Positions 1 to 64,000 of a stretch of 64,000 bases of DNA are shown one piece after another. A program made the translations under genes and the position numbers. Within the stretch, counting starts at the first letter, position 1. Each line of letters begins with the position of its first letter. The notes under the pieces were generated by a model, which worked only from the letters and a program-made list of their open reading frames with translations, ran no database searches and was not told the origin of the DNA. Origin of the DNA: Crossaster papposus (lineage: Eukaryota > Echinodermata > Asteroidea > Velatida > Solasteridae); NCBI GenBank assembly GCA_037893245.1, contig JBAIAA010000445.1:186001-250000 (forward strand), read 5' to 3'.

Positions 1-840
1 CATTCGGCGTAAAGCTACGGAAGTTCATAATGGACATTACATATGTCTCCATTCGCAGGAAAGAATATTATCCTGTGAAATATTCACATAATTTATTTGC
101 AATCGAGGTGTATTTATTTTGGATAATAGCTTTTCATGGCAATTATCTCTCCTTCCCACGGTTATTAAAGGGTGGGAAATATGTTAAAATATAATAATCT
201 GAAATTGAAATCAGTTTGGTAACAAACAATTATTTTTTACAACTAGATGTTTCTAAAAAATAATATATAATAATAAAATTGAAAGTTTATTTCCAAATGG
301 ACCATTCCATGAAGTTGAGATACAAAGTGTGACATTTTGGTATATTTCTAGTTTCATGCCATATATCAACTAAATCATTTGACTATTTATTCCCGGTTGT
401 CTTGGACGTTGGACAGATTTGGGCAAGTCTTGTACCATTCAAACATTGGTTTCCAGAGTAATTGGATATTTAATAAAAATATGTAGGTATCACAAGTACA
501 ACGCGTCTCTTTCACATCTTTTTGTCATGTTGCAAGATGTATTGCATAAACCTCGGCTTATTATTACATGACCACAAAATGGAGCCATACATGTTTTTAT
601 AAAGTTATTGCATATCAATTACAAGGGATATGTTGAAAAATATGTTCCAACATAACACATGTTACACTAGGGTACACCATGTTCAATTGTTTATAGTGAC
701 CGATTCACTTGTATTTCAGGTAAGAGTTACATACACAAATATAATTACACAAAGATAATAAACTGAAATAAATCAAAACATCTCCCGAGAATGTCAGCAT
801 CAACACTGTATAGCAACCGCTCCAAATAACACCAGACATG
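1..840. repeat. Start of higher-order repeat unit 1 (intergenic)
   Basis: No gene is visible. This stretch is nearly identical to 47250-48110 and clearly homologous to 23770-24480; the middle copy lacks about 300 bp in the part corresponding to 510-700. It opens with a motif (GCGTAAAGCTACGGAAGTTC) that also occurs in the 5' flank of most TRIM copies, e.g. 7434, 12517, 36217 and 60567. The three copies are spaced about 23.8 and 23.5 kb apart. Confidence 0.7.
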
Positions 841-889
841 GCAATTACAATCCCAATGGTTTTTTAAAAACTAAAACCGAATATAATGG

Positions 890-1850
890 GGGCACAATTA
901 ATGAACACCATTTGGACAACGGGAGTCAAAAGGTATCCCCAATGTGATTTCTATAGATGAATAGGTCTCCACCAAAAATTTCACGAAATAGATTTTTGAA
1001 TTTTACTCAAACTTCCCACAAACTAGGGTCAGGATGTGAGTTAGGGTTGCTGTTTGGGTATGGGTATAATATAGGGTATATTTTGTTAAAATTTCAACCT
1101 AGGAATTTAATTGTGGTTGAAATAGAAGCATTTTGAAAAAGGTGCTCGACTTTCTAACCATTTTGAAAACGAGACCAAAGAGATGTTTCCACAAGGATAC
1201 ATCGTTGAGGATGGTTGTTCCCGGAATCTTAGGAATTGTTTTCAGGTATCTGAGGCATGTGTCAGGTAGCAATACACTGTTAAAATGTTGTTGGTTAAAC
1301 TTGTTTAACTTACCTCAGTTGTCCAAGTGCCCTGCTTACACAAATGTTGTCCGCTGCTTAAACAGGATTTGTGAACAACCCCGGTCGTTGTCTTTGTTTA
1401 AACAACTTTTTAAACAGTGTTTAAACAGTGTATATGGCCAATAGTCGAGTGTGTATGGCATAGGGGCAAGAGGGAGTCTCTTCTACCGTGCTGGGGTATT
1501 TGATTTGTCGTATACGAGGCACTAAGAGCTTTCACTCGTTGGAAAAAGATACAATACAATATAGACCCTATAGGCATTATACCCCAACCCAAACACTAAC
1601 CCTTACTCACATCTCAATCCGTTTTAAAGTAATTTGAGTAAAATAAAATAACACATTTTCTGAAGGATTTCTTTTGAAGACCTACTAATCTATAGAAATT
1701 ACCCTGTGGAGACCCGCCTCCCATTATCCCCATGGTGTTTAGGTTTCGACAGGGTACCAAATTTAGAAACCTCCACACCCGTGTGCGTAAACACCTTTTA
1801 TCATGGACCTCCTGTTGTCCCTCTTTTGTTTGTAGTACTTTAACGTTTTT
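890..1850. repeat. Inverted pair of a GTCTCC-rich intergenic repeat
   Basis: The segment at about 890-1240 and that at about 1555-1850 are diverged inverted copies of one family, recognisable by a TTAGGGTTAGTGTTTGGGT-like core and a GGAGACCTACTAATCTATAG-like end. They are separated by about 300 bp of TTAAACA-rich sequence that recurs at 25086-25290. Other members lie at about 12960-13340, 32750-33130, 54410-54800, 61190-61440 and 62485-62836. No coding potential is seen. Confidence 0.55.
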
Positions 1851-1859
1851 GGAAGGTCT

Positions 1860-2560
1860 TTCACCCGTTTTGTACACAAATATATAATGGCTGTGTACAC
1901 GAAACAAACATATATAGGGCAACATGCAGAATGATGCACATCATACCTGGAGAAACACAAAAGAAAAGTCATGTACAGAGTTCTGCGGGAACAACACAAG
2001 GAGGATTAGGCTGAAGGGTTAAAGGGAAAGGTCAGTGTGGGTAGGATCAAAGAAATAACTAACAAAGAAGTGTTGATAGGAGAAATGTAAAGGGGGCCTG
2101 GGGGGGGGGGGGGGGGGTTAGGACAATAGACAAGGGGAAACCCAAAAGAGTGAGAACAAATAAGAACAAACTGCTGGCAAGGATTAAATCTGAAACAGAT
2201 GGCAAATGGGAAGAAACAATAGAAGTTAATCATTTCCTAGTTGAATGTTGAGCCCATGTGGTTGAATAGTCCGAAGACGATTTATCCTAACTTTCTCCCG
2301 GCTGAGATGGACTGATTCCTTCCGATGGCCAAGCAATTCTATGCCCTGTAGAATCATATCAGAAATGCAATGGTTAGGCTGGTTGAAGTGATGACCGACG
2401 GGGTGTCTAGTTTCTTGGTGTTGACAGTCGATCGATGACCGTAGAAACGCTTTTTTAGGGCATTTTGGTCTCTCCGACATACTGAACTCCACAAAACCTG
2501 CAAGGAATTAGATATACGACATTGTTCGAGCCGAAGTTCCCAGCTTGGATACATCTCCTT
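1860..2560 (-). mobile_element. Penelope-like element remnant with GIY-YIG endonuclease end
   Basis: On the minus strand, 2461-2520 reads VVYLIPCRFCGVQYVGETKM, the start of a GIY-YIG nuclease domain of the kind carried by Penelope-like retroelements. Further on, after a stop and frame changes, it reads KKRFYGHRSTVN and PVGHHFNQPNH, and ends with an RINRLRTIQPHGLN motif. The frame breaks show it is dead. The tail to about 1860 matches the 3' parts of the copies at 19711-20600 and 45025-45930. The family call rests on motifs I recognise, not on a search. Confidence 0.6.
2100..2117. repeat. Homopolymer G tract (18 nt)
   Basis: An uninterrupted run of 18 G. It lies in the Penelope-like remnant at the place where the two plus-strand remnants carry runs of C (20141-20179 and 45459-45475), so it is a feature of the element, read here on the other strand. 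Confidence 0.9.
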
Positions 2561-2639
2561 TCATCCAGCACGGAACTTCCAAGTGCAGTTCCATATGTGT
2601 GGTTTGCTAGATCCACCTCCAGGAGTCTGACTCATTTTC

Positions 2640-2880
2640 TGGCCACTCTTCTGGTACCACACATACAATTATTGGTAACATCACTTCATCATCGATCGAC
2701 TGTCAACACCAAGAAACTTGGTGTTTCGTGTACACAGCCATTATGTCTCTGAAGAAGATTTGGTTAAGATCGAAATATTAGGCCTTCTTAACTTATTTGA
2801 TTTGTATATTTCAGGTCATTCCAGTCAGTAAGCAGTTTGCAGCAGTTTTAATCTTATTCACGAATATATAATCGTATATA
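2640..2880 (+). mobile_element. Second Penelope-like fragment, opposite orientation
   Basis: This piece repeats the CGATCGACTGTCAACACCAAG segment and the 3' region (CTGAAGAAGATTTGGTTAAG through CAGGTCATTCCAG) seen at 20465-20560 and 45775-45850. It lies in the opposite orientation to 1860-2560, so the two fragments face each other. No open frame of note. Confidence 0.5.
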
Positions 2881-3450
2881 ATCGTCAATTGTCCTCTATT
2901 ATTCCAAGTAAACTATTTGAATGCGGATACAAACTCATGCATACTACATACGTAAATAGTTATTTTGTAGTCTCTTCAGTTCAGAACTTGGTTCAACTAG
3001 CGAGCCAAAAATATAGAATTCACGAAAACAAGAGCTGTTTCGCCAAATATCGATCCTTTTTGTCGCGATGACGTCATCGGTAGTCATGTGAAGTGATGTG
3101 ATTTATTATGATTTTATTAGGTTTTTAAATCTTTAAGCTCTTGGAAGTAAATTTTCAGTAGACATCAAATTAAGTTATAAGGAACATGTTTTGTCGTCGA
3201 ATAAACTACCCCAGGGCCGATGCAGCGCGCAGCACGAGCGAGGCGCCGTATGATGTCCACATGTGCCACCGACTCAAGCAGGACCGCGTAAGTATGCTGG
3301 GAACTTAGCAGCTCCGATCAAACAATCAACGCAGCTGAATGTGCTGAAACCTAAACACAGATCAACACTCTCAATGTATAAAAATGAACGGTTCACTAAC
3401 AAAAAAAAGTAATGACATTTACTTTTCAAAGTAAAAAACAGCAAAAAGGG
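2880..3450. repeat. 3'-flank repeat block of TRIM copy 1 (type I)
   Basis: This gene-free block is shared with the DNA preceding copies 3 (about 13430-14030), 4 (25290-25760), 8 (54870-56220, with an insertion) and 9 (61480-63045, with insertions). A recognisable core is AAGCAGGACCGCG, followed by the GGGAACTTAGCAGCTCCGATC motif. It appears to be part of the duplicated unit. Confidence 0.6.
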
Positions 3451-3587
3451 AAAACCACTCTAGAAGAGTAACTGCATGACATTGTTCACTCTTTCCGGGA
3501 GCCATAAATTATGAAGACAGCTCTTTTATAGTTGTCCTTTATAAGGTTCCTCGGAAGAGTGAACATTTACTCTTTTTGAGTGGTTTT
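3451..3587. repeat. Hairpin element in 3' flank of copy 1
   Basis: The sequence folds back on itself: it begins AAAACCACTCTAGAAGAGTAA and ends TTACTCTTTTTGAGTGGTTTT. Inner arms pair TTCACTCTTTCC with GGAAGAGTGAA. Related hairpins lie at 14029-14147, 25759-25885, 56219-56349 and 63046-63172, always on the 3' side of a TRIM copy. Confidence 0.65.
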
Positions 3588-3865
3588 TACTTTTTGGGAG
3601 TTGCCTTCACTCTAAAAAACTCAATTTCACTCTACGGGAACGAGACGATCGAGTCTAGGCGGTTGCCAGCACCTCACACATCAAGGATAATAAATTCTGA
3701 GATTTTTGGCCCCCGACTCAGTGATAAATCTCGGCACGCACTTGATGGTTAGCCTAAATAATCTCCGGCCCCATCACCATTGTCAAACTGCTAAACGAAG
3801 CCAAAGACGGCGACGAAGCATGAGATTTGGAAAACGGCCTTAACTTGAAGTCGGGTAAGATGGCG

Positions 3866-3871
3866 TTTATT
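3866..3871 (-). promoter_or_regulatory. Candidate polyadenylation signal of copy 1
   Basis: AATAAA on the minus strand, about 110 nt past the stop codon of copy 1. The other copies have diverged at this point and lack the hexamer, so the signal is not conserved in the family. Confidence 0.25.
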
Positions 3872-3981
3872 GACTCCCCCAGCTCGCCTTTTCTTTCCGC
3901 CGAGGGTGTACTTGAGCATAGAGTCCATAGCAGATGTGGTTTGGCTCTGATTCAAGTAAGTAGTAGAGCCTCGTAGGCAAT

Positions 3982-5889
3982 TCACATCCGCTGCAAAATC
4001 TTGATGGAATGTCTGTCTGCAACAACCATGTCGCCAGTGGGAGTATAGGCCATTTGTATCGGATTGTACAGCTTTTCGGCTACAGTTCCTACCATTGATC
4101 CATTTGGGTCGTACTGCTGTATTTTTGCGGTTCCCCTGTCACCGAGATGAACAGCAACATTAAAGTAGCCGTGCCTGTCAAAAAAGATCCCAGTTGGACT
4201 CGCCGATTTTTTGTCCACAAGTGTATTGATACTAAACAGCTCATTGCCCTTGAGGTCTACGCAGGAGAGGGTTTTATTTTCGTAGTTAGAAATGAACAGG
4301 CGCTCCATATTATCCATCGCTAAATAAAATGTCACAGTTTCATTTGGAATGGTTGCTACTAACGAGCCATCAAGCAAATGCACAGAAACAACTTTCCTGC
4401 CAAAGTCAGCCACAGCTAGTCGTTCTCCAGCTGCGTCTAGCGCAATAGCGGTTAACTGACTTGCCTCTTTCTTAGATGGTGTGAATTCGCAAATCAACTG
4501 AAGATTGCAGTCAAAAACCTTCACTTTATTTTTGTCCGTGACAAAAAGCAGATCATCTGAGGTGATAGCAATGCCCAAAGGAGCGTCCAGCTGATGACCG
4601 CTATGAACGGCCGAAGTTTTGAAAAGTCCAGTGGAGGTAAACATCGATAGTCGATTCAGCTTTGTGTCTGTCACAGCAATGTCCCCGTTGCTGAAACATG
4701 CAACACCGCTGGCAAATTGGAATTCCCCATCACCGTTTCCTTCCTTGCCAAACTCTTCCTTCATTAGCCACTTCTCTTTGAGCAATATCTTTCCAAGATC
4801 CTCTTCACAGACGACATCTTGACATTTGACCCCAATGAACGAAAGATCCACCTTTGCCGGCTCGCACTTGAGCTCCTTCTGGAATTCCAAGTTGTGCATC
4901 ACCTTTGGTTTGAGTTCCAAGAGCTTGAAATCATCGACTTGACTCATCAAGTCGTTTACGGCCATTACGATCTGATCTGCGCGTTTTATCTGGTCACAGT
5001 TGCGCCTGAGCGCCTTTTCGTACTCGCTGTCTGTCTCCTGACCGATTTTGTTGACTTGTTCAGTGATTACCTTTGCTTTGCTTCTGATTTTTGCAATTTC
5101 TGCCTCCGCTTTTGCATAAATATCACTGCAAGCCCGAGCCAGTTTCGTTTGCAATCTAGTCCGTGCATGTCTGATGGAGTCTTCGTTTGATGCAAATTGC
5201 CCCTTGTCTTTCTGGAACCTTTTCAATATGTTCTTGACACTCTCACGGAATGATTCGATAGCATCCCCGATATCAATCAACTTATGTACCGCTGTTCGGT
5301 GCTCAGTTGCAGCACAAATGGCGCAAACCAACACATCACAAGTCTCACAGAGAACGCATATGGCCTGATCACTATGCTTTCTACATGATTTTGGTGATGT
5401 GCCAGTCTTGGTAACATCTGTTGGTGAAACCGTCGATTTGTCCAGGTCATTTACTGGAATGATGCGATGGTCTTTGGTGTACCTCAGAAATCCATGTGCC
5501 TCTTGGCATTTCTTGCAGATATTATCCTTGCAGTCAAGGCATCTTGACACAGCCTCGTTTCCTTCTTCGCAGGATTCACAAGTCGTAACAGTAGTAGTTA
5601 CTTTTCCTAATAAATGCTCTTGTTTGTTTATCTCATCGACAAGAGATATCAGAAAGAAGCTAGAAGACAGACTCTGCACTCCTTCCTCAGGAACGTTCGT
5701 CTCTCTCCTGCAGACTGGACATGCTATCTTCGCCGTCTTTCTCGTCACCATCTTACCTAGACAGTTCAGGCAAAAGCTATGAAGACAGTCTAACATCTTT
5801 GGATCCTTGAATCGAAAGTAGCAGATCGGACATTCCAGATGCCCCTGGCTAATTGTGTCCAACACGGTTCGGGCTGCAGCCTCCGCCAT
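3982..5889 (-). CDS. TRIM-NHL protein, copy 1 (RING E3 ubiquitin ligase)
   Basis: Predicted 635-residue tripartite-motif protein of the NHL class; by family a RING E3 ubiquitin ligase. A C3HC4 RING is complete at C20, C23, C35, H37, C40, C43, C57 and C60. B-box 1 spans about 104-141 and B-box 2 about 169-202 (CRKH start, HRTAVH end). Residues about 205-340 are charged and heptad-like, as expected of the coiled coil. Residues 384-635 form six NHL-type blades ending KILQRM. The start chosen is the ATG at 5889, with A at -3 and G at +4. An open frame runs further upstream but crosses a pyrimidine tract and AG and has no ATG, so it is probably intronic. No intron interrupts the coding region. Target protein and biological role are not evident from the sequence. 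Confidence 0.9.
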   Translation of the reverse strand: MAEAAARTVLDTISQGHLECPICYFRFKDPKMLDCLHSFCLNCLGKMVTRKTAKIACPVCRRETNVPEEGVQSLSSSFFLISLVDEINKQEHLLGKVTTTVTTCESCEEGNEAVSRCLDCKDNICKKCQEAHGFLRYTKDHRIIPVNDLDKSTVSPTDVTKTGTSPKSCRKHSDQAICVLCETCDVLVCAICAATEHRTAVHKLIDIGDAIESFRESVKNILKRFQKDKGQFASNEDSIRHARTRLQTKLARACSDIYAKAEAEIAKIRSKAKVITEQVNKIGQETDSEYEKALRRNCDQIKRADQIVMAVNDLMSQVDDFKLLELKPKVMHNLEFQKELKCEPAKVDLSFIGVKCQDVVCEEDLGKILLKEKWLMKEEFGKEGNGDGEFQFASGVACFSNGDIAVTDTKLNRLSMFTSTGLFKTSAVHSGHQLDAPLGIAITSDDLLFVTDKNKVKVFDCNLQLICEFTPSKKEASQLTAIALDAAGERLAVADFGRKVVSVHLLDGSLVATIPNETVTFYLAMDNMERLFISNYENKTLSCVDLKGNELFSINTLVDKKSASPTGIFFDRHGYFNVAVHLGDRGTAKIQQYDPNGSMVGTVAEKLYNPIQMAYTPTGDMVVADRHSIKILQRM

Positions 5890-5902
5890 CGTGATTATGA
5901 TT

Positions 5903-5930
5903 CTATAACGAAAACAGAACAAAAACAGTT
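5903..5930 (-). other. Putative 3' splice site of a 5'-UTR intron, copy 1
   Basis: Read on the minus strand, a T-rich tract ends in TTATAG 13 nt before the ATG. The same arrangement is conserved at copies 2, 4, 5, 7 and 8, which supports a short 5'-UTR segment in the coding exon. The donor site and first exon could not be located. Confidence 0.5.
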
Positions 5931-5991
5931 AGGAATACTCAAAGTGTGCGACATGAAGGAGTTTATGTTGGCATAGAGCTGAAACGGAGAA

Positions 5992-6150
5992 GGGTGAACA
6001 CTCATCCTACAAATATAGGGCTGTAATTGGCTCTTGTCCTGTGTCTTATTTTGTTGCCATTATCTTATCTCATCTTGTCGCCTGTAATGGTTACAAGATT
6101 ATAGACAAAATGGAACAAATAAATACAGCCCTATTGGGCTAGGTACACAC
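5992..6150. mobile_element. Hairpin element A (MITE-like), upstream of copy 1
   Basis: A ~155-bp inverted-repeat element: a left end around CCTACAAATATAGGGCTGTA pairs with a right end around ATACAGCCCTATTGGG. The inner arms, TCTTGTCGCC side and GGTTACAAGATTATAG side, also pair in part. It starts 103 bp upstream of the ATG. Copies lie at similar distance from copies 2, 4, 5, 7 and 8 and, without a gene, at 21151-21305 and 46043-46204. Confidence 0.65.
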
Positions 6151-6173
6151 TAGGTCAGACTGATGAAATTACA

Positions 6174-6920
6174 TTTGCTTTATCCTTTCCATGGTCAAAA
6201 TGACACCTTCCGAGTAAAAACAAATGACATTTTTCTCGTTCATTTAGACCGAGAAAGCGATATTTAATCGGTCGCAAAATTACCGAGAAGGAATCAATTT
6301 TTACCCGGAAATGAGGTGAGCATAGCATGTAGAAATGGCGATTGTGTATAGTTATGGGCCTTTAGTCATGACCAAATAAATTCGAGTCACAAGAGTTTTT
6401 TATCATTCCAAGGGGACTTGATCAACCTATTTGTAGGGTTACGACTGAATCTAAAATTATATTTGCTTCTATCCTTTCCATGGTCAAAATGATACTTTTT
6501 GGTCCAGAAAGTGACATTTTTTACCCAATAATGGGAGTCAACAGACTGCATTGTACATGTACATGTACATTACATTATACAACCACGGGGCGTCGGAACA
6601 TAGGCCGGGGCGTCGGATCATCAGGGGGCGTCGGAACATAGGGGCGTCAGAACATAGGGTCGTTGGAACATAGGGGTGTAACCAGCCATTACTATAGGTC
6701 ATACTAAAACAAAAACAAGTATTCACTCTGAGTCAGAGTGACAAATATTCACTCTGACTCAGAGTGAATATTTGTTTTATCGGCTTCATGGTCAAATCGA
6801 CAATTTTTCGAGTCAACAAAAATGACATTTTGCTCGGTCATTTCGATTTAGAAAGTGACATTTTAGTAATTTTGACCGCAAAAAAGTTTCCTTTTTTTCA
6901 CGGAAATTGGCAGAGCAACT
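6174..6920. repeat. Cluster of element B copies with a degenerate minisatellite
   Basis: Three copies of a 90-150-bp repeat (about 6174-6323, 6462-6544 and 6771-6920) start TTTGCTTTATCC-like and end GGTAGAGCAA-like, i.e. with short inverted ends, around a CATGGTCAAAATGACAC core and a CGAGAAAGTGACATTTT motif. Between the second and third, 6587-6680 holds about five imperfect units of a GGGGCGTCGGAACATAG-type repeat. That repeat is the short counterpart of the large minisatellites at 21538 and 46266. Confidence 0.55.
6721..6769. promoter_or_regulatory. 49-bp palindrome with two AP-1-like sites
   Basis: Two 17-bp palindromic arms (CACTCTGAGTCAGAGTG and CACTCTGACTCAGAGTG) form a larger inverted repeat. 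Each contains a consensus-like AP-1 heptamer: TGAGTCA at 6729-6735 and TGACTCA at 6755-6761. It lies about 840 bp upstream of the ATG of copy 1. Regulatory function is inference only. Confidence 0.3.
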
Positions 6921-6929
6921 TGGTTCAGA

Positions 6930-7560
6930 TTTAGGATCAGTTATTGTGTTCTACCTTGCAACAGACTAGCTAATCGTTCCTTATCTTACGAATCAGGCAT
7001 GATTTCTAATTGCTATTACATAAAAAAATACTCGATCACATTGAATCTGTGCAACATGTCATGTGTTTGTACAATGTACTCACTTTTTAAAACTGATTCT
7101 TCAGTTGGATGGGGTAGTTCAACCACATTCCGGTGCGTGTAAACACAAGAATGGCCTTCCACCAGTCCAGGTACCGCCGTTACTTTCGAGCGGCGAAAGG
7201 GGATCACCTAATATCAGAACATGTCAGAACACCCATTGACTACCGCAGCTTCCTGTGTACGTGTATTTGTGTAACAACTGCGCAGTACATGTATTTGATG
7301 AGAAGGTACAGCACAATTTACTTAATATAATGGGGGGAAACCAGTTACTATTTTTAACTCGCGCAAGTAAAGGGGCAGCGCTAATTGCTCCTTCCTTTCA
7401 GTCGACAATGTGCACACACAGTACAGGCCTTCGGCGTAAAGCTACGGAGGTTCATAATAGACATTACATATGTCTCCATTTGCAGGAAAGACTATTAATA
7501 TTATCCTTTTTTGTCACGTAAATGAGCCACAATGTCCTTGATTCAAGTTGTGAAATAAAC
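6930..7560. repeat. 5'-flank repeat block of copy 1
   Basis: No gene. The block is homologous to 22100-22560 and 46740-47350. Shared marks are TTGAATCTGTGCAACATGT, a CTTCCACC.GTCCAGGTACC segment and the GCGTAAAGCTACGG motif at about 7434. Confidence 0.55.
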
Positions 7561-9770
7561 AATAGTACAATATTACACGAATGCCTTTGTTAAAAGAAAA
7601 GTCTTAAGCTTATTCTTAAAAACCGAAAGAACCTGAACAGACTGAATCTCATGCAACTTGTACATCGTTACATTTAATGGAATACAAATTGTTGACACAA
7701 ATGTGTATGAGGCCGCCAAAAAGGTTAACAATGCCAAAAATCGTACAGATTCGCCTTGGATGCCCCAGAGTATCTGCCTTTTTAATTGATCAATGCCACC
7801 TGTGAACCACAATTGTGGACCGCCTAGCTACGAGTTGTCCCGCGTACGAGTTGACCAATCTGCATACGAGTTGACCAATCTGCATACGAGTTGACCCCGT
7901 GAATAGAGCCTGAAGCTAGCTGATGGCGCAGTTTCGGACCCCTCGAATAGGTAAATCAGCGTGTAAAAGTCGGGGTTTCTACAATTATTTCGGTACATTT
8001 ATTTCTTTAAGACAGTCCTTCTTTGAGAAGGCCTTTGTAAATTTGTTAGGGTGTAGTATCTCAAATTGATTAAACTGAAAAATCGCATTACGTTAAAGAG
8101 AAATATCGAACCAAAAATCGACCTCTCACTTACAAAAATCTTTATGTGGACTCATGGAAGTAGAAACACTTGTACAAATAGGCCACCAGCCTGCGGTCCA
8201 TAAATCCAATGATCGAGAAGAGTAATGCTCATAGCGATTCTGGCAAGGTACCCTGTATTTGTTTAGGTAAACTAATGTTCACCTGTAAAATAACAAACCA
8301 TCGCCGTATTTCAGTTTAACGGATTTTGGATGTCAAATTACAGTAATGTGAGCTGGAAAATATCATCACGATTCCATAAAGTTTTCGTGTTGTAGTGTTA
8401 ATTTATACAGATGACATAAATTTACAAAATCACTTTCTCAAAATACAACATTTTGTGTAAATATACATCAACACATACAAAGTGTTGTTACCATACCTCC
8501 AAATGGGCACTTTGGGAGACAATCCCATAGAGTCGTGCACAATCTTTATTGTAACCTAACCCGTTTTTACCTGGAGCTTTTTCCACGAAATTTCATATTT
8601 ATGCTATTTAGACCCAAATCTGTCTTCTCCGAGCAAAAATAACTCCCAAATATCGTTTTGTGGGGTAGCTAGACACTTAGGGAGACACTGAAATGTCTCC
8701 CTAAGTGCCACTGTCTCCCAAGTGAATCAAAACTATCGCTAATTTACAGATAATCTTATGCCAACAAAAATCTCATTACGCAGAAACTGATGACTATTTC
8801 GATTAAGGAAATTTGTAGTACATGTATGTTAAATTGGCTTAGTAAAAAAAATGCACGCTCTTGATCATAATGTGTTATTTATTCGAACAATTCCACTATA
8901 AATTTCAGTAATAAATTTGAAAAATTAGATCTTTCGTATTTAAATATTGAAATTATTTCTGGCAAACTGTGACTTCATCATGACATGAAAAGATCATGAA
9001 TATACATCAAAATCGTCACTTTTTTGACCTCGGCCTGTACCTCAACAACAACTACTGCATTCAAAGTTACCATACCACAATGTTCTTTTATTGTCCTAAA
9101 TTTGAGAAGCACAATTTTACCGAGATGACTTTTCTTTACTAATGTCTTGAACTATGATATCACTGAATGCAAGGACAAAATTGGTGTTTTTTCTACAAAC
9201 GAGGCGCACTATTAGCAAAACTAAATACAGTGTACCTATAATTGTAGAAGAGTGAAAACAAATCTATAAGCCTTGTGTAAAAAAAACATGCTTTGATATT
9301 TTCGGAGTTAAATTTGACTTTTTAGGATATGTTAATTGCTTTCTGGTGGCTAATTTCTTTGTTCGCTGTCTCTCACAATTGCCTTTTCTTTAGAAATATA
9401 ATAGCGATAACTGGACATAAGTCCATACACGGACATCACTAATTGTTCCCTACTTTGAGCTATCAGCCATGGATCGGAAAGCAATAACATATCCCAAAAA
9501 GTCAGATTTAGCTCAGAAAATATAAAAGCATTTGCTGGGAAAACATTTTTTCAGACAAGTCTCATAGTGTTTTTGCACTGGGTGCCAAGTGGTGTCCGTG
9601 TATGGAATTATTTTCCCAGGAACCAGCCACTTAAATTGAAGTCAGATAAAATGGCGTCTGAAATTGATTACCCCAAATTGCTTTTTCTTACTGAGAGGCC
9701 CAGAGGGGGTACTTGTGCACAAAGCCCACAGCAGATGTACTTTGGTTCAAGTAAGCAGCTGGGCCTCGAA
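7560..9770. repeat. Gene-free 3' flank of copy 2 (type II)
   Basis: AT-rich sequence with no supported gene. The part at 8290-9760 is homologous to 38910-40010, the 3' flank of copy 6 (for example CCATCGCCGTATTT and the region around ACAACATTTTGTGTAAATAT). It differs from the type I flank found at copies 1, 3, 4, 8 and 9. Three near-direct repeats of ACGAGTTGACC lie at 7845-7892. Confidence 0.5.
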
Positions 9771-9776
9771 GGCAAT

Positions 9777-11672
9777 TCACATCCGCTGCAAGATCTTGAT
9801 GGAATGTCTGTCTGTAACAACCATGTCGCCAGTGGGTGAATAGGCCATTTCTATCGGATTGTACAGCTTTTCTGCTACAGTTCCTACCAGTAATCCATTT
9901 GGGTCGTACTGTTGTATTTTTGAGTTTCCCCTGTTATCGAGATGAACAGCTACATTAAAGTAGCCGTGACTGTCACAAAGGATCCCGGTAGGACTCGCCG
10001 AATGTTTGTCCACAAGTGTCTTGATAGTGAACACCTCATTGCCCCCGAGGTCTACGCAGGAGAGAGTTTGATTTTTGTAGTTAGGAATGAACAGGCGATC
10101 CATATTATCTATCGCTAAATAAAATCTCACATTTTCATTTGGAATAGTTGCTACTAACGAGCCATCAAGCAAATGCACAGAAACAACTTTCCTGCCCCAA
10201 TCAGCCACAGCTAGTCGTTCTCCAGCTGCGTCTAGCGCAATAGCGGTTAACTTACTTGCCTTTTCCTTAGAGGGTGTGAATTCGCGAATCAACTGAAGAT
10301 TGCCGTCAAAAATCCTCACTTTCTTTTTGTCCGTGACAAAAAGCAGATCATTTGAGGTGACAGCAACGCCCCGAGGAGCGTCCAGCTGATGACCGCTATG
10401 AGCGGCCGAAGTTTTGAAACGTCCAGTGGAGGTAAATAGCGATAGTCGTTTCAGTGTTGTGTCTGTCACAGCAATGTCCCCGTTACTGAAACATGCAACA
10501 CCGCTGGCGAATTGGAATTCCCCGTCACCGTTTCCTTCCTTGCCAAACTCTTCTTTCACCTGCCACTTTTCTTTGAGCAATATCTTCCCATCTTGACATT
10601 TGACCCCAATGAACGAAAGATCCACCTTTGCCGGTTCGCACTTGAGCTCCTTCTGGAATTCCAAGTTGTGCATCACCTTCGGTCTGAGTTCCCAGAGCTC
10701 AAAATCATCGACCTGACTCATCAAGTCGTTTACGGCCGTGACAATCTGATCTGCGCGTTCCATCTGGTCACGGTTGCGCCTGAGCGCCTTTTCGTACTCA
10801 CTGTCTCTCACCTGACCGATTTTGTTGACTTTTTCGGTGATTACCTTTGCTTTGCATTTGATTTTAGCAATTTCTGCATCGGCTTTTGCAGAAATATCAC
10901 TGCAAGCCTGAGCCAGTTTCGTTTGCAATCTATTCTGTGCATGTTTGATGGAGTCTTCGTTTTTTGAAAATTGCTCTTTGCTTGTCTGGAACTTCTTCAA
11001 TATGTCCTTGATACTCTCACGGAATGATTTGATGGTGTCACCGATACCAATGAACTTATGTTCCGCTGTTCGGTGCTCAGTTGCAGCACACATGGCGCAA
11101 ATCAACGCATCACAAGTCTCACAGAGAAAGCATATGGCTTGATCACTATGCTTTCTACATGATGTGGGTGATGTGACAGTCTTGGTAACATCTGTTGGTG
11201 AAGCCGTCGATTTGTCCACGTCGTCTGCTGGAATGATGCGATGGTCTTTTGTGAACCTCAGAAATTGATGTGCCTCTTGGCATTTCTTGCAGATGTTCTC
11301 CTTGCAGTCAAGGCATCTTGACACGGCCTCGTTTCCTTCTTCGCAGGATTCACAAGTCGCACTAGTAGTAGTTACCTTTTCTAATAACTGCTCTTGTTTG
11401 CTTATCTCATCGACAAGAGATATCAAAAAGAAGCTAGAAGACAGACTCTGCACTCCTTCCTCAGGAACGCCCGTCTCTCTCCTGCAGACTGGACATGTTA
11501 TATTCGCCCTCTCTGTCGTCTCTTTGCTCACCATCTCCCCCAGACAGTTCAGGCAGAAGCTATGAAGACAGTCTAGCATCTTAGGATCCTTGAATCGACA
11601 GCAGCAGATCGGACATTCCAGGTGCCCTTGGCTAATTGTGTCCAACACGGATCGGGCTGCAGCCTCCGCCAT
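9777..11672 (-). CDS. TRIM-NHL protein, copy 2
   Basis: Predicted 631-residue TRIM-NHL protein, intact from the MAEAAARSV start to the KILQRM end. RING ligands C20, C23, C35, H37, C40, C43, C60 and C63 are all present, and both B-boxes are complete. Compared with copies 1, 3 and 8 it lacks seven residues (VVCEEDL in copy 1) in the linker just before the propeller, an in-frame deletion that leaves GVKCQDGKILL. The ATG at 11672 has A at -3 and G at +4. The open frame upstream is a probable intron. The B-box linker is of the DVDKSTASPTDVTK class shared with copies 1, 4 and 8. Downstream flank is type II. Confidence 0.9.
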   Translation of the reverse strand: MAEAAARSVLDTISQGHLECPICCCRFKDPKMLDCLHSFCLNCLGEMVSKETTERANITCPVCRRETGVPEEGVQSLSSSFFLISLVDEISKQEQLLEKVTTTSATCESCEEGNEAVSRCLDCKENICKKCQEAHQFLRFTKDHRIIPADDVDKSTASPTDVTKTVTSPTSCRKHSDQAICFLCETCDALICAMCAATEHRTAEHKFIGIGDTIKSFRESIKDILKKFQTSKEQFSKNEDSIKHAQNRLQTKLAQACSDISAKADAEIAKIKCKAKVITEKVNKIGQVRDSEYEKALRRNRDQMERADQIVTAVNDLMSQVDDFELWELRPKVMHNLEFQKELKCEPAKVDLSFIGVKCQDGKILLKEKWQVKEEFGKEGNGDGEFQFASGVACFSNGDIAVTDTTLKRLSLFTSTGRFKTSAAHSGHQLDAPRGVAVTSNDLLFVTDKKKVRIFDGNLQLIREFTPSKEKASKLTAIALDAAGERLAVADWGRKVVSVHLLDGSLVATIPNENVRFYLAIDNMDRLFIPNYKNQTLSCVDLGGNEVFTIKTLVDKHSASPTGILCDSHGYFNVAVHLDNRGNSKIQQYDPNGLLVGTVAEKLYNPIEMAYSPTGDMVVTDRHSIKILQRM

Positions 11673-11685
11673 CGTGATTAGGATC

Positions 11686-11711
11686 CTAACGAAAAAAAAC
11701 CAAAAACACTT
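11686..11711 (-). other. Putative 3' splice site of a 5'-UTR intron, copy 2
   Basis: On the minus strand a run of T followed by CGTTAG ends 13 nt before the ATG, matching copy 1 in spacing. Confidence 0.5.
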
Positions 11712-11783
11712 AGGAATACTCAAAGTGTGTGACAGGAAGGGGGGCTTAGGTTGGGAAGTAGCATGGAGCTGTAAAATGGAGAA

Positions 11784-11932
11784 GGGTGCACACTCTCCCT
11801 ACAAATAGAGCTGTAATTAACTCTTATCTTGTGTCTTGTTTTGTTGCCATTATAATCTTGTCGCCTGTAATGGTTACAAGATTATAGACAAAACGGAACC
11901 AATAAACACAGCCCTGTTTGTAGGGCTAGGTG
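11784..11932. mobile_element. Hairpin element A upstream of copy 2
   Basis: Same inverted-repeat element as at 5992-6150, starting 112 bp upstream of the ATG. Its left end is around CCCTACAAATAGAGCTGTAA and its right end around CACAGCCCTGTTTGTAGGG. Confidence 0.6.
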
Positions 11933-13430
11933 ACATTTTACCCGGAAATAGGTAGAGCAAACAGACTGCATTGTACATGTACATACAATACAATCCCCCA
12001 AAAACGAATCGTTCTATTACGAATATCAGGCATGTTTACTATAAAATACTAACCTATTTCACTTATTAAAAAATCAATTACATGAATCTATTCAACTTGA
12101 TGTACAATGTACTCACTTTTCAAAACTGATTCTTCAGTTGGATGAGGTCTTCATCAGCCACAAACAATTAGCACCAGAAATCCCGCGGAAGAATGGTAAA
12201 ACTACTTCCAACGGCTAAATGTGTGATCAAGCCTAGTACTAGTACTAGTACTGGTAGTAAATTAATAGTACTGCTTTACTCAACATCGAGGTGATGATAA
12301 AGTTTGTGTCGCACAACATATTAACAAATAGGCCTAAATTCCTTTAATTCAAGTTGAAGGTATTGGCCTACTTCCGCAGACGCCATTTGTCTGTGTGTTT
12401 GTGCAACAACTGCGCAGCGTTCGAGGTGGAAAACCAATTGTATTTGCAGCTCCATGGGAAAAACCAGTTGCTATTTTTAACTCTCTAGTTGAAAGTTCAG
12501 ACGACTGGCTCTCTGCGTAAAACTACGGAAGTTCATAATGGACAATACATATCTCTCCATATATGCAGGAAAGAATAACAATTATCCTATAGGAAATATT
12601 AACAGAATTCATGTGCAATCGAGGTGTATTTATTTTGAATAACAGCTTTTTATGGCAAAGCATCTTTCCTCTTCACTTTTGAAAAGAGACGTGTTACAGG
12701 TAGAAAATGGTGTAGAAAATAAATTGTTTAAATGTAATAATATGAAATTAAAATGAGTTTGTGATAACAAATTATTATTTACAACTAGATGCTTCAACAA
12801 AAACGAGTTGATTTTTTAATACAATAAAGTGAAAATAAAGTTTAAAAACAGCTGTCGTGTACGTTGTTTTATTTAATAAAGTTTCAATACCGTGAGGATT
12901 TTTCAGATTTTTAAATGAATTTATCGCGTTACGCCGGCCGGCAATCGTTGGAAAATGATACAATAAAATACAATATACCGGTAGCCTATATTATACCCTA
13001 ATCCAAACACTAACATACATCTTAACCCTAGTTTTTAAGTAATTTTATTAAAATAACAAAATATGTCGTGATTTCTTTTGTGGAGATCTACTAATCTATA
13101 GAAATTATCCTGTGGAGACATTTTGACTGCCATTGTCCCCATTGTGTTTAAGTCTCCACATGGTACCAAATTCAGAGACCCACACACCCATGTGTGTGAA
13201 CACCTTCCATCGTGGACCCCCTACTGTCCCTCTTTTGTTTATACTTGAACGTTTTTTGGAAGACCTCCTACGATTTTCAATAGTGGACTCTATGTCAATT
13301 GTGGACCCTATTGTCCTCTATTGTTCAACATCCACTAATTGAATGCAGATACAAACCCATACATACTACATACTACATACACAAATAGTGATTGCATAGT
13401 CTCTTTCTGAACTTGGTTCAGCTAGCGAGC
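11933..13430. repeat. Intergenic repeat block upstream of copy 2
   Basis: No gene. It is homologous to 31000-33200, 53560-54860 and 60020-61440. In order it holds a TACATGTACATACAATACAAT region, a TTCTTCAGTTGGATGAGGTC segment, the GCGTAAAACTACGG motif at about 12515, and the GTCTCC-rich family at 12960-13340. The ...GTAGCCTATATTATACCC stretch near 12985 is an unoccupied equivalent of the site where a hairpin element sits at 61028. Confidence 0.55.
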
Positions 13431-14028
13431 CCCCAACAAAACAAAACAAAAGTTTATGAAAACAAGAGCTGTTTCGTCAAGTGTCGAACCTTTTTGTCAC
13501 GATGACATCATCGGGTATTATGTGATGTCACATCAAGGTGCCAATTTGGAGGCCCTATATTGAATGAATTACAAATCCGATTGGCTTCAAACTTGGTATG
13601 CAGGTATATAGGGATGTGGTATAGGTATAAATTGAGGCGACGTCATGATGACGCCATCATGTGATTTATTATGATTTTATTAGGTTTGGAGATATTTAAG
13701 CTCTTGGAAGTGCAGTTTCAGAAGATATAAGATCAAGTTGGGAGGGATATGTTTTGTCATCGAATAAACTACTATAGGGCCAATGCAGCGCGGAGCACGA
13801 GTGGGGCGCCGTCTGACGGCCACATGTTCCACCGAATCAAGCAGGATCGCGTTAGTATATTGGGAACTTAGCAGCTCCGATCAAGCAATCAACGCGGCGG
13901 CGCATGTACCCCTGGATGTGCTGAAACCTAAACACAGATCAACTCTCTAAATGTATAAAAGTGAAAAGTTCACTCACAAAAAGTGAAATTTACTTTTTCA
14001 GAGTAGAAAACCGCACACAAAAAGGGGA

Positions 14029-14147
14029 AAACCACTCCAGAAGAGTAACTTTCACTCTTTCGAAGAGCCATGAAGGACAACTCTTTTAGATTGTTCCTTC
14101 CTATGGCTCCTTGGAAGAGTGAAAATTTACTCTTTCGAAGTGGTTTT
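14029..14147. repeat. Hairpin element in 3' flank of copy 3
   Basis: The arms AAAACCACTCCAGAAGAGTAA and TTACTCTTTCGAAGTGGTTTT pair, as do the inner segments GGAAGAGTGAA and TTCACTCTTTC, around a GAAGGACAACTC / TTGTTCCTTC tip. Same family as 3451-3587. Confidence 0.65.
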
Positions 14148-14650
14148 AATTTTTTTGGGAGTTGCCTTTACTCTCAAAAAAATTCACTATTGTTGGAGTG
14201 GTTTTTATAAGAGGTTCACTTTTTTTGAAAATCACTTTTTACTCTTTTACATTTAGAGAGACAGTTAGTTTGTAGACTTCGGCTGCGTCGGGAACGAGAC
14301 GAGTCTGAGCGGTTGCCAGCACCTCACACATCAAGGATAATAATTTCTGAGAGTTTAGGCCCCCGATTAGGTGATAAATCTCGGCACGCACTGTATGGTT
14401 AGCCCTATGCTATTGTTTGTACGATAAATTAATCTCCGGCTCCATCACCATTGCCAAACTGCATGAACGAAGCCAATGACAGAGACGAAGCTGGGATTTG
14501 GAAAACGGCCTTAAATTAAAGTCGGGTATTAAAGATGGCGTCTGATGAATCCACAAGCTCGCATTTTCTTTTTGTTGAGGGGGTACTTGTGCGCGGAGCC
14601 CATAGCAGATGTAGTTTGGTTCAAGTAAGCAGCAGGGCCTAGCAGGCAAT

Positions 14651-16468
14651 TCACATCCGCTGCAAGATCTTGATGGATTGTGAGTCTGCAACAACCATGT
14701 CGCCAGTTGGTGTGTAGGCCATTTCTAGCGGATTGTACAGCTTTTCGGCTACAGTTTCTACCAGTAATCCATTTGGGTCGTACTGCTGTATTTTTAAGTT
14801 TCCCACGTTACCGTAATGAACAGCTACATTAAAGTAACCATCAGTGTCACAAAGGATCCCGGTGGGTTTCACTGGGTTTTGGTCTACAAGTGTCTTGATA
14901 CTAAACACCTCATTGCCCTCGAGATCTATACAGGAGAGGGTTTTATTTTCGTAGTTAGAAATTAACAGGCGATCCATATTATCCATCGCTAAATCTAAAT
15001 TCACATTTTCATTTGGAATAGTTGCTACTAACGAGCCATCAAGCAAATGCACAGTAACAACTTTCCTGCCCAAGTCAGCCACAGCTAGTCGTTCTTCAGC
15101 TGCGTCTAGCGCAATAGAGGTTAACTGACTTGATTCTTTCTTAGATGGTGTGAATTCGCGAATCAACTGAAAATTTTCGTCGAAAACCTTCACTTTATTT
15201 TTGTCAGTGACAAAAAGCAGATCATCTGAGGTGACAGCAATGCCCAAAGGAGCGTCCAGCTGATGACCGCTATGAACGGCCGAAGTTTTGAAAAGTCCAG
15301 TGGAGGTAAATATCGATAGTCGATTCAGCTTTGTGTCTGTCACAGCAATTTCCCCGTTGCTGAAACATGCAACACCGCTGGCGAATTGGAATTCCCCATC
15401 ACCGTTTCCTTCCTTTCCAAAATCTTTCTTCATTAGCCACTTTTCTTTGAGCAACATCTTCCCAAGATCCTCTTCACAGACGACATCTTGACATTTGACC
15501 CCAATGAACGAAAGATCCACCTTTGCCGGCTCGCACTTGAGCTCCTTCTGGAATTCCAAGTTGTGCATCACCTTCGGTCTGAGTTCCCAGAGCTCGAAAT
15601 CATCGACCTGACTCATCAAGTCGTTCACGGCCGTGACGATCTGATCTGCGCGTTCCATCTGGTCACGGTTGCGCCTGAGCGCCTTTTCGTACTCGCCATC
15701 TCTCTCCTGAACGATTTTGTTGACTTGTTCGGTGATTACCTTTGCTTTGCTTATGATTTTAGCAATTTCTGACTCGGCTTTTTCAGAAATATCACTGCAA
15801 GCCTGAGCCAGTTTCGTTTGCAATCTATTCCGTGCATGTTTCATGGAGTCTTCGTTTGATGCAAATTGCTCTTGGTTTTTCTGGAATTTTTGCAATATGT
15901 CCTTGACACCCTCACGAAATGATTCGACGGCGTCACCGATACCAATAAACTTATGTTCCGCTGTTCGGTGCTCAGTTGCAACACACATGGCGCAAATCAA
16001 TGCATCACAAGTCTCACAGTGAAAACATATAACCTGATCACTATGTTTTCTACATGTTGGTGTGGTCGTTTTATTAGCATCTGTTGGTGAAGCCCTCGGT
16101 TTGTCCAAGTCTTCTGCTGGAATGATGCGATGGTCTTTGATGGACTTCAAGCGTCGGTGTGCCTCTTGGCATTTTTTGCAGATGTTCTTCTTGCAGTCAA
16201 GGCATCTTGACACGGCATCGTTTCCTTCTTCGCAGGATTCACAAGTCGCACAAGTAGTAGTTACCTTTTCTAATAACTGCTCTTGTTTGCTTATCTCATC
16301 GACAAGAGATATCAGAAAGAAGCTAGAAGACAGACTCTGCACTCCTTCCTCAGGAACGACCGTCTCTCTCCTGCAGACTGGACATGTTATCTTCGCTCTT
16401 TTTGTCGTCTTTTTGCTCACCATCTCTCCCAAACAGTTCAGGCAGAAGCTATGAAGACAGTCTAACAT
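14651..16468 (-). CDS. TRIM-NHL copy 3, N-terminus damaged (RING incomplete)
   Basis: The usual ATG is present at 16496-16494 (MAEAAA) but runs into TGA after six codons. Relative to the other copies, 65 nt are missing between the sixth codon and the DPKMLDC segment; this removes the first RING cysteine pair and shifts the frame. From the next in-frame ATG (16468) an open frame of 605 codons remains: the last six RING ligands, two B-boxes, coiled coil and a complete six-blade propeller to KILQRM. The protein could be made only by internal initiation and would lack a working RING. Whether it is a dominant-negative-type product or a recent pseudogene cannot be decided here. The long undamaged frame implies the deletion is recent. 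Confidence 0.7.
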   Translation of the reverse strand: MLDCLHSFCLNCLGEMVSKKTTKRAKITCPVCRRETVVPEEGVQSLSSSFFLISLVDEISKQEQLLEKVTTTCATCESCEEGNDAVSRCLDCKKNICKKCQEAHRRLKSIKDHRIIPAEDLDKPRASPTDANKTTTPTCRKHSDQVICFHCETCDALICAMCVATEHRTAEHKFIGIGDAVESFREGVKDILQKFQKNQEQFASNEDSMKHARNRLQTKLAQACSDISEKAESEIAKIISKAKVITEQVNKIVQERDGEYEKALRRNRDQMERADQIVTAVNDLMSQVDDFELWELRPKVMHNLEFQKELKCEPAKVDLSFIGVKCQDVVCEEDLGKMLLKEKWLMKKDFGKEGNGDGEFQFASGVACFSNGEIAVTDTKLNRLSIFTSTGLFKTSAVHSGHQLDAPLGIAVTSDDLLFVTDKNKVKVFDENFQLIREFTPSKKESSQLTSIALDAAEERLAVADLGRKVVTVHLLDGSLVATIPNENVNLDLAMDNMDRLLISNYENKTLSCIDLEGNEVFSIKTLVDQNPVKPTGILCDTDGYFNVAVHYGNVGNLKIQQYDPNGLLVETVAEKLYNPLEMAYTPTGDMVVADSQSIKILQRM

Positions 16469-16524
16469 CTTAGGATCATGCTGCAGCCTCCGCCATCGTG
16501 ATTATGATCCTATTATAATGACAA

Positions 16525-16680
16525 AAAAAAAATTCCTGAAGTGTGTACTTCAGGAAAAAGAAAGAAACAAAATCCGTTTCGACTATTACATTCAGGAATA
16601 CTCAGTGTCAGGATGGTTATGTTGAGGGCTGTAAAATGGAGGGCAGTGGTTTAAAACCATATGTGACCTAGACATCAGTA
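16525..16680. repeat. 5' flank of copy 3, shared with copy 6
   Basis: A short palindrome (CCTGAAGTGTGTACTTCAGG) at 16534-16553 is followed by sequence that matches the 5' flank of copy 6 from 41940. This pair of copies does not carry element A at the usual place. Confidence 0.5.
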
Positions 16681-18300
16681 AATTTCAGGACAATAAAAAG
16701 TCAAAATTCCCTAAGCTATATCAAGTATGTTTAAACATCATCGCTGGGTACGGAAAACAAAGTTAAAAGTTTTCTAAAAACGTAACTCACCGTAATTGAC
16801 AAAAACAAAAAAATACATTTAAAAGAGGGCGCTTTTTTTCTGCATAGCGCCCTATTGTGACAATTTGTGCATTTAATACTAACCATCTGTTGCTTATGTA
16901 GTCCGTTATAATTTATCTAGCTACAGTCCGGCCTCTTGTTGCGGCCAACCTATCTTCTCTTTAGGTATTTATTCCAGATCACCTCATTATAGGGTGGCGT
17001 GCTTCACTGTTCCATCTTAGTGTTAAAACCATTCGCAATGGAACAGAAATAAAATAAAAGCGAGACCGTTCACAATGGAGGAGTCTTTGTCAATAGGGAA
17101 CCGGCCACCGTCCACGGATTGGTTTCAGAGAGGTCACACATCGGGAAATAATAATAATAATGTTTACATTAAAGTCATTCAGATGCCCGCTTCACATCGT
17201 TGTCATTTCCTGGCTGGACGTCGTACAAACCACTTGGTAAGAATATACGTTGCATTGCTTAATCGCGCGCTGACTATGCCTATCAACAGAGGGCGCTATT
17301 TGTCTAGGTCACATATGGTTTTAAACCACTGCCCTCCATTTTACAGCCCTCAACATAACCATCCTGACACTGATAAATAAAAGCAGTCCTTGAAAGTATC
17401 CCTGGGGGAAAACACGTCTGGCTGGTTGAAATAGTGTTTACTTTTTGTTTGGCTCTGAACGCTGTCGTAATAAAGTTAAATGCTCGTGTCGATCGTTTAA
17501 CCTAGTTTGTTTTACAGGTATTGCTTTTTCAGAGAGTTTCGACAACCACTCTATATTCGATGCGCTTATAAAGGCACACGGTAATTCACCTGCGTCGCAA
17601 ATGAATGACGTCGTACAAACCACTTGGTAAGAATATACGTTGCATTGCTTAATCGCGCGCTGACTATGCCTATCAACAGAGGGCGCTATTTGGCAATATT
17701 TTTGTTGAAAACACCCTTACCACAAATTCGACTTTTACGGGCAAAAGGTATATCTTCGCTAATTTACCAGCATTTAATAATGACAAGGATATTTAGTCTT
17801 TCGATATATTACAAATGTATGACATTTTACTGTGGGTACTAGAGGTACACGTTAAAATGTGCAACCGTAAATGTTTAAAAACTAATGCATTGTGTTCCAT
17901 GTTAGTCGATGTTTTCAATTTTTTGATAAAGTATCATCAATTCCTTGGTCCATATCATACTTTACACCATTCGAAGGGTTGTAAAATGGGTGTATTAAAA
18001 GCAATATACCCAAACCCATCAAACTCCAACTGCAGGTTTTGCTAGATTTTGGCAGGTCTGGTACCAAATCGTAGCAAAGCTAGGGGGATCGACCCTGTTA
18101 AATTCAGTCAGGTTCAGGACAGAAATGAATGAGACTTGCACAAATGTTGGAGTTTGGGGGATGCATAAGCATTTATTATAGTGGGTGACCAACGGCTGTT
18201 CACGGCACAGCTTGTTTCTGGTAAACTGCTTGTGTAGAACATGTACCCCTCTGTAGGTCCCCACTCGTACTCAAGCATATCGCTGGACAGTCATCACTGT
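16681..18300. repeat. Intergenic block homologous to 42070-44140
   Basis: No gene. It matches the region upstream of copy 6 with indels. About 490 bp present there (around 42300-42790) is missing here. Here 17222-17373 holds a two-part insertion not found there (see findings). Open frames of 60-100 codons are shared repeats with no recognisable domain. Confidence 0.55.
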
Positions 18301-18301
18301 A

Positions 18302-19711
18302 CTGTTTCTGATATTTTAAACCTGCATCAGATGGTTAATTTGGTTACACGTAGCAAATCTCCTGATAGCAATGATGGATCTACTCTTGACCTTGTATTTA
18401 CCAACCGACCTGACATTATTGGCCAGGTTACCACTGTACCTGGTTTGGGGCTTAGTGATCACAATGGAGTTTTATTTGTGTGTTCTACTTCTGCTGACAA
18501 TCATTCATTGACTCGCACTTTTTACCAGTATAATAAAGCTGACTAAGCAGTTCTCTGTGATACAATTGACCAAGTTCACTGGGACACACATTTATCAGCC
18601 GACTTGGGTATTGATCAAGTATGGGAGAATTTTAAAGATCTCTTGCTTGCTGCTGTTCATGATGTTGTTCCAATGGCCAGGCAAAAAGGTAAAAGAAGGC
18701 GGCCTTGGATTACTAATGAAATTGTTATCCTTACCAGAAAAAAACACAGAGCCTATAAAGCAGCTATGCGAAACAATAGAAACAGTACCCATCTCTGGCT
18801 CAAATACAAAAAGTTACGCAATCAGATTAAATATGTGACCAGGGCTTCCTATAGTCATTATATTAAGGATTTGGCCAATAATTGTAAATCTAATCCTAAA
18901 CGATTCTGGTCATTTGTGAGTGCTAATCGTAAAAAATCATCAGTTGTTAGTCTTCACATTGGCGAGAACACCAAAACAGATCCACGGACCATTGCTCAGG
19001 AATTCAATCGCAGTTTTCAACTTAATTTTTCATCCGACATTAATCCTGTTGTTACTGTTCAATGCAGTCATGATTGCAATCAATTTAGGCTAACCTCAAT
19101 TCAGACTAATTCCACCGAAGTTATGAAACTGTTGGATGATCTTCAAGCTCACAAATCTCCTGGGTTTGACAATATTTCGCCAATGCTACTAAAACTGGCT
19201 TCTAAAAGCTTAGCTTATCCACTAGCAAAGATATTTAATTTGTCTCTTGCTATGGGTAAGGTTCCATCTGAATGGAAACTCGCCAATGTGGTTCCTATTT
19301 ATAAATCTGGTACTCCTCACAACCCGAGTAATTATAGACCGGTGTCTCTCTGTTCTACAGTTAGTAAATGTCTTGAAAAAATTGTCGCTAATAATCTTAT
19401 TAATCACATGTATAGAGGCGGTATTATTTATAATTGCCAGCATGGCTTTCTTCCCAGGAGGTCTTGTGTTACTCAACTCACTACCGTTTTTCATCACTGG
19501 GCTAAAACATTTGATTCTCCTAATCCTCCTAGAATTGATGTTATATATTTGGACTGGTCAAAAGCTTTTGATCGTGTAAGTCATAGTGTCCTCATTGAGA
19601 AGTTGCACAAATACGGCATTTGCGGTCCTGTTTTGCACTGGTTTCAGTCGTATTTACATGATCGTCATCAACGAGTGCAGTTTTGCGGGTCTCACTCAGA
19701 CTGGGTCCAAG
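18302..19711 (+). mobile_element. LINE (non-LTR retrotransposon) fragment: endonuclease end and reverse transcriptase
   Basis: An open frame, interrupted by one in-frame stop at 18544-18546, encodes the C-terminal end of an APE-type endonuclease (DLVFTN, then GLSDHNGV) followed by the first two-thirds of a reverse transcriptase. RT landmarks are SPGFDNISP, WKLANVVPIYKSG, NPSNYRPVSL, QHGFLPRRSC and the motif-A segment YLDWSKAFDRVSH. The fragment breaks off before the F/YxDD box, where Penelope-like sequence begins at 19711. Style of motifs fits the Jockey/CR1 group. It cannot be active. The paralogous interval (44139-45024) holds different sequence. Confidence 0.85.
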
Positions 19712-20136
19712 TACGAAAAGAATTGATGGTTTGGTTTACTTTCTCCTGCGAGAGCCAAGGGGGTTCGGGTTAAACAAAGTTTCATTTACCAAATGAGACC
19801 AAACGAGAGACCAAAAATGCCCTAAAAAATCGATCTACTGTCAACACCAAGAAACATGATACCCCCCGTCGGTCATCACTTCAACCAGCCTAACAATTGT
19901 ATTTCTGATATGATTCTACAGGGCAAAGAATCACTTGGCCATCGGAAAGACTCAGTCCGCCTTAGCCGGGAGACAGTTTAGATGAATCGTCTTCTGACTA
20001 TTCAACAACGTGGGCTCAATATCTAACTAGGAAATGATTAACTTCATTTTTTCCCCTTCTATTTGTCATCTGTTTCAGATTTATTTCTATGTTTGTTTTT
20101 GTTTGTTCTCACTCCTCCGGTTTTCCCTGTCTATAT

Positions 20137-20179
<43 letters not shown>

Positions 20180-20630
20180 ACCCCCCAATTACTTCTAGTC
20201 ATACTTGTTTATTAGTTCTTCCCTTTGATCTTCACCCTGGACCCACTTCCTTGTGGTTTTACTTTGTCTGTTTTGTTCCCCACCCAAATTCACACCTCTT
20301 TACCCCCTTGGTCTGTCTTTGATCCTACCCACACTTACCTTACCCTTTGATCCCTCAACCTAAGCCTCCCTTTGTTGATTGTTCCACTGGACTCTGTGAT
20401 TGTTCTTTTGTGTTTCTGTTGCCAACTATGATGTGCATCATATACACGTATGTTTGTATCTTGCACACAGCCATTTTGTCTCTGAAGAAGATCTTGTTAA
20501 GATCGAAATGTTAGGTCCTCTTAACTTGATTTGTATATTTCAGGTCATTCCAGCAAGTAAGCAGTTTGTAGCAGTTTTAATCTTATTCGTGTTTCATTTA
20601 CCTTGGCAGATACTTTATATTTGAACAAGA
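19711..20630 (+). mobile_element. Penelope-like element remnant
   Basis: Homologous to 45025-45935. The 5' part keeps degraded GIY-YIG text in changing frames (ETKRETKNALKNRSTVNTKK, then HFNQPNNCISDMIL, then a GLNI end). A pyrimidine-rich section with poly-C follows, then the CTGAAGAAGATCTTGTTAAG region and a CAGGTCATTCCAG tail. Several frame breaks and stops are present. Confidence 0.6.
20141..20179. repeat. Poly-C tract (39 nt)
   Basis: Thirty-nine consecutive C, then one A and six more C. It is the longest homopolymer in the window, inside the Penelope-like remnant. Length may be unreliable in the assembly. Confidence 0.9.
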
Positions 20631-20781
20631 AGGAAATATGTTTATTTATGTTTTACTCAGTGTCTTTTTTAACATAACTGTAATATTTCCCCAAAATAAT
20701 ATTCTATAATAAAAACTTTTTGGACTTCAGTCAATGTTTTTTAAATAAATCTCAAAAAAATGTCGGACCTGGGTCTTAATT

Positions 20782-21136
20782 CGGGCGATTCACAATGCAG
20801 TGCGCCACCAAGCGTTTGACTCAAAAGAGCCACTTTTAAACTTTACGGTCGACTTCTTCCGTATATCATACTGTAGTGAAATATCTATTCTTCATTGTTC
20901 ACGCGAGGTACAACACAAACATAAATGTATCCGGAAGCGTCGTTGATTAAAACATTGTTATTTGCAGAAAAAAATTGAACTTTAATCGTGCGCGTCCAAA
21001 AAGACGTAAAAACTGATGAGTTCATGCAAAATGAATACCGTTTTTCAAACTGATGCCGACTTTCTCCCATGATGCACTACGGATATAGCAGGATTTGCGC
21101 CTCCAACGGCAGCTTCTAGGTATTGTGAATCGCTCG
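20782..21136. mobile_element. 355-bp inverted-end element with AATT target duplication
   Basis: Ends CGGGCGATTCACAATG and, on the other strand, CGAGCGATTCACAATA form ~16-bp terminal inverted repeats. AATT flanks both ends (20778-20781 and 21137-21140). The paralogous site at 46029-46032 carries one AATT and no element, joining the same flanks. No transposase is encoded, so it is a non-autonomous DNA element of unassigned superfamily. Confidence 0.75.
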
Positions 21137-21150
21137 AATTCCACTGTAGA

Positions 21151-21305
21151 GGGTGCACACCAACCCTACAAAAAGGACTGTACCTGCATAGCTCTCTGTT
21201 GTATGTTATTTTGTCACCATTATCTTATCTTATCTTGTCACCTATAGCGACAAGATTAAGACAAAAGAGAGCCAATTACAGCCCTATTTGTAGGGTAAGG
21301 TGCAC
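21151..21305. mobile_element. Hairpin element A next to the 19-bp minisatellite
   Basis: The inverted repeat runs from around CCCTACAAAAAGGACTGTA to around TACAGCCCTATTTGTAGGG. Closely matches 46043-46204. No TRIM gene is attached here. Confidence 0.65.
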
Positions 21306-21537
21306 TATAGCCATTACAGTGACTGCTCTATGTTCCGAAAACCCTATGTTCTGACTACTAAACCTATGTTCCGACACTCCTATGTTCCAACTAACCGCAT
21401 ATAATGAGATTTTGCTAGCCTGCTTCATTAGTGACTCAATTCCATGTGGTAACATACATTTTGGCGTGTCAGAACGCAGGGGTGTCGGAACGCACGGGTG
21501 TCAGAATCATAGGTCGAGTAGTCAGAACAAAGGCCGA

Positions 21538-21919
21538 GTAGGCGGCGGAACGTGGGGGCGGCGGCGGAACGTGGGTGCGGCGGCGGAACGTGGGGGCGGC
21601 GGCGGAACGTGGGGGCGGCGGCGGAACGTGGGGGCGGCGGCGGAACGTGGGGGCGGCGGCGGAACGTGGGGGCGGCGGCGGAACGTGGGGGCGGCGGCGG
21701 AACGTGGGGGCGGCGGCGGAACGTGGGGGCGGCGGCGGAACGTGGGGGCGGCGGCGGAACGTGGGGGCGGCGGCGGAACGTGGGGGCGGCGGCGGAACGT
21801 GGGGGCGGCGGCGGAACGTGGGGGCGGCGGCGGAACGTGGGGGCGGCGGCGGAACGTGGGGGCGGCGGCGGAACGTGGGGGCGGCGGCGGAACGTGGGGG
21901 CGGCGGCGGAACGTGGGGG
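21538..21919. repeat. GC-rich minisatellite, 19-bp unit, 20 copies
   Basis: Twenty near-perfect copies of AACGTGGGGGCGGCGGCGG. Open frames through it on both strands are by-products of the period and are not genes. Before it (21328-21396), a few looser units occur in the opposite orientation (CCTATGTTCCGACAC). Two other loci with the same neighbours carry 17-bp units. Confidence 0.95.
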
Positions 21920-21952
21920 TGTAACCGGCCATCACTATAGGTCAGATTGAAT

Positions 21953-22560
21953 ATTTGCTTTATCCGCGCTTCATGGTCAAAACGACACTTTTCCGAGTCA
22001 ACAAAATGTCATTTCGATTGAGAAAGTGACATTTTCAACCAAATTTTGACCAAAAAAAATGTACTTTTTTACACGGAAATGGACAGAGCAACTTGGTTCA
22101 GATTCAATATCAATTATTGTGTTCTATTACAGACTACAAAAGCTATAATCGTTCTTTTATCTTACGAATCAGGCATGATTCAAGCAACACCCAATCACAT
22201 TGAATCTGTGCAACATGTAATGTGTATTACATGTAACATGATTCATATGTATTGTACTACAACTACAATGTACTCACTCTTTAAAACTGATTCGTCAGTT
22301 GGATGGGGTCTTCAACCACATATTCGGTGCGTGTAAAACACAAGAATGGCCTTCCACCGGTTCAGGTACCGTCGGTATACTTTCGAGCGGCGAAAGGTGA
22401 TCACTTGTGTAGACTTATCGAAACAAGGTAAGTATCGACTACCGCAGCATCCTGTGTACATGTACATGAATTTGTTCAACAACTGTGCAGTATTTGATTG
22501 CGTGCAGCACAATTTACTCACTGTGGATAAAACCTGTTACTATTTTTAACTCGCGCCAAT
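21953..22560. repeat. Element B copy and 5'-flank-type repeat
   Basis: 21953-22092 is element B (TTTGCTTTATCC start, GGACAGAGCAAC end). 22100-22560 matches 46740-47200 and 6930-7400. No gene. Confidence 0.55.
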
Positions 22561-22597
22561 GAAGGGCAGCGCGCGCCCTCTAGGCCCCCTGTCTCTA

Positions 22598-23750
22598 TGT
22601 CATGAACTTTCTAAAAGGTCAACGCGCGGAAAATTGTCAAGATGGCGGCGCTTAACAACAGCAACACATGTGTCGTCAATGTCAGAACTTAATGGCTTAC
22701 GACGGAGCTCTAAAGGCTGTGGCTATTTAGGAAGAATAAACCGTAGGAATAAGGCTGAATGTCACCCAAAACTGTAAAATTACGAAAGAGAAAGAAAAAG
22801 CGACTGAAAAAATGGTCAGTTGGTGAAAGTGTGCTGCGCGCGCTATACGTACATGTACGCGCGTAGCTATAGCTGTACTTTGACGTTTACATTGTTTATA
22901 AACAGTTAATGTAGGGCCGACTTTCTGTTGCCAAACTTCTTTGTTGACAAACTGCAAATTCATTGTACCTCTACCATGTTAATGTTGTTAATGCTTGCTA
23001 TTTACCCTCTGTTAACAATTTAGGTGTAAACTTAGTCTGAAAAAAACCAAAACGGTGGCGTCCAGAAATTTGGCACACAATCGACCGAGTGTTCCCTCAA
23101 GTCGTGGCGCAATTGAAAAAGTCTTGGAAAATCCAAGTTTATACGAACTTCTTTTAATAGTAATGTAATTTATGACCCATGTAAGGTTTCAGTCAATAAA
23201 AGAGTGAAAGATAGATTTCACAGGCGTCTACATTTAATGGAACAGTATTTAAAACTGGTTGTTTTTTAAATTAACATTGCAGGATCAGGAATGTTGAGGA
23301 GTAACGTCCATATACATGTAGTAGTAATTATGTAAACAAAGTGCTTGTGTGTAAAGCCCCAAATTTATATTTGATGTCCAAAAAAAAATGCAAAAGGAAT
23401 ATTGCTTGTATGAATTGGCCCCAGAATGTGTTTACTGCATTCAAATATATGGCATTCAAATAAAGCTTCAATAATAAGTTTAGTGCCACTTAATTTTTTT
23501 TTTGGGGGGGGGGCCTAACTGGTTTTTTAAGGAGCCTAAATACACGGCGGGTCTTTTCAAGTGCAGGAAAGCAAATCTAGTTTTATGATTGGCCATGTTT
23601 TTATTAAGTATTTCCCGCAATTCACTAACTATCTGTTGTCTTTCCTCCATGGTATAGCTAATTACGTTAGTCTTACGCGAGAGCTCGGCAGCCATATTGA
23701 CAAATTTCCGCAAAACGCCCTCTTCGGTTGATTTTCGTCATTTCATGACA
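22598..23750. mobile_element. 1.15-kb inverted-end element, forward copy
   Basis: Bounded by TGTCATGA and TCATGACA. The reverse complement of this element lies at 48398-49526, so the two copies are in opposite orientation. The site at about 47225-47255 joins the same outer flanks without it. It contains two regions starting AAGATGGCGGCG (22643) and, on the other strand, CAATATGGCTGCC (23695), like two divergent first exons. No transposase is recognised. Confidence 0.5.
23480..23695 (-). CDS. Unrecognised short open frame inside the 1.15-kb element
   Basis: From the ATG at 23695 it reads MAAELSRKTNVISYTMEERQ and on to a lysine-rich end, 71 residues in all. The copy in the inverted element at about 48450-48530 is broken by stops soon after MASKLLRKTNV. 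It could be an exon captured by, or belonging to, the element. No domain recognised; it may well not be expressed. Confidence 0.2.
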   Translation of the reverse strand: MAAELSRKTNVISYTMEERQQIVSELREILNKNMANHKTRFAFLHLKRPAVYLGSLKNQLGPPPKKKIKWH

Positions 23751-23769
23751 GAGGCTAATGTGCGCGTGC

Positions 23770-24480
23770 CGGCCTTCGGCGTAAAGCTACGGAAGTTCAT
23801 AATGGACATTACATATGTCTCCATTCGCAGGAAAAAATATTATCCTGTGAAATATTCACATAATTTATTTGCAATCGAGGTGTATTTATTTTGAATAATA
23901 GCTTTTCATGGCAAAGCATCTCTCCTCCCCACTTTTGAAAAGAAACGTGTTACGGGTATTAAAGGGTGAACAAAACATGTTTAAATTTAATAATCTGAAA
24001 TTGAAATCAGTTTGGTAAAATACAATTATTGTTTACAACTGCAGGAAGTTTCTGAAAAATAATATATAATAAAATTGGAAGTTTATTTCCAAATAGACCA
24101 TTTCATGAAGTTGAGATAAAAAGTGTGACATTTTGGTATATTTCTAGTTTCCTGCCATATATCAACTAAATTATTTGACTATTTATTCCTGTTTGTCTTG
24201 GATGTTGGAAAGATTTAGGCAAGTTTTGTACCATTCAAACATTAGTTTCCAGAGTAATTGAATATTTAATAAACATATTTAGGTATAAGATGTAGCAAGT
24301 ACAACGCGTCTCTAATGTCACACTAGTATTTCAGGTAAAGAGTAACACAAATATAATTACACAAACTTAATTACCTGAAATAAATCAAAAACTCTACTGA
24401 GAATGTCAGCATCAACACTATATAGCAACCGCTCCAAATAACACCAGTCATGGCAATTACATTCCCAGGTTTTAAATATT
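23770..24480. repeat. Start of higher-order repeat unit 2
   Basis: Homologous to 1-840 and 47250-48110, with a ~300-bp deletion relative to both. No gene. Confidence 0.65.
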
Positions 24481-24559
24481 TTTTTTTTAAACTAAAATCA
24501 AAGATACATTTGAAGACTTCAGACGCAAACGCTGCTAAACGCATCTATATGTGGTAGAG

Positions 24560-24585
24560 CCCCCCCCCCCCCCCCCCCCCCCCCC
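24560..24585. repeat. Poly-C tract (26 nt)
   Basis: Uninterrupted run of 26 C, followed by a CA-rich stretch. It is not in a Penelope-like context. Confidence 0.9.
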
Positions 24586-24589
24586 ACAC

Positions 24590-25758
24590 AAACACAAACA
24601 CACAGTCGTGAACCACATTCCTACGTTATACCCAATCCCCATTGCTTTGCGCTTGCACCGTCGATCGAGGACCGAATTTTTCCATTCATACCGCCGACCG
24701 AGGGGCTTTTGTTTCCTTTGTTCTCCTTTGTGTCTCGCCCCTCGGTCGTTATGTGGTGCCGGAACACACCCACCCACTAGTTATTTTGGTACATTGCGTT
24801 ATGGGGACAACCTATAGGGTTTGTGTGTAAACTGAAATCTCTCTAATCTAAAACTCAGAACACTCTAACATTCTAATATTTTCAGCATCACCCTAATTTG
24901 TCCTCTTCTACATTTTTTTAAATTATATACCCTAACCCAATTTTCCCTTGTTCTATCTTTACTGAAGACCCAACGCGTTATGGGGACTCGAAAATGTCCC
25001 CACTACTCGGTCTGTCTTTTCCAAACAAAAGAGCCTGTCCCCCATAACAAGGTGGAGCTCGTACACACATTTGTGTGAGCCATGTGTTTCCGGAATCTCA
25101 GGAATTCTTTTCAGGTATCTGGGGCATGTGTCAGGTAGAAATACACTGTTAAAACGCTGTTGGTTAAACTTGTTTAACAACCCGTGTAGTATAAGTGCCC
25201 TGCTTACACAACCGTTGTCCGCTGTTTAAGCAGGACACTTGAACAAGAACAGCCCTTGTTTAAACAATTTGTTTAAACAAGGTGCAAATTTGAAGGCCCA
25301 AAATCTAATGAAGTACAAGTCCGATTGGGTTTAAACTTGGTATGCAGGTATATTTGGATGTGGTATAGATACAAATTGAAGCGACGTGATGACGCCATCA
25401 TGTGATTTTATTAGGTTTTTGGATCTTAAGCTCTTGGAAGTACAGTTTTAGTAGATATCAGATCAATTAGAAGGAATATGTTTTGTCATCGAATAAACTA
25501 CTCCAGGGTCGATGCAGCGCGGATCACGAGAGGGGCGCCGTCTGACGGCCACATGTGCCACCGACTTAAGCAGGACCGCGTTAGATGCTGGGAACTAGCA
25601 GCTCCGATCAAGCAATCAACGCGGCGCCGCATGCATGTACCCCTAGATTTGCTAAAACCAGAACACAGTTCCACTCTCTCAATGTATAAAAGTGAAAAGT
25701 TCTCTCACAACAAGTGAAATTTACTTTTTCAGAGTAGAAAACCGCACACAAAAAGGGA
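24590..25758. repeat. Gene-free repeats 3' of copy 4
   Basis: 24780-24960 holds, in reverse orientation, the sequence found at 44900-45024 (GCGTTATGGGGACA, then AACACTCTAA). 25086-25290 matches 1240-1430. From 25290 the type I 3' flank shared with copies 1, 3, 8 and 9 begins. No gene seen. Confidence 0.45.
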
Positions 25759-25885
25759 AAAACCACTCCAGAAGAGTAACTTTTCTCTCTTTCGATGAGC
25801 CATATGAAGGATAGGTCTTTTAGATTTTTCCTTCCTATGGCTCTTTGGAAAAGTGAAAATTTACTATTTTGAAGTACTTTTCACT
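25759..25885. repeat. Hairpin element in 3' flank of copy 4
   Basis: Same family as 3451-3587 and 14029-14147, with a weaker right arm (GAAGTACTTTT in place of GAGTGGTTTT). Confidence 0.55.
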
Positions 25886-26148
25886 TTTTTGGAGTTGCCT
25901 TTACTCTCAAAAACAAAATGTCACTATGGTTGGAGTGGTTTTTATAAGAGGTTCACTCTTTTTGAGAATGATCTTTTTACCTTTTTACATTTAGAGAGAC
26001 AGTTAGTTTGTAGACTTCGGCTGCGTCGGGAACGAGACGAGTCACACATCAAGGATAACAATCTCAGACAGTTTAGGCCCCCGATCCAGTGATAAATATC
26101 GGCATGCACTTCATGGTTAGTTTAATTAGCCCTATGCTATTGTATGTA

Positions 26149-27622
26149 CACTCTAAAAAACAATTGTCCACTATTGAGTAAAATTACTAGCTTTTTGAGA
26201 GTAAAAAGGGAACATGGTCGTCCACTTGTGTAAACGGTTTGCACAACAGCTATAATGTACAAAAGTACTCATTTCGGCGTAACTTTTTACCCATAATTGT
26301 GTTACATTATTTGCACAACAAAGTTGTGTAAGAAGTTTACCCATGTGACGACTATGTTCCCTTTTTACTCATTACTTGTGTAAACTGTACCCAACCCTGA
26401 TTTTACCCATGTGTTGTGTAATTTTTTTTTACCCAGATATTGGGTTTTAATTCCTACCTATTACTGTTGTGTTATTGATTTTCCCCATGACTTGGGTTGT
26501 TTTTAATCACCTATTGTGCACCTTTGTTTTGTAACCTTTGAGGTTTATTCAACTTTGGCCTGTGTAATTTGAATTGCCCGAGACAGCATTCGCGGGTCTT
26601 GACAACCTAGAGATTTCAATAACCGATTCATAGTTTTGAAAGTCAGTGAAAACGAATTAAATTTTGATCAAATTTCCCAATTTGATGAAGCTGTAGGGTT
26701 TGATTTTAATTGGAAAGGGGCGTTACAATTTCCATCGTTATTCAAATCAATTAAAATTGTTCAAATTTTGGTCACTTGCGGAGAACGAAGTGGCTATCGT
26801 TACGGTAGTTGACGATCTGATTCCCCGACTTACCCAGCCTAACATTGACAATACCCTGGACCTTTCACTCTTGTCACCCGACTAAAATAGTCTTGTTCCA
26901 AGATTGAAAGGTCCAGAGTATTGTCAATGTGAGGTCGGGCAAGTCGGGAATCGGATCGTGAACTGCCGTAACGACAGCCACCGCGATACGTGCAATATAC
27001 AGGGTAGGAATACGTACACACACGTGCAATTAAACGCAGCGTGACGTTCATTTTACAAATATTGCATAAATAAAAAGTGTGTCATTTTTTCAAACCCCCT
27101 GATTTGTATGCTCATACACCAGCATCACATAAACAAACACCACGGAAATTCATTTCACTGACTTGCCCTGAAACCTACGAATACGGCTTCAATATCCCAG
27201 AACTTGTCGAGGTCTATCAAACGGCAGCCATTTTGTAGATAAATGACACGCGTAATCAATGTTGGGTAAACGTTGCCACGTGCATCAGTTTACCCTTCAC
27301 ACAGTGGTAACATTTTACTAATGTTTGGTAATATTTATCTTTTCAAAGTGTACATGCCAGATTTATGGCACAGCTGTGGGGTAAACACAGTTTCTTAAAC
27401 CCTTCACGTGTGTAATAATATTGTGATTTGAACTCTTCGCCTGTGTAGCTGGAACTTGTAGCCAACGTTAGGTACTATTTTACCTATTTGGTGTGTGCTA
27501 TATATGACACAAGTAGAAGGTACAATCGAAAATTTTGTTTTGCTCAATATTCAGCAAAAATGACACAATTTTTGTACCCAACGATTTTACACAACAAGAG
27601 TTTACGCTTTTTGTTTACAGTG
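26149..27622. mobile_element. 1.47-kb non-autonomous element with nested hairpin
   Basis: Ends CACTCTAAAAAACA and, inverted, CACTGTAAACAAAA. TA flanks both sides (26147-26148 and 27623-27624); GTAC is an equally possible duplication. The unoccupied form of the site is visible in the copy 3 flank at about 14412-14432 (GCTATTGTTTGTACGATAAA). Subrepeats of TTACCCATGTG and TGTGTAA occur inside. No transposase frame. Confidence 0.7.
26790..26981. repeat. 192-bp hairpin with ~85-nt arms
   Basis: The left arm begins GTGGCTATCGTTACGG and the right arm ends CCGTAACGACAGCCAC. The arms pair nearly throughout (for example GACAATACCCTGGACCTTTC with GAAAGGTCCAGAGTATTGTC) around a ~25-nt loop. It lies inside the 1.47-kb element and could be a nested foldback. 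Confidence 0.8.
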
Positions 27623-27850
27623 TACGATAAATTAATCTCTGGCTCCATCACTATTGCCAAACTGCATGAACGAAGCCAAAGATGGAGACGAAGCTGGGAT
27701 TTGGAAAACGGCCTTAAATTGAAGTAGGGCAAGATGGCGTCTGTGATGACTCCCCAGTTTGCCTTTTCTTTCCGCCGAGGGGGTACTTGAGCATGGAGCC
27801 CGTAGAAGATGTAGTTTGGTTCAAGTAAGCAGCAGTGCCTAGCAGGCAAT

Positions 27851-29752
27851 TCACATCCGCTGCAAGATCTTGATGGAATTTCCGTCTGCAACAACCACGT
27901 CGCCAGTGGGTGTATATGCCATTTCTGTCGGATTGTACAGCTTTTCTGCTACAGTTCCTACCAGTAACCCATTTGGGTCGTACTGCTGTATTTTTGAGTT
28001 TCTACTACCACCGTAATGAACAGCTAAATTAAAGTAGCCGTCACTGTCGCAAAGGATCCCGGTAGGACTCGCAGGATTGTTGTCCACAAGTGTCTTGATA
28101 CTAAACACCTCATTGCCCCTGAGGTCTATACAGGAGAGGGTTTTATTTTTGTAGTTAGGAATGAACAGGCGATCTGTATTATCCATCGCTAAATCAAAAT
28201 TCACATTTTCATTTGGAATGGTTGCTACTAACGAGCCATCAAGCAAATGCACAGAAACAACTTTCCTGCCCGAGTCAGCCACAGCTAGTCGTTCTCCAGC
28301 TGCGTCTAGCGCAATAGCGGTTAACTTACTTGCATCTTTCTTAGATGGTGTGAATTTGCGAATCAACTGAAGATTGTCGTCAAAGACGTTCACTTTATTT
28401 GTGTCCGTGACAAAAAGCAGATCATCTGAGGTGACAGCAATGCCCGACGGAGCGTCAAGCTGATGAGCGCTATAAGCAGTCGAAGTTTTGAAACGTCCAG
28501 TGGAGGTAAATATCGATAGTCGATTCAGCTCTTTGTCTGTCACAGCAATGTCCCCGTTGTTGAAACATGCAACACTTCGGGCAAATTCGAATTCCCCATC
28601 ACTGTTTCCTTCCTTGCCGAACTCTTCCTTTACCTGCCACTTCTCTTTGAGCAATATCTTTCCAAGATCCTTTTCACTGACGACATCTTGACATTTGACC
28701 CCGATGAACGAAAGATCCACCTTTGCCGGTTCACACTTGAGCTCCTTCTGGAATTCCAAGTTGTGCATCACCTTCGGTTTGAGTTCAAAGAGCTCGAAAT
28801 CATCGACTTGACTCATCAAGTCGTTTACAGCCGTGACGATCTGATCTGCGCGTTCCATCTGGTCACGGTTGCGCATTAGCGCCTTTTCGTACTCGCTGTC
28901 TCTCTCCTGACAGATTTTGTTGACTTGTTCGGTGATTACCTTTGCTTTGCTTCTGATTTTAGCAATTTCTGCCTCCGCTTTTGCAGTTATATCACTGCAA
29001 GTCTGAGCCAGTTTCGTTTGCAATCTATTCCGTGCATGTTTAATGGAGTCTTCGTTTGATGCAAAGTGCTCTTTGCTTTTCTGGAACTTTTCCAATATGT
29101 CCTTGACACTCTCACGGAATGATTCGATGGCATACCCGATACCAATGAACTTATGTTCCGCTGTTCGGTGCTCAGTTGCAGCACACATGGCGCAAATCAA
29201 CACATCACAAGTCTCACAGTGAAAGCATACATCGTGATCACTTTTTGGTGATGTGACAGTCTTGGTAACATCTGTTCGTGAAGCTGTCGATTTGTCCACG
29301 TCATTTACTGGAATGATGCGATGGTCTTTGGTGTACCTCAGAAATCCATGTGCCTCTTGGCATTTCTTGCAGATGTTATCCTTGCAGTCAAGGCATCTTG
29401 ACACGGCCTCGTTTCCTTCTTCGCAGGATTCACAAGTCGCACTAGTAGTAGTTACCTTTCCTAATAACTGCTCTTGTTTGCTTATCTCATCGACAAGAGA
29501 TATCAGAAAGAAGCTAGAAGACAGACTCTGCACTCCTTCCTCAGGAACGCCCGTATCTCTCCTGCAGACTGGACATGTTATCTTCGCCGCCTCTGCGTTC
29601 TGTTTGCTCACCATCTTTCCCAGACAGTTCTGACAGAAGCTGTGAAGACAGTCTAGCATCTTAGGGTCCTTGAATCGACAGAAGCAGATCGGACATTCCA
29701 AATGCCCCTGGCTGATCGTGTCCAATACGGTTAGGGCTGCAGCCTCCGCCAT
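27851..29752 (-). CDS. TRIM-NHL protein, copy 4, B-box 2 altered
   Basis: Predicted 633 residues from MAEAAALTV to KILQRM. RING complete (C20, C23, C35, H37, C40, C43, C60, C63) and B-box 1 complete. B-box 2 has lost five residues, CRKHS, by a 15-nt in-frame deletion, so its first two zinc ligands (C and H) are missing and the text reads SPKSDHDVCFHCETC. Coiled coil and six NHL blades are intact. The front of the gene and its 5' flank are nearly identical to copy 8, whereas the propeller differs. The ATG at 29752 has the same strong context as other copies. Confidence 0.88.
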   Translation of the reverse strand: MAEAAALTVLDTISQGHLECPICFCRFKDPKMLDCLHSFCQNCLGKMVSKQNAEAAKITCPVCRRDTGVPEEGVQSLSSSFFLISLVDEISKQEQLLGKVTTTSATCESCEEGNEAVSRCLDCKDNICKKCQEAHGFLRYTKDHRIIPVNDVDKSTASRTDVTKTVTSPKSDHDVCFHCETCDVLICAMCAATEHRTAEHKFIGIGYAIESFRESVKDILEKFQKSKEHFASNEDSIKHARNRLQTKLAQTCSDITAKAEAEIAKIRSKAKVITEQVNKICQERDSEYEKALMRNRDQMERADQIVTAVNDLMSQVDDFELFELKPKVMHNLEFQKELKCEPAKVDLSFIGVKCQDVVSEKDLGKILLKEKWQVKEEFGKEGNSDGEFEFARSVACFNNGDIAVTDKELNRLSIFTSTGRFKTSTAYSAHQLDAPSGIAVTSDDLLFVTDTNKVNVFDDNLQLIRKFTPSKKDASKLTAIALDAAGERLAVADSGRKVVSVHLLDGSLVATIPNENVNFDLAMDNTDRLFIPNYKNKTLSCIDLRGNEVFSIKTLVDNNPASPTGILCDSDGYFNLAVHYGGSRNSKIQQYDPNGLLVGTVAEKLYNPTEMAYTPTGDVVVADGNSIKILQRM

Positions 29753-29764
29753 CGTGATTATGAT

Positions 29765-29786
29765 CTTAACGAGAAAGAACAAAACA
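29765..29786 (-). other. Putative 3' splice site of a 5'-UTR intron, copy 4
   Basis: On the minus strand, GTTTTGTTCTTTCTCGTTAAG ends 12 nt before the ATG. The same sequence occurs at copy 8. Confidence 0.5.
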
Positions 29787-29867
29787 ACTTAGGAATACTC
29801 AAAGTGTGCGACAGGAAGGGGGCGGGGGCTGAGGTTGGGAGGTACCATGGAGCTGTAAAATGGAGAA

Positions 29868-30028
29868 GGGTGCACACTCACCCTACATATAGGGCTGTAA
29901 TTGGTTCTTGTCTTGTGTCTTATTTTGTTGCCATTATCTTATCTTGTCTTGTCGCCTGTAATGGTTACAAGATTATAGACAAAAGAGAGTCAATAAACAC
30001 AGCCTTATTTGTATGGCTAGGTACACAC
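29868..30028. mobile_element. Hairpin element A upstream of copy 4
   Basis: Inverted repeat around CCCTACATATAGGGCTGTAA and ACACAGCCTTATTTGTATGG, 116 bp upstream of the ATG. A half copy with only the right part follows at about 30210-30296. Confidence 0.65.
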
Positions 30029-30051
30029 TATGTCAGATTGATGAAGTGATA

Positions 30052-30990
30052 TTTGCTTTATTTTTTCCATGGTCAAAATGACACCTTTAAAATAAAAACA
30101 TGACCGAGAAAGTGTCCATTAGTACCCGGAAATGGGTAGAGCAAATAATTATATATAGGTTCTGAATCAGGATCAATTAATCTGACCCAGAGTTTGTTCT
30201 ACCAACATACTTGTCTTCTCGCCTGTAATGGCGACGATATTATAGACAAAAGAGAGCCAATAAATACAGCCCTGTTTGTAGAGCTAGGTACACTAGGTTA
30301 ACCTGATTATATTTGCTCTATCCTTTTCATGGTCAAAATGACACCTTCCAAGTAAAAACATGTTCATTTTGACTAAGAAAGCGACATTTTCCAAATCGCA
30401 AAATTACCAAGAAAGTTTCAATTTTTACCCGGAAATGGGGAGAGCATAGTATGCGGAAACGGCGATGGTGTATAGTTACGGGCCTCTAGTTATGATCAAA
30501 GAAATTTGAGTCACGGGTATTTGTTTCAACCCTTGCACTCAAAATTATGATTAAAACGTGTAATTAGCACTAATTAAAGACCTTCTTCAGTGTACTTAGC
30601 ACCAATTATATTGTTCTTAAGTATACAAATCCTATTCAGTACACGATAAACTTTCGACTCATGAAGAAATTATGTTTGCACTCAAGATTATGAATAAATC
30701 AAATGTTAGGGGGTCTGTCAGGGGCTCACCCACCCAACGCACCACTCGCCAAACTTAAGAAAACCCATTTTGCAGTTGTCCCAGTCACCCTAACACATCC
30801 CACGCTTCAAACCTTTTTCATTAAACCTGGCTGGGCTCCCGGACTATGGCTTCATCAACCTAATTAGCGTTAGAGTGCACACAGGATTCTGAATATGAAA
30901 TTATATTTGCTTCTATATTTTTCATGGTCAAAATAACACTTCTTTTTGACCGAGAAAGTGACATTTTTACCCGGAAATAGGTAGAGCAAA
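30052..30990. repeat. Element B copies in the copy 4 flank
   Basis: Copies at about 30052-30145, 30309-30453 and 30906-30990 have TTTGCT(C/T)TATCC-like starts and GGTAGAGCAAA-like ends. The DNA between them, with a GGGGTCTGTCAGGGGCTC segment, is almost identical to 59590-59900. No gene. Confidence 0.55.
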
Positions 30991-31114
30991 CAGACTGCAT
31001 TGTACATGTACATGTATATACAATACAATCACCCAAAAGCGAATCGTTCTTTTACGAATATCAGGCATGTTTACTATAAAATACTAAGCTATTTCACTTG
31101 TTAAAAAATCAATA

Positions 31115-31794
31115 ATTGTCGTGTGCCAAGGAAAAGGACGTTACAGCCCAGGCACGCAACAAATCACTTTTTGAGATAATCGAGTTTAAAGGTTTTGTGC
31201 TGCCATTTCTAAATTAAACCCTACATCAGGCTGAAATTTCGACTTGTAAATCTTGTGAATAGTTCGAATAGAACCGTGTATTTTTTATATAAAACTGGTA
31301 CTTAATTTTATTTCAAAATATCACTTAATTATGAGGTTATTTACATATTTATGCTAACGACCTTATACCGGGAACTATTATCGCTACAAGTGTGTTACTT
31401 CAAGTGTAGCAAGTTTTGTTCCATTGGCATTACACGCTAACGTCCTTATGCCATGTAACAATCCTTACGACCTTTTACCGGGAACAAACCTTGCTGCAAG
31501 CGTGTTAACGTCCACTGATATGTGGAGAGGTGAACGCACTTGTAGCAAGTTTTGTTCCATTGATATTATACGCTAACGTCCTTATGCCGGGTACACAAAA
31601 TTGCAAAACGCCTTCCGTCCTTTTTATTTAATTAATTACGTCATAATGACGTAATTACGTCATAATGACGTAATCCCTGGAGACGAAATGTATTCCAAAT
31701 GAAAGATGTTTTGATTCTCTATCGGTTACCCGAAAAATACGAATTTGACCTTTTGACCCATTTTTAGCCCTAACGACCTTTTTCCGGGCACACG
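31115..31794. other. ~680-bp insertion present in copy 4 flank, absent from copy 8 flank
   Basis: Flanked by direct copies of about 100 bp (31005-31114 and 31795-31900). The equivalent place at 60040-60150 has one copy and no insert. Inside are two diverged ~145-bp subrepeats (each with a TAGCAAGTTTTGTTCCATTG core) and several TAACG(A/T)CCTTAT.CCGGG motifs. Confidence 0.6.
31635..31674. promoter_or_regulatory. 40-bp double palindrome of CRE/ATF-like half sites
   Basis: Two tandem copies of ATTACGTCATAATGACGTAA contain four TGACGT/ACGTCA half sites. It could bind ATF/CREB-type factors, but it is also simply a perfect local repeat. No nearby start site is known. Confidence 0.3.
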
Positions 31795-31899
31795 CGTACA
31801 TGTACATACAATACAATCACCCAAAAGCGAATCGTTCTTTTACGAATATCAGGCATGTTTACTATAAAATACTAACCTATTTCACTTATTAAAAAATTA

Positions 31900-33415
31900 C
31901 ATGAATCTATTCAACTTGATGTACAATGTACTCACTTTTCAAAACTGATTCGTCATTTGGATGGGGTCTTCATCAGCCACAAATATTTAGCACCAGAAAT
32001 CCCGCGGAAAAATAATGGCAAAACTACATATACTTCGAACGGATAAGGCAAGGTGTGATCAAGCCAAGTAGTGTAGTACTGCTTCACTCAAAATCGAGGT
32101 GATAAAAGGGTTGTGTCGCACAAAATATTAACACATAAATTCTCTTTATTCAAGTTGAAGGTATTGGCCCACTTCCGCAGACGCCATTTGTCTGTGTATT
32201 TGTGCAACAATTGCGCAGCGTTCGAGGTGAAAAACCAATTGTATTTGTAGTTCCATGGGAAAAACCAGTTGCTATTTTTAACTTTCTAGTTGAAAGTTCA
32301 GACGACTGGCTCTCCGCGTAAAACTGCGGAAGTTAATAATGGACAATACATATCTCTCCATATATGCAGGAAAAAATAATAATTATCCTAGGAAATATTC
32401 ACAGAATTTATGTGCAATCGAGGTGTATTTAATTTGGATAATAGCTTTTTATGGCAAAGCATCTTTCCTCTCCACTTTTGAAAAGAGACGTGTTACAGGT
32501 AGAAAATGATGTAGAAAAATTTGTTTAAATTTAATAATCTAAAATTGAAATGAGTTTGTGATAACAAATTATTATTTACAACTAGATGCTTCAAAAAAAC
32601 GAGTTGATTTTTGAATACAATTAAGTTAAAATAAAGTTTAAAAACAGCTGTCGTGTACGTTGTTTTATTTAATAAAGTTTCAAAACCGTGATGATTTTTC
32701 AGATTTTCAAATGAATTTATCGCGTTACGCCGGCCGGCAATCGTTGGAAAATAATACAATACAATAATAGCCTATATTATACCCTAATCCAAACACTAAC
32801 ATACATCTTAACCCTAGTTTTTAAGTAATTTTATTAAAATAAAAAAATATGTCGTGATTTTTTTGTGGAGACCTACTAAACTATAGAAATTACCCTGTGG
32901 AGACATTTTGACTCCCATTGTCCCCATTGTGTTTAAGTCTCCACATGGTACCGAATATAGAAACCACACACCCATATGTGTGAACACCTTCCATCGTGGA
33001 CCCCCTACTGTCCCTCTTTTGTTTATACTTGAACGTTTTTGGCAGGCCTCCCATGATTTTCAATCATGGACTTGATGTCAATTGTGGACCCTATTGTCTT
33101 CATTTGTTCTACGTCCACTATTTGAATGCGAATACAAACCCATACATACTGCATACTACATGCAAAAATAGTGATTGAATAGTCTCTTCCTGAACTTAGT
33201 TCAGCTAGCGAGACAAAAACAAAAATAATGTACAAAAACAATGCTCCTCGAAAGAGTGAACATTTACTCTTTTGGAGTGGTTTTCACTTTTTTGGAGTTG
33301 CCTTTACTTTTATAAAAGGTTCACTTTTTTGATAGTGAGCATTTTACTCTTACATTCAGAGAGACAGCGATAAAACGATTTAGTGATAAATCTCTGCACG
33401 CACTTTATGGTTAGC
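31900..33415. repeat. Intergenic repeat block between copies 4 and 5
   Basis: No gene. It matches 60150-61440 and 12050-13430 over most of its length. The right arm only of the 3'-flank hairpin family is present at 33240-33310, so copy 5 has a truncated version of that flank. Confidence 0.55.
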
Positions 33416-33672
33416 TTAATTAGCCCCATGCTGTTGTAAGTACGATAAATTAATCTTCGGCTCCATCACCATTGCCAAACTGCGTGAATGAAGCCACAGA
33501 CAGAGACGAAACTGGGTTTTGGAAAACGGCCTTAAATTGAAGTCGGGTATAAAGATGGCGTCTGATATGACTCCCCCAGCTTGCCTTTTCTTTCCGCTGA
33601 GGGGGTACTTGAGTATGGAGCCCATAGCAGATGTAGTTTGGTTCAAGTAAGCAGCAGTGCCTAGCAGGCAAT

Positions 33673-35577
33673 TCACATCCGCCGCAAGATCTTGATGGAA
33701 TGTCTGTCTGCAACAACCACGTCGCCAGTGGGTGTATAGGCCATTTCTAGAGGATGGTACAGCTTTTCGGCTACAGTACCTACCAGTAATCCATTTGGGT
33801 CGTACTGCTGTATTTTAAAGTTACCCCTACCACCGGTATGAACAGCTACATTAAAGTACCCTTGATTGTCACAAAGGATTCCAGCAGGATTCACAAGATG
33901 TTTGTCCACAAGTGTATTGATACTAAACACCTCATTGCCCTCGAGGTCTATACAGGAGAGGGTTTTATTTTCGTAGTTAGGAATGAACAGGCGATCCATA
34001 TTATCCATCGCTAAAACATAATTCACATTTCCATTTGAAATAGTTGCTACTAACGAGCCATCAAGCAAATGCACAGAAACAACTTTCCTGCCCAAGTCGG
34101 CAACAGCTAGTCGTTTTCCAGCTGCGTCTAGCGCAATACCGGTTAACTGACTTGCCTTAGATGGTGCGAATTCACGAATCAACTGAAGATTTCCGTCAAA
34201 AACCCTCACTTTCTTTTTGTCCGTGACAAAAAGCAGATCATCCGAGGTGACAGCAATACCCCCAGGAGCGTTTAGCTGATGACCGCTTTGAGTGGTCGAA
34301 GTTTTGAAACGTCCAGTGGAGGTAAATAGCGATAGGCGATTTAGCAGTTCGTCTGTAACAGCAATGTCCCCGTTGCTGAAACATGCAACACTTCTGGCGA
34401 ATTGGAATTCCCCGTCACCGTTTCCTTTCTCGCCAAACTCTTTCTTCACCTGCCAATTCTCTTTGAGCAATATCTTCCCAAGATCCTGTTCAATGACGAC
34501 ATCTTGAAATTTGACCCCAATGAACGAAAGATCCACCTTTGCCGGTTCGCACTCGAGCTCCTTCTGGAATTCCAAGTTGTGCATCACCTTCGGTTTGAGT
34601 TCCAAGAGCTCGAAATCATCGACTTGACTCATCAAGTCGTTTACGGCCGTGACGACCTGATCTGCGCGTTTCATCTGGTCACGGTTGCGCATGAGCGCCT
34701 TTTCGTACTCGCCGTCTCTCTCCTGACAGATTTTGTTGACTTTTTCGGTAATTACCTTTGCCTTGCTTCTAATTTTTGCAATTTCTGCTTCCGCTTTTGC
34801 AGAAATATCACTGCAAGCCTGAGCCAGTTTCGTTTGCAATCTATTCCGTGCATGTTTGATGGAGTCTTCGTTTGATGCAAATTGCTCTTTGCTTTTCTGA
34901 AACTTTTGCAATATGTCCTTGACACTCTCATGGAACGATTCGATGGCATCACCGATACTAATAAACTTATGTTCTGCTGTTCGGTGCTCAGTTGCAGCAC
35001 ACAAGGCGCAAATCAACACATCACAAGTCTCACAGTGAAAGTATATGGCGTAATCACTATGTTTTCTACAGTTTGGTGTGGCAGTCTTAGTAGCATTTGT
35101 TGGTGAAGCACTTGGTTTGTCCAAGTCTTCCGCTGAAATGATGCGATGGTCTTTGATGGACTTCAAGAGTCGGTGTGCCTCTTGGCATTTCTTGCAGATG
35201 TTCTCCTTGCAGTCAAGGCATCTTGACACGACCTCGTTTCCTTCTTCGCAAGATTCACAAGTCGCACTAGTAGTAGTTACCTTTTCTAATAACTGCTCTT
35301 GTTTGCGTATCTCATCGACAAGAGATATCAGAAAGAAGCTAGAAGACAGACTCTGCACTCCTTCCTTAGGAACGACCGTGTCTCTCCTGCAGACTGGACA
35401 TGTTATCTTCGCCCTCTCTGTCGTCTCTTTGCTCACCATCTTACCCAGACAGTTCAGGCAGAAGCTATGAAGACAGTCTAGCATCTTAGGATCCTTGAAT
35501 CGATCGCAGCAGATCGGACATTCCAGATGCCCCTGGCTAATTGTGTCCAACACGGTTCGGGCTGTAGCCTCCGCCAT
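33673..35577 (-). CDS. TRIM-NHL protein, copy 5
   Basis: Predicted 634 residues, MAEATARTV start, KILRRM end. RING complete, with C60 and C63 as the last pair. B-box 1 complete; B-box 2 keeps CRKH and the later ligands. A non-ligand cysteine next to it is replaced by tyrosine (AIYFHC). The linker between B-boxes is of the AEDLDKPSASPTNATK class shared with copies 3, 6 and 7. The third blade is two residues shorter (SKASQL for SKKEASQL). The ATG at 35577 has A at -3 and G at +4. Confidence 0.9.
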   Translation of the reverse strand: MAEATARTVLDTISQGHLECPICCDRFKDPKMLDCLHSFCLNCLGKMVSKETTERAKITCPVCRRDTVVPKEGVQSLSSSFFLISLVDEIRKQEQLLEKVTTTSATCESCEEGNEVVSRCLDCKENICKKCQEAHRLLKSIKDHRIISAEDLDKPSASPTNATKTATPNCRKHSDYAIYFHCETCDVLICALCAATEHRTAEHKFISIGDAIESFHESVKDILQKFQKSKEQFASNEDSIKHARNRLQTKLAQACSDISAKAEAEIAKIRSKAKVITEKVNKICQERDGEYEKALMRNRDQMKRADQVVTAVNDLMSQVDDFELLELKPKVMHNLEFQKELECEPAKVDLSFIGVKFQDVVIEQDLGKILLKENWQVKKEFGEKGNGDGEFQFARSVACFSNGDIAVTDELLNRLSLFTSTGRFKTSTTQSGHQLNAPGGIAVTSDDLLFVTDKKKVRVFDGNLQLIREFAPSKASQLTGIALDAAGKRLAVADLGRKVVSVHLLDGSLVATISNGNVNYVLAMDNMDRLFIPNYENKTLSCIDLEGNEVFSINTLVDKHLVNPAGILCDNQGYFNVAVHTGGRGNFKIQQYDPNGLLVGTVAEKLYHPLEMAYTPTGDVVVADRHSIKILRRM

Positions 35578-35590
35578 CGTGATTATGATC

Positions 35591-35615
35591 CTATAACAAA
35601 AAAGAACCAATAAAG
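35591..35615 (-). other. Putative 3' splice site of a 5'-UTR intron, copy 5
   Basis: A minus-strand TTGGTTCTTTTTTGTTATAG ends 13 nt before the ATG. Confidence 0.5.
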
Positions 35616-35680
35616 TTAGGAATACTCAAAGTGTGCGCCATGTAGGGATTTATGTTGGCATAGAGCTAAAAAATAGAGAA

Positions 35681-35835
35681 GGGTGAACACTTATCCTACA
35701 AACAGGGCTGTAATTGGCTTTTGTCTTGTGTCTTATTGCTGCCATTATATCTTATCTTATCTTGACGCCTGTAATAACGACAAGATGATAGACAAAAAAA
35801 GAGTCAATTAATACAGCCCTGTTTGTTGGGATAGG
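35681..35835. mobile_element. Hairpin element A upstream of copy 5
   Basis: Left end around TCCTACAAACAGGGCTGTAA, right end around ATACAGCCCTGTTTGTTGGG, 104 bp upstream of the ATG. Confidence 0.6.
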
Positions 35836-35845
35836 TCAGACTGAA

Positions 35846-38800
35846 TATATTGTTCATGGCTAAAATGACACTTTCCGAGTAACCGAGAAAGAGCATAGTA
35901 GGCCTATGCGGAAATGGCGATTGTGTATAGTTATGATCAAATAAATTCGAATCACAGGTGTTTTTTTATCATTCCAAAACTAGTCGTAGGGCTACAGTAA
36001 ACACTAGAGTCTGAACCTGAAACTATATTTGCTCCAATGGTCAAAATTGACACTTTTGAGATATTTTTTGAAGGCCAGGCCGTAGACACCATTTATCTGT
36101 GTATTTGTGCAATAACTGCGCAGCGTTTGAAGAGGGAAACCTTTTTATAGCTTCATGGGAAAACCAAGTTGCTATTTTTAACGCTCTAGTTGAAAGTTCA
36201 GACGATTGGCCTTACGCGTAAAACTACGGAAGTTCGTAATGGACATTACATATGTCTCCATGTAGGCAGAAAAAAATAATTATTATTTTATGAAATATTC
36301 ACTAATTCATTTGCAATCGAGTAGTATTTATTTTGGATAATAGCTTTGTATGGCAAACCCTTCTCCACTTCTGAAAAGAGACGTGTTACAGGCAGAAATG
36401 GGTGTAGAAAAATCTGTTTAAATTGTATAATCGGAAATTGACAACTGGACAACTGGATGCTTCTTTAAAAAAAATGCTAATAAGATTGAAGAGTTGAAAT
36501 ACAATAAAGAGAAAATGAAGTTAAAAAACAGCCGTAATGTACGTTTATTTATTAAAGTTTCAAAACCGTTAGGATTTTTCAGTTTTTCAAAAGGATCTTT
36601 CGCGTTTTGGAAATATAACCTAGGTAGTACACACCTTTTGCTTTTGCTTTAATTTTCAAAAATTGATGGGTTAGGATGTTTGTACAGTAAAATTGTGATG
36701 CTGAACTGTTTTATAAATTTGGTGTTCATAGATGCAGGAAAACCAAGACCATTAATGTTGTTTTGTAGTCTGGTTCCAATCGTCTGGTTCGAGTCTTGCC
36801 GGCAATCGTTAGAAATTGATACAAAATTCCACTTTTCTCGAAAACTGCAGCACATTAGATGCTGTGATTTCACAGGATGCTTAAAGCTGTTATTCAGTCA
36901 TTGATATTTGCAAATAGTGTACACTACCTTCATACAGACTGACTAATATTTTTGTTTGCAAAGGGTGTGATTGATGCTTTCTTTAAAGAGACTACTTTTC
37001 ACTCGTAAGAGATGCCCCAAAAAATTCATTGTCATGAAACATGAACTATCTCCCACTCTCTTCAGTGAAAAGCAAAATATGATTATGTTCAATAATTATG
37101 AACTTTTTCTTCTTTATTTTGACCGAGAAACCGACAATTTTCTTGGTCAAATTGACAGAGAAAGTGTCATTTTCCCCAGAAATGGGTACAGCATTCCAGT
37201 GTGACCTTATCAACCTATTCGTAGGACTACAGTGTACACTATGGACTGAATCTGAAATTATATTTGCTCCTTTGATTTTCATGGTCAAAATTTAACTTTT
37301 CCGAGTAAACAAAAATTGTATTTTTCTTGGTATTTCTTTTCGACCGAGATAGTGACATTTTGACCCTGAAATGGGTAGAGAAATTATATAGGTACGTTCA
37401 GATTCAGGATCCATTAATCTGACCCATAGTTTGTTCTACCAACAGTGCATTGTACATGTACATGTACATATACAACCACCCAAAAGCTAATCGTTTTAAC
37501 GAATATCAGGCATGTTTACTGAAGCTATTTCACTTATTAAAAAATAAATCAATTACATTGAATCTATTCAACTTGTAAAATGTACACACCTTTTTAAACT
37601 GATTCGCCAGTTGGATGGGGTCTTCAACCACAAATATTTAGCACTAGAAATCCCGCAGTAAACACAAGAATGGCAAAACTACTTCGAACGGCTGAAGCTG
37701 TGATCAAGCGTAGTACTGGTACATGTAGTAAATTAGTAGTACTGCCTCACACAACATCGAGGGGATGAAAGGTTTTTGTCGCACAAAATATTATTACATA
37801 AATTCACATGATTCAAGTTGAAGGTATAGGCCAACTTCTGTAGACGCCATTTATCTGTGAATTTGTGCAACAACTGCGCAGCGTTTGAATAGGGCCTCAT
37901 GCCCGATAACAAACAGGGCCTTCTTATATAGACAACAGGTTCCTACGCGTACATCAGGTGATTGTATATCAGGTGAATCATTAACATGATACGTTGGGTA
38001 ACTCATAACAGTGTTCATTGTCCGACTAGTAGGCCTACACTGGTAAGATATTAACATATTAACTACACAACAGCTTCATGGGAAAACCCAGTTGCTATTT
38101 TTAACTCTCCAATTAAATGTTAGACGACTGGCCTTCCGCGTAAAACTAGGGCAGTTCACAATGGACTTTGCATATGTCTTCATGTATGCAGGAAAGAATG
38201 ATAATTATTCTATATCCACAGATATAAAATTCATTTGCAATCGAGGTGTATTTATTAAAAATATTAGCTTTTGTTTTAGGAAAGCATCTGTCCTCTCCAC
38301 TTTTAAAAAGAGACGTGTTACATGTAGAAACATTTGTTTAAATTTAATAATATAAAATTGAAATGAGTTTGTGATAACAAATTATTATTTACAACTCGAC
38401 GCTTTAAAAAAAACCAAGCATAATAACTAAATACAATTGAGTGAAAATAAAGTTTAAAAACAGCTGTCGTGTACATTGTTTTATTTATTAAAGTTTCAAA
38501 ACCGTGAAGATTTCGCGTTTTGTGAATATAACCTTTTAAAAGTTAGTACACATTATTTGCTTTTGCTATAATTTTCTAAATTAGATTAGTTAGGAAGTTC
38601 GTATAGTAATTATCGTGACGCTGACCATAGATGCTGGGAAACCAAGAACATTAATGTTGTTTTGCAGTCTGGTTCCCCGACTTCATTCAAACAAAACAGA
38701 GCAATTTACAGACCTTGGAGATTTATCAGGTTAGGAAATCAGACTCTAGTTGGCTGGCACACATTTACGGATGTGTAACAGTAATGCAAATAAAATAAGG

Positions 38801-38900
38801 AATCACTAAATTTTATAAATTGGAGACAGTGTTTGAAAATATTAAGATATTTCCAACGATTGCTGGCTGGCTTGCGATTCTGGGTTAAATAACGGGGGTT
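35846..38900. repeat. Intergenic repeats between copies 5 and 6
   Basis: No gene. Shortened element B copies lie at about 35846-35900 and 36025-36060, fuller ones at about 37115-37185 and 37258-37383. The GCGTAAAACTACGG-type motif occurs twice (about 36217 and 38140), so two copies of the 5'-flank block lie in tandem here. This explains the larger spacing of copies 5 and 6. Confidence 0.5.
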
Positions 38901-40015
38901 TTCACCTGTAAAGTGGCAAACCATCGCCGTATTTTAGTTTAACAAATTTTGAATGTAAAATAACGGTACTGCGACCTTGAAAATATCCTACAACGAATAA
39001 TAGCTTTCGTGTTGTGTAGCGTTAATTTATACAAAGAGGATATACATTTACAAAAACACTTTCTTAAAATACAACATTTTGTGTAAATATACATTAAACA
39101 CATACAAAGTGTCGTTTATTTACAGACAATTTACTGATCTCATTACGCAGCAAGTGACCATTCAGAACTGAGAAAATTTGTAGTATGTCCATTTGGGCTG
39201 TTTAGTCAAAAAATGCACGATCTTGATCATAATGTGTTATTTATTCAAACAATTCCACAATAAAACTCAGATTTTTTGCAAACGTCGGTTAATAATCGTA
39301 TTAGATCTTTCGTATTCAAATATTGAAATCATTTCTGGCAAACTGTGACTGACATGAAACGATCCTGAATATGCATCAAAATCAGTCACTTTTTTTGACG
39401 TCGCCCTGTACCCCAACAACTACTGCAATTAAAGTTACCATACCACAAAGTTGTTTATTTGTCAGAAATTTGAGAGCCACATTTTTACAGAGTTGACATT
39501 TCTTCACTAATGTCCTAAACTAAATACCACTGCAGGAAAAAACAAACATGTTTTGTTTTTTTTAATTTACGAACGAGGCGCACTATTAGAAAAACTAAAT
39601 ACCTGTAATTGTGGAAAAGTAAAAAATATCTCTGAGCCTTGTGTAAAATTTGACTTCTTAGGTTATGTTATTGCTTTCTGATGGCCGATTGCTTTGTTCG
39701 TTGTCTCTCTCAATTGTCTTTTCTTTAGGAATATCATATCGGTAACTGGAAAGATTTCCATACACGAAAATCTCACCGAAATATAAAAGCATTTACTGAG
39801 AAAACAAATTTTTGTTCAGACAAGTCTCATAGTGTCAAGTGAGATTCGTGTATGGAATTCTTTCCCTAAAAACCAGCCACTTAAATTGAAGTCAGATAAG
39901 ATGGCGTCGATATTGTTTCCCACACCTTGCTTTTTCTTTCTGCTGAGGGGGGTACTCGTACACGGAGCCCATAGCAGATGTAGTTTGGTTCAAGTAAGCA
40001 GCTCGGCCTCGTAGG
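38901..40015. repeat. Type II 3' flank of copy 6
   Basis: Homologous to 8290-9770 in front of copy 2. No gene and no 3'-flank hairpin. Confidence 0.55.
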
Positions 40016-40019
40016 CAAT

Positions 40020-41930
40020 TCACATCCGCTGCAAGATCTTGATGGAATGTCTGTCTGCAACAACCACGTCACCAGAGGGTGTATAGGCCATTTGTAGCGG
40101 ATTGTACAGCTTGTCTGCTACAGTTCCTACCAGTGATCCATTTGGGTCATACTGTTGTATTTTTATGGTTCCCCTGGCACCGTGATGAACAACTACATTA
40201 AAGTAACCGTGACTGTCACAAAGGATCCCGGCAGGATTCGCAGGATTTTTGTCCACAAGTGTCTTGATACTGAAAACCTCATTGCCCTTGAGGTCTACGC
40301 AGGAGAGTGTTTTATTTTCGTAGTTAGAAATGAGCAGGCGCTCCATGTCATCTATCGCTAAATAATATGTAACATTTTCATTTGGAATAGTTGCTACTAA
40401 GGAGCCATCAAGCAAATGCACAGAAACAACCTTCCTGCCCAAGTCAGTCACAGCTAGTCGTTCTCCAGCTGCGTCTAGCGCAATATGGGTTAACTGGCTT
40501 GCCTCTTCCTTAGAGGGTGTGAATTCGCGAATCAACTGAAGATTGTCGTCAAAAACCTTCACTTTCTTTTTGTCAGTGACAAAAAGCAGATCGTCTGAGG
40601 TGACAGCAACGCCCCGAGGAGCGTCCAGCTGAAGACCACTTTGAGCTGCCGAAGTTTTTAAATGTCCAGTGGGGGTAAATATCGATAGTCGTTTCAGTGT
40701 TGTGTCTGTCACAGCAATGTCCCCGTTGCTAAAACATGCAACATTTCTGGCGAATTGGAATTCCCCGTCACCGTTTCCTTCCTTGCCGAATTCTTCCTTT
40801 ACCTGCCACTTCTCTTTGAGCAAAATCTTTCCAAGATCCTTTTCACTGACGACATCTTGACATTTGACGCCAATGAACGAAAGATCCACCTTTGCCGGTT
40901 CGCACTCGAGCTCCTTCTGGATTTCCAAGTTGTTCATCACCTTCGGTTTGAGTTCCAAGAGCTCGAAATCATCGACTTGACTCATCAAGTCGTTTACGGC
41001 CGTGACGATCTGATCTGCGCGTTTCATCTGGTCACGGTTGTACACGAGCGCCTTTTCGTACTCGCCAACTCTCTCCTGACCGATTTTATTGACTTTTTCG
41101 GTGATTACCTTTGCTTTGCTTCTGATTTTAGCAATTTCTGCCTCGGCTTTTGCAGAAATATCACTGCAAGCCTGAGCCAGTTTCGTTTGCAATCTATTCC
41201 GTGCATGTTTAATGGAGTCTTCGTTTGATGCAAATTGCTCTTTGCTTTTCTGTAACTTTTGCAATATGTCCTTGACACTCTCACGGAATGATTCGATGGC
41301 ATCCCCGATATCAATAAACTTATGTACCGCTGTTCGGTGTTCAGTTGCAGCACACATGGAGCAAATCAACACATCACAAGTCTCACAGTGAAAGCATATA
41401 ACCTGATCACTATGTTTTCTACATTTTGGTGTGGCCATCTTAGTAGCATCTGTTGGTGAAGCACTTAGTTTGTCCAAGTCTTCCACTGGAATAATGCGAT
41501 GGTCTTTGGTCAACTTCAAGCGACGGTGCGCCTTTTGGCATTTCTTGCAGATGTTTTCCTTGCAGTCAAGGCATCTCGACACGGCCTCATTTCCTTCTTC
41601 ACATGAGTCACAAGTCGCAATAGTAGTAGTTATCTTTTCTAATAACTGCTCCTGTTTGTTTATCTCATCGACAAGAGATATTAGAAAGAAGCTAGAAGAC
41701 AGACTCTGCACTCCTTCGTCAGTAACGTCCGTCTCTCTCCTGCAGACTGGACATGTTATCGTTGCCCTCTCTGTCATCTTTTCGCTCACCATCTCTCTCA
41801 GACAGTTCAGGCAGAAGCTATGAAGACAGTCTAGCATCTTAGGATCCTTGAATCGACAGCAGCAGATCGGACATTCCAGGTGCCCCTGGCTTATTGTGTC
41901 CAACACGGTTCGGGTTGCAGCCTCCGCCAT
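40020..41930 (-). CDS. TRIM-NHL protein, copy 6
   Basis: Predicted 636 residues from MAEAATRTV to KILQRM. RING, both B-boxes, coiled coil and six NHL blades are complete. B-box linker is of the VEDLDKLSASPTDATK class. The coiled-coil stretch EYEKALVYNRDQ, rather than EYEKAL.RNRDQ, is shared only with copy 7. The ATG at 41930 keeps A at -3 and G at +4. The 5' flank differs from most copies and joins the TACTTCAGGAAAAAG sequence shared with copy 3 just upstream, so first-exon arrangement may differ. Confidence 0.9.
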   Translation of the reverse strand: MAEAATRTVLDTISQGHLECPICCCRFKDPKMLDCLHSFCLNCLREMVSEKMTERATITCPVCRRETDVTDEGVQSLSSSFFLISLVDEINKQEQLLEKITTTIATCDSCEEGNEAVSRCLDCKENICKKCQKAHRRLKLTKDHRIIPVEDLDKLSASPTDATKMATPKCRKHSDQVICFHCETCDVLICSMCAATEHRTAVHKFIDIGDAIESFRESVKDILQKLQKSKEQFASNEDSIKHARNRLQTKLAQACSDISAKAEAEIAKIRSKAKVITEKVNKIGQERVGEYEKALVYNRDQMKRADQIVTAVNDLMSQVDDFELLELKPKVMNNLEIQKELECEPAKVDLSFIGVKCQDVVSEKDLGKILLKEKWQVKEEFGKEGNGDGEFQFARNVACFSNGDIAVTDTTLKRLSIFTPTGHLKTSAAQSGLQLDAPRGVAVTSDDLLFVTDKKKVKVFDDNLQLIREFTPSKEEASQLTHIALDAAGERLAVTDLGRKVVSVHLLDGSLVATIPNENVTYYLAIDDMERLLISNYENKTLSCVDLKGNEVFSIKTLVDKNPANPAGILCDSHGYFNVVVHHGARGTIKIQQYDPNGSLVGTVADKLYNPLQMAYTPSGDVVVADRHSIKILQRM

Positions 41931-41939
41931 CCTGATCAT

Positions 41940-44140
41940 GAAGTGTATACTTCAGGAAAAAGAAAGAAACAAAATCCGTTTCGACTATTACATTCAGGAA
42001 TACTGTGTCATGATGGTTATGTTGAGGGGCATGGAGCTGTAAAATGGAGGGCAGTGGTTTAAAACCATATGTGACCCTAACATCAGTAAATTTCAGGACA
42101 ATAAAAAGTCAAAATTCCCAAAACTATATCAAGTATGTTTAAACATCCTCGCTGGGTACAAACAACTAGGTTGACAATTTCAAAAAACGTGACTCACCGT
42201 AACTAACCAAAAAATAAGATACATTTGAAAGAGGGCGGTTTTTCTGCATAGCGCCCTCTTGTGATAATTTGTGCATGTAATACTACACGTCTGTTGCTAG
42301 CTTGCCGGTATCAACACAAGTTGTGTTGTTAATTTAATACTTGGTTAGATTTTAAGGTGGTCATTTTGTTACTTTCAATTATTATGTTGGTTTGTGTACC
42401 AAAAAGACTATTTGAATATTGGTAATAGTAGGCCTACCGGTAATTAATTTTCTCCCAAGATGTTTTAAAGTTCTTTATATGGCTTCGCGCCCGTTCTTCT
42501 GCATGCACTCGGTTGGCATGGTCTCACTTCATCTAAGGAATCAATTCTCGGGGTATCAATCTCAGTTTTGTGAACATCAGCTTTAGCTCATTCTGACGAA
42601 GTTGACAAATTCAAAACCTCTGCGACAGCAAAAAATAAAGTATCGACCATTATTTTGTGCACGAGACGGCTCTTAAAACAATTTTATATACAAAATTTCA
42701 TTTTTAAAATGCTGGCTTGGATGTTGAGAGATGCGGTGATCTGTAAAATTTCATACATTTCTGCAACAATTTTCTTAGTCACCTAGAAATGTTCAGTTAC
42801 ACAAATATCCCTGTAGGTTGTATGTAGTCCGTTATAATTTCTCTAGCTACAGTTATATTGTCCGGTCTCTTGTTGCAGCCGACCCATCTTCTCTTTAGGT
42901 ATTTATTCCAGATCTCCTCATTAAAGGGTGGCGTACTTGACTGCTCCATCTTCCTGTTGACACCATTCTCAATGGAGGAGTCTTTGTCAATAGGGAACCG
43001 GCCACCGTCCATGGATTGGTTTCAGAGAGGTCACACATCGGGAAATAATAATAATAATGTTTACATTAAAGTCATTCAGATGCCCGCTTCACATCGTTGT
43101 CAGTCCCTGGCTGGACATTATTATGATAAATAAAAGCAGTCATTGAAAGTATCCCTGGGGAAAACACGTCTGGGTGGTTAAAATGGTGTTTACTTTTTGT
43201 TTGGCTCTGAACGCTGTCGTGTAATTGTAATAAAGTCAAATACTCCTGTCGATCGTCTTAAATTTGTTTAACCTAGTTTGTTTTACAGGTATTGCTTTTT
43301 CAGAGAGTTTCAACAATCACCCAATATTCGATGCGCTTATATAGGCACACGGTAATTCACCTGCGTCGCAAATGAATGACGTCGTACAGCCACTTGGTAA
43401 GAATAATACGTTGCATTGCTTAATCGCGCGCTGACTATGCCTATCAACAGAGGGCGCTATTTGGCGCGCTGGACAATATTTTTGTTGAAAACACCCTTAC
43501 CACAAATTCGAATTTTACGGGCAAAAGGGATATCTTCGCTAATTTACCGGCATTTAATAATGACAAGGATATTTAGTCTTTCGATATATTACAAATTTAT
43601 GACATTTTACCGTGGGTACTAGAGGTACACGTTAAAATGTGCAACCGTAAATGTTTAAAAACTAATGCATTTTGTACCATGTTAGTCGATGTTTTCAATT
43701 TGTTGATAAAGTATCATCCATTCCTTGGTCCATATCATCTTTACACCATTCGAAGGGTTGTAAAATGGGTGTATTGAAAGCAATATACCCAAACCCATCA
43801 AACTCCAACTGCAGGTTTTGCTAGATTTTGGCAGGTCTGGTACCAAATCATAGCAACTTGTTGTTGGGCTTTGTTTGACTCAGTACCAAAAAGCTAGGGA
43901 GATCGACCCTGTTGAATTCAGTCAGGTTCAGGACAGAAATGAATGAGACTTGTACAAATGTTGGAGTTCGGGGGGGGGGGGAATGCACTGGCATTTATTA
44001 GTGGGTGACCCACGGCTGTTCACGGCACAGCTTGTTTCTGGTAAACTGCTTGTGTATAACATGTACCCCTCTGTAGGTCCCCACTCGTACTCAAGCACAT
44101 ACATGTATATATCGCTGGACAGTCATCACTGTACTGATCC
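41940..44140. repeat. Intergenic block homologous to 16540-18300
   Basis: No gene. It contains about 490 bp (42300-42790) not found in the paralogous block and lacks the two-part insertion found there. A G run lies at 43972-43981. Confidence 0.55.
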
Positions 44141-44186
44141 CATACTGAACAATACATTGACTCATCTGTAACAAGTCAAACTTCAA

Positions 44187-44731
44187 GGGCCAAATTCATA
44201 AACGGTGATGATCACCGGATTATTTTAGTCGCGTACAACTATTGTACAGTGGCTAAAACAGAGAAGTGCGCGTGTGAATAAACTCCTGTGATCATCGCAA
44301 TTCTGTAAGAAAATAATCGTCTGTTTATCCAGCCGTGTACAAATTCCTCCTTAGCCGATGTTTAGTGGTCTAGCCGTACCTCATTCTATTCACAGCGGAT
44401 TACGTAATATGTTGAATAAAAGGGCGTATCTTCGAAAACACGCATATCGCTGTGCTCTGCTGATCAGCTCAGTTGACACCAGTGGGAGGGTCGCCATGAG
44501 TGTGTAAAAAGTAGGAAAACAGTTCTTCCTGTGCTATTTCAATGATACGCAGCAGATCCATGGCCATACGTCCGTCCCACAAGCAAGCCAACAGAAATAT
44601 TGTAACTTGTACACGAGATAAACAAGCCCCTTGGGACCATTACAATTTCTTTTGTTACTTAAACGAATGTCACTAACCATGTACGTTTGGTAAACAGTAG
44701 CTGATCTAAGCACTCTTTATGAATTCGGGCC
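44187..44731. mobile_element. 545-bp element with GGGCC inverted ends
   Basis: It begins GGGCCAAATTCATAAA and ends with the inverted counterpart (GGCCCGAATTCATAAA on the other strand), 14 of 16 matching. No target duplication was clear and no transposase is encoded. It occupies part of the interval where the paralogous block at 18.3-19.7 kb has the LINE fragment. Confidence 0.55.
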
Positions 44732-45024
44732 TAGATTTGTACGTTCGACCATCGACTGTTTATACACAGTTTAGCCAAGTTAATCGTGATCAAGGGAAAA
44801 TTACCGTTGATGAATTTGGCCATAAGAGTTTGGCAGGTTTAGTACCGTTAGGTTTAGTAGAGTGTACCAATAAGTACCTGTGTGAAGTTGTGAAAGTTCA
44901 TGTAGAAGAGGACAAATTAGGGTGATGCTGAACATTTTAGAATTTTAGAGTGTTCTGACTGATTTTGAGATTAGACATATTTCAATTAACACACAAACCC
45001 TAAGGATTGCCCCCATAACGCAAT
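44732..45024. other. Unassigned segment between two elements
   Basis: A short open frame overlaps it (44719-44925) but shows no domain. Its right half, with TTAGAGTGTTCTGACT and CCCCATAACGCAATG, is the inverse of 24780-24960. Nothing else is supported. Confidence 0.3.
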
Positions 45025-45935
45025 GTACGAAAGGAATTGATGGTTTGGTTTACTTTCTCTTGCGAGAGCCTAGGGGGTTAGGGTTAAACGAAGTTTCATT
45101 TATTAAATGAGACCAAACGAGAGACCAAAAATGCCCTAAAAAATCGATCAACTGTCAACACCAAGAAACATGATACCCCCATCGGTCATCACTTCAACCA
45201 GGCTAACCATTGTATTTCTGATATGATTCTACACTACAGGGCATAGCATCACTTGGCCATCGGAAAGACTCGGTCCGACTCAGCTGGGAGAAAGTTTGGA
45301 TGAATCGTCTTCGGACTATTCAACAACATGGGCTCAACATCCAACTAGGAAATGATTAACTTCAATTTTTTTCTCCCATTTGTCATCCGTTTCAGATTTA
45401 TTTCTCTGTTTGTTTTTGTTTGTTCTCACTCCTCCGGTTTCCCCTGTCTATTTTCAAACCCCCCCCCCCCCCCCCAAAAAAAATTACTTCTAGTCATACT
45501 TGTTTATTAGTTCTTCCTTTTGATCTTCACCTTGGACCACCTTCCTTGTGGTTTTACTCCGTCTGTTTTTGTTCCCCACCCAAATTCACACCTCTTTACC
45601 CCCTTGGTCTGTCTTTGATCCTACCCACACTTACCTTACCCTTTGATCCCTCAGCCTAAGCCTCCCTTTGTTGATTGTTCCACTAAACTCTGGTTTTTCT
45701 TTTGTGTTTCTTTTGCCAACCATGATGTGCATCATATGCATGTATGTTTGTATCTTGTACACAGCCATTTTGTCTCTGACGAAGATCTTGTTAAGATCGA
45801 AATATTAGGCCCTCTTAACTTATTTGATTTGTATATTTCAGGTCATTCCAGCCAGTAAGCAGTTTGTAGCAGTTTTAATCTTATTCATGTTTCATTTACC
45901 TTGGCAGATACTTTATATTTGAACAAGATGTAAAT
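45025..45935 (+). mobile_element. Penelope-like element remnant
   Basis: Paralogue of 19711-20630 with the same degraded GIY-YIG text (RSTVNTKKHDTP, HFNQANHCISDMIL), a 17-nt poly-C at 45459-45475, and the CTCTGACGAAGATCTTG / CAGGTCATTCCAG tail. Frames are broken. Confidence 0.6.
45459..45475. repeat. Poly-C tract (17 nt)
   Basis: Counterpart of the 39-nt C run at 20141, in the same place of the same element. Confidence 0.85.
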
Positions 45936-46042
45936 ACTTTTATAATTTTTTACTCGGTGTCATTTTTAACATAACTGTAATATTTCCCAAAACAAATTTT
46001 ATAATTTCGGACATGATGCCTGGGTCTTAATTCCACTGTGGA

Positions 46043-46204
46043 GGGTGCACACCAACCCTACAAAGAGGACTGTACCTGCATAGCTCTCTGTTGTATGTTG
46101 TCCTATTTTGTCACCATTATCTTATCTTATCTTGTCACCTATAGCGACAAGATTAAGACAAAACTGAGAGCCAATTACAGCCCTATTTGTAGGGTAAGAT
46201 GCAC
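46043..46204. mobile_element. Hairpin element A next to the 17-bp minisatellite
   Basis: Inverted repeat closely matching 21151-21305. Immediately upstream is the empty site for the 355-bp element (AATT at 46029-46032). Confidence 0.65.
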
Positions 46205-46265
46205 TATAGCCATTACAGTGACTGCTCTATATTCATAAAACCCGAAACCCGAAACGTAAAAGTCG

Positions 46266-46590
46266 AAACGTGGGGGGCGTCGAAACGTGGGGGGCGTCGA
46301 AACGTGGGGGGGCGTCGAAACGTGGGGGGGCGTCGGAACGTGGGGGGGCGTCGGAACGTGGGGGGCGTCGGAACGTGGGGGGCGTCGGAACGTGGGGGGC
46401 GTCGGAACGTGGGGGGCGTCGGAACGTGGGGGGCGTCGGAACGTGGGGGGCGTCGGAACGTGGGGGGCGTCGGAACGTGGGGGGCGTCGGAACGTGGGGG
46501 GCGTCGGAACGTGGGGGGCGTCGGAACGTGGGGGGCGTCGGAACGTGGGGGGCGTCGGAACGTGGGGGGCGTCGGAACGTGGGGGGCGTA
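46266..46590. repeat. GC-rich minisatellite, 17-bp unit, 19 copies
   Basis: About nineteen copies of AACGTGGGGGGCGTCGG. The first few have CGAAACG for CGGAACG or one extra G. Open frames through it on both strands are artefacts of the repeat. Same neighbours (element A before, element B after) as the 19-bp array at 21538. Confidence 0.95.
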
Positions 46591-46593
46591 AAT

Positions 46594-47220
46594 ATTTGCT
46601 TTATCCGCGCTTCAGGGTCAAAACGACACTTTTCCGAGTCAACAAAAATGTCATTTCGATTGAGAAAGTGACATTTTCGACCAAATTTTGACCGAAAAAA
46701 GTTTAATTTTTTACACAGAAATGGACAGAGCAACTTGGTTCAGATTCAGGATCAATTATTGTGTTCAATTACAGACTACAAAAGCTAATCGTTCCTTTAT
46801 CTTACGAATCAGGCATGATTCAAGCAACACCCAATCACATTGAATCTGTGCAACATGTAATGTGTATTACATGTAACATGGTTTATATGTATTGTACTAC
46901 AACTACAATGTACTCACTTTTTAAAACTGATTCGTCAGTTGGATGGGGTCTTCAACCACATTTTGGGTGCGAGTAAAACACAAGAATGGCCTTCCACCAG
47001 TCCAGGTACCGCCGGTATACTTTCGAGCGGCGAAAGGTGATCACTTGTGTAGTTGTACTTATCGAAACAAGGTACGTATCGACTACCGCAGCATCCTGTG
47101 TATATGTACATGTATTTGTTCAACAACTGCGCAACAACAATTGCGTGCAGCACAATTTACTCACTGTGGGGAAAACCTGTTACTATTTTTAACTCGCGCC
47201 AAAAGGGCAGCGCGCGCCCG
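46594..47220. repeat. Element B copy and 5'-flank-type repeat
   Basis: 46594-46733 is element B; the rest matches 22100-22560. No gene. Confidence 0.55.
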
Positions 47221-47249
47221 CTAGGCCCCTGCCTTTCAGACGACAATGT

Positions 47250-48110
47250 GCGCGTAAAGCTACGGAAGTTCATAATGGACATTACATATGTCTCCATTCG
47301 CAGGAAAGAATATTATCCTGTGAAATATTCACATAATTTATTTGCAATCGAGGTGTATTTATTTTGGATAATAGCTTTTCATGGCAAAGCATCTCTCCTC
47401 CCCACTTTTGAAAAGAAACATGTTACGGGTATTAAAGGGTGAAAAAACATGTTTAAATTTTAATAATCTGAAATTGAAATCAGTTTAGTAAAAAACAATT
47501 ATTGTTTACAACTGCAGGATGTTTCTGAAAAATAATATCTAATAAAATTGAAAGTTTATTTCCAAATGGACCATTCCATGAAGTTAAGATACAAAGTGTG
47601 ACATGTTGGTATATTTCTAGTTTCATGCCATATATCAACTAAATTATTTGACTATTTATTCCCGTTTGTCTTGGACGTTGGACAGATTTGGGCAAGTCTT
47701 GTACCATTCAAACATTGGTTTCCAGAGTAATTGGATATTTAATAAAAATATTTAGGTATCACAAGTACAACGCGTCTCTTTCACATCTTTTTGTCATGTT
47801 GCAAGATGTATTGCATAAACCTCGGCTTACTATTACATGACCACAAAATGGAGCCATACATGTTTTTATAAAGTTATTGCATATCAATTACAAGGGATAT
47901 GTTGAAAAATATGTTCCAACATAACACGTTACACTAGGGTACACCATGTTCAATTGTTTATAGTGACCGATTCACTTGTATTTCAGGTAAGAGTTACACA
48001 AATATAATTACACAAAGATAATAAACTGAAATAAATCAAAACATCTCCCGAGAATGTCAGCATCAACACTATATAGCAACTGCTCCAAATAACACCAGCC
48101 ATTCCCGAAG
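47250..48110. repeat. Start of higher-order repeat unit 3
   Basis: Nearly identical to 1-840 and homologous to 23770-24480. No gene. Confidence 0.7.
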
Positions 48111-48397
48111 GTTTTTAGGTTTGTTTTTTATTAAAAACTAAAATCTATATCAAAATATGCAAAATGCTAATATACGCAAAAGTACTTAGAGTACTGCATA
48201 CTACAGTTTAGTAAATGTATGTACACGTACTACTGTATATACGTAGTAGTATTTTATAGCTTTATGCGAGGTTCGAGTTAAGTGTGAGGTTCGGGTTTAA
48301 TCTAAACTGCGGTCAGGTCACCTGAACATTTCACCTTTCAATAATTGGCTAGCTCGTTAGGTACCAGTCTGGGTTTCATACCCTGCAACCATTAGCC

Positions 48398-49526
48398 TGT
48401 CATGAATTGACGAAAATCAACCGAAGAGGGCGTTTTGCGGAAATTTGTCAATATGGCTTCCAAGCTCTTGCGTAAGACTAACGTTACTGCTATACCATGG
48501 AGGAAGGAAAACAGATAGTTAGTGAAGTGCGGGGAAATACTTAATAAAAAAATGGCCAATCATAAAACTGGATTTGCTTTCCTGAACTTGAAGTGTATTT
48601 ATGCTCCTCAGAAAACCGGTTAGGCCCAACATTTTAACTATAGTGCCTACACTTTTTTGTTTTCACTGGCACTGAACTGAAGTTTTATTTGAATGACATA
48701 TATTTGGATGCCATACTGCAGTAAATATTTTCCGGGGCCAATTCATACAAGCAATATTCTTTTTGCATTTTTGCATTTTTTTTGTACATCAAATGTAAAT
48801 TTGGGGCTTTACACACAAGCACTTTGTTCACATAATTACTATGGGCGTTAAACCTCAACATTTCTGAATCCTGCAATGTTAATTTAAAACCAACCAGTTT
48901 TAAACACTTTTTATAGTGTCACAATAAATGTAGACGCCTGTGAAATCTAGTATCTTTCACCCTTTATTGACTGAAACCTCACATGGGTCATAAATGATAT
49001 TTACTATTAAAAGAAGTTCGTAAATATTAAACTTGGATTTTCCGAGAATTGTTAAATTGCGCCACGACTTAGGGAACACTCGGTCAATTGTGCGCCAAAT
49101 TTCTGGACGCCAACGTTTTGGGTTTTTTTCGAATTCATAATATTAACATGTTAAGGTACAATGAATTTGCAGTTTGTCAACAAAGAAGATTGGCAACATT
49201 GCATGAGGAAAGTCGGCCCAACATTAACTGTTTATAAACAATGTAATTAATGTCGAAGTACCGCTAGCTATGCACGTACGTATAGCGCAGCACACTTTCA
49301 CCAACTGATCATTTTTTCAGTCACTGTTTTTTTCTCTTTCGTAATTTTACGGTTTTGAATGACATTCAACCTTATGCCTACGGTTTATTCTTCCGAAATA
49401 GCCACAGCCTTTAGAGCTCCGTCGTAAGCCATAAAGTTCTGACATTGACGACACACGTGTTGCTGTTGTTGAACGCCGCCATTTTGACAATTTTCCGTGC
49501 GTTGACCTCTTAGAAAGGTCATGACA
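48398..49526. mobile_element. 1.13-kb inverted-end element, reverse copy
   Basis: Reverse-complement counterpart of 22598-23750 with TGTCATGA and TCATGACA ends. The outer flanks CATTAGCC and GGCTAATG extend the inverted ends here. The short frame found in the other copy is broken by stops. Confidence 0.5.
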
Positions 49527-49539
49527 GAGGCTAATGCAG

Positions 49540-50950
49540 CGCACGTAGCCCACCGACGCGACGCGGGCGCCCTCTAACGTACGCCGTATAGACCACGCCA
49601 TGACCTTCGAATATGACGCATCGGCGGCCTACGCAATAAAGACTGGGACAAATTAAAAAACAGATCCAGTCATTAACTGTATGTATGTACATGCATAGTA
49701 TAATTATATGTACAATGTATGCATTAATTAAACGCTAAGTGGTGGCTCAAGAGATACCGTACATGGGTGGGATGGCTAAAATCGATCTCATTTTGTAATT
49801 GTTTTTCTCACAATTTTCTTAACTCCCTACCCCAGTTTTCTTATACATAACCTGACCCTGTAAAAAAAAATCCTACAATATTTGTACTGGTCCTGCAAAA
49901 TCCTGGGTTTAGGCCTGTACGTGTTTTACCGAATCTTGATAACAGAAAAATGGAAAAGTTTTACCTTATACAAAAAATGGACATGGCTGGGTAAAAATAT
50001 AATACAAAATTGCCTTAACAAGGGTAGTGGTATAATGTTACACCATTATACTGAGTGCTCTGAAATCAGACAACTGTCGTCGGTATTTACACTAATTTGT
50101 CCAATAAGTACAAGTAGCTGTTTGATAATTTTACCCTAGTATGTTTGTACATGGACACACAATAAACAAAACAGCCAAAAAAAGAACAACTGCTTAGTGC
50201 ACAATTTACGACATTACAACAATAGACCTAAGCCGTACACTTGACCCTTGGTGGGCACACTTGTCCTATTCTCGACACATCACAGATACTTTACTTGCAC
50301 CTTGACTGTACCTCTATGGAAAATGTGCATAGGGCATGAGCAGTGTGAATATACAAAGTAACAAATAACCTCAATCATGCAAAATCCTCCAGTGGCAAAA
50401 ACACCCAACGCCCTCCTGCAAAATCCTCCGATGCATCAACTTTCAAGTGCCCTCAATTCTGCAAATTTCTCCATTTGGCAAAGAGAATTTTGGAGAATTT
50501 GGGATGGTTTAACCATAATAGGGTCGATTGTAAAGAAAAACATTTATAAATTCTACTTCGTGTATTTATATTTTTCCTTTTCAAATATTTTACTTTATTG
50601 CTGTTGAGGGTTTTGGGGGTTTTGGGGGTTTTTTGGGGGTTTTTTTTGGGGGGGGGTATCTTAAGCCTGATCAATAAAACAAAAAAATAAGAACGCCTAA
50701 TTTTAAAAAAGAAACATGTTTTGTATTCTTCATATGCACAAACTAATTGTGTCTTCGCATTTAGCACCGGGGTGTCATCAGAAATGCATTCGAACATCTC
50801 CCCCAATTTGTTACTTTTTTTAATCACTCGTACAAAATGATTATGTTTTTAGTCTAAATAATGTTTTCAGTCATCTTCTCTATCTTTTGTCCATTTCATC
50901 TAATAATACAACACATTTTACTACTGGGATAGGAGATAATTGTCTCCAAT
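49540..50950. other. Gene-free DNA 3' of copy 7
   Basis: It does not match the type I or type II 3' flank of other copies. It contains a G-rich run series at 50608-50656 and AT-rich low-complexity sequence. Short frames here show no domain. Nothing else supported. Confidence 0.4.
50608..50656 (+). repeat. G-run series able to form a quadruplex
   Basis: Five runs of three to nine G separated by T-only spacers of 4, 4, 6 and 8 nt. This satisfies a loose G-quadruplex pattern on the plus strand. It lies about 300 bp past the stop of copy 7. Confidence 0.5.
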
Positions 50951-50959
50951 TGAAGCAGA

Positions 50960-52858
50960 CTACATCCTCTCAAAGATCTTGACGGATAATTTGTCGGCGA
51001 CAGTGACGTCACCAGAGGGGGTGAATGCCATTCCTATTGGATTGTACAACCCTTGAGCCACCGTCGCTATGAATGCACCACTGGAGTCAAAATGTTGAAC
51101 TTCAGCGTTTCCGAATTCACCGGAGTGAACTGCAACATAGAAGCTCCCATCACTGTCGCACAGGACACCAGTCGGATTCCCCGGTTCCCCGTTCAGCAAG
51201 GGCGTCACATTGAATACCTCATTGCCTTGAAAATTTACACACAGCAACCTCTTTTCGTTGTAGTTTGTAAAGATCAGCTGCTGTCTGCTGCTTATTGCCA
51301 ACCATGTTGTTTGATATGCTTGCAATCAACGATCCATCAAGGTTGTGAAAACTGATGACCTTTCTCCCCCTATCAGCCACTGCTACATGTTGCTCGGACA
51401 GAGCAATACCAGTAAGAATACTAACCTTTCGGCATTGTCAACCGATGGCGTAAACTCACGAACAAACTGTAACTCATTGTCAAAAACCTTTACTTTCTTT
51501 TGGTCCGTGACGAAAAGCAGATTATAACATGAAACTGCAACACGATAAGGATTTCCCAGCTTTGAGCAGTCGATGTTTTGTAACGTCCACTAGTACTGGA
51601 GGTAAATAACGATAGTCGTTTCAGCGGTATGTCTGTCACAGCAATGTCCCCGTTGCTGAGACAGGCAACACCTCCGGCGAATTGGAATTCCCCGTCACCG
51701 TTTCCTTCCTTGCCGAACTCTTCCTTCACTAGCCACTTCTCTTTGAGCAATATCTTCCCAAGATCCTTTTCACTGACGACATCTTGACATTTGACCCCAA
51801 TAAACGAAAGATTCACCTTTGCCGGTTCGCACTTGAGCTCCTTCTGGAATTCCAAGTTGTGCATCACCTTTGGTTTGAGTTCCAAAAGCTCGAAATCATT
51901 GACTTGACTCATCAAGTCGTTTACGGCCGTGACGATCTGATCTGCGCGTTTCATCTGGTCACGGTTGTACACGAGCGCCTTTTCGTACTCACCGACTCTC
52001 TCCTGACCGATTTTATTGACTTTTTCGGTGATTACCTTTGCTTTGCTTCTGATTTTAGCAATTTCTGCCTCGGCTTTTGCAGAAATATCACTGCAAGCCT
52101 GAGCCAGTTTCGTTTGCAATCTATTCCGTGCATGTTTAATGGAGTCTTCGTTTGATGCAAATTGCTCTTTGCTTTTCTGGAACTGTTGCAATATGTCCTT
52201 GACACCCTCACGAAATGATTTGATGGTGTCACCGATATCAATTAACTTATGTTCAGCAGCTGTTCGGTGCTCAGTTACAGCACACATGGCGCAAATCAAC
52301 ACATCACAAGTCTCACAGTAAAAGCATATGGCGTGATCACTATGTTTTCTACATTTTGGTTTGGCAGTTTTAGTAGCATCTGTTGGTGAAGCCCTCGGTT
52401 TGTCCAAGTCTTCCGCTGGAATGATGCGATGGTCTTTGATTGACTTCAAGCGTCGGTGTGCCGCTTGGCATTTCTTGCAGATGTTCTCCTTACAGTCAAG
52501 GCATCTCGAAACGGCCTCATTTTCTTCTTCGCAGGATTCACAAGTCGCAATAGTAGTAGTTACCTTTCCTAATAACTGCTCTTGTTTGTTTATCTCATCG
52601 ACAAGACATATCAGAAAGAAGCTAGAAGACAGACTCTGCACTCCTTCGTCAGTAACGTCCGTCTCTCTCCTGCAGACTGGACATGTTATCTTCGCCCTCT
52701 GTTGTCTTTTTGCTCACCATCTCTCCCAGACAGTTCAGGCAGAAGCTATGAAGACAGTCTAGCATCTTAGGATCCTTGAATCGATCGCAGCAGATCGGAC
52801 ATTCCAGATGCCCCTGGCTTATTGTGTCCAACACGGTTCGGGCTGCTGCCTCCGCCAT
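50960..52858 (-). pseudogene. TRIM-NHL copy 7, frameshifted and mosaic
   Basis: The start ([12 protein letters not shown] at 52858) is normal, but a 2-nt deletion near 52699, within the RING, shifts the frame before CPVC. A frame of ~380 codons then covers the end of the RING region, both B-boxes, the coiled coil and the first blade. Further breaks occur near 51562, 51425 and 51320. From about 51560 to the stop the sequence is a clearly more diverged TRIM-NHL end (LTGIALSEQHVAVADRGRK, LDGSLIASI, ending VKIFERM) than that of any other copy. The front resembles copy 6 (shared EYEKALVYNRDQ). So it is a dead gene built from two sources. Confidence 0.85.
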
Positions 52859-52871
52859 CGTGATTATGATC

Positions 52872-52890
52872 CTAACGAAAAAGAACAAAA
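52872..52890 (-). other. Putative 3' splice site of a 5'-UTR intron, copy 7
   Basis: Minus-strand TTGTTCTTTTTCGTTAG ends 13 nt before the ATG, preserved although the gene is dead. Confidence 0.45.
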
Positions 52891-52980
52891 CAACTTAGGA
52901 ACACTCAAAGTATGCGACAGGAAGGAGGGGGGGGGGGCGGGGGCTTAGGGGGGAGTAGCAAGGAGCTATAAAATGAAGAA

Positions 52981-53131
52981 GGGTGCAGAAGAATAGGGCT
53001 GTAATTGGCTCTTGTCTTGTGTCTTAATTTGGTTGCCATTATCTTATCTTGTCTTGTCGCCTGTAATGGTTACAAGATTATAGAAAAAAAGAGCCAATAA
53101 ATACAGCCCTATTTGTAGGGCTAGGTACACA
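52981..53131. mobile_element. Hairpin element A upstream of copy 7
   Basis: Left end shortened (GAATAGGGCTGTAATTGG), right end around ATACAGCCCTATTTGTAGGG. It starts 123 bp upstream of the ATG. Confidence 0.6.
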
Positions 53132-53149
53132 CACGAGGTCAGACTGATG

Positions 53150-54860
53150 AATTTATATTTGCTCTATCCTTTCAATAGTGAAAATGACACCTTCCGAGTA
53201 AAAACAAATGACCTTTTTCTCGTTTATTTTGACTGAGAAGGCAACATTTTCTCGCTCGCAAAACGACCGAGAAAGTGTCAATTTTTACCCGAAAATGGGG
53301 AGGTCATAGCATGCGAAAACGGCAATTGTGTGTAGTTACGGGCCTCTACAGTTATGATCAAATAAATTCGAGTCACAGTTGTGGGTTTTTATTTTATTTT
53401 AAAGTGACTTGATCAACCTATTTGTAGGGCTACAGTGCACACGGGAGACTGAATCTGAAATTATATTTGCTTCTATTCTTTTCAATATCGTGGTCAAAAT
53501 GACAATGTTCTTTTTGAATGAGACATTTCTTATGGGTAGAGCAATTATATACATGCAACCACCCAAAAGCTAATCGTTCTAACGAATATCGGGCATGTTT
53601 CACTTAATAAAGAAATCAATTACATTGAATCTACTCAACATGTACAAGGTACTCACTTTTCAAAACTGATTCGTCAGTATGATGGGGTCTTCAGCCACAA
53701 ATATTTAGCACCAGCAATCCCGCGGAAGAATGGCAAAACTACTTCGAACGGCTAAATGTGTGATCAAGCCGAGTAGTACTGCTTCACTCAGCATCGAGGT
53801 GATAATCAAGTTTGTGTCGCACAACATATTAACAAATAGGCCTAAATTCCTTTAATTCAAGTTGAAGGTATTGGCCTACTTCCACAGGCGCCATTTGTCT
53901 GTGTGTTTGTGCAACAACTGCGCAGCGTTCGGGGTGGAAAACCAATTGTATTTGTAGTTTCATTGGAAAACCAGTTGCTATTTTTAACTCTATAGTTGAA
54001 AGTTCAGACGACTGGCTCTCCGCGTAAAACTACGGAAGTTCATAATGGACAATACATATCTCTCCATATATGCAGGAAAGAATAATAATTATCATAGGAA
54101 ATATTCACAGAATTCATGTGCAATCGAGATGTATTTAATTTGGATAGAGACGTGTTACAGGTAGAAAATGGTGTAGAAAATAAATTGTTTAAATGTAATA
54201 ATATGAAATTAAAATGAGTTTGTGATAACAAATTATTATTTACAACTAGATGCTTCAAAAAAACGAGTTGATTTTTAAATACAATAAAGTGAAAATAAAG
54301 TTTAAAAACGTGTACGTTGTTTTATTTAATAAAGATTAATAACCGTGATGATTTTTCAGATTTTCAAATGAATTTATCGCGTTACGCCGGCCGGCATTCG
54401 TTGGAAAATGATACAATACAATATAGCCTATATTATACCCTAATCCAAACACTAACCCTAACACACATTCTATCCCTAGTTATTAAGTAATTTCATTAAA
54501 ATACAAAATTATGTCGTGATTTTTGTGTGGAGACCTACTAAACTATAGAAATTACCCTGTGGAGACATTTTGACTCCCATTGTCTCCATTGGGTTCAGGT
54601 CTCCACAGGGTACCGAATTCAGAAACCCACACACCCATGTGTGTGAACACTTTTCATCCTGGACCTCCTACTGTCCCTCTTTTGTTATACTTGAACGTTT
54701 TTAGAAGGCCTCCTTCGATTTTCAATCATGGACTTTATGTCAATTGTGGACCCTATTGTCCTCTATTGTTCAACGTCCACTATTTGAATGCGGATACAAA
54801 CCCATACATACTACATACTACATACACAAATAGTGATTGAATAGACAATTCCTGAACTTG
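53150..54860. repeat. Intergenic repeat block upstream of copy 7
   Basis: Element B copies lie at about 53152-53300 and 53465-53545, then the block matching 12050-13430 and 60150-61440. No gene. The site at about 54424-54440 (TATAGCCTATATTATACC) is an unoccupied equivalent of the hairpin insertion at 61028. Confidence 0.55.
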
Positions 54861-55306
54861 GTTCAGCTAGCGAGACCCCAAACAGAAACACAAATTAAAA
54901 AAACAAGAGCTGTTTCGCCAAGTATCAAACCTTTTTGTCACGATGACGTAATCGGGTATCATGTGATGTCAAATCAAGATGCAAATTTGAAGGCCCTATT
55001 TCTAATGAATTACAATTCCGATTGGGTTCAAACTTGGTATGTAGGTATATCGGAATGTGTTAAAGATACACATTGAGGTAACGTCACGATGACGCCATCG
55101 TGTGATTGATTATCATAATGATTTTATTAAGTTTTTGGATCTTTAAGCTCTTGGAATTACAGTTTCAGTAGATATCAGATTAAGATAGAAAGAATATGTT
55201 TTGTCATCGAATAAACTACTCCAGGGCCGATGTCGTCTATGGGACGCCGTAGGACGCTCTTTAGCGGCCACATGTTCCACCGACTCAAGCAGGACCGCGT
55301 TAGTAT

Positions 55307-56044
55307 TGTAACGAAACCCACCTGGGATCCGCCAGTAGACAACCAAACTCACAACAAAAATGAATGAAGAAATAAATTATATTTCCCAAAGCCACGTCTT
55401 TTGGTTTGTAATTATTATATACAATTTGTTTAGATAGTATGAATTTAAGCAGTATGGATTCAGTTTGAGATATGAAAAACAAATATATAATTGCGTGGCA
55501 TGTTATCCATGCTGGATAACATGCAAAGTTCCACTAAAATGAATACAACCTAACGCTACTAAAAACTTATACAATCCTAAAAGAATAAACAAGTGCGACT
55601 GAAAAGGGGTATGGGCACATAACTGCATGCAAATTAAACTTACGTGTACGACACATGAGGCCGGCAACCAAAGACGAAATACACACACGACACATACACA
55701 CACATGTCTCTCCTACAGCACCCAGTCACAAGTCCTTCATGATAAGTATTGTGACACAGTTTGTATACCGACTAGCCCTGTTGACTACAAAGCCAAGTCA
55801 GGTGAGGCAGATCTACAGATAATTGTATTGTTCGAGTAATTTGCATATAATTAGCTTAACAATTGGGTTAATCCTATTAACGATTACAAGCAACAATTGT
55901 GTATTTAGGTCAGTCCAGGCCAGTAAAAAAAAAAAGAAAAAGGGGCCAGTTGGCTGGTAAAAGAACAATCAGCTCGCACTATAGAAAAAGGAATTTCAAG
56001 CACATTGTGTTTACATACATGTAGGCCTACCTGGTTGTGTTACA
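55307..56044. mobile_element. 738-bp insertion with TGTAAC...GTTACA ends
   Basis: It interrupts the type I 3' flank (compare the continuous forms at about 3290 and 13860). The ends TGTAAC and GTTACA are inverted, as in a solo LTR, but only TAT is shared by both flanks, so the class is uncertain. A perfect 27-bp hairpin (12-nt arms, GCATGTTATCCA) lies at 55498-55524. The same insertion is at 61844-62867 in front of copy 9. Confidence 0.45.
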
Positions 56045-56218
56045 CTATGCTGGAAACTTAGCAGCTCCGATCAAGCAATCAACGCGGCGCCGCATGTACC
56101 CCTAGATGTTCTGAAACCTAAACACAGATCAACTCTCTAAATGTATAAAAGTGAACAGTTTACTCACAAAAAACTGAAATTTACTTTTTCAGAGTACAAA
56201 ACAGCTTTAAAAATGGGG

Positions 56219-56349
56219 AAAACCACTCGAGAAGCGTAATTAACTGTTCACTCTTTTGAGGAGCCATAATTATGAAGGACAGCTCTTTTATAGCTGTTCT
56301 TCATATGGTTCCTCAAAAGAGTGAGAATTTACTTTTTTGGAGTGGTTTT
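56219..56349. repeat. Hairpin element in 3' flank of copy 8
   Basis: Same family as 3451-3587. Arms AAAACCACTCGAGAAG and CTTTTTTGGAGTGGTTTT, inner pair GTTCACTCTTTTGAGGAGCC with GGTTCCTCAAAAGAGTGA. Confidence 0.65.
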
Positions 56350-56867
56350 CACTTTTTTTGAGTTGCCTTCACTCTGAAAAACTAAATTTCACTCTTGTTG
56401 GATTGGTTTTATAAGAGATTCACTCTTTTTGAGAGTGGGCTTTTTACTTTATACATTCAGAGAGGCAACTAGTTTGTAGACATCGGTTGGGTCGGGAACA
56501 AGACGAGTCTGAGCAGTTGCCAGCACCTCACACATCAAGGATAATAATCTCTGAGAGTTTAGGTTCACGATTCAGTGATAAATCTCGGCACGCACTTTAT
56601 GGTTAGCCTAATTAGCCCCATGCCAATATATGTTGTCTGTACGATCAATTAATCTCCGGCTACATCACCGTTGCCAAACTGCATGAACGAAGCCAAAGAC
56701 GAAGACGAAGCTGGGATTTAGAAAACGGCCTTAAATTGAAGTAGGGTAAGATGCCGTCTGATGACTCCCCCAGTTCGCATTTTCTTTCCGCTGAGGGGGT
56801 ACTTGTGCACAGAGCCCATGGAAGATGTAGTTTGGTTCAAGTAAGCAGCGGGGGCCTAGCAGGCAAG

Positions 56868-58784
56868 TCACATCCGCTGCAAGATCTTGACGGAATGTAA
56901 GCTTGCAACAACCACGTCGCCAGTGGGTGTATAGGCCATTTGTATCGGATTGTACAGCTTTTCGGCTACAGTTCCTACCATTAATCCATTTGGGTCGTAC
57001 TGCTGTATTGTTGCGGTTCCCCTGTCACCGAGATAAACAGCAACATTCAAGTAGCCGTTACTGTCACAAAAGATCCCAGTTGGACTCGCCGATTTTTTGT
57101 CCACAAGTGTATTGATACTAAACACCTCATTGCCCTTGAGGTCTACGCAGGAGAGGGTTTTATTTTCGTAGTTAGAAATGAACAGGCGCTCCATATTATC
57201 CATCGCTAAATAAAATGTCACATTTTCATTTGGAATGGTTGCTACTAACGAGCCATCAAGCAAATGCACATAAACAACTTTTCTGCCCCAGTCAGCCACA
57301 GCTAGTCGTTCTCCAGCTGCGTCTATCGCAATAGCGGTTAACTGACTTGCCTCTTCCTTAGAGGGTGTGAATTCGCGAATCAACTGAAGATTGTTGTCAA
57401 AAACCTTCACTTTCTTTTTGTCCGTGACAAAAAGCAGATCGTCTGAGGTGACAGCAATGCCCCGAGGAGCGTCCAGCTGATGACCGCTTTGAGCGGCCGA
57501 AGTTTTGAAACGTCCAGTGGAGGTAAATAGCGATAGTCGTTTCAGTGTTGGGTCTGTCACAGCAATGTCCCCGTTGTTAAAACATGCAACATTTCCGGCC
57601 AATTGGAATTCGCCGTCACCGTTTCCTTCCTTGCCGAACTCTTTCTTCACCTGCCACTTTTCTTTGAGCAATATCTTCCCAAGATTCTCATCACTGACGA
57701 CATCTTGACATTTGACGTCAATGAACGAAAGATCCACCTTTGCCGGTTCGCACCTGAGATCCTTCTGAAATTGCAAATTGTGCATCACCTTCGGTCTGAG
57801 TTCCAAGAGCTCGAAATCATCGACTTGACTCATCAAGTCGTTTACAGCCGTGACAACCTGATCGGCGCGTTTCATCTGGTCACGGTTGCGCATGAGCGCC
57901 TTTTCGTACTCGCTGTCTCTCTCCTGACCGATTTTGTCGACTTGTTCAGTGATTACCTTTGCTTTGCTTCTGATTTTAGCTATTTCTGCCTCGGCTTTAA
58001 AAAAAATATCACTGCAAGCCTGAGCCATTTTCGTTTTCAATCTATTCCGTGCATGTTTGATGGAGTCTTCGTTTGATGCAAATTGCTCTTTGCTTTTCTG
58101 GAACTTTTGCAAAATGTCCTTGACACTCTCACGGAATGATTTTATGGCATCCCCGATACCAATTAACTTATGTTCCGCTGTTCGATGCTCAGTTGCAACA
58201 CACATGCCGCAAATCAATGCATCACAAGTCTCACAGTGAAAGCATATGGCTTGATCACTATGTTTTCTACATGATTTTGGTGATGTGACAGTCTTGGTAA
58301 AATCTGTTCGTGAAGCCGTCGATTTGTCCAGGTCATTTACTGGAATGATGCGATGGTCTTTGGTGTACCTCAGAAATCCATGTGCCCCTTGGCATTTCTT
58401 GCAGATGTTCTCCTTGCAGTCAAGGCATCTTGACACGGCCTCGTTTCCTTCTTCGCAGGATTCACAAGTCGCACTAGTAGTAGTTACCTTTCCTAATAAC
58501 TGCTCTTGTTTGCTTATATCATCGACAAGAGATATCAGAAAGAAGCTAGAAGACAGACTCTGCACTCCTTCCTCAGGAACGCCCATCTCTCTCCTGCAGA
58601 CTGGACATGTTATCTTCGCCGCATCTGCGTTCTGTTTGCTCACCATCTCTCCCAGACAGTTCTGACAGAAGCTGTGAAGACAGTCTAGCATCTTAGGATC
58701 CTTGAATCGACAGAAGCAGATCGGACATTCCAAATGCCCCTGGCTGATCGTGTCCAATACGGTTAGGGCTGCAGCCTCCGCCAT
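56868..58784 (-). CDS. TRIM-NHL protein, copy 8
   Basis: Predicted 638 residues from MAEAAALTV to VKILQRM. RING complete (C20, C23, C35, H37, C40, C43, C60, C63), both B-boxes complete, coiled coil and six blades intact. The first ~150 residues and more than 2 kb of 5' flank are almost the same as copy 4. The last two to three blades match copy 1 best (TFYLAMDNMERLFISNYENK and LVDKKSASPTGIF). Unlike copy 4 it keeps the CRKHS segment of B-box 2. The ATG at 58784 has the same strong context. Confidence 0.92.
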   Translation of the reverse strand: MAEAAALTVLDTISQGHLECPICFCRFKDPKMLDCLHSFCQNCLGEMVSKQNADAAKITCPVCRREMGVPEEGVQSLSSSFFLISLVDDISKQEQLLGKVTTTSATCESCEEGNEAVSRCLDCKENICKKCQGAHGFLRYTKDHRIIPVNDLDKSTASRTDFTKTVTSPKSCRKHSDQAICFHCETCDALICGMCVATEHRTAEHKLIGIGDAIKSFRESVKDILQKFQKSKEQFASNEDSIKHARNRLKTKMAQACSDIFFKAEAEIAKIRSKAKVITEQVDKIGQERDSEYEKALMRNRDQMKRADQVVTAVNDLMSQVDDFELLELRPKVMHNLQFQKDLRCEPAKVDLSFIDVKCQDVVSDENLGKILLKEKWQVKKEFGKEGNGDGEFQLAGNVACFNNGDIAVTDPTLKRLSLFTSTGRFKTSAAQSGHQLDAPRGIAVTSDDLLFVTDKKKVKVFDNNLQLIREFTPSKEEASQLTAIAIDAAGERLAVADWGRKVVYVHLLDGSLVATIPNENVTFYLAMDNMERLFISNYENKTLSCVDLKGNEVFSINTLVDKKSASPTGIFCDSNGYLNVAVYLGDRGTATIQQYDPNGLMVGTVAEKLYNPIQMAYTPTGDVVVASLHSVKILQRM

Positions 58785-58796
58785 CGTGATTATGAT

Positions 58797-58818
58797 CTTA
58801 ACGAGAAAGAACAAAACA
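58797..58818 (-). other. Putative 3' splice site of a 5'-UTR intron, copy 8
   Basis: Identical to that of copy 4, 12 nt before the ATG. Confidence 0.5.
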
Positions 58819-58899
58819 ACTTAGGAATACTCAAAGTGTGCGACAGGAAGGGGGCGGGGGCTGAGGTTGGGAGGTACCATGGAGCTGTAAAATGGAGAA

Positions 58900-59060
58900 G
58901 GGTGCACACTCACCCTACATATAGGGCTGTAATTGGTTCTTGTCTTGTGTCTTATTTTGTTGCCATTATCTTATCTTGTCTTGTCGCCTGTAATGGTTAC
59001 AAGATTATAGACAAAAGAGAGTCAATAAACACAGCCTTATTTGTATGGCTAGGTACACAC
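58900..59060. mobile_element. Hairpin element A upstream of copy 8
   Basis: Nearly identical to 29868-30028. A right-half copy follows at about 59242-59328, as in the copy 4 flank. Confidence 0.65.
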
Positions 59061-59086
59061 TATGTCAGATTGATGAAGTGATATTT

Positions 59087-61020
59087 GCTTTATTTTTTCC
59101 ATGGTCAAAATGACACCTTTAAAATAAAAACATGACCGAGAAAGTGTCCATTAGTACCCGGAAATGGGTAGAGCAAATAATTATATATAGGTTCAGAATC
59201 AGGATCAATTAATCTGACCCAGAGTTTGTTCTACCAACATACTTGTCTTCTCGCTTGTAATGGCGACGAGATTATAGACAAAAGAGAGCCAATAAATACA
59301 GCCCTGTTTGTAGGGCTAGGTACACTAGGTTAACCTGATTATATTTGCTCTATCCTTTTCATGGTCAAAATGACACCTTCCAAGTAAAAACATGTTCATT
59401 TTGACTAAGAAAGCGACATTTTCTAGGTCGCAAAATTACCGAGAAAGTTTCAATTTTTACCCGGAAATGGGGAGAGCATAGTATGCGGAAACGGCGATGG
59501 TGTATAGTTACGGGCCTCTAGTTATGATTAAATAAATTTGAGTCACAGGTGTTTTTTTCAATCCTTGCACTCAAAATTATGATAAAACGTGTAATTAGCA
59601 CTAATTAAAGACCTTCTTAAGTGTACTTAGCACCAATTATATTGTTCTTAAGTATACAAATCCTATTCAGTACACGATAAACTTTCGACTCATGAAGAAA
59701 TTATGTTTGCACTCAAGATTATGAATAAATCAAATGTTAAGGGGTCTGTCAGGGGCTCCCCTCCACCCAACGCACCACTCGCCAAACTTAAGAAAACCCA
59801 TTTTGCAGTTGTCCCAGTCACCCTAACACATCCCACGCTTCAAACCTTTTTCATTAAACCTGGCTGGGCTCCCGGACTATGGCTTTATCAACCTATTTAG
59901 GGTTAGAGTGCACACAGGATTCTGAATATGAAATTATATTTGCTTCTATCTTTTTCATGTTCAAAATAACACTTATTTTTGACCGAGAAAGTGACATTTT
60001 TACCCGGAAATAGGTAGAGCAAACAGACTGCATTGTACATGTACATGTACATACAATACAATCACCCAAAAGCGAATCGTTCTTTTACGAATATCAGGCA
60101 TGTTTACTTTAAAATACTAACCTATTTCACTTATTAAAAAATCATTTACATTAATCTATTCAACTTGATGTACAATGTACTCACTTTTCAAGACTGATTC
60201 GTCATTTGGATGGGGTCTTCATCAGCCACAAATATTAAGCACCAGAAATCCCGCGGAAAAATAATGGCAAAACTACATGTACTTCGAACGGATAAGGCAA
60301 GGTGTGATCAAGCCTAGTACTGTAGTACTGCTTCACTCAACATCGAGGTGATAAAAGGGTTGTGTCGCACAAAATATTAACACATAAATTCTCTTTATTC
60401 AAGTTGAAGGTATTGGCCTACTTCCGCAGACGCCATTTGTCTGTGTATTTGTGCAACAATTGCGCAGCGTTCGAGGTGAAAAACCAATTGTATTTGTAGT
60501 TCCATGGGAAAAACCAGTTGCTATTTTTAACATTTTCTAGTTGAAAGTTTAGACGACTGGCTCTCCGCGTAAAACTGCGGAAGTTCATAATGGACAATAC
60601 ATATCTCTCCATATATGCAGGAAAGAATAATAATTATCCAAGGAAATATTCACAGAATTCATGTGCAATCGAGGTGTATTTAATTTGGATAATAGCTTTT
60701 TATGGCAAAGCATCTTTCCTCTCCACCTTTGAAAAGAGACGTGTTACAGGTAGAAAATGATGTAGAAAAATGTGTTTAAATTTAATAATCTAAAATTGAA
60801 ATGAGTTTGTGATAACAAATTATTATTTACAACTAGATGCTTCAAAAAAACGAGTTGATTTTTAAATACAATCAAGTTAAAATAAAGTTTAAAAACAGCT
60901 GTCGTGTACGTTGTTTTATTTAATAAAGTTTCAAAACCGTGATGATTTTTCAGATTTTTAAATGAATTTATCGCGTTACGCCGTCCGGCAATCGTTGGAA
61001 AATGATACAATACAATAATA
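59087..61020. repeat. 5' flank of copy 8, near-identical to that of copy 4
   Basis: Matches 30052-32760 except for the ~680-bp insertion there. Includes element B copies at about 59091-59180, 59340-59480 and 59938-60025. No gene. Confidence 0.65.
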
Positions 61021-61027
61021 GCCTATA

Positions 61028-61184
61028 AGTGACCCAGCACGAGTAAATGAGACACTTTGAGGCAAAATTGAAAATTGAAATTTTGATCTCATCATTTAAA
61101 GCTAAACAAGCTTTAGATGATGAAATCAAAATCTCAATTTTCATTTTTGCCTCAAAGTGTCTCATTTACTCGTGCTGGGTCACA
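61028..61184. mobile_element. 157-bp hairpin MITE with TA target duplication
   Basis: An almost perfect foldback: it begins AGTGACCCAGCACGAGTAAA and its other end, inverted, is TGTGACCCAGCACGAGTAAA. The arms exceed 60 nt around an AAGC-rich centre. TA flanks both ends (61026-61027, 61185-61186). Three paralogous sites in the window (near 12985, 32768 and 54428) are empty and carry a single TA. TA duplication fits Tc1/mariner-type mobilisation. Confidence 0.85.
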
Positions 61185-61447
61185 TATTATACCCTAATCC
61201 AAACACTAACGCTAACCCACATCTTTAACCCTAGTTTTTAAGTATTTTTTTATAAATAAAACAATATGTCGTGATTGTTTTGTGTGGATACCTACTGATC
61301 TATATAAATTATCCTGTGGGGACTTTTTGACTCCCATTGTCCCCATTGGGTTCAGGTCTCCACAGGGTACCGAAATCAGAAACCCAAACACCCATGTGTG
61401 TGAACACCTTCCATTGTGGACCCCCTACTGTCCTACAGCTAGCGAGA

Positions 61448-61464
61448 CCCCCCCCCCCCCCCCC
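61448..61464. repeat. Poly-C tract (17 nt)
   Basis: Homopolymer C followed by A. It sits in the place of the AGCTAGCGAGCC / GAGACC sequence common to the 3' flanks. Confidence 0.85.
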
Positions 61465-61843
61465 AAAAAAAAAGAAACACAAATTAACGAAAACAAGAGC
61501 TGTTTCGCCAAGTGTCAAACCTTTTTGTCACGATGACGTAATCGGGTATCATGTGATGCCAAATCAAGGTGTAAATTTGGAGGCCCTCTTTCTAATGAAT
61601 TACAAGTCCGATTGGGTTCAAACTTGGTATGCAGGTATATCGGGATGTGTTAAATATATAAATTGAGGTTTTTGGATCTTTAAGCTCTTGGAATTACAGT
61701 TTCAGTAGATATCAGATTAAGATGGAAAGAATATGTTTTGTCATCGAATAAATTACTCCAGGGCCGATGTCGTCTATGGGACGCCGTAGGACGCCGTCTA
61801 GCGGCCACATGTTCCACCGACCCAAGCAGGACCGCGTTAGTAT

Positions 61844-62867
61844 TGTAACGAAACCCACCTGGGATCCGCCAGTAGACAACCAAACTCACAACAAAAATGA
61901 ATGAAGAAATAAATTATATTTCCCAAAGCCACGTCTTTTGGTTTGTAATTATTATATACAATTTGTTTAGATAGTATGAATTTAAGCAGTATGGATTCAG
62001 TTTGAGAAATGAAAAACAAATATATAATTGCGTGGCATGTTATCCATGCTGGATAACATGCAAAGTTCCACTAAAATGAATACAACCTAACGCTACTAAA
62101 AACTTATACTGCATGTAAATTAAACTTACGTGTACGACACATGAGGCCGGCAACCAAAGACGAAATACACACACGACACAGACACACACGTGTCTCTCCT
62201 ACAGCACCCAGTCACAAGTCCTCAATGATAAGCATTGTGACACAGTTTATATACTGACTAGCCCTCTGTTGACTACAAAGCCAAGTCAGGTGAGGCAGAT
62301 CTACAGGCAATTGTATTGTTCGAGTAATTTACATATAATTAGCTTAACAATTGGGTTAATCCTATTAACGATTACAAGCAACAATTGTGTATTTAGGCCA
62401 GTCCAGGCCAGTAAGAAAAAGAACAAAAGGCCTGTTGGCTGGTAAAAGAACAATCAGCTTGCACTATAGAAAATGGAATTTTAAGCGCATTGTGGTGCGA
62501 AATACCGTACCCTCTGGAGACATGAACACAATGTGTACAATGGAGACAAAACGTCTCCGGAGGGTAAATTTCTATAGATGAATAGGTCTCCATTGGGAAT
62601 TTCACGAATTAGATTTTTGGATTTTGATTAAATTACTCAAAAACTAGGATTAGGATGTGGGTTAGGGTTAGTGTTTGGGTTAGGGTATAATATAGGGTAT
62701 ATTGGGTCGAAATTTCAACCCAGGAAAAAAATTATGGTTAAAATGGGAGCATTTTGAAAAACGTGCTCGACTTTCTAACCATTTTGTACACGAGAACAAA
62801 GCCATGTCTCCACAGTGATACAAAAATGCGAATACGTGTTTACATACATGTACCTGGTTGTGTTACA
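61844..62867. mobile_element. TGTAAC-ended insertion, second copy with a further insert
   Basis: Same flanks and ends as 55307-56044, so it was duplicated together with the gene unit. It lacks a short internal stretch (ATCCTAAAAGAATAAACAAG region). From about 62485 to 62836 it holds a copy of the GTCTCC-rich family (compare 890-1240). The 27-bp hairpin lies at 62035-62061. Confidence 0.45.
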
Positions 62868-63045
62868 CTATGCTGGAAACTTAGCAACTCCGATCAAGCA
62901 ATCAACGCGGCGCCGCATCGTACCCCTAGATGTTCTGAAACCTAAACACAGATAAACTCTCTAAATGTATAACAGTGAAAAGTTCACTCACAACAAAAAG
63001 TGAAATTTAATTTTTCAGAGCAAAAAAAACAACTTTTAAAAAAGG

Positions 63046-63172
63046 AAAATCACTCAAGAAGAGTAACTGTTCACTATTTCGAGGAGCCATAATTATGAAG
63101 GACAGCTCTGTTATAGTTGTTCTTCATATGGTTCCTCGGAAGAGTGAGAATTTACTCTTTTGGAGTGGTTTT
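63046..63172. repeat. Hairpin element in 3' flank of copy 9
   Basis: Same family as 3451-3587. The left arm has AAAATCACTC, the right arm GGAGTGGTTTT. Confidence 0.6.
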
Positions 63173-63581
63173 AACTTTTTTGGAGTTGCCTCTCTGAAAA
63201 ACTCAATTTCACTCTTGTTGGATTGGTTTTATAAGAGATTCACTCTTTTTGAGAGTGGTTTTTTTACTCTTATACATTCAGAGAGACAACTAGTTTGTAG
63301 ACATCGGATGGGTCGGGCACGAGACGAGTCTGAGCGGTTGCCACCTCCTCACACATCAAGGATAATAATCTCAGAGAGTTTAGGCCCCCGATTCTGTGAT
63401 AAATCTCGGTGCGCACTATATGGTTAGCTTATAGTTAGCCAAAGACGCAGACGAAGCAGACGAAGATGCCGTCTGATGACTCCCCCAGTTCGCATTTTCT
63501 TTCGGCTGAGGGGGTACTTGTGCACAGAGCCCATGGAAGATGTAGTTTGGTTCAAGTAAGCAGCGGGGTTTAGCAGGCAAT

Positions 63582-64000
63582 TCACATCCGCTGCAAGATC
63601 TTGATGGAATGTAGGTCTGCAACAACCACGCCACCAGTGGGTGTATAGGCCATTTCTAGCGGATTGTACAGCTTTTCTGCTCCACTTCCTACCAGTAATC
63701 CATTTGGGTCGTACTGTTGCATTTTTGAGTTTCCTCTTTCATTTTGATGAACAATTACATTAAAGTAGCCGTGACTGTCACAAAGGATCCCGGCAGGATT
63801 CGCAGGATTTTTGTCCACAAGTGTCTTGATACTAAACACCTCATTGCCCTTGAGGTCTACACAGGAGAGGGTTTTATTTTTGAAGTTAGGAATGAGCAGG
63901 CGCTCCATATTATCTATCGCTAAATATGTATCCACATTTTCATTTGGAATGGTTGCTACTAACGAGCCATCAAGCAAATGCACAGAAACAACTTTCCTGC
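63582..64000 (-). CDS. TRIM-NHL protein, copy 9 (3' end only)
   Basis: Open frame running off the window edge. The visible part reads from RKVVSVHLLDGSL to KILQRM, about 139 residues, covering the end of blade 3 and blades 4-6. Best match is copy 6 (LVDKNPANPAGILCDSHGYF). The blade-5 loop is its own (VHQNERGNSKMQQYD). No break is seen in the part present. The front of the gene lies outside the window. Confidence 0.85.
   Translation of the reverse strand, partial: RKVVSVHLLDGSLVATIPNENVDTYLAIDNMERLLIPNFKNKTLSCVDLKGNEVFSIKTLVDKNPANPAGILCDSHGYFNVIVHQNERGNSKMQQYDPNGLLVGSGAEKLYNPLEMAYTPTGGVVVADLHSIKILQRM

Follow-up and report, generated by a model that had tools for sequence, protein, structure and literature searches.

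The 64-kb stretch of DNA analyzed here (the window) contains nine gene copies (A–I) predicted to encode TRIM-NHL ubiquitin ligases, arranged in tandem with all nine on the minus strand and spaced ∼4.9–6.7 kb per gene where large inserts are absent. On balance, the locus is probably a single-gene tandem array that has been shuffled by exchange between copies, and not a clean three-gene block repeat. A preliminary description of the same DNA had proposed a higher-order repeat of ∼23.6 kb with three genes per unit. One part of this proposal stands, in that a register of ∼23.5–25.9 kb is real for a class of long spacers located upstream of certain genes (L flanks). However, whole three-gene units were not confirmed, since the coding sequences (CDS) have no period of three and reject a tree of three phases.

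Gene copies and their predicted proteins

The copies and the evidence used to delimit them are as follows.

3982–5892, minus strand: copy A, TRIM-NHL (RING, two B-boxes, NHL), open (ORF, Pfam, CDS alignment)
9777–11675, minus strand: copy B, TRIM-NHL, open (ORF, Pfam, CDS alignment)
14651–16477, minus strand: copy C, TRIM-NHL, probable pseudogene (CDS alignment)
27851–29755, minus strand: copy D, TRIM-NHL, open (Pfam, CDS alignment)
33673–35580, minus strand: copy E, TRIM-NHL, open (ORF, Pfam, CDS alignment)
40020–41931, minus strand: copy F, TRIM-NHL, open (ORF, Pfam, CDS alignment)
50962–52861, minus strand: copy G, TRIM-NHL, broken chimera (CDS alignment)
56868–58787, minus strand: copy H, TRIM-NHL, open (ORF, Pfam, CDS alignment)
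63582–64000, minus strand: copy I, TRIM-NHL, last 138 codons visible, running past the window end (CDS alignment)

Copy C is probably a pseudogene because the sequence upstream of 16477 offers an ATG and six codons followed by a stop, ∼22 codons are lost and the first RING cysteines are gone. In copy G, the first ∼438 residues resemble the other copies (81–84% amino-acid identity to H), and the frame shifts near 52694; its last ∼200 residues (NHL), which on reading by eye fall in more than one frame, are only 43% identical to H. B-box 2 of copy D is short by five residues, and Pfam finds one B-box stretch in D compared with two in the seven other scanned copies.

RING matches above the Pfam cut-off were obtained in copies A, B, D, E, F and H, and also in C (PF00097) despite the lost cysteines, whereas the scanned part of G gave none. 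The zf-B_box family passed in all eight scanned copies (A–H). For NHL, the whole-protein score was above the cut-off in seven of the eight, with every individual stretch falling short of the 0.001 threshold; little NHL is contained in the part of G that was scanned. No B30.2/SPRY match to Pfam was found in the scanned copies. A six-bladed NHL propeller was indicated by Pfam, by the AlphaFold model of the copy H NHL domain (mean pLDDT 78.9, pTM 0.79; 42–57 for the other four models) and by Foldseek, in which the best matches of this model were the NHL domains of TRIM2 and TRIM3 (E = 1e-16 to 3e-16; TRIM2, E = 1.3e-16, TM 0.76/0.75), followed by Thin, Brat, TRIM71, Lin41 and Mei-P26. The best matches in a PDB sequence search were TRIM3, TRIM71 and TRIM2. 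Sequence and model together thus predict that the array genes encode TRIM-NHL ubiquitin ligases. The ligases of this class (Subfamily C of PMC3503706; TRIM2, TRIM3, TRIM71, Brat and Mei-P26) share with the array the combination of a RING and two B-boxes with an NHL propeller of six blades. The array differs from them in that the scanned copies have no Pfam match to filamin, and in that at least nine close copies stand in tandem with one propeller face variable between copies.

A pyrimidine tract and an AG lie 12–13 nt 5′ of the ATG in copies A, B, C, D, E, G and H (counted by hand; F differs), which suggests a candidate noncoding first exon in the array genes. A search of the window for RNA genes returned zero Rfam matches at the gathering score and zero tRNAs, and of four pattern matches to relatives in viral contigs none was confirmed.

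Flanks, inserts and the three-gene spacing

The flanks were divided into long (L) and ordinary (type I) upstream flanks and a type II 3′ flank, most of the upstream flanks containing a core.

1–863, minus strand: core and adjoining L-flank sequence of a gene beyond the left edge (self-alignment)
6759–7497, minus strand: L-flank relic upstream of copy A (∼73% to 46588–47315)
11930–13858, minus strand: type I upstream flank of copy B, core 12512–12802
16534–24473, minus strand: L flank of copy C, with a LINE piece, a minisatellite, an inserted Z element and core 23775–24313
31796–33224, minus strand: type I upstream flank of copy D, core 32313–32599
36080–38513, minus strand: diverged type I upstream flank of copy E, two cores (36208–36441 and 38130–38411)
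41932–48102, minus strand: L flank of copy F, with a LINE remnant, a minisatellite and core 47252–47779
53546–55306, minus strand: type I upstream flank of copy G, core 54003–54263
59991–61433, minus strand: type I upstream flank of copy H, core 60564–60850
8278–9776, minus strand: type II 3′ flank of copy B, with its counterpart in the window at copy F
38901–40019, minus strand: type II 3′ flank of copy F
18238–19773, plus strand: LINE-type endonuclease end and reverse transcriptase ORF in the C flank
21541–21919: minisatellite in the C flank, 19-bp unit × 19.9, 99% matches
46262–46589: minisatellite at the homologous site in the F flank, 17-bp unit × 19.1, 99% matches
22595–23760, plus strand: Z element of ∼1.15 kb; by eye, its inverted ends lie around TGTCATGA/TCATGACA
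48390–49529, minus strand: second Z element, in the opposite orientation and on the other side of the core

The three-way homology from which the preliminary description started was recovered, with 7–839 matching 47252–48102 (93.0%), 23779–24313 matching 47252–47779 (94.0%) and 3–510 matching 23775–24313 (86.9%). The gene starts that it gave were likewise reproduced: measured from the cores at 3, 23775 and 47252, they fall at ∼5.9, 11.7 and 16.5 kb, at 6.0, 11.8 and 18.2 kb, and at 5.6, 11.5 and >16.7 kb. The paralogy that it drew between 16.5–25 and 42–49.6 kb is piecewise; 16.5–22.6 and 23.8–24.5 kb match 41.9–47.2 and 47.25–48.1 kb, but 18.3–19.7 kb has no counterpart in the 42–48 kb region. 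The LINE of the C flank comprises an endonuclease end of 102 residues (Pfam match under the cut-off) and a reverse transcriptase ORF of 408 residues, only the last 20 of which are matched in the F flank. Owing to their inverted relative orientation and their positions on opposite sides of the core, the two Z elements look like separate insertions that are not part of a duplicated unit; at 47200–47280 the junction is uninterrupted, without a Z element.

These data bear on a true higher-order repeat, in which an L flank and three genes (∼24 kb) would have been duplicated twice and the genes and ordinary flanks later homogenized or scrambled by conversion. We regard this as the less likely course of events, although it accounts for several observations. 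The L flanks of C, F and the off-edge gene are mutual closest relatives (cores 93–95% identical, compared with 76–86% to other cores), the gene starts lie at matching offsets, and the C/F offsets of 23.5–25.9 kb fit, the offset of a tandem duplication being the block length. Furthermore, L flanks are spaced exactly three genes apart three times running, for which the chance is 3/84 (3.6%) with nine scored flanks and the copy A relic uncounted; the window offers two full intervals and one open unit for such successive units. However, copy A carries an L relic, the last 72 bp of which are 93% identical to the core of the copy C flank, whereas D and G carry type I flanks. In addition, the E flank is diverged with two cores, and to the right of the L flanks, beyond 48102, the C and F sides match in nothing but the inverted Z element. 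The three-gene units do not repeat one order of monomer types, given that the upstream flanks run A relic L, B type I, C L; D type I, E diverged type I, F L; G type I, H type I and a third beyond the window, and that the type II 3′ flank occurs at both B and F, which breaks the register as had originally been remarked. The proposed duplication in blocks of three is therefore evidenced by the L spacers only, the ordinary upstream and 3′ flanks having no period of three.

Tests of period and exchange between copies

In the CDS, in-phase pairs are 89.5% identical (9 pairs) and out-of-phase pairs 89.9% (26 pairs; permutation P = 0.81), and a gene tree constrained to three phases is rejected for the whole CDS (p-AU = 0.00033); together, these results reject a period of three in the genes and speak against the block repeat. 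When the CDS was divided into four segments, the phase tree gave p-AU values of 4.7e-6, 0.048, 0.0025 and 6.7e-5, the rejection by segment 2 being marginal (p-SH = 0.07), and the best trees differed among segments. Permutation P values for period three were 0.80 in the 3′ proximal, 0.86 in the 3′ distal and 0.79 in the type I flanks. Period three is present only in the 5′ proximal flank (P = 0.036–0.041) and in the core (P = 0.022, computed at period three only), in both cases via the L class. Periods two, four and five were also tried in four flank sets, where the smallest P was 0.087.

The best partner was also scored per bin, with copies i and i + 3 counted as in register. Genes were at chance (41.4 of 156 bins; 42.0 expected) and non-L spacers below it (37.5 of the 224 bins with a paralogue; 51.1 expected). 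In the L flanks, 125 of 126 bins were in register, which barely exceeds the 111.6 expected because the type I copies contain little sequence that could partner with L; these L intervals were drawn after viewing the similarity painting, and 21 of the 126 bins are Z element. Satellite higher-order repeats have a multi-unit period over a unit period. The locus is like them in this respect, but in-register similarity is absent here from the genes and ordinary flanks, and units one period apart are most alike only in the L-class upstream flank.

The self dot-plot that had been suggested as a check displays the diagonals at both ∼5–6.5 and ∼23–26 kb, together with further strong ones at ∼29, 30.5, 42, 47 and 53 kb. 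The strongest match in the window is out of register, between copies that are four apart.

27621–31111 with 56638–60144, minus strand: recent exchange tract between D and H, 93.7% identity, offset 29.0 kb, including 496 bp exact

A register of four copies (offset ∼29–30 kb) would agree with this D/H match, with the type II 3′ flanks of B and F and with the nongenic bins outside the L flanks, in which the best partner lies most often at lag 4 (75.5 of 224 bins; 54.4 expected) and lag 3 is under expectation (24.5; 31.9 expected). It nevertheless seems very unlikely, as most of the lag-4 excess comes from the one pair D/H (48.5 bins), the period-four permutation P values in the four flank sets are 0.087, 0.667, 0.191 and 0.105, and the CDS have no period-four excess (89.5% in, 89.9% out).

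Exchange between copies, which the preliminary description had placed after the duplications, is borne out by mosaic matches, high-identity tracts, a concordant-run test and the disagreement of the segment trees. Tracts of about 97% identity or more occur at lags 1 to 7, the longest being 855 bp. Copy A is a mosaic, 97% identical to C in mid-gene and 96% to H at the 3′ end, and D is 98% identical to H at the 5′ end. The run test over all pairs gave P = 0.0005, a test that uneven rates can inflate; among single pairs, only A/H passed global correction at 0.05, plus A/D in one of two sets. Arrays are hard to assemble, and near-identical tracts such as the 496 bp could reflect haplotypes or repeats joined end to end. 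Such an artefact is likewise very unlikely: the near-identical tracts are short, lie at many offsets and have differing neighbours, whereas an end-to-end haplotype would yield one long diagonal.

For the preferred reading, a shuffled single-gene array, we propose that one ancestral upstream flank gained a LINE and a minisatellite and so became the long flank. The L flanks would have descended from one another and now lie upstream of every third gene (off-edge, C and F), and a fourth, in decay, stands at A. Unequal crossing-over and gene conversion, which we infer as the mode of exchange, would have mixed the genes and ordinary flanks at lags 1 to 7, so that these keep no detectable three-gene register. 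The spread of L itself may reflect a single block duplication, or conversion for which gene and core served as anchors; conversion could also have erased a block signal in the genes while sparing L, for which type I copies hold little partner sequence. The case separates two look-alikes on a dot-plot, namely a block repeat and a single-gene array with a marked spacer at even spacing. Parallels are offered by gene arrays with birth-and-death turnover and conversion. Coral arrays likewise contain tandem duplicates, some of them as sets of two or three genes, but conversion was judged rare there (PMC10236652), in contrast to the exchange at many lags found here, and the Argiope silk gene cluster resembles the array in both tandem duplicates and intergenic conversion (PMC9779670).

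Variation on one propeller face

The TRIM-NHL class has mostly been studied in development. In this array, most of the protein is under purifying selection, with one face of the NHL propeller varying at about the neutral rate. Loops were compared twice, first in windows placed by hand after viewing the alignment, and second with strands taken from the AlphaFold model, excluding the low-confidence stretch before blade 1. In the model-defined test, dN was 0.187 in the DA + BC loops and 0.081 in the AB + CD loops, a ∼2.3-fold difference obtained with copies treated as independent and conversion unmodelled (permutation P = 0.0012 with eight copies and 0.0024 with six; shift rank 1/245). The dN/dS of the variable loops was 0.87–1.06 in the hand-placed windows (bootstrap intervals within 0.49–1.77), falling from 1.06 to 0.94 without C and I and to 0.87 also without D, and 0.90–0.94 in the model-defined ones. 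The BC loops alone gave 0.87–1.22 (hand-placed) and 1.18–1.31 (model-defined). On the opposite face, the CD loops by themselves reached 1.4–1.9 (model-defined) owing to a very low dS (0.04–0.05). In blade 2, with five copies and hand-placed windows, loops and rest were nearly equal (0.094 versus 0.092). The change in the DA and BC loops is relaxed or diversifying.

The DA and BC loops form what we take to be the top face, which binds RNA in Brat, Lin41 and Mei-P26. RNA is reported to bind the top surface of the NHL propeller. The variable face is thus presumably the recognition surface, and the array would, judging from its sequence, provide E3 ligases that differ in the targets they recognize. 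More tentatively, this invertebrate tandem array may act as a diversity generator, in which RING/B-box, middle and propeller segments are shuffled by exchange and the loops of one propeller face diversify between copies; if so, it would correspond, with NHL in place of B30.2, to the B30.2 TRIM expansions of fish. The fish finTRIM, btr/trim39 and trim35 families combine multigene expansion, variable positions in surface loops of the recognition domain and recombination between copies (PMC3137616). The array is alike in all three, with nine tandem copies in 64 kb and variable sites in the loops of the putative recognition surface, but its recognition domain is NHL instead of B30.2 and its loop dN/dS is only ∼1.

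Among the open-access titles and abstracts in the matches listed, none concerned a TRIM-NHL array with a variable propeller face. The locus is such an array, with amino-acid change clustering on a single propeller face. Should the copies differ in binding specificity, NHL propellers would stand beside B30.2 among the recognition modules multiplied and varied by animals.

Gene copies and their flanks

Nine TRIM-NHL copies, designated A to I from left to right and all on the minus strand, were identified in the 64 kb window from open reading frames, Pfam matches and CDS alignment, in a background of 40.3% G+C (base counts over 64,000 bp). Five copies (A, B, E, F and H) read as complete coding sequences in a single exon, 631-638 residues long, and copy D is open over 633 residues with a B-box 2 that is short by five residues. 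In copy C the ATG and six codons are followed by a stop, about 22 codons are absent and the start of the RING is gone; copy I is cut by the window edge. Judging from its sequence, copy G is a broken chimera, the first ~438 residues of which match H at 81-84% identity and contain a frame change. Its 3' part (50962-51562) resembles a much diverged TRIM-NHL relative, the last ~200 residues of the NHL domain having 43% amino-acid identity to H and lying in more than one frame by eye, and is perhaps a trace of older array residents. Searches of the 64 kb window gave no tRNA and no Rfam family at gathering score.

The upstream flanks fall into two classes, the ordinary type I and a long class, L, which is carried by C, F and a gene beyond the left edge of the window. 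A homologous segment of ~230-540 bp, the core, occurs in all of the flanks visible in the window (A to H and the off-edge gene), although it is reduced to 72 bp in the A flank and doubled in the E flank. Type I flanks (B, D, G and H) are 92-96% identical to one another, with E at 83-85%; L cores share 93-95% mutual identity and 76-86% with the other cores. Both C and F have a LINE and a minisatellite in the L flank, between the gene and the core. The elements annotated in these and the neighbouring spacers are:

18238-18543, LINE endonuclease end, C flank (match below the Pfam cut-off)
18547-19773, LINE reverse transcriptase, C flank
21541-21919, G-rich minisatellite, 19 bp unit, C flank
46262-46589, G-rich minisatellite, 17 bp unit, F flank
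6586-6676, G-rich minisatellite, 16-20 bp unit, A relic
22595-23760 and 48390-49529, Z element, 1.15 kb, inverted ends near TGTCATGA, opposite orientations

The LINE match in the F flank is confined to the last 20 residues of the C-flank reverse transcriptase ORF. Its genes and LINE make the array look animal-like. The two long minisatellites occupy equivalent places, with units of differing length, 19 bp in C and 17 bp in F; the 99% matches within each suggest separate re-amplification. Because the Z elements are oppositely oriented and lie on opposite sides of the core, with an uninterrupted junction visible at 47200-47280, they are read as two insertions. The A-B spacer at 6759-7497 is a decayed L flank, joined to its core as in the L flanks. 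Pieces of L-flank sequence from around the 3' end of the LINE also recur left of copy A, inverted and direct (2092-2860 versus 45119-45887 and 19805-20588), and the copy C flank contains C homopolymers at 20141-20186 (46 bp) and 24560-24585 (26 bp). In addition, a pyrimidine tract and AG resembling a splice acceptor precede the ATG by 12-13 nt in A, B, C, D, E, G and H (for example near 58787-58805), which suggests a possible noncoding first exon; if this is present, the L inserts would fall in a 5' intron.

The proposed three-gene period

The preliminary description had proposed a repeat of about 23.6 kb carrying three genes per unit. The segments on which it drew are indeed homologous (7-839 and 47252-48102, 93.0%, with one 400 bp bin reaching 99.5%; 23779-24313 and 47252-47779, 94.0%; 3-510 and 23775-24313, 86.9%), and its gene-start offsets agree with the CDS positions. 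A self dot-plot contained the anticipated diagonals near 5-6.5 and 23-26 kb, but also strong others near 29, 30.5, 42, 47 and 53 kb.

The register itself was found in the L-class upstream flanks but not in the genes, 3' flanks or type I flanks (permutation P 0.79-0.86). For each 100 bp bin, it was asked whether the best paralogue lay in phase, i.e. a multiple of three copies away, the expectation being a random partner among those present. In-phase partners were best in 41.4 of 156 gene bins (expected 42.0) and in 37.5 of the 224 bins with a paralogue (304 in total) from spacers outside L (expected 51.1). In the L flanks, where 126 of 179 bins have a paralogue, the count was 125 against 111.6 expected, and this expectation is high because the bulk of L sequence lacks any other partner; the intervals scored as L (1-900, 1880-2870, 16478-24920 and 41932-49530) were drawn after the best-partner painting was seen, and the Z element supplies 21 of the 125 bins. 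In the CDS, the nine in-phase pairs share 89.5% identity and the 26 pairs out of phase 89.9% (permutation P 0.81; G-I, which do not overlap, left out). No period of three was detected in the 3' proximal, 3' distal or type I flanks (permutation P 0.80, 0.86 and 0.79, respectively), and those in the 5' proximal segment (P 0.036; 0.041 on repeat) and the core (P 0.022) both arise via the L class.

A gene tree constrained to the phases (A,D), (B,E,H) and (C,F), using these seven copies without G and I, was rejected for the whole CDS (p-AU 0.00033); p-AU was 4.7e-6, 0.048, 0.0025 and 6.7e-5 in four CDS segments, the second having p-SH 0.07. The every-third-gene placement of L flanks could have arisen by chance: for three L among nine scored flanks, an exact spacing of three has a probability of 3/84 and any even spacing 16/84, and the even spacing is gone if the A relic is counted as L.

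Exchange between copies and the origin of the L flanks

Tracts of at least 97% identity (150 bp windows) occur at lags, or copy separations, of 1 to 7, in overlapping rows whose totals are only a guide. The largest joins D and H (lag 4) and includes 496 bp that are exact; others join F to G and the spacer left of H to that left of I (both lag 1), A to C (lag 2), C to F within the L flank (lag 3), B to G (lag 5), the off-edge gene to F (lag 6) and A to H (lag 7). The copy most similar to A changes along the CDS, from D, E or G close to the 5' end to C mid-gene (97%) and H at the 3' end (96%), and the best trees disagree among the four CDS segments. A concordant-run test gave P 0.0005 over all pairs; the only single pairs to pass global correction at 0.05 were A/H and, in one of two copy sets, A/D. 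In nongenic bins outside L, lag 4 was the most frequent best partner (75.5 of 224, expected 54.4, with D/H giving 48.5), and lag 3 fell under expectation (24.5 versus 31.9).

The array is most simply explained as one of single genes that continue to exchange out of register, one marked flank type having been multiplied. The L flanks may have spread by duplication of a block of L and about three genes, the signal later being lost elsewhere, or by conversion of L with the gene and the core, which border it on either side, as anchors. Identity drops towards the gene, from mostly 92-97% in 400 bp L bins to 90.7% in the C/F 5' proximal segment and 89.8% in the C/F CDS. To the right of the L flanks, past about 24.47/48.10 kb, C and F have no match except two inverted ones, the Z element and a 133 bp match (24785-24913 versus 44900-45032). 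Both observations fit either route, and they lend no support to an intact block.

Uneven loop variation between the two faces of the NHL propeller

The bulk of the TRIM-NHL protein is constrained, as pairwise dN/dS averages 0.50 among A, B, D, E, F and H (0.61 in the NHL domain). The NHL domain of H was modelled with AlphaFold from an alignment of seven window sequences; the result is a six-bladed propeller (mean pLDDT 78.9, pTM 0.79; other four models 42-57), the best Foldseek matches of which are the TRIM2 and TRIM3 NHL domains. In propeller topology the D-A and B-C loops share one face and the A-B and C-D loops the other, and the former would make up the RNA-binding top surface of NHL domains.

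In eight copies with model-defined loops, dN and dS were 0.187 and 0.207 for the D-A and B-C loops (68 codons), and 0.081 and 0.139 for the A-B and C-D loops (51 codons). Amino-acid change is ~2.3 times faster in the loops of one face than in those of the other (NHL of A-F, H and I; for example 56871-57698), with dN/dS of about 0.87-1.06 on the fast face versus about 0.56-0.69. The contrast gave permutation P 0.0012 for eight copies and 0.0024 for six, with a circular-shift rank of 1 of 245 in both; hand-placed loops gave dN/dS of 1.06 (eight copies), 0.94 (six) and 0.87 (five), each with a shift rank of 1 of 269.

According to PMC9070667 and PMC8251876, NHL domains bind RNA on the top surface, and protein ligands may use either face. 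A loop dN/dS near 1 would be compatible with relaxed constraint or with diversifying selection and does not distinguish between them. In expanded sets of fish B30.2 TRIM families, the surface loops are variable and positively selected (PMC3137616), and these families are the closest analogue of the loop-variable TRIM-NHL copies found here.
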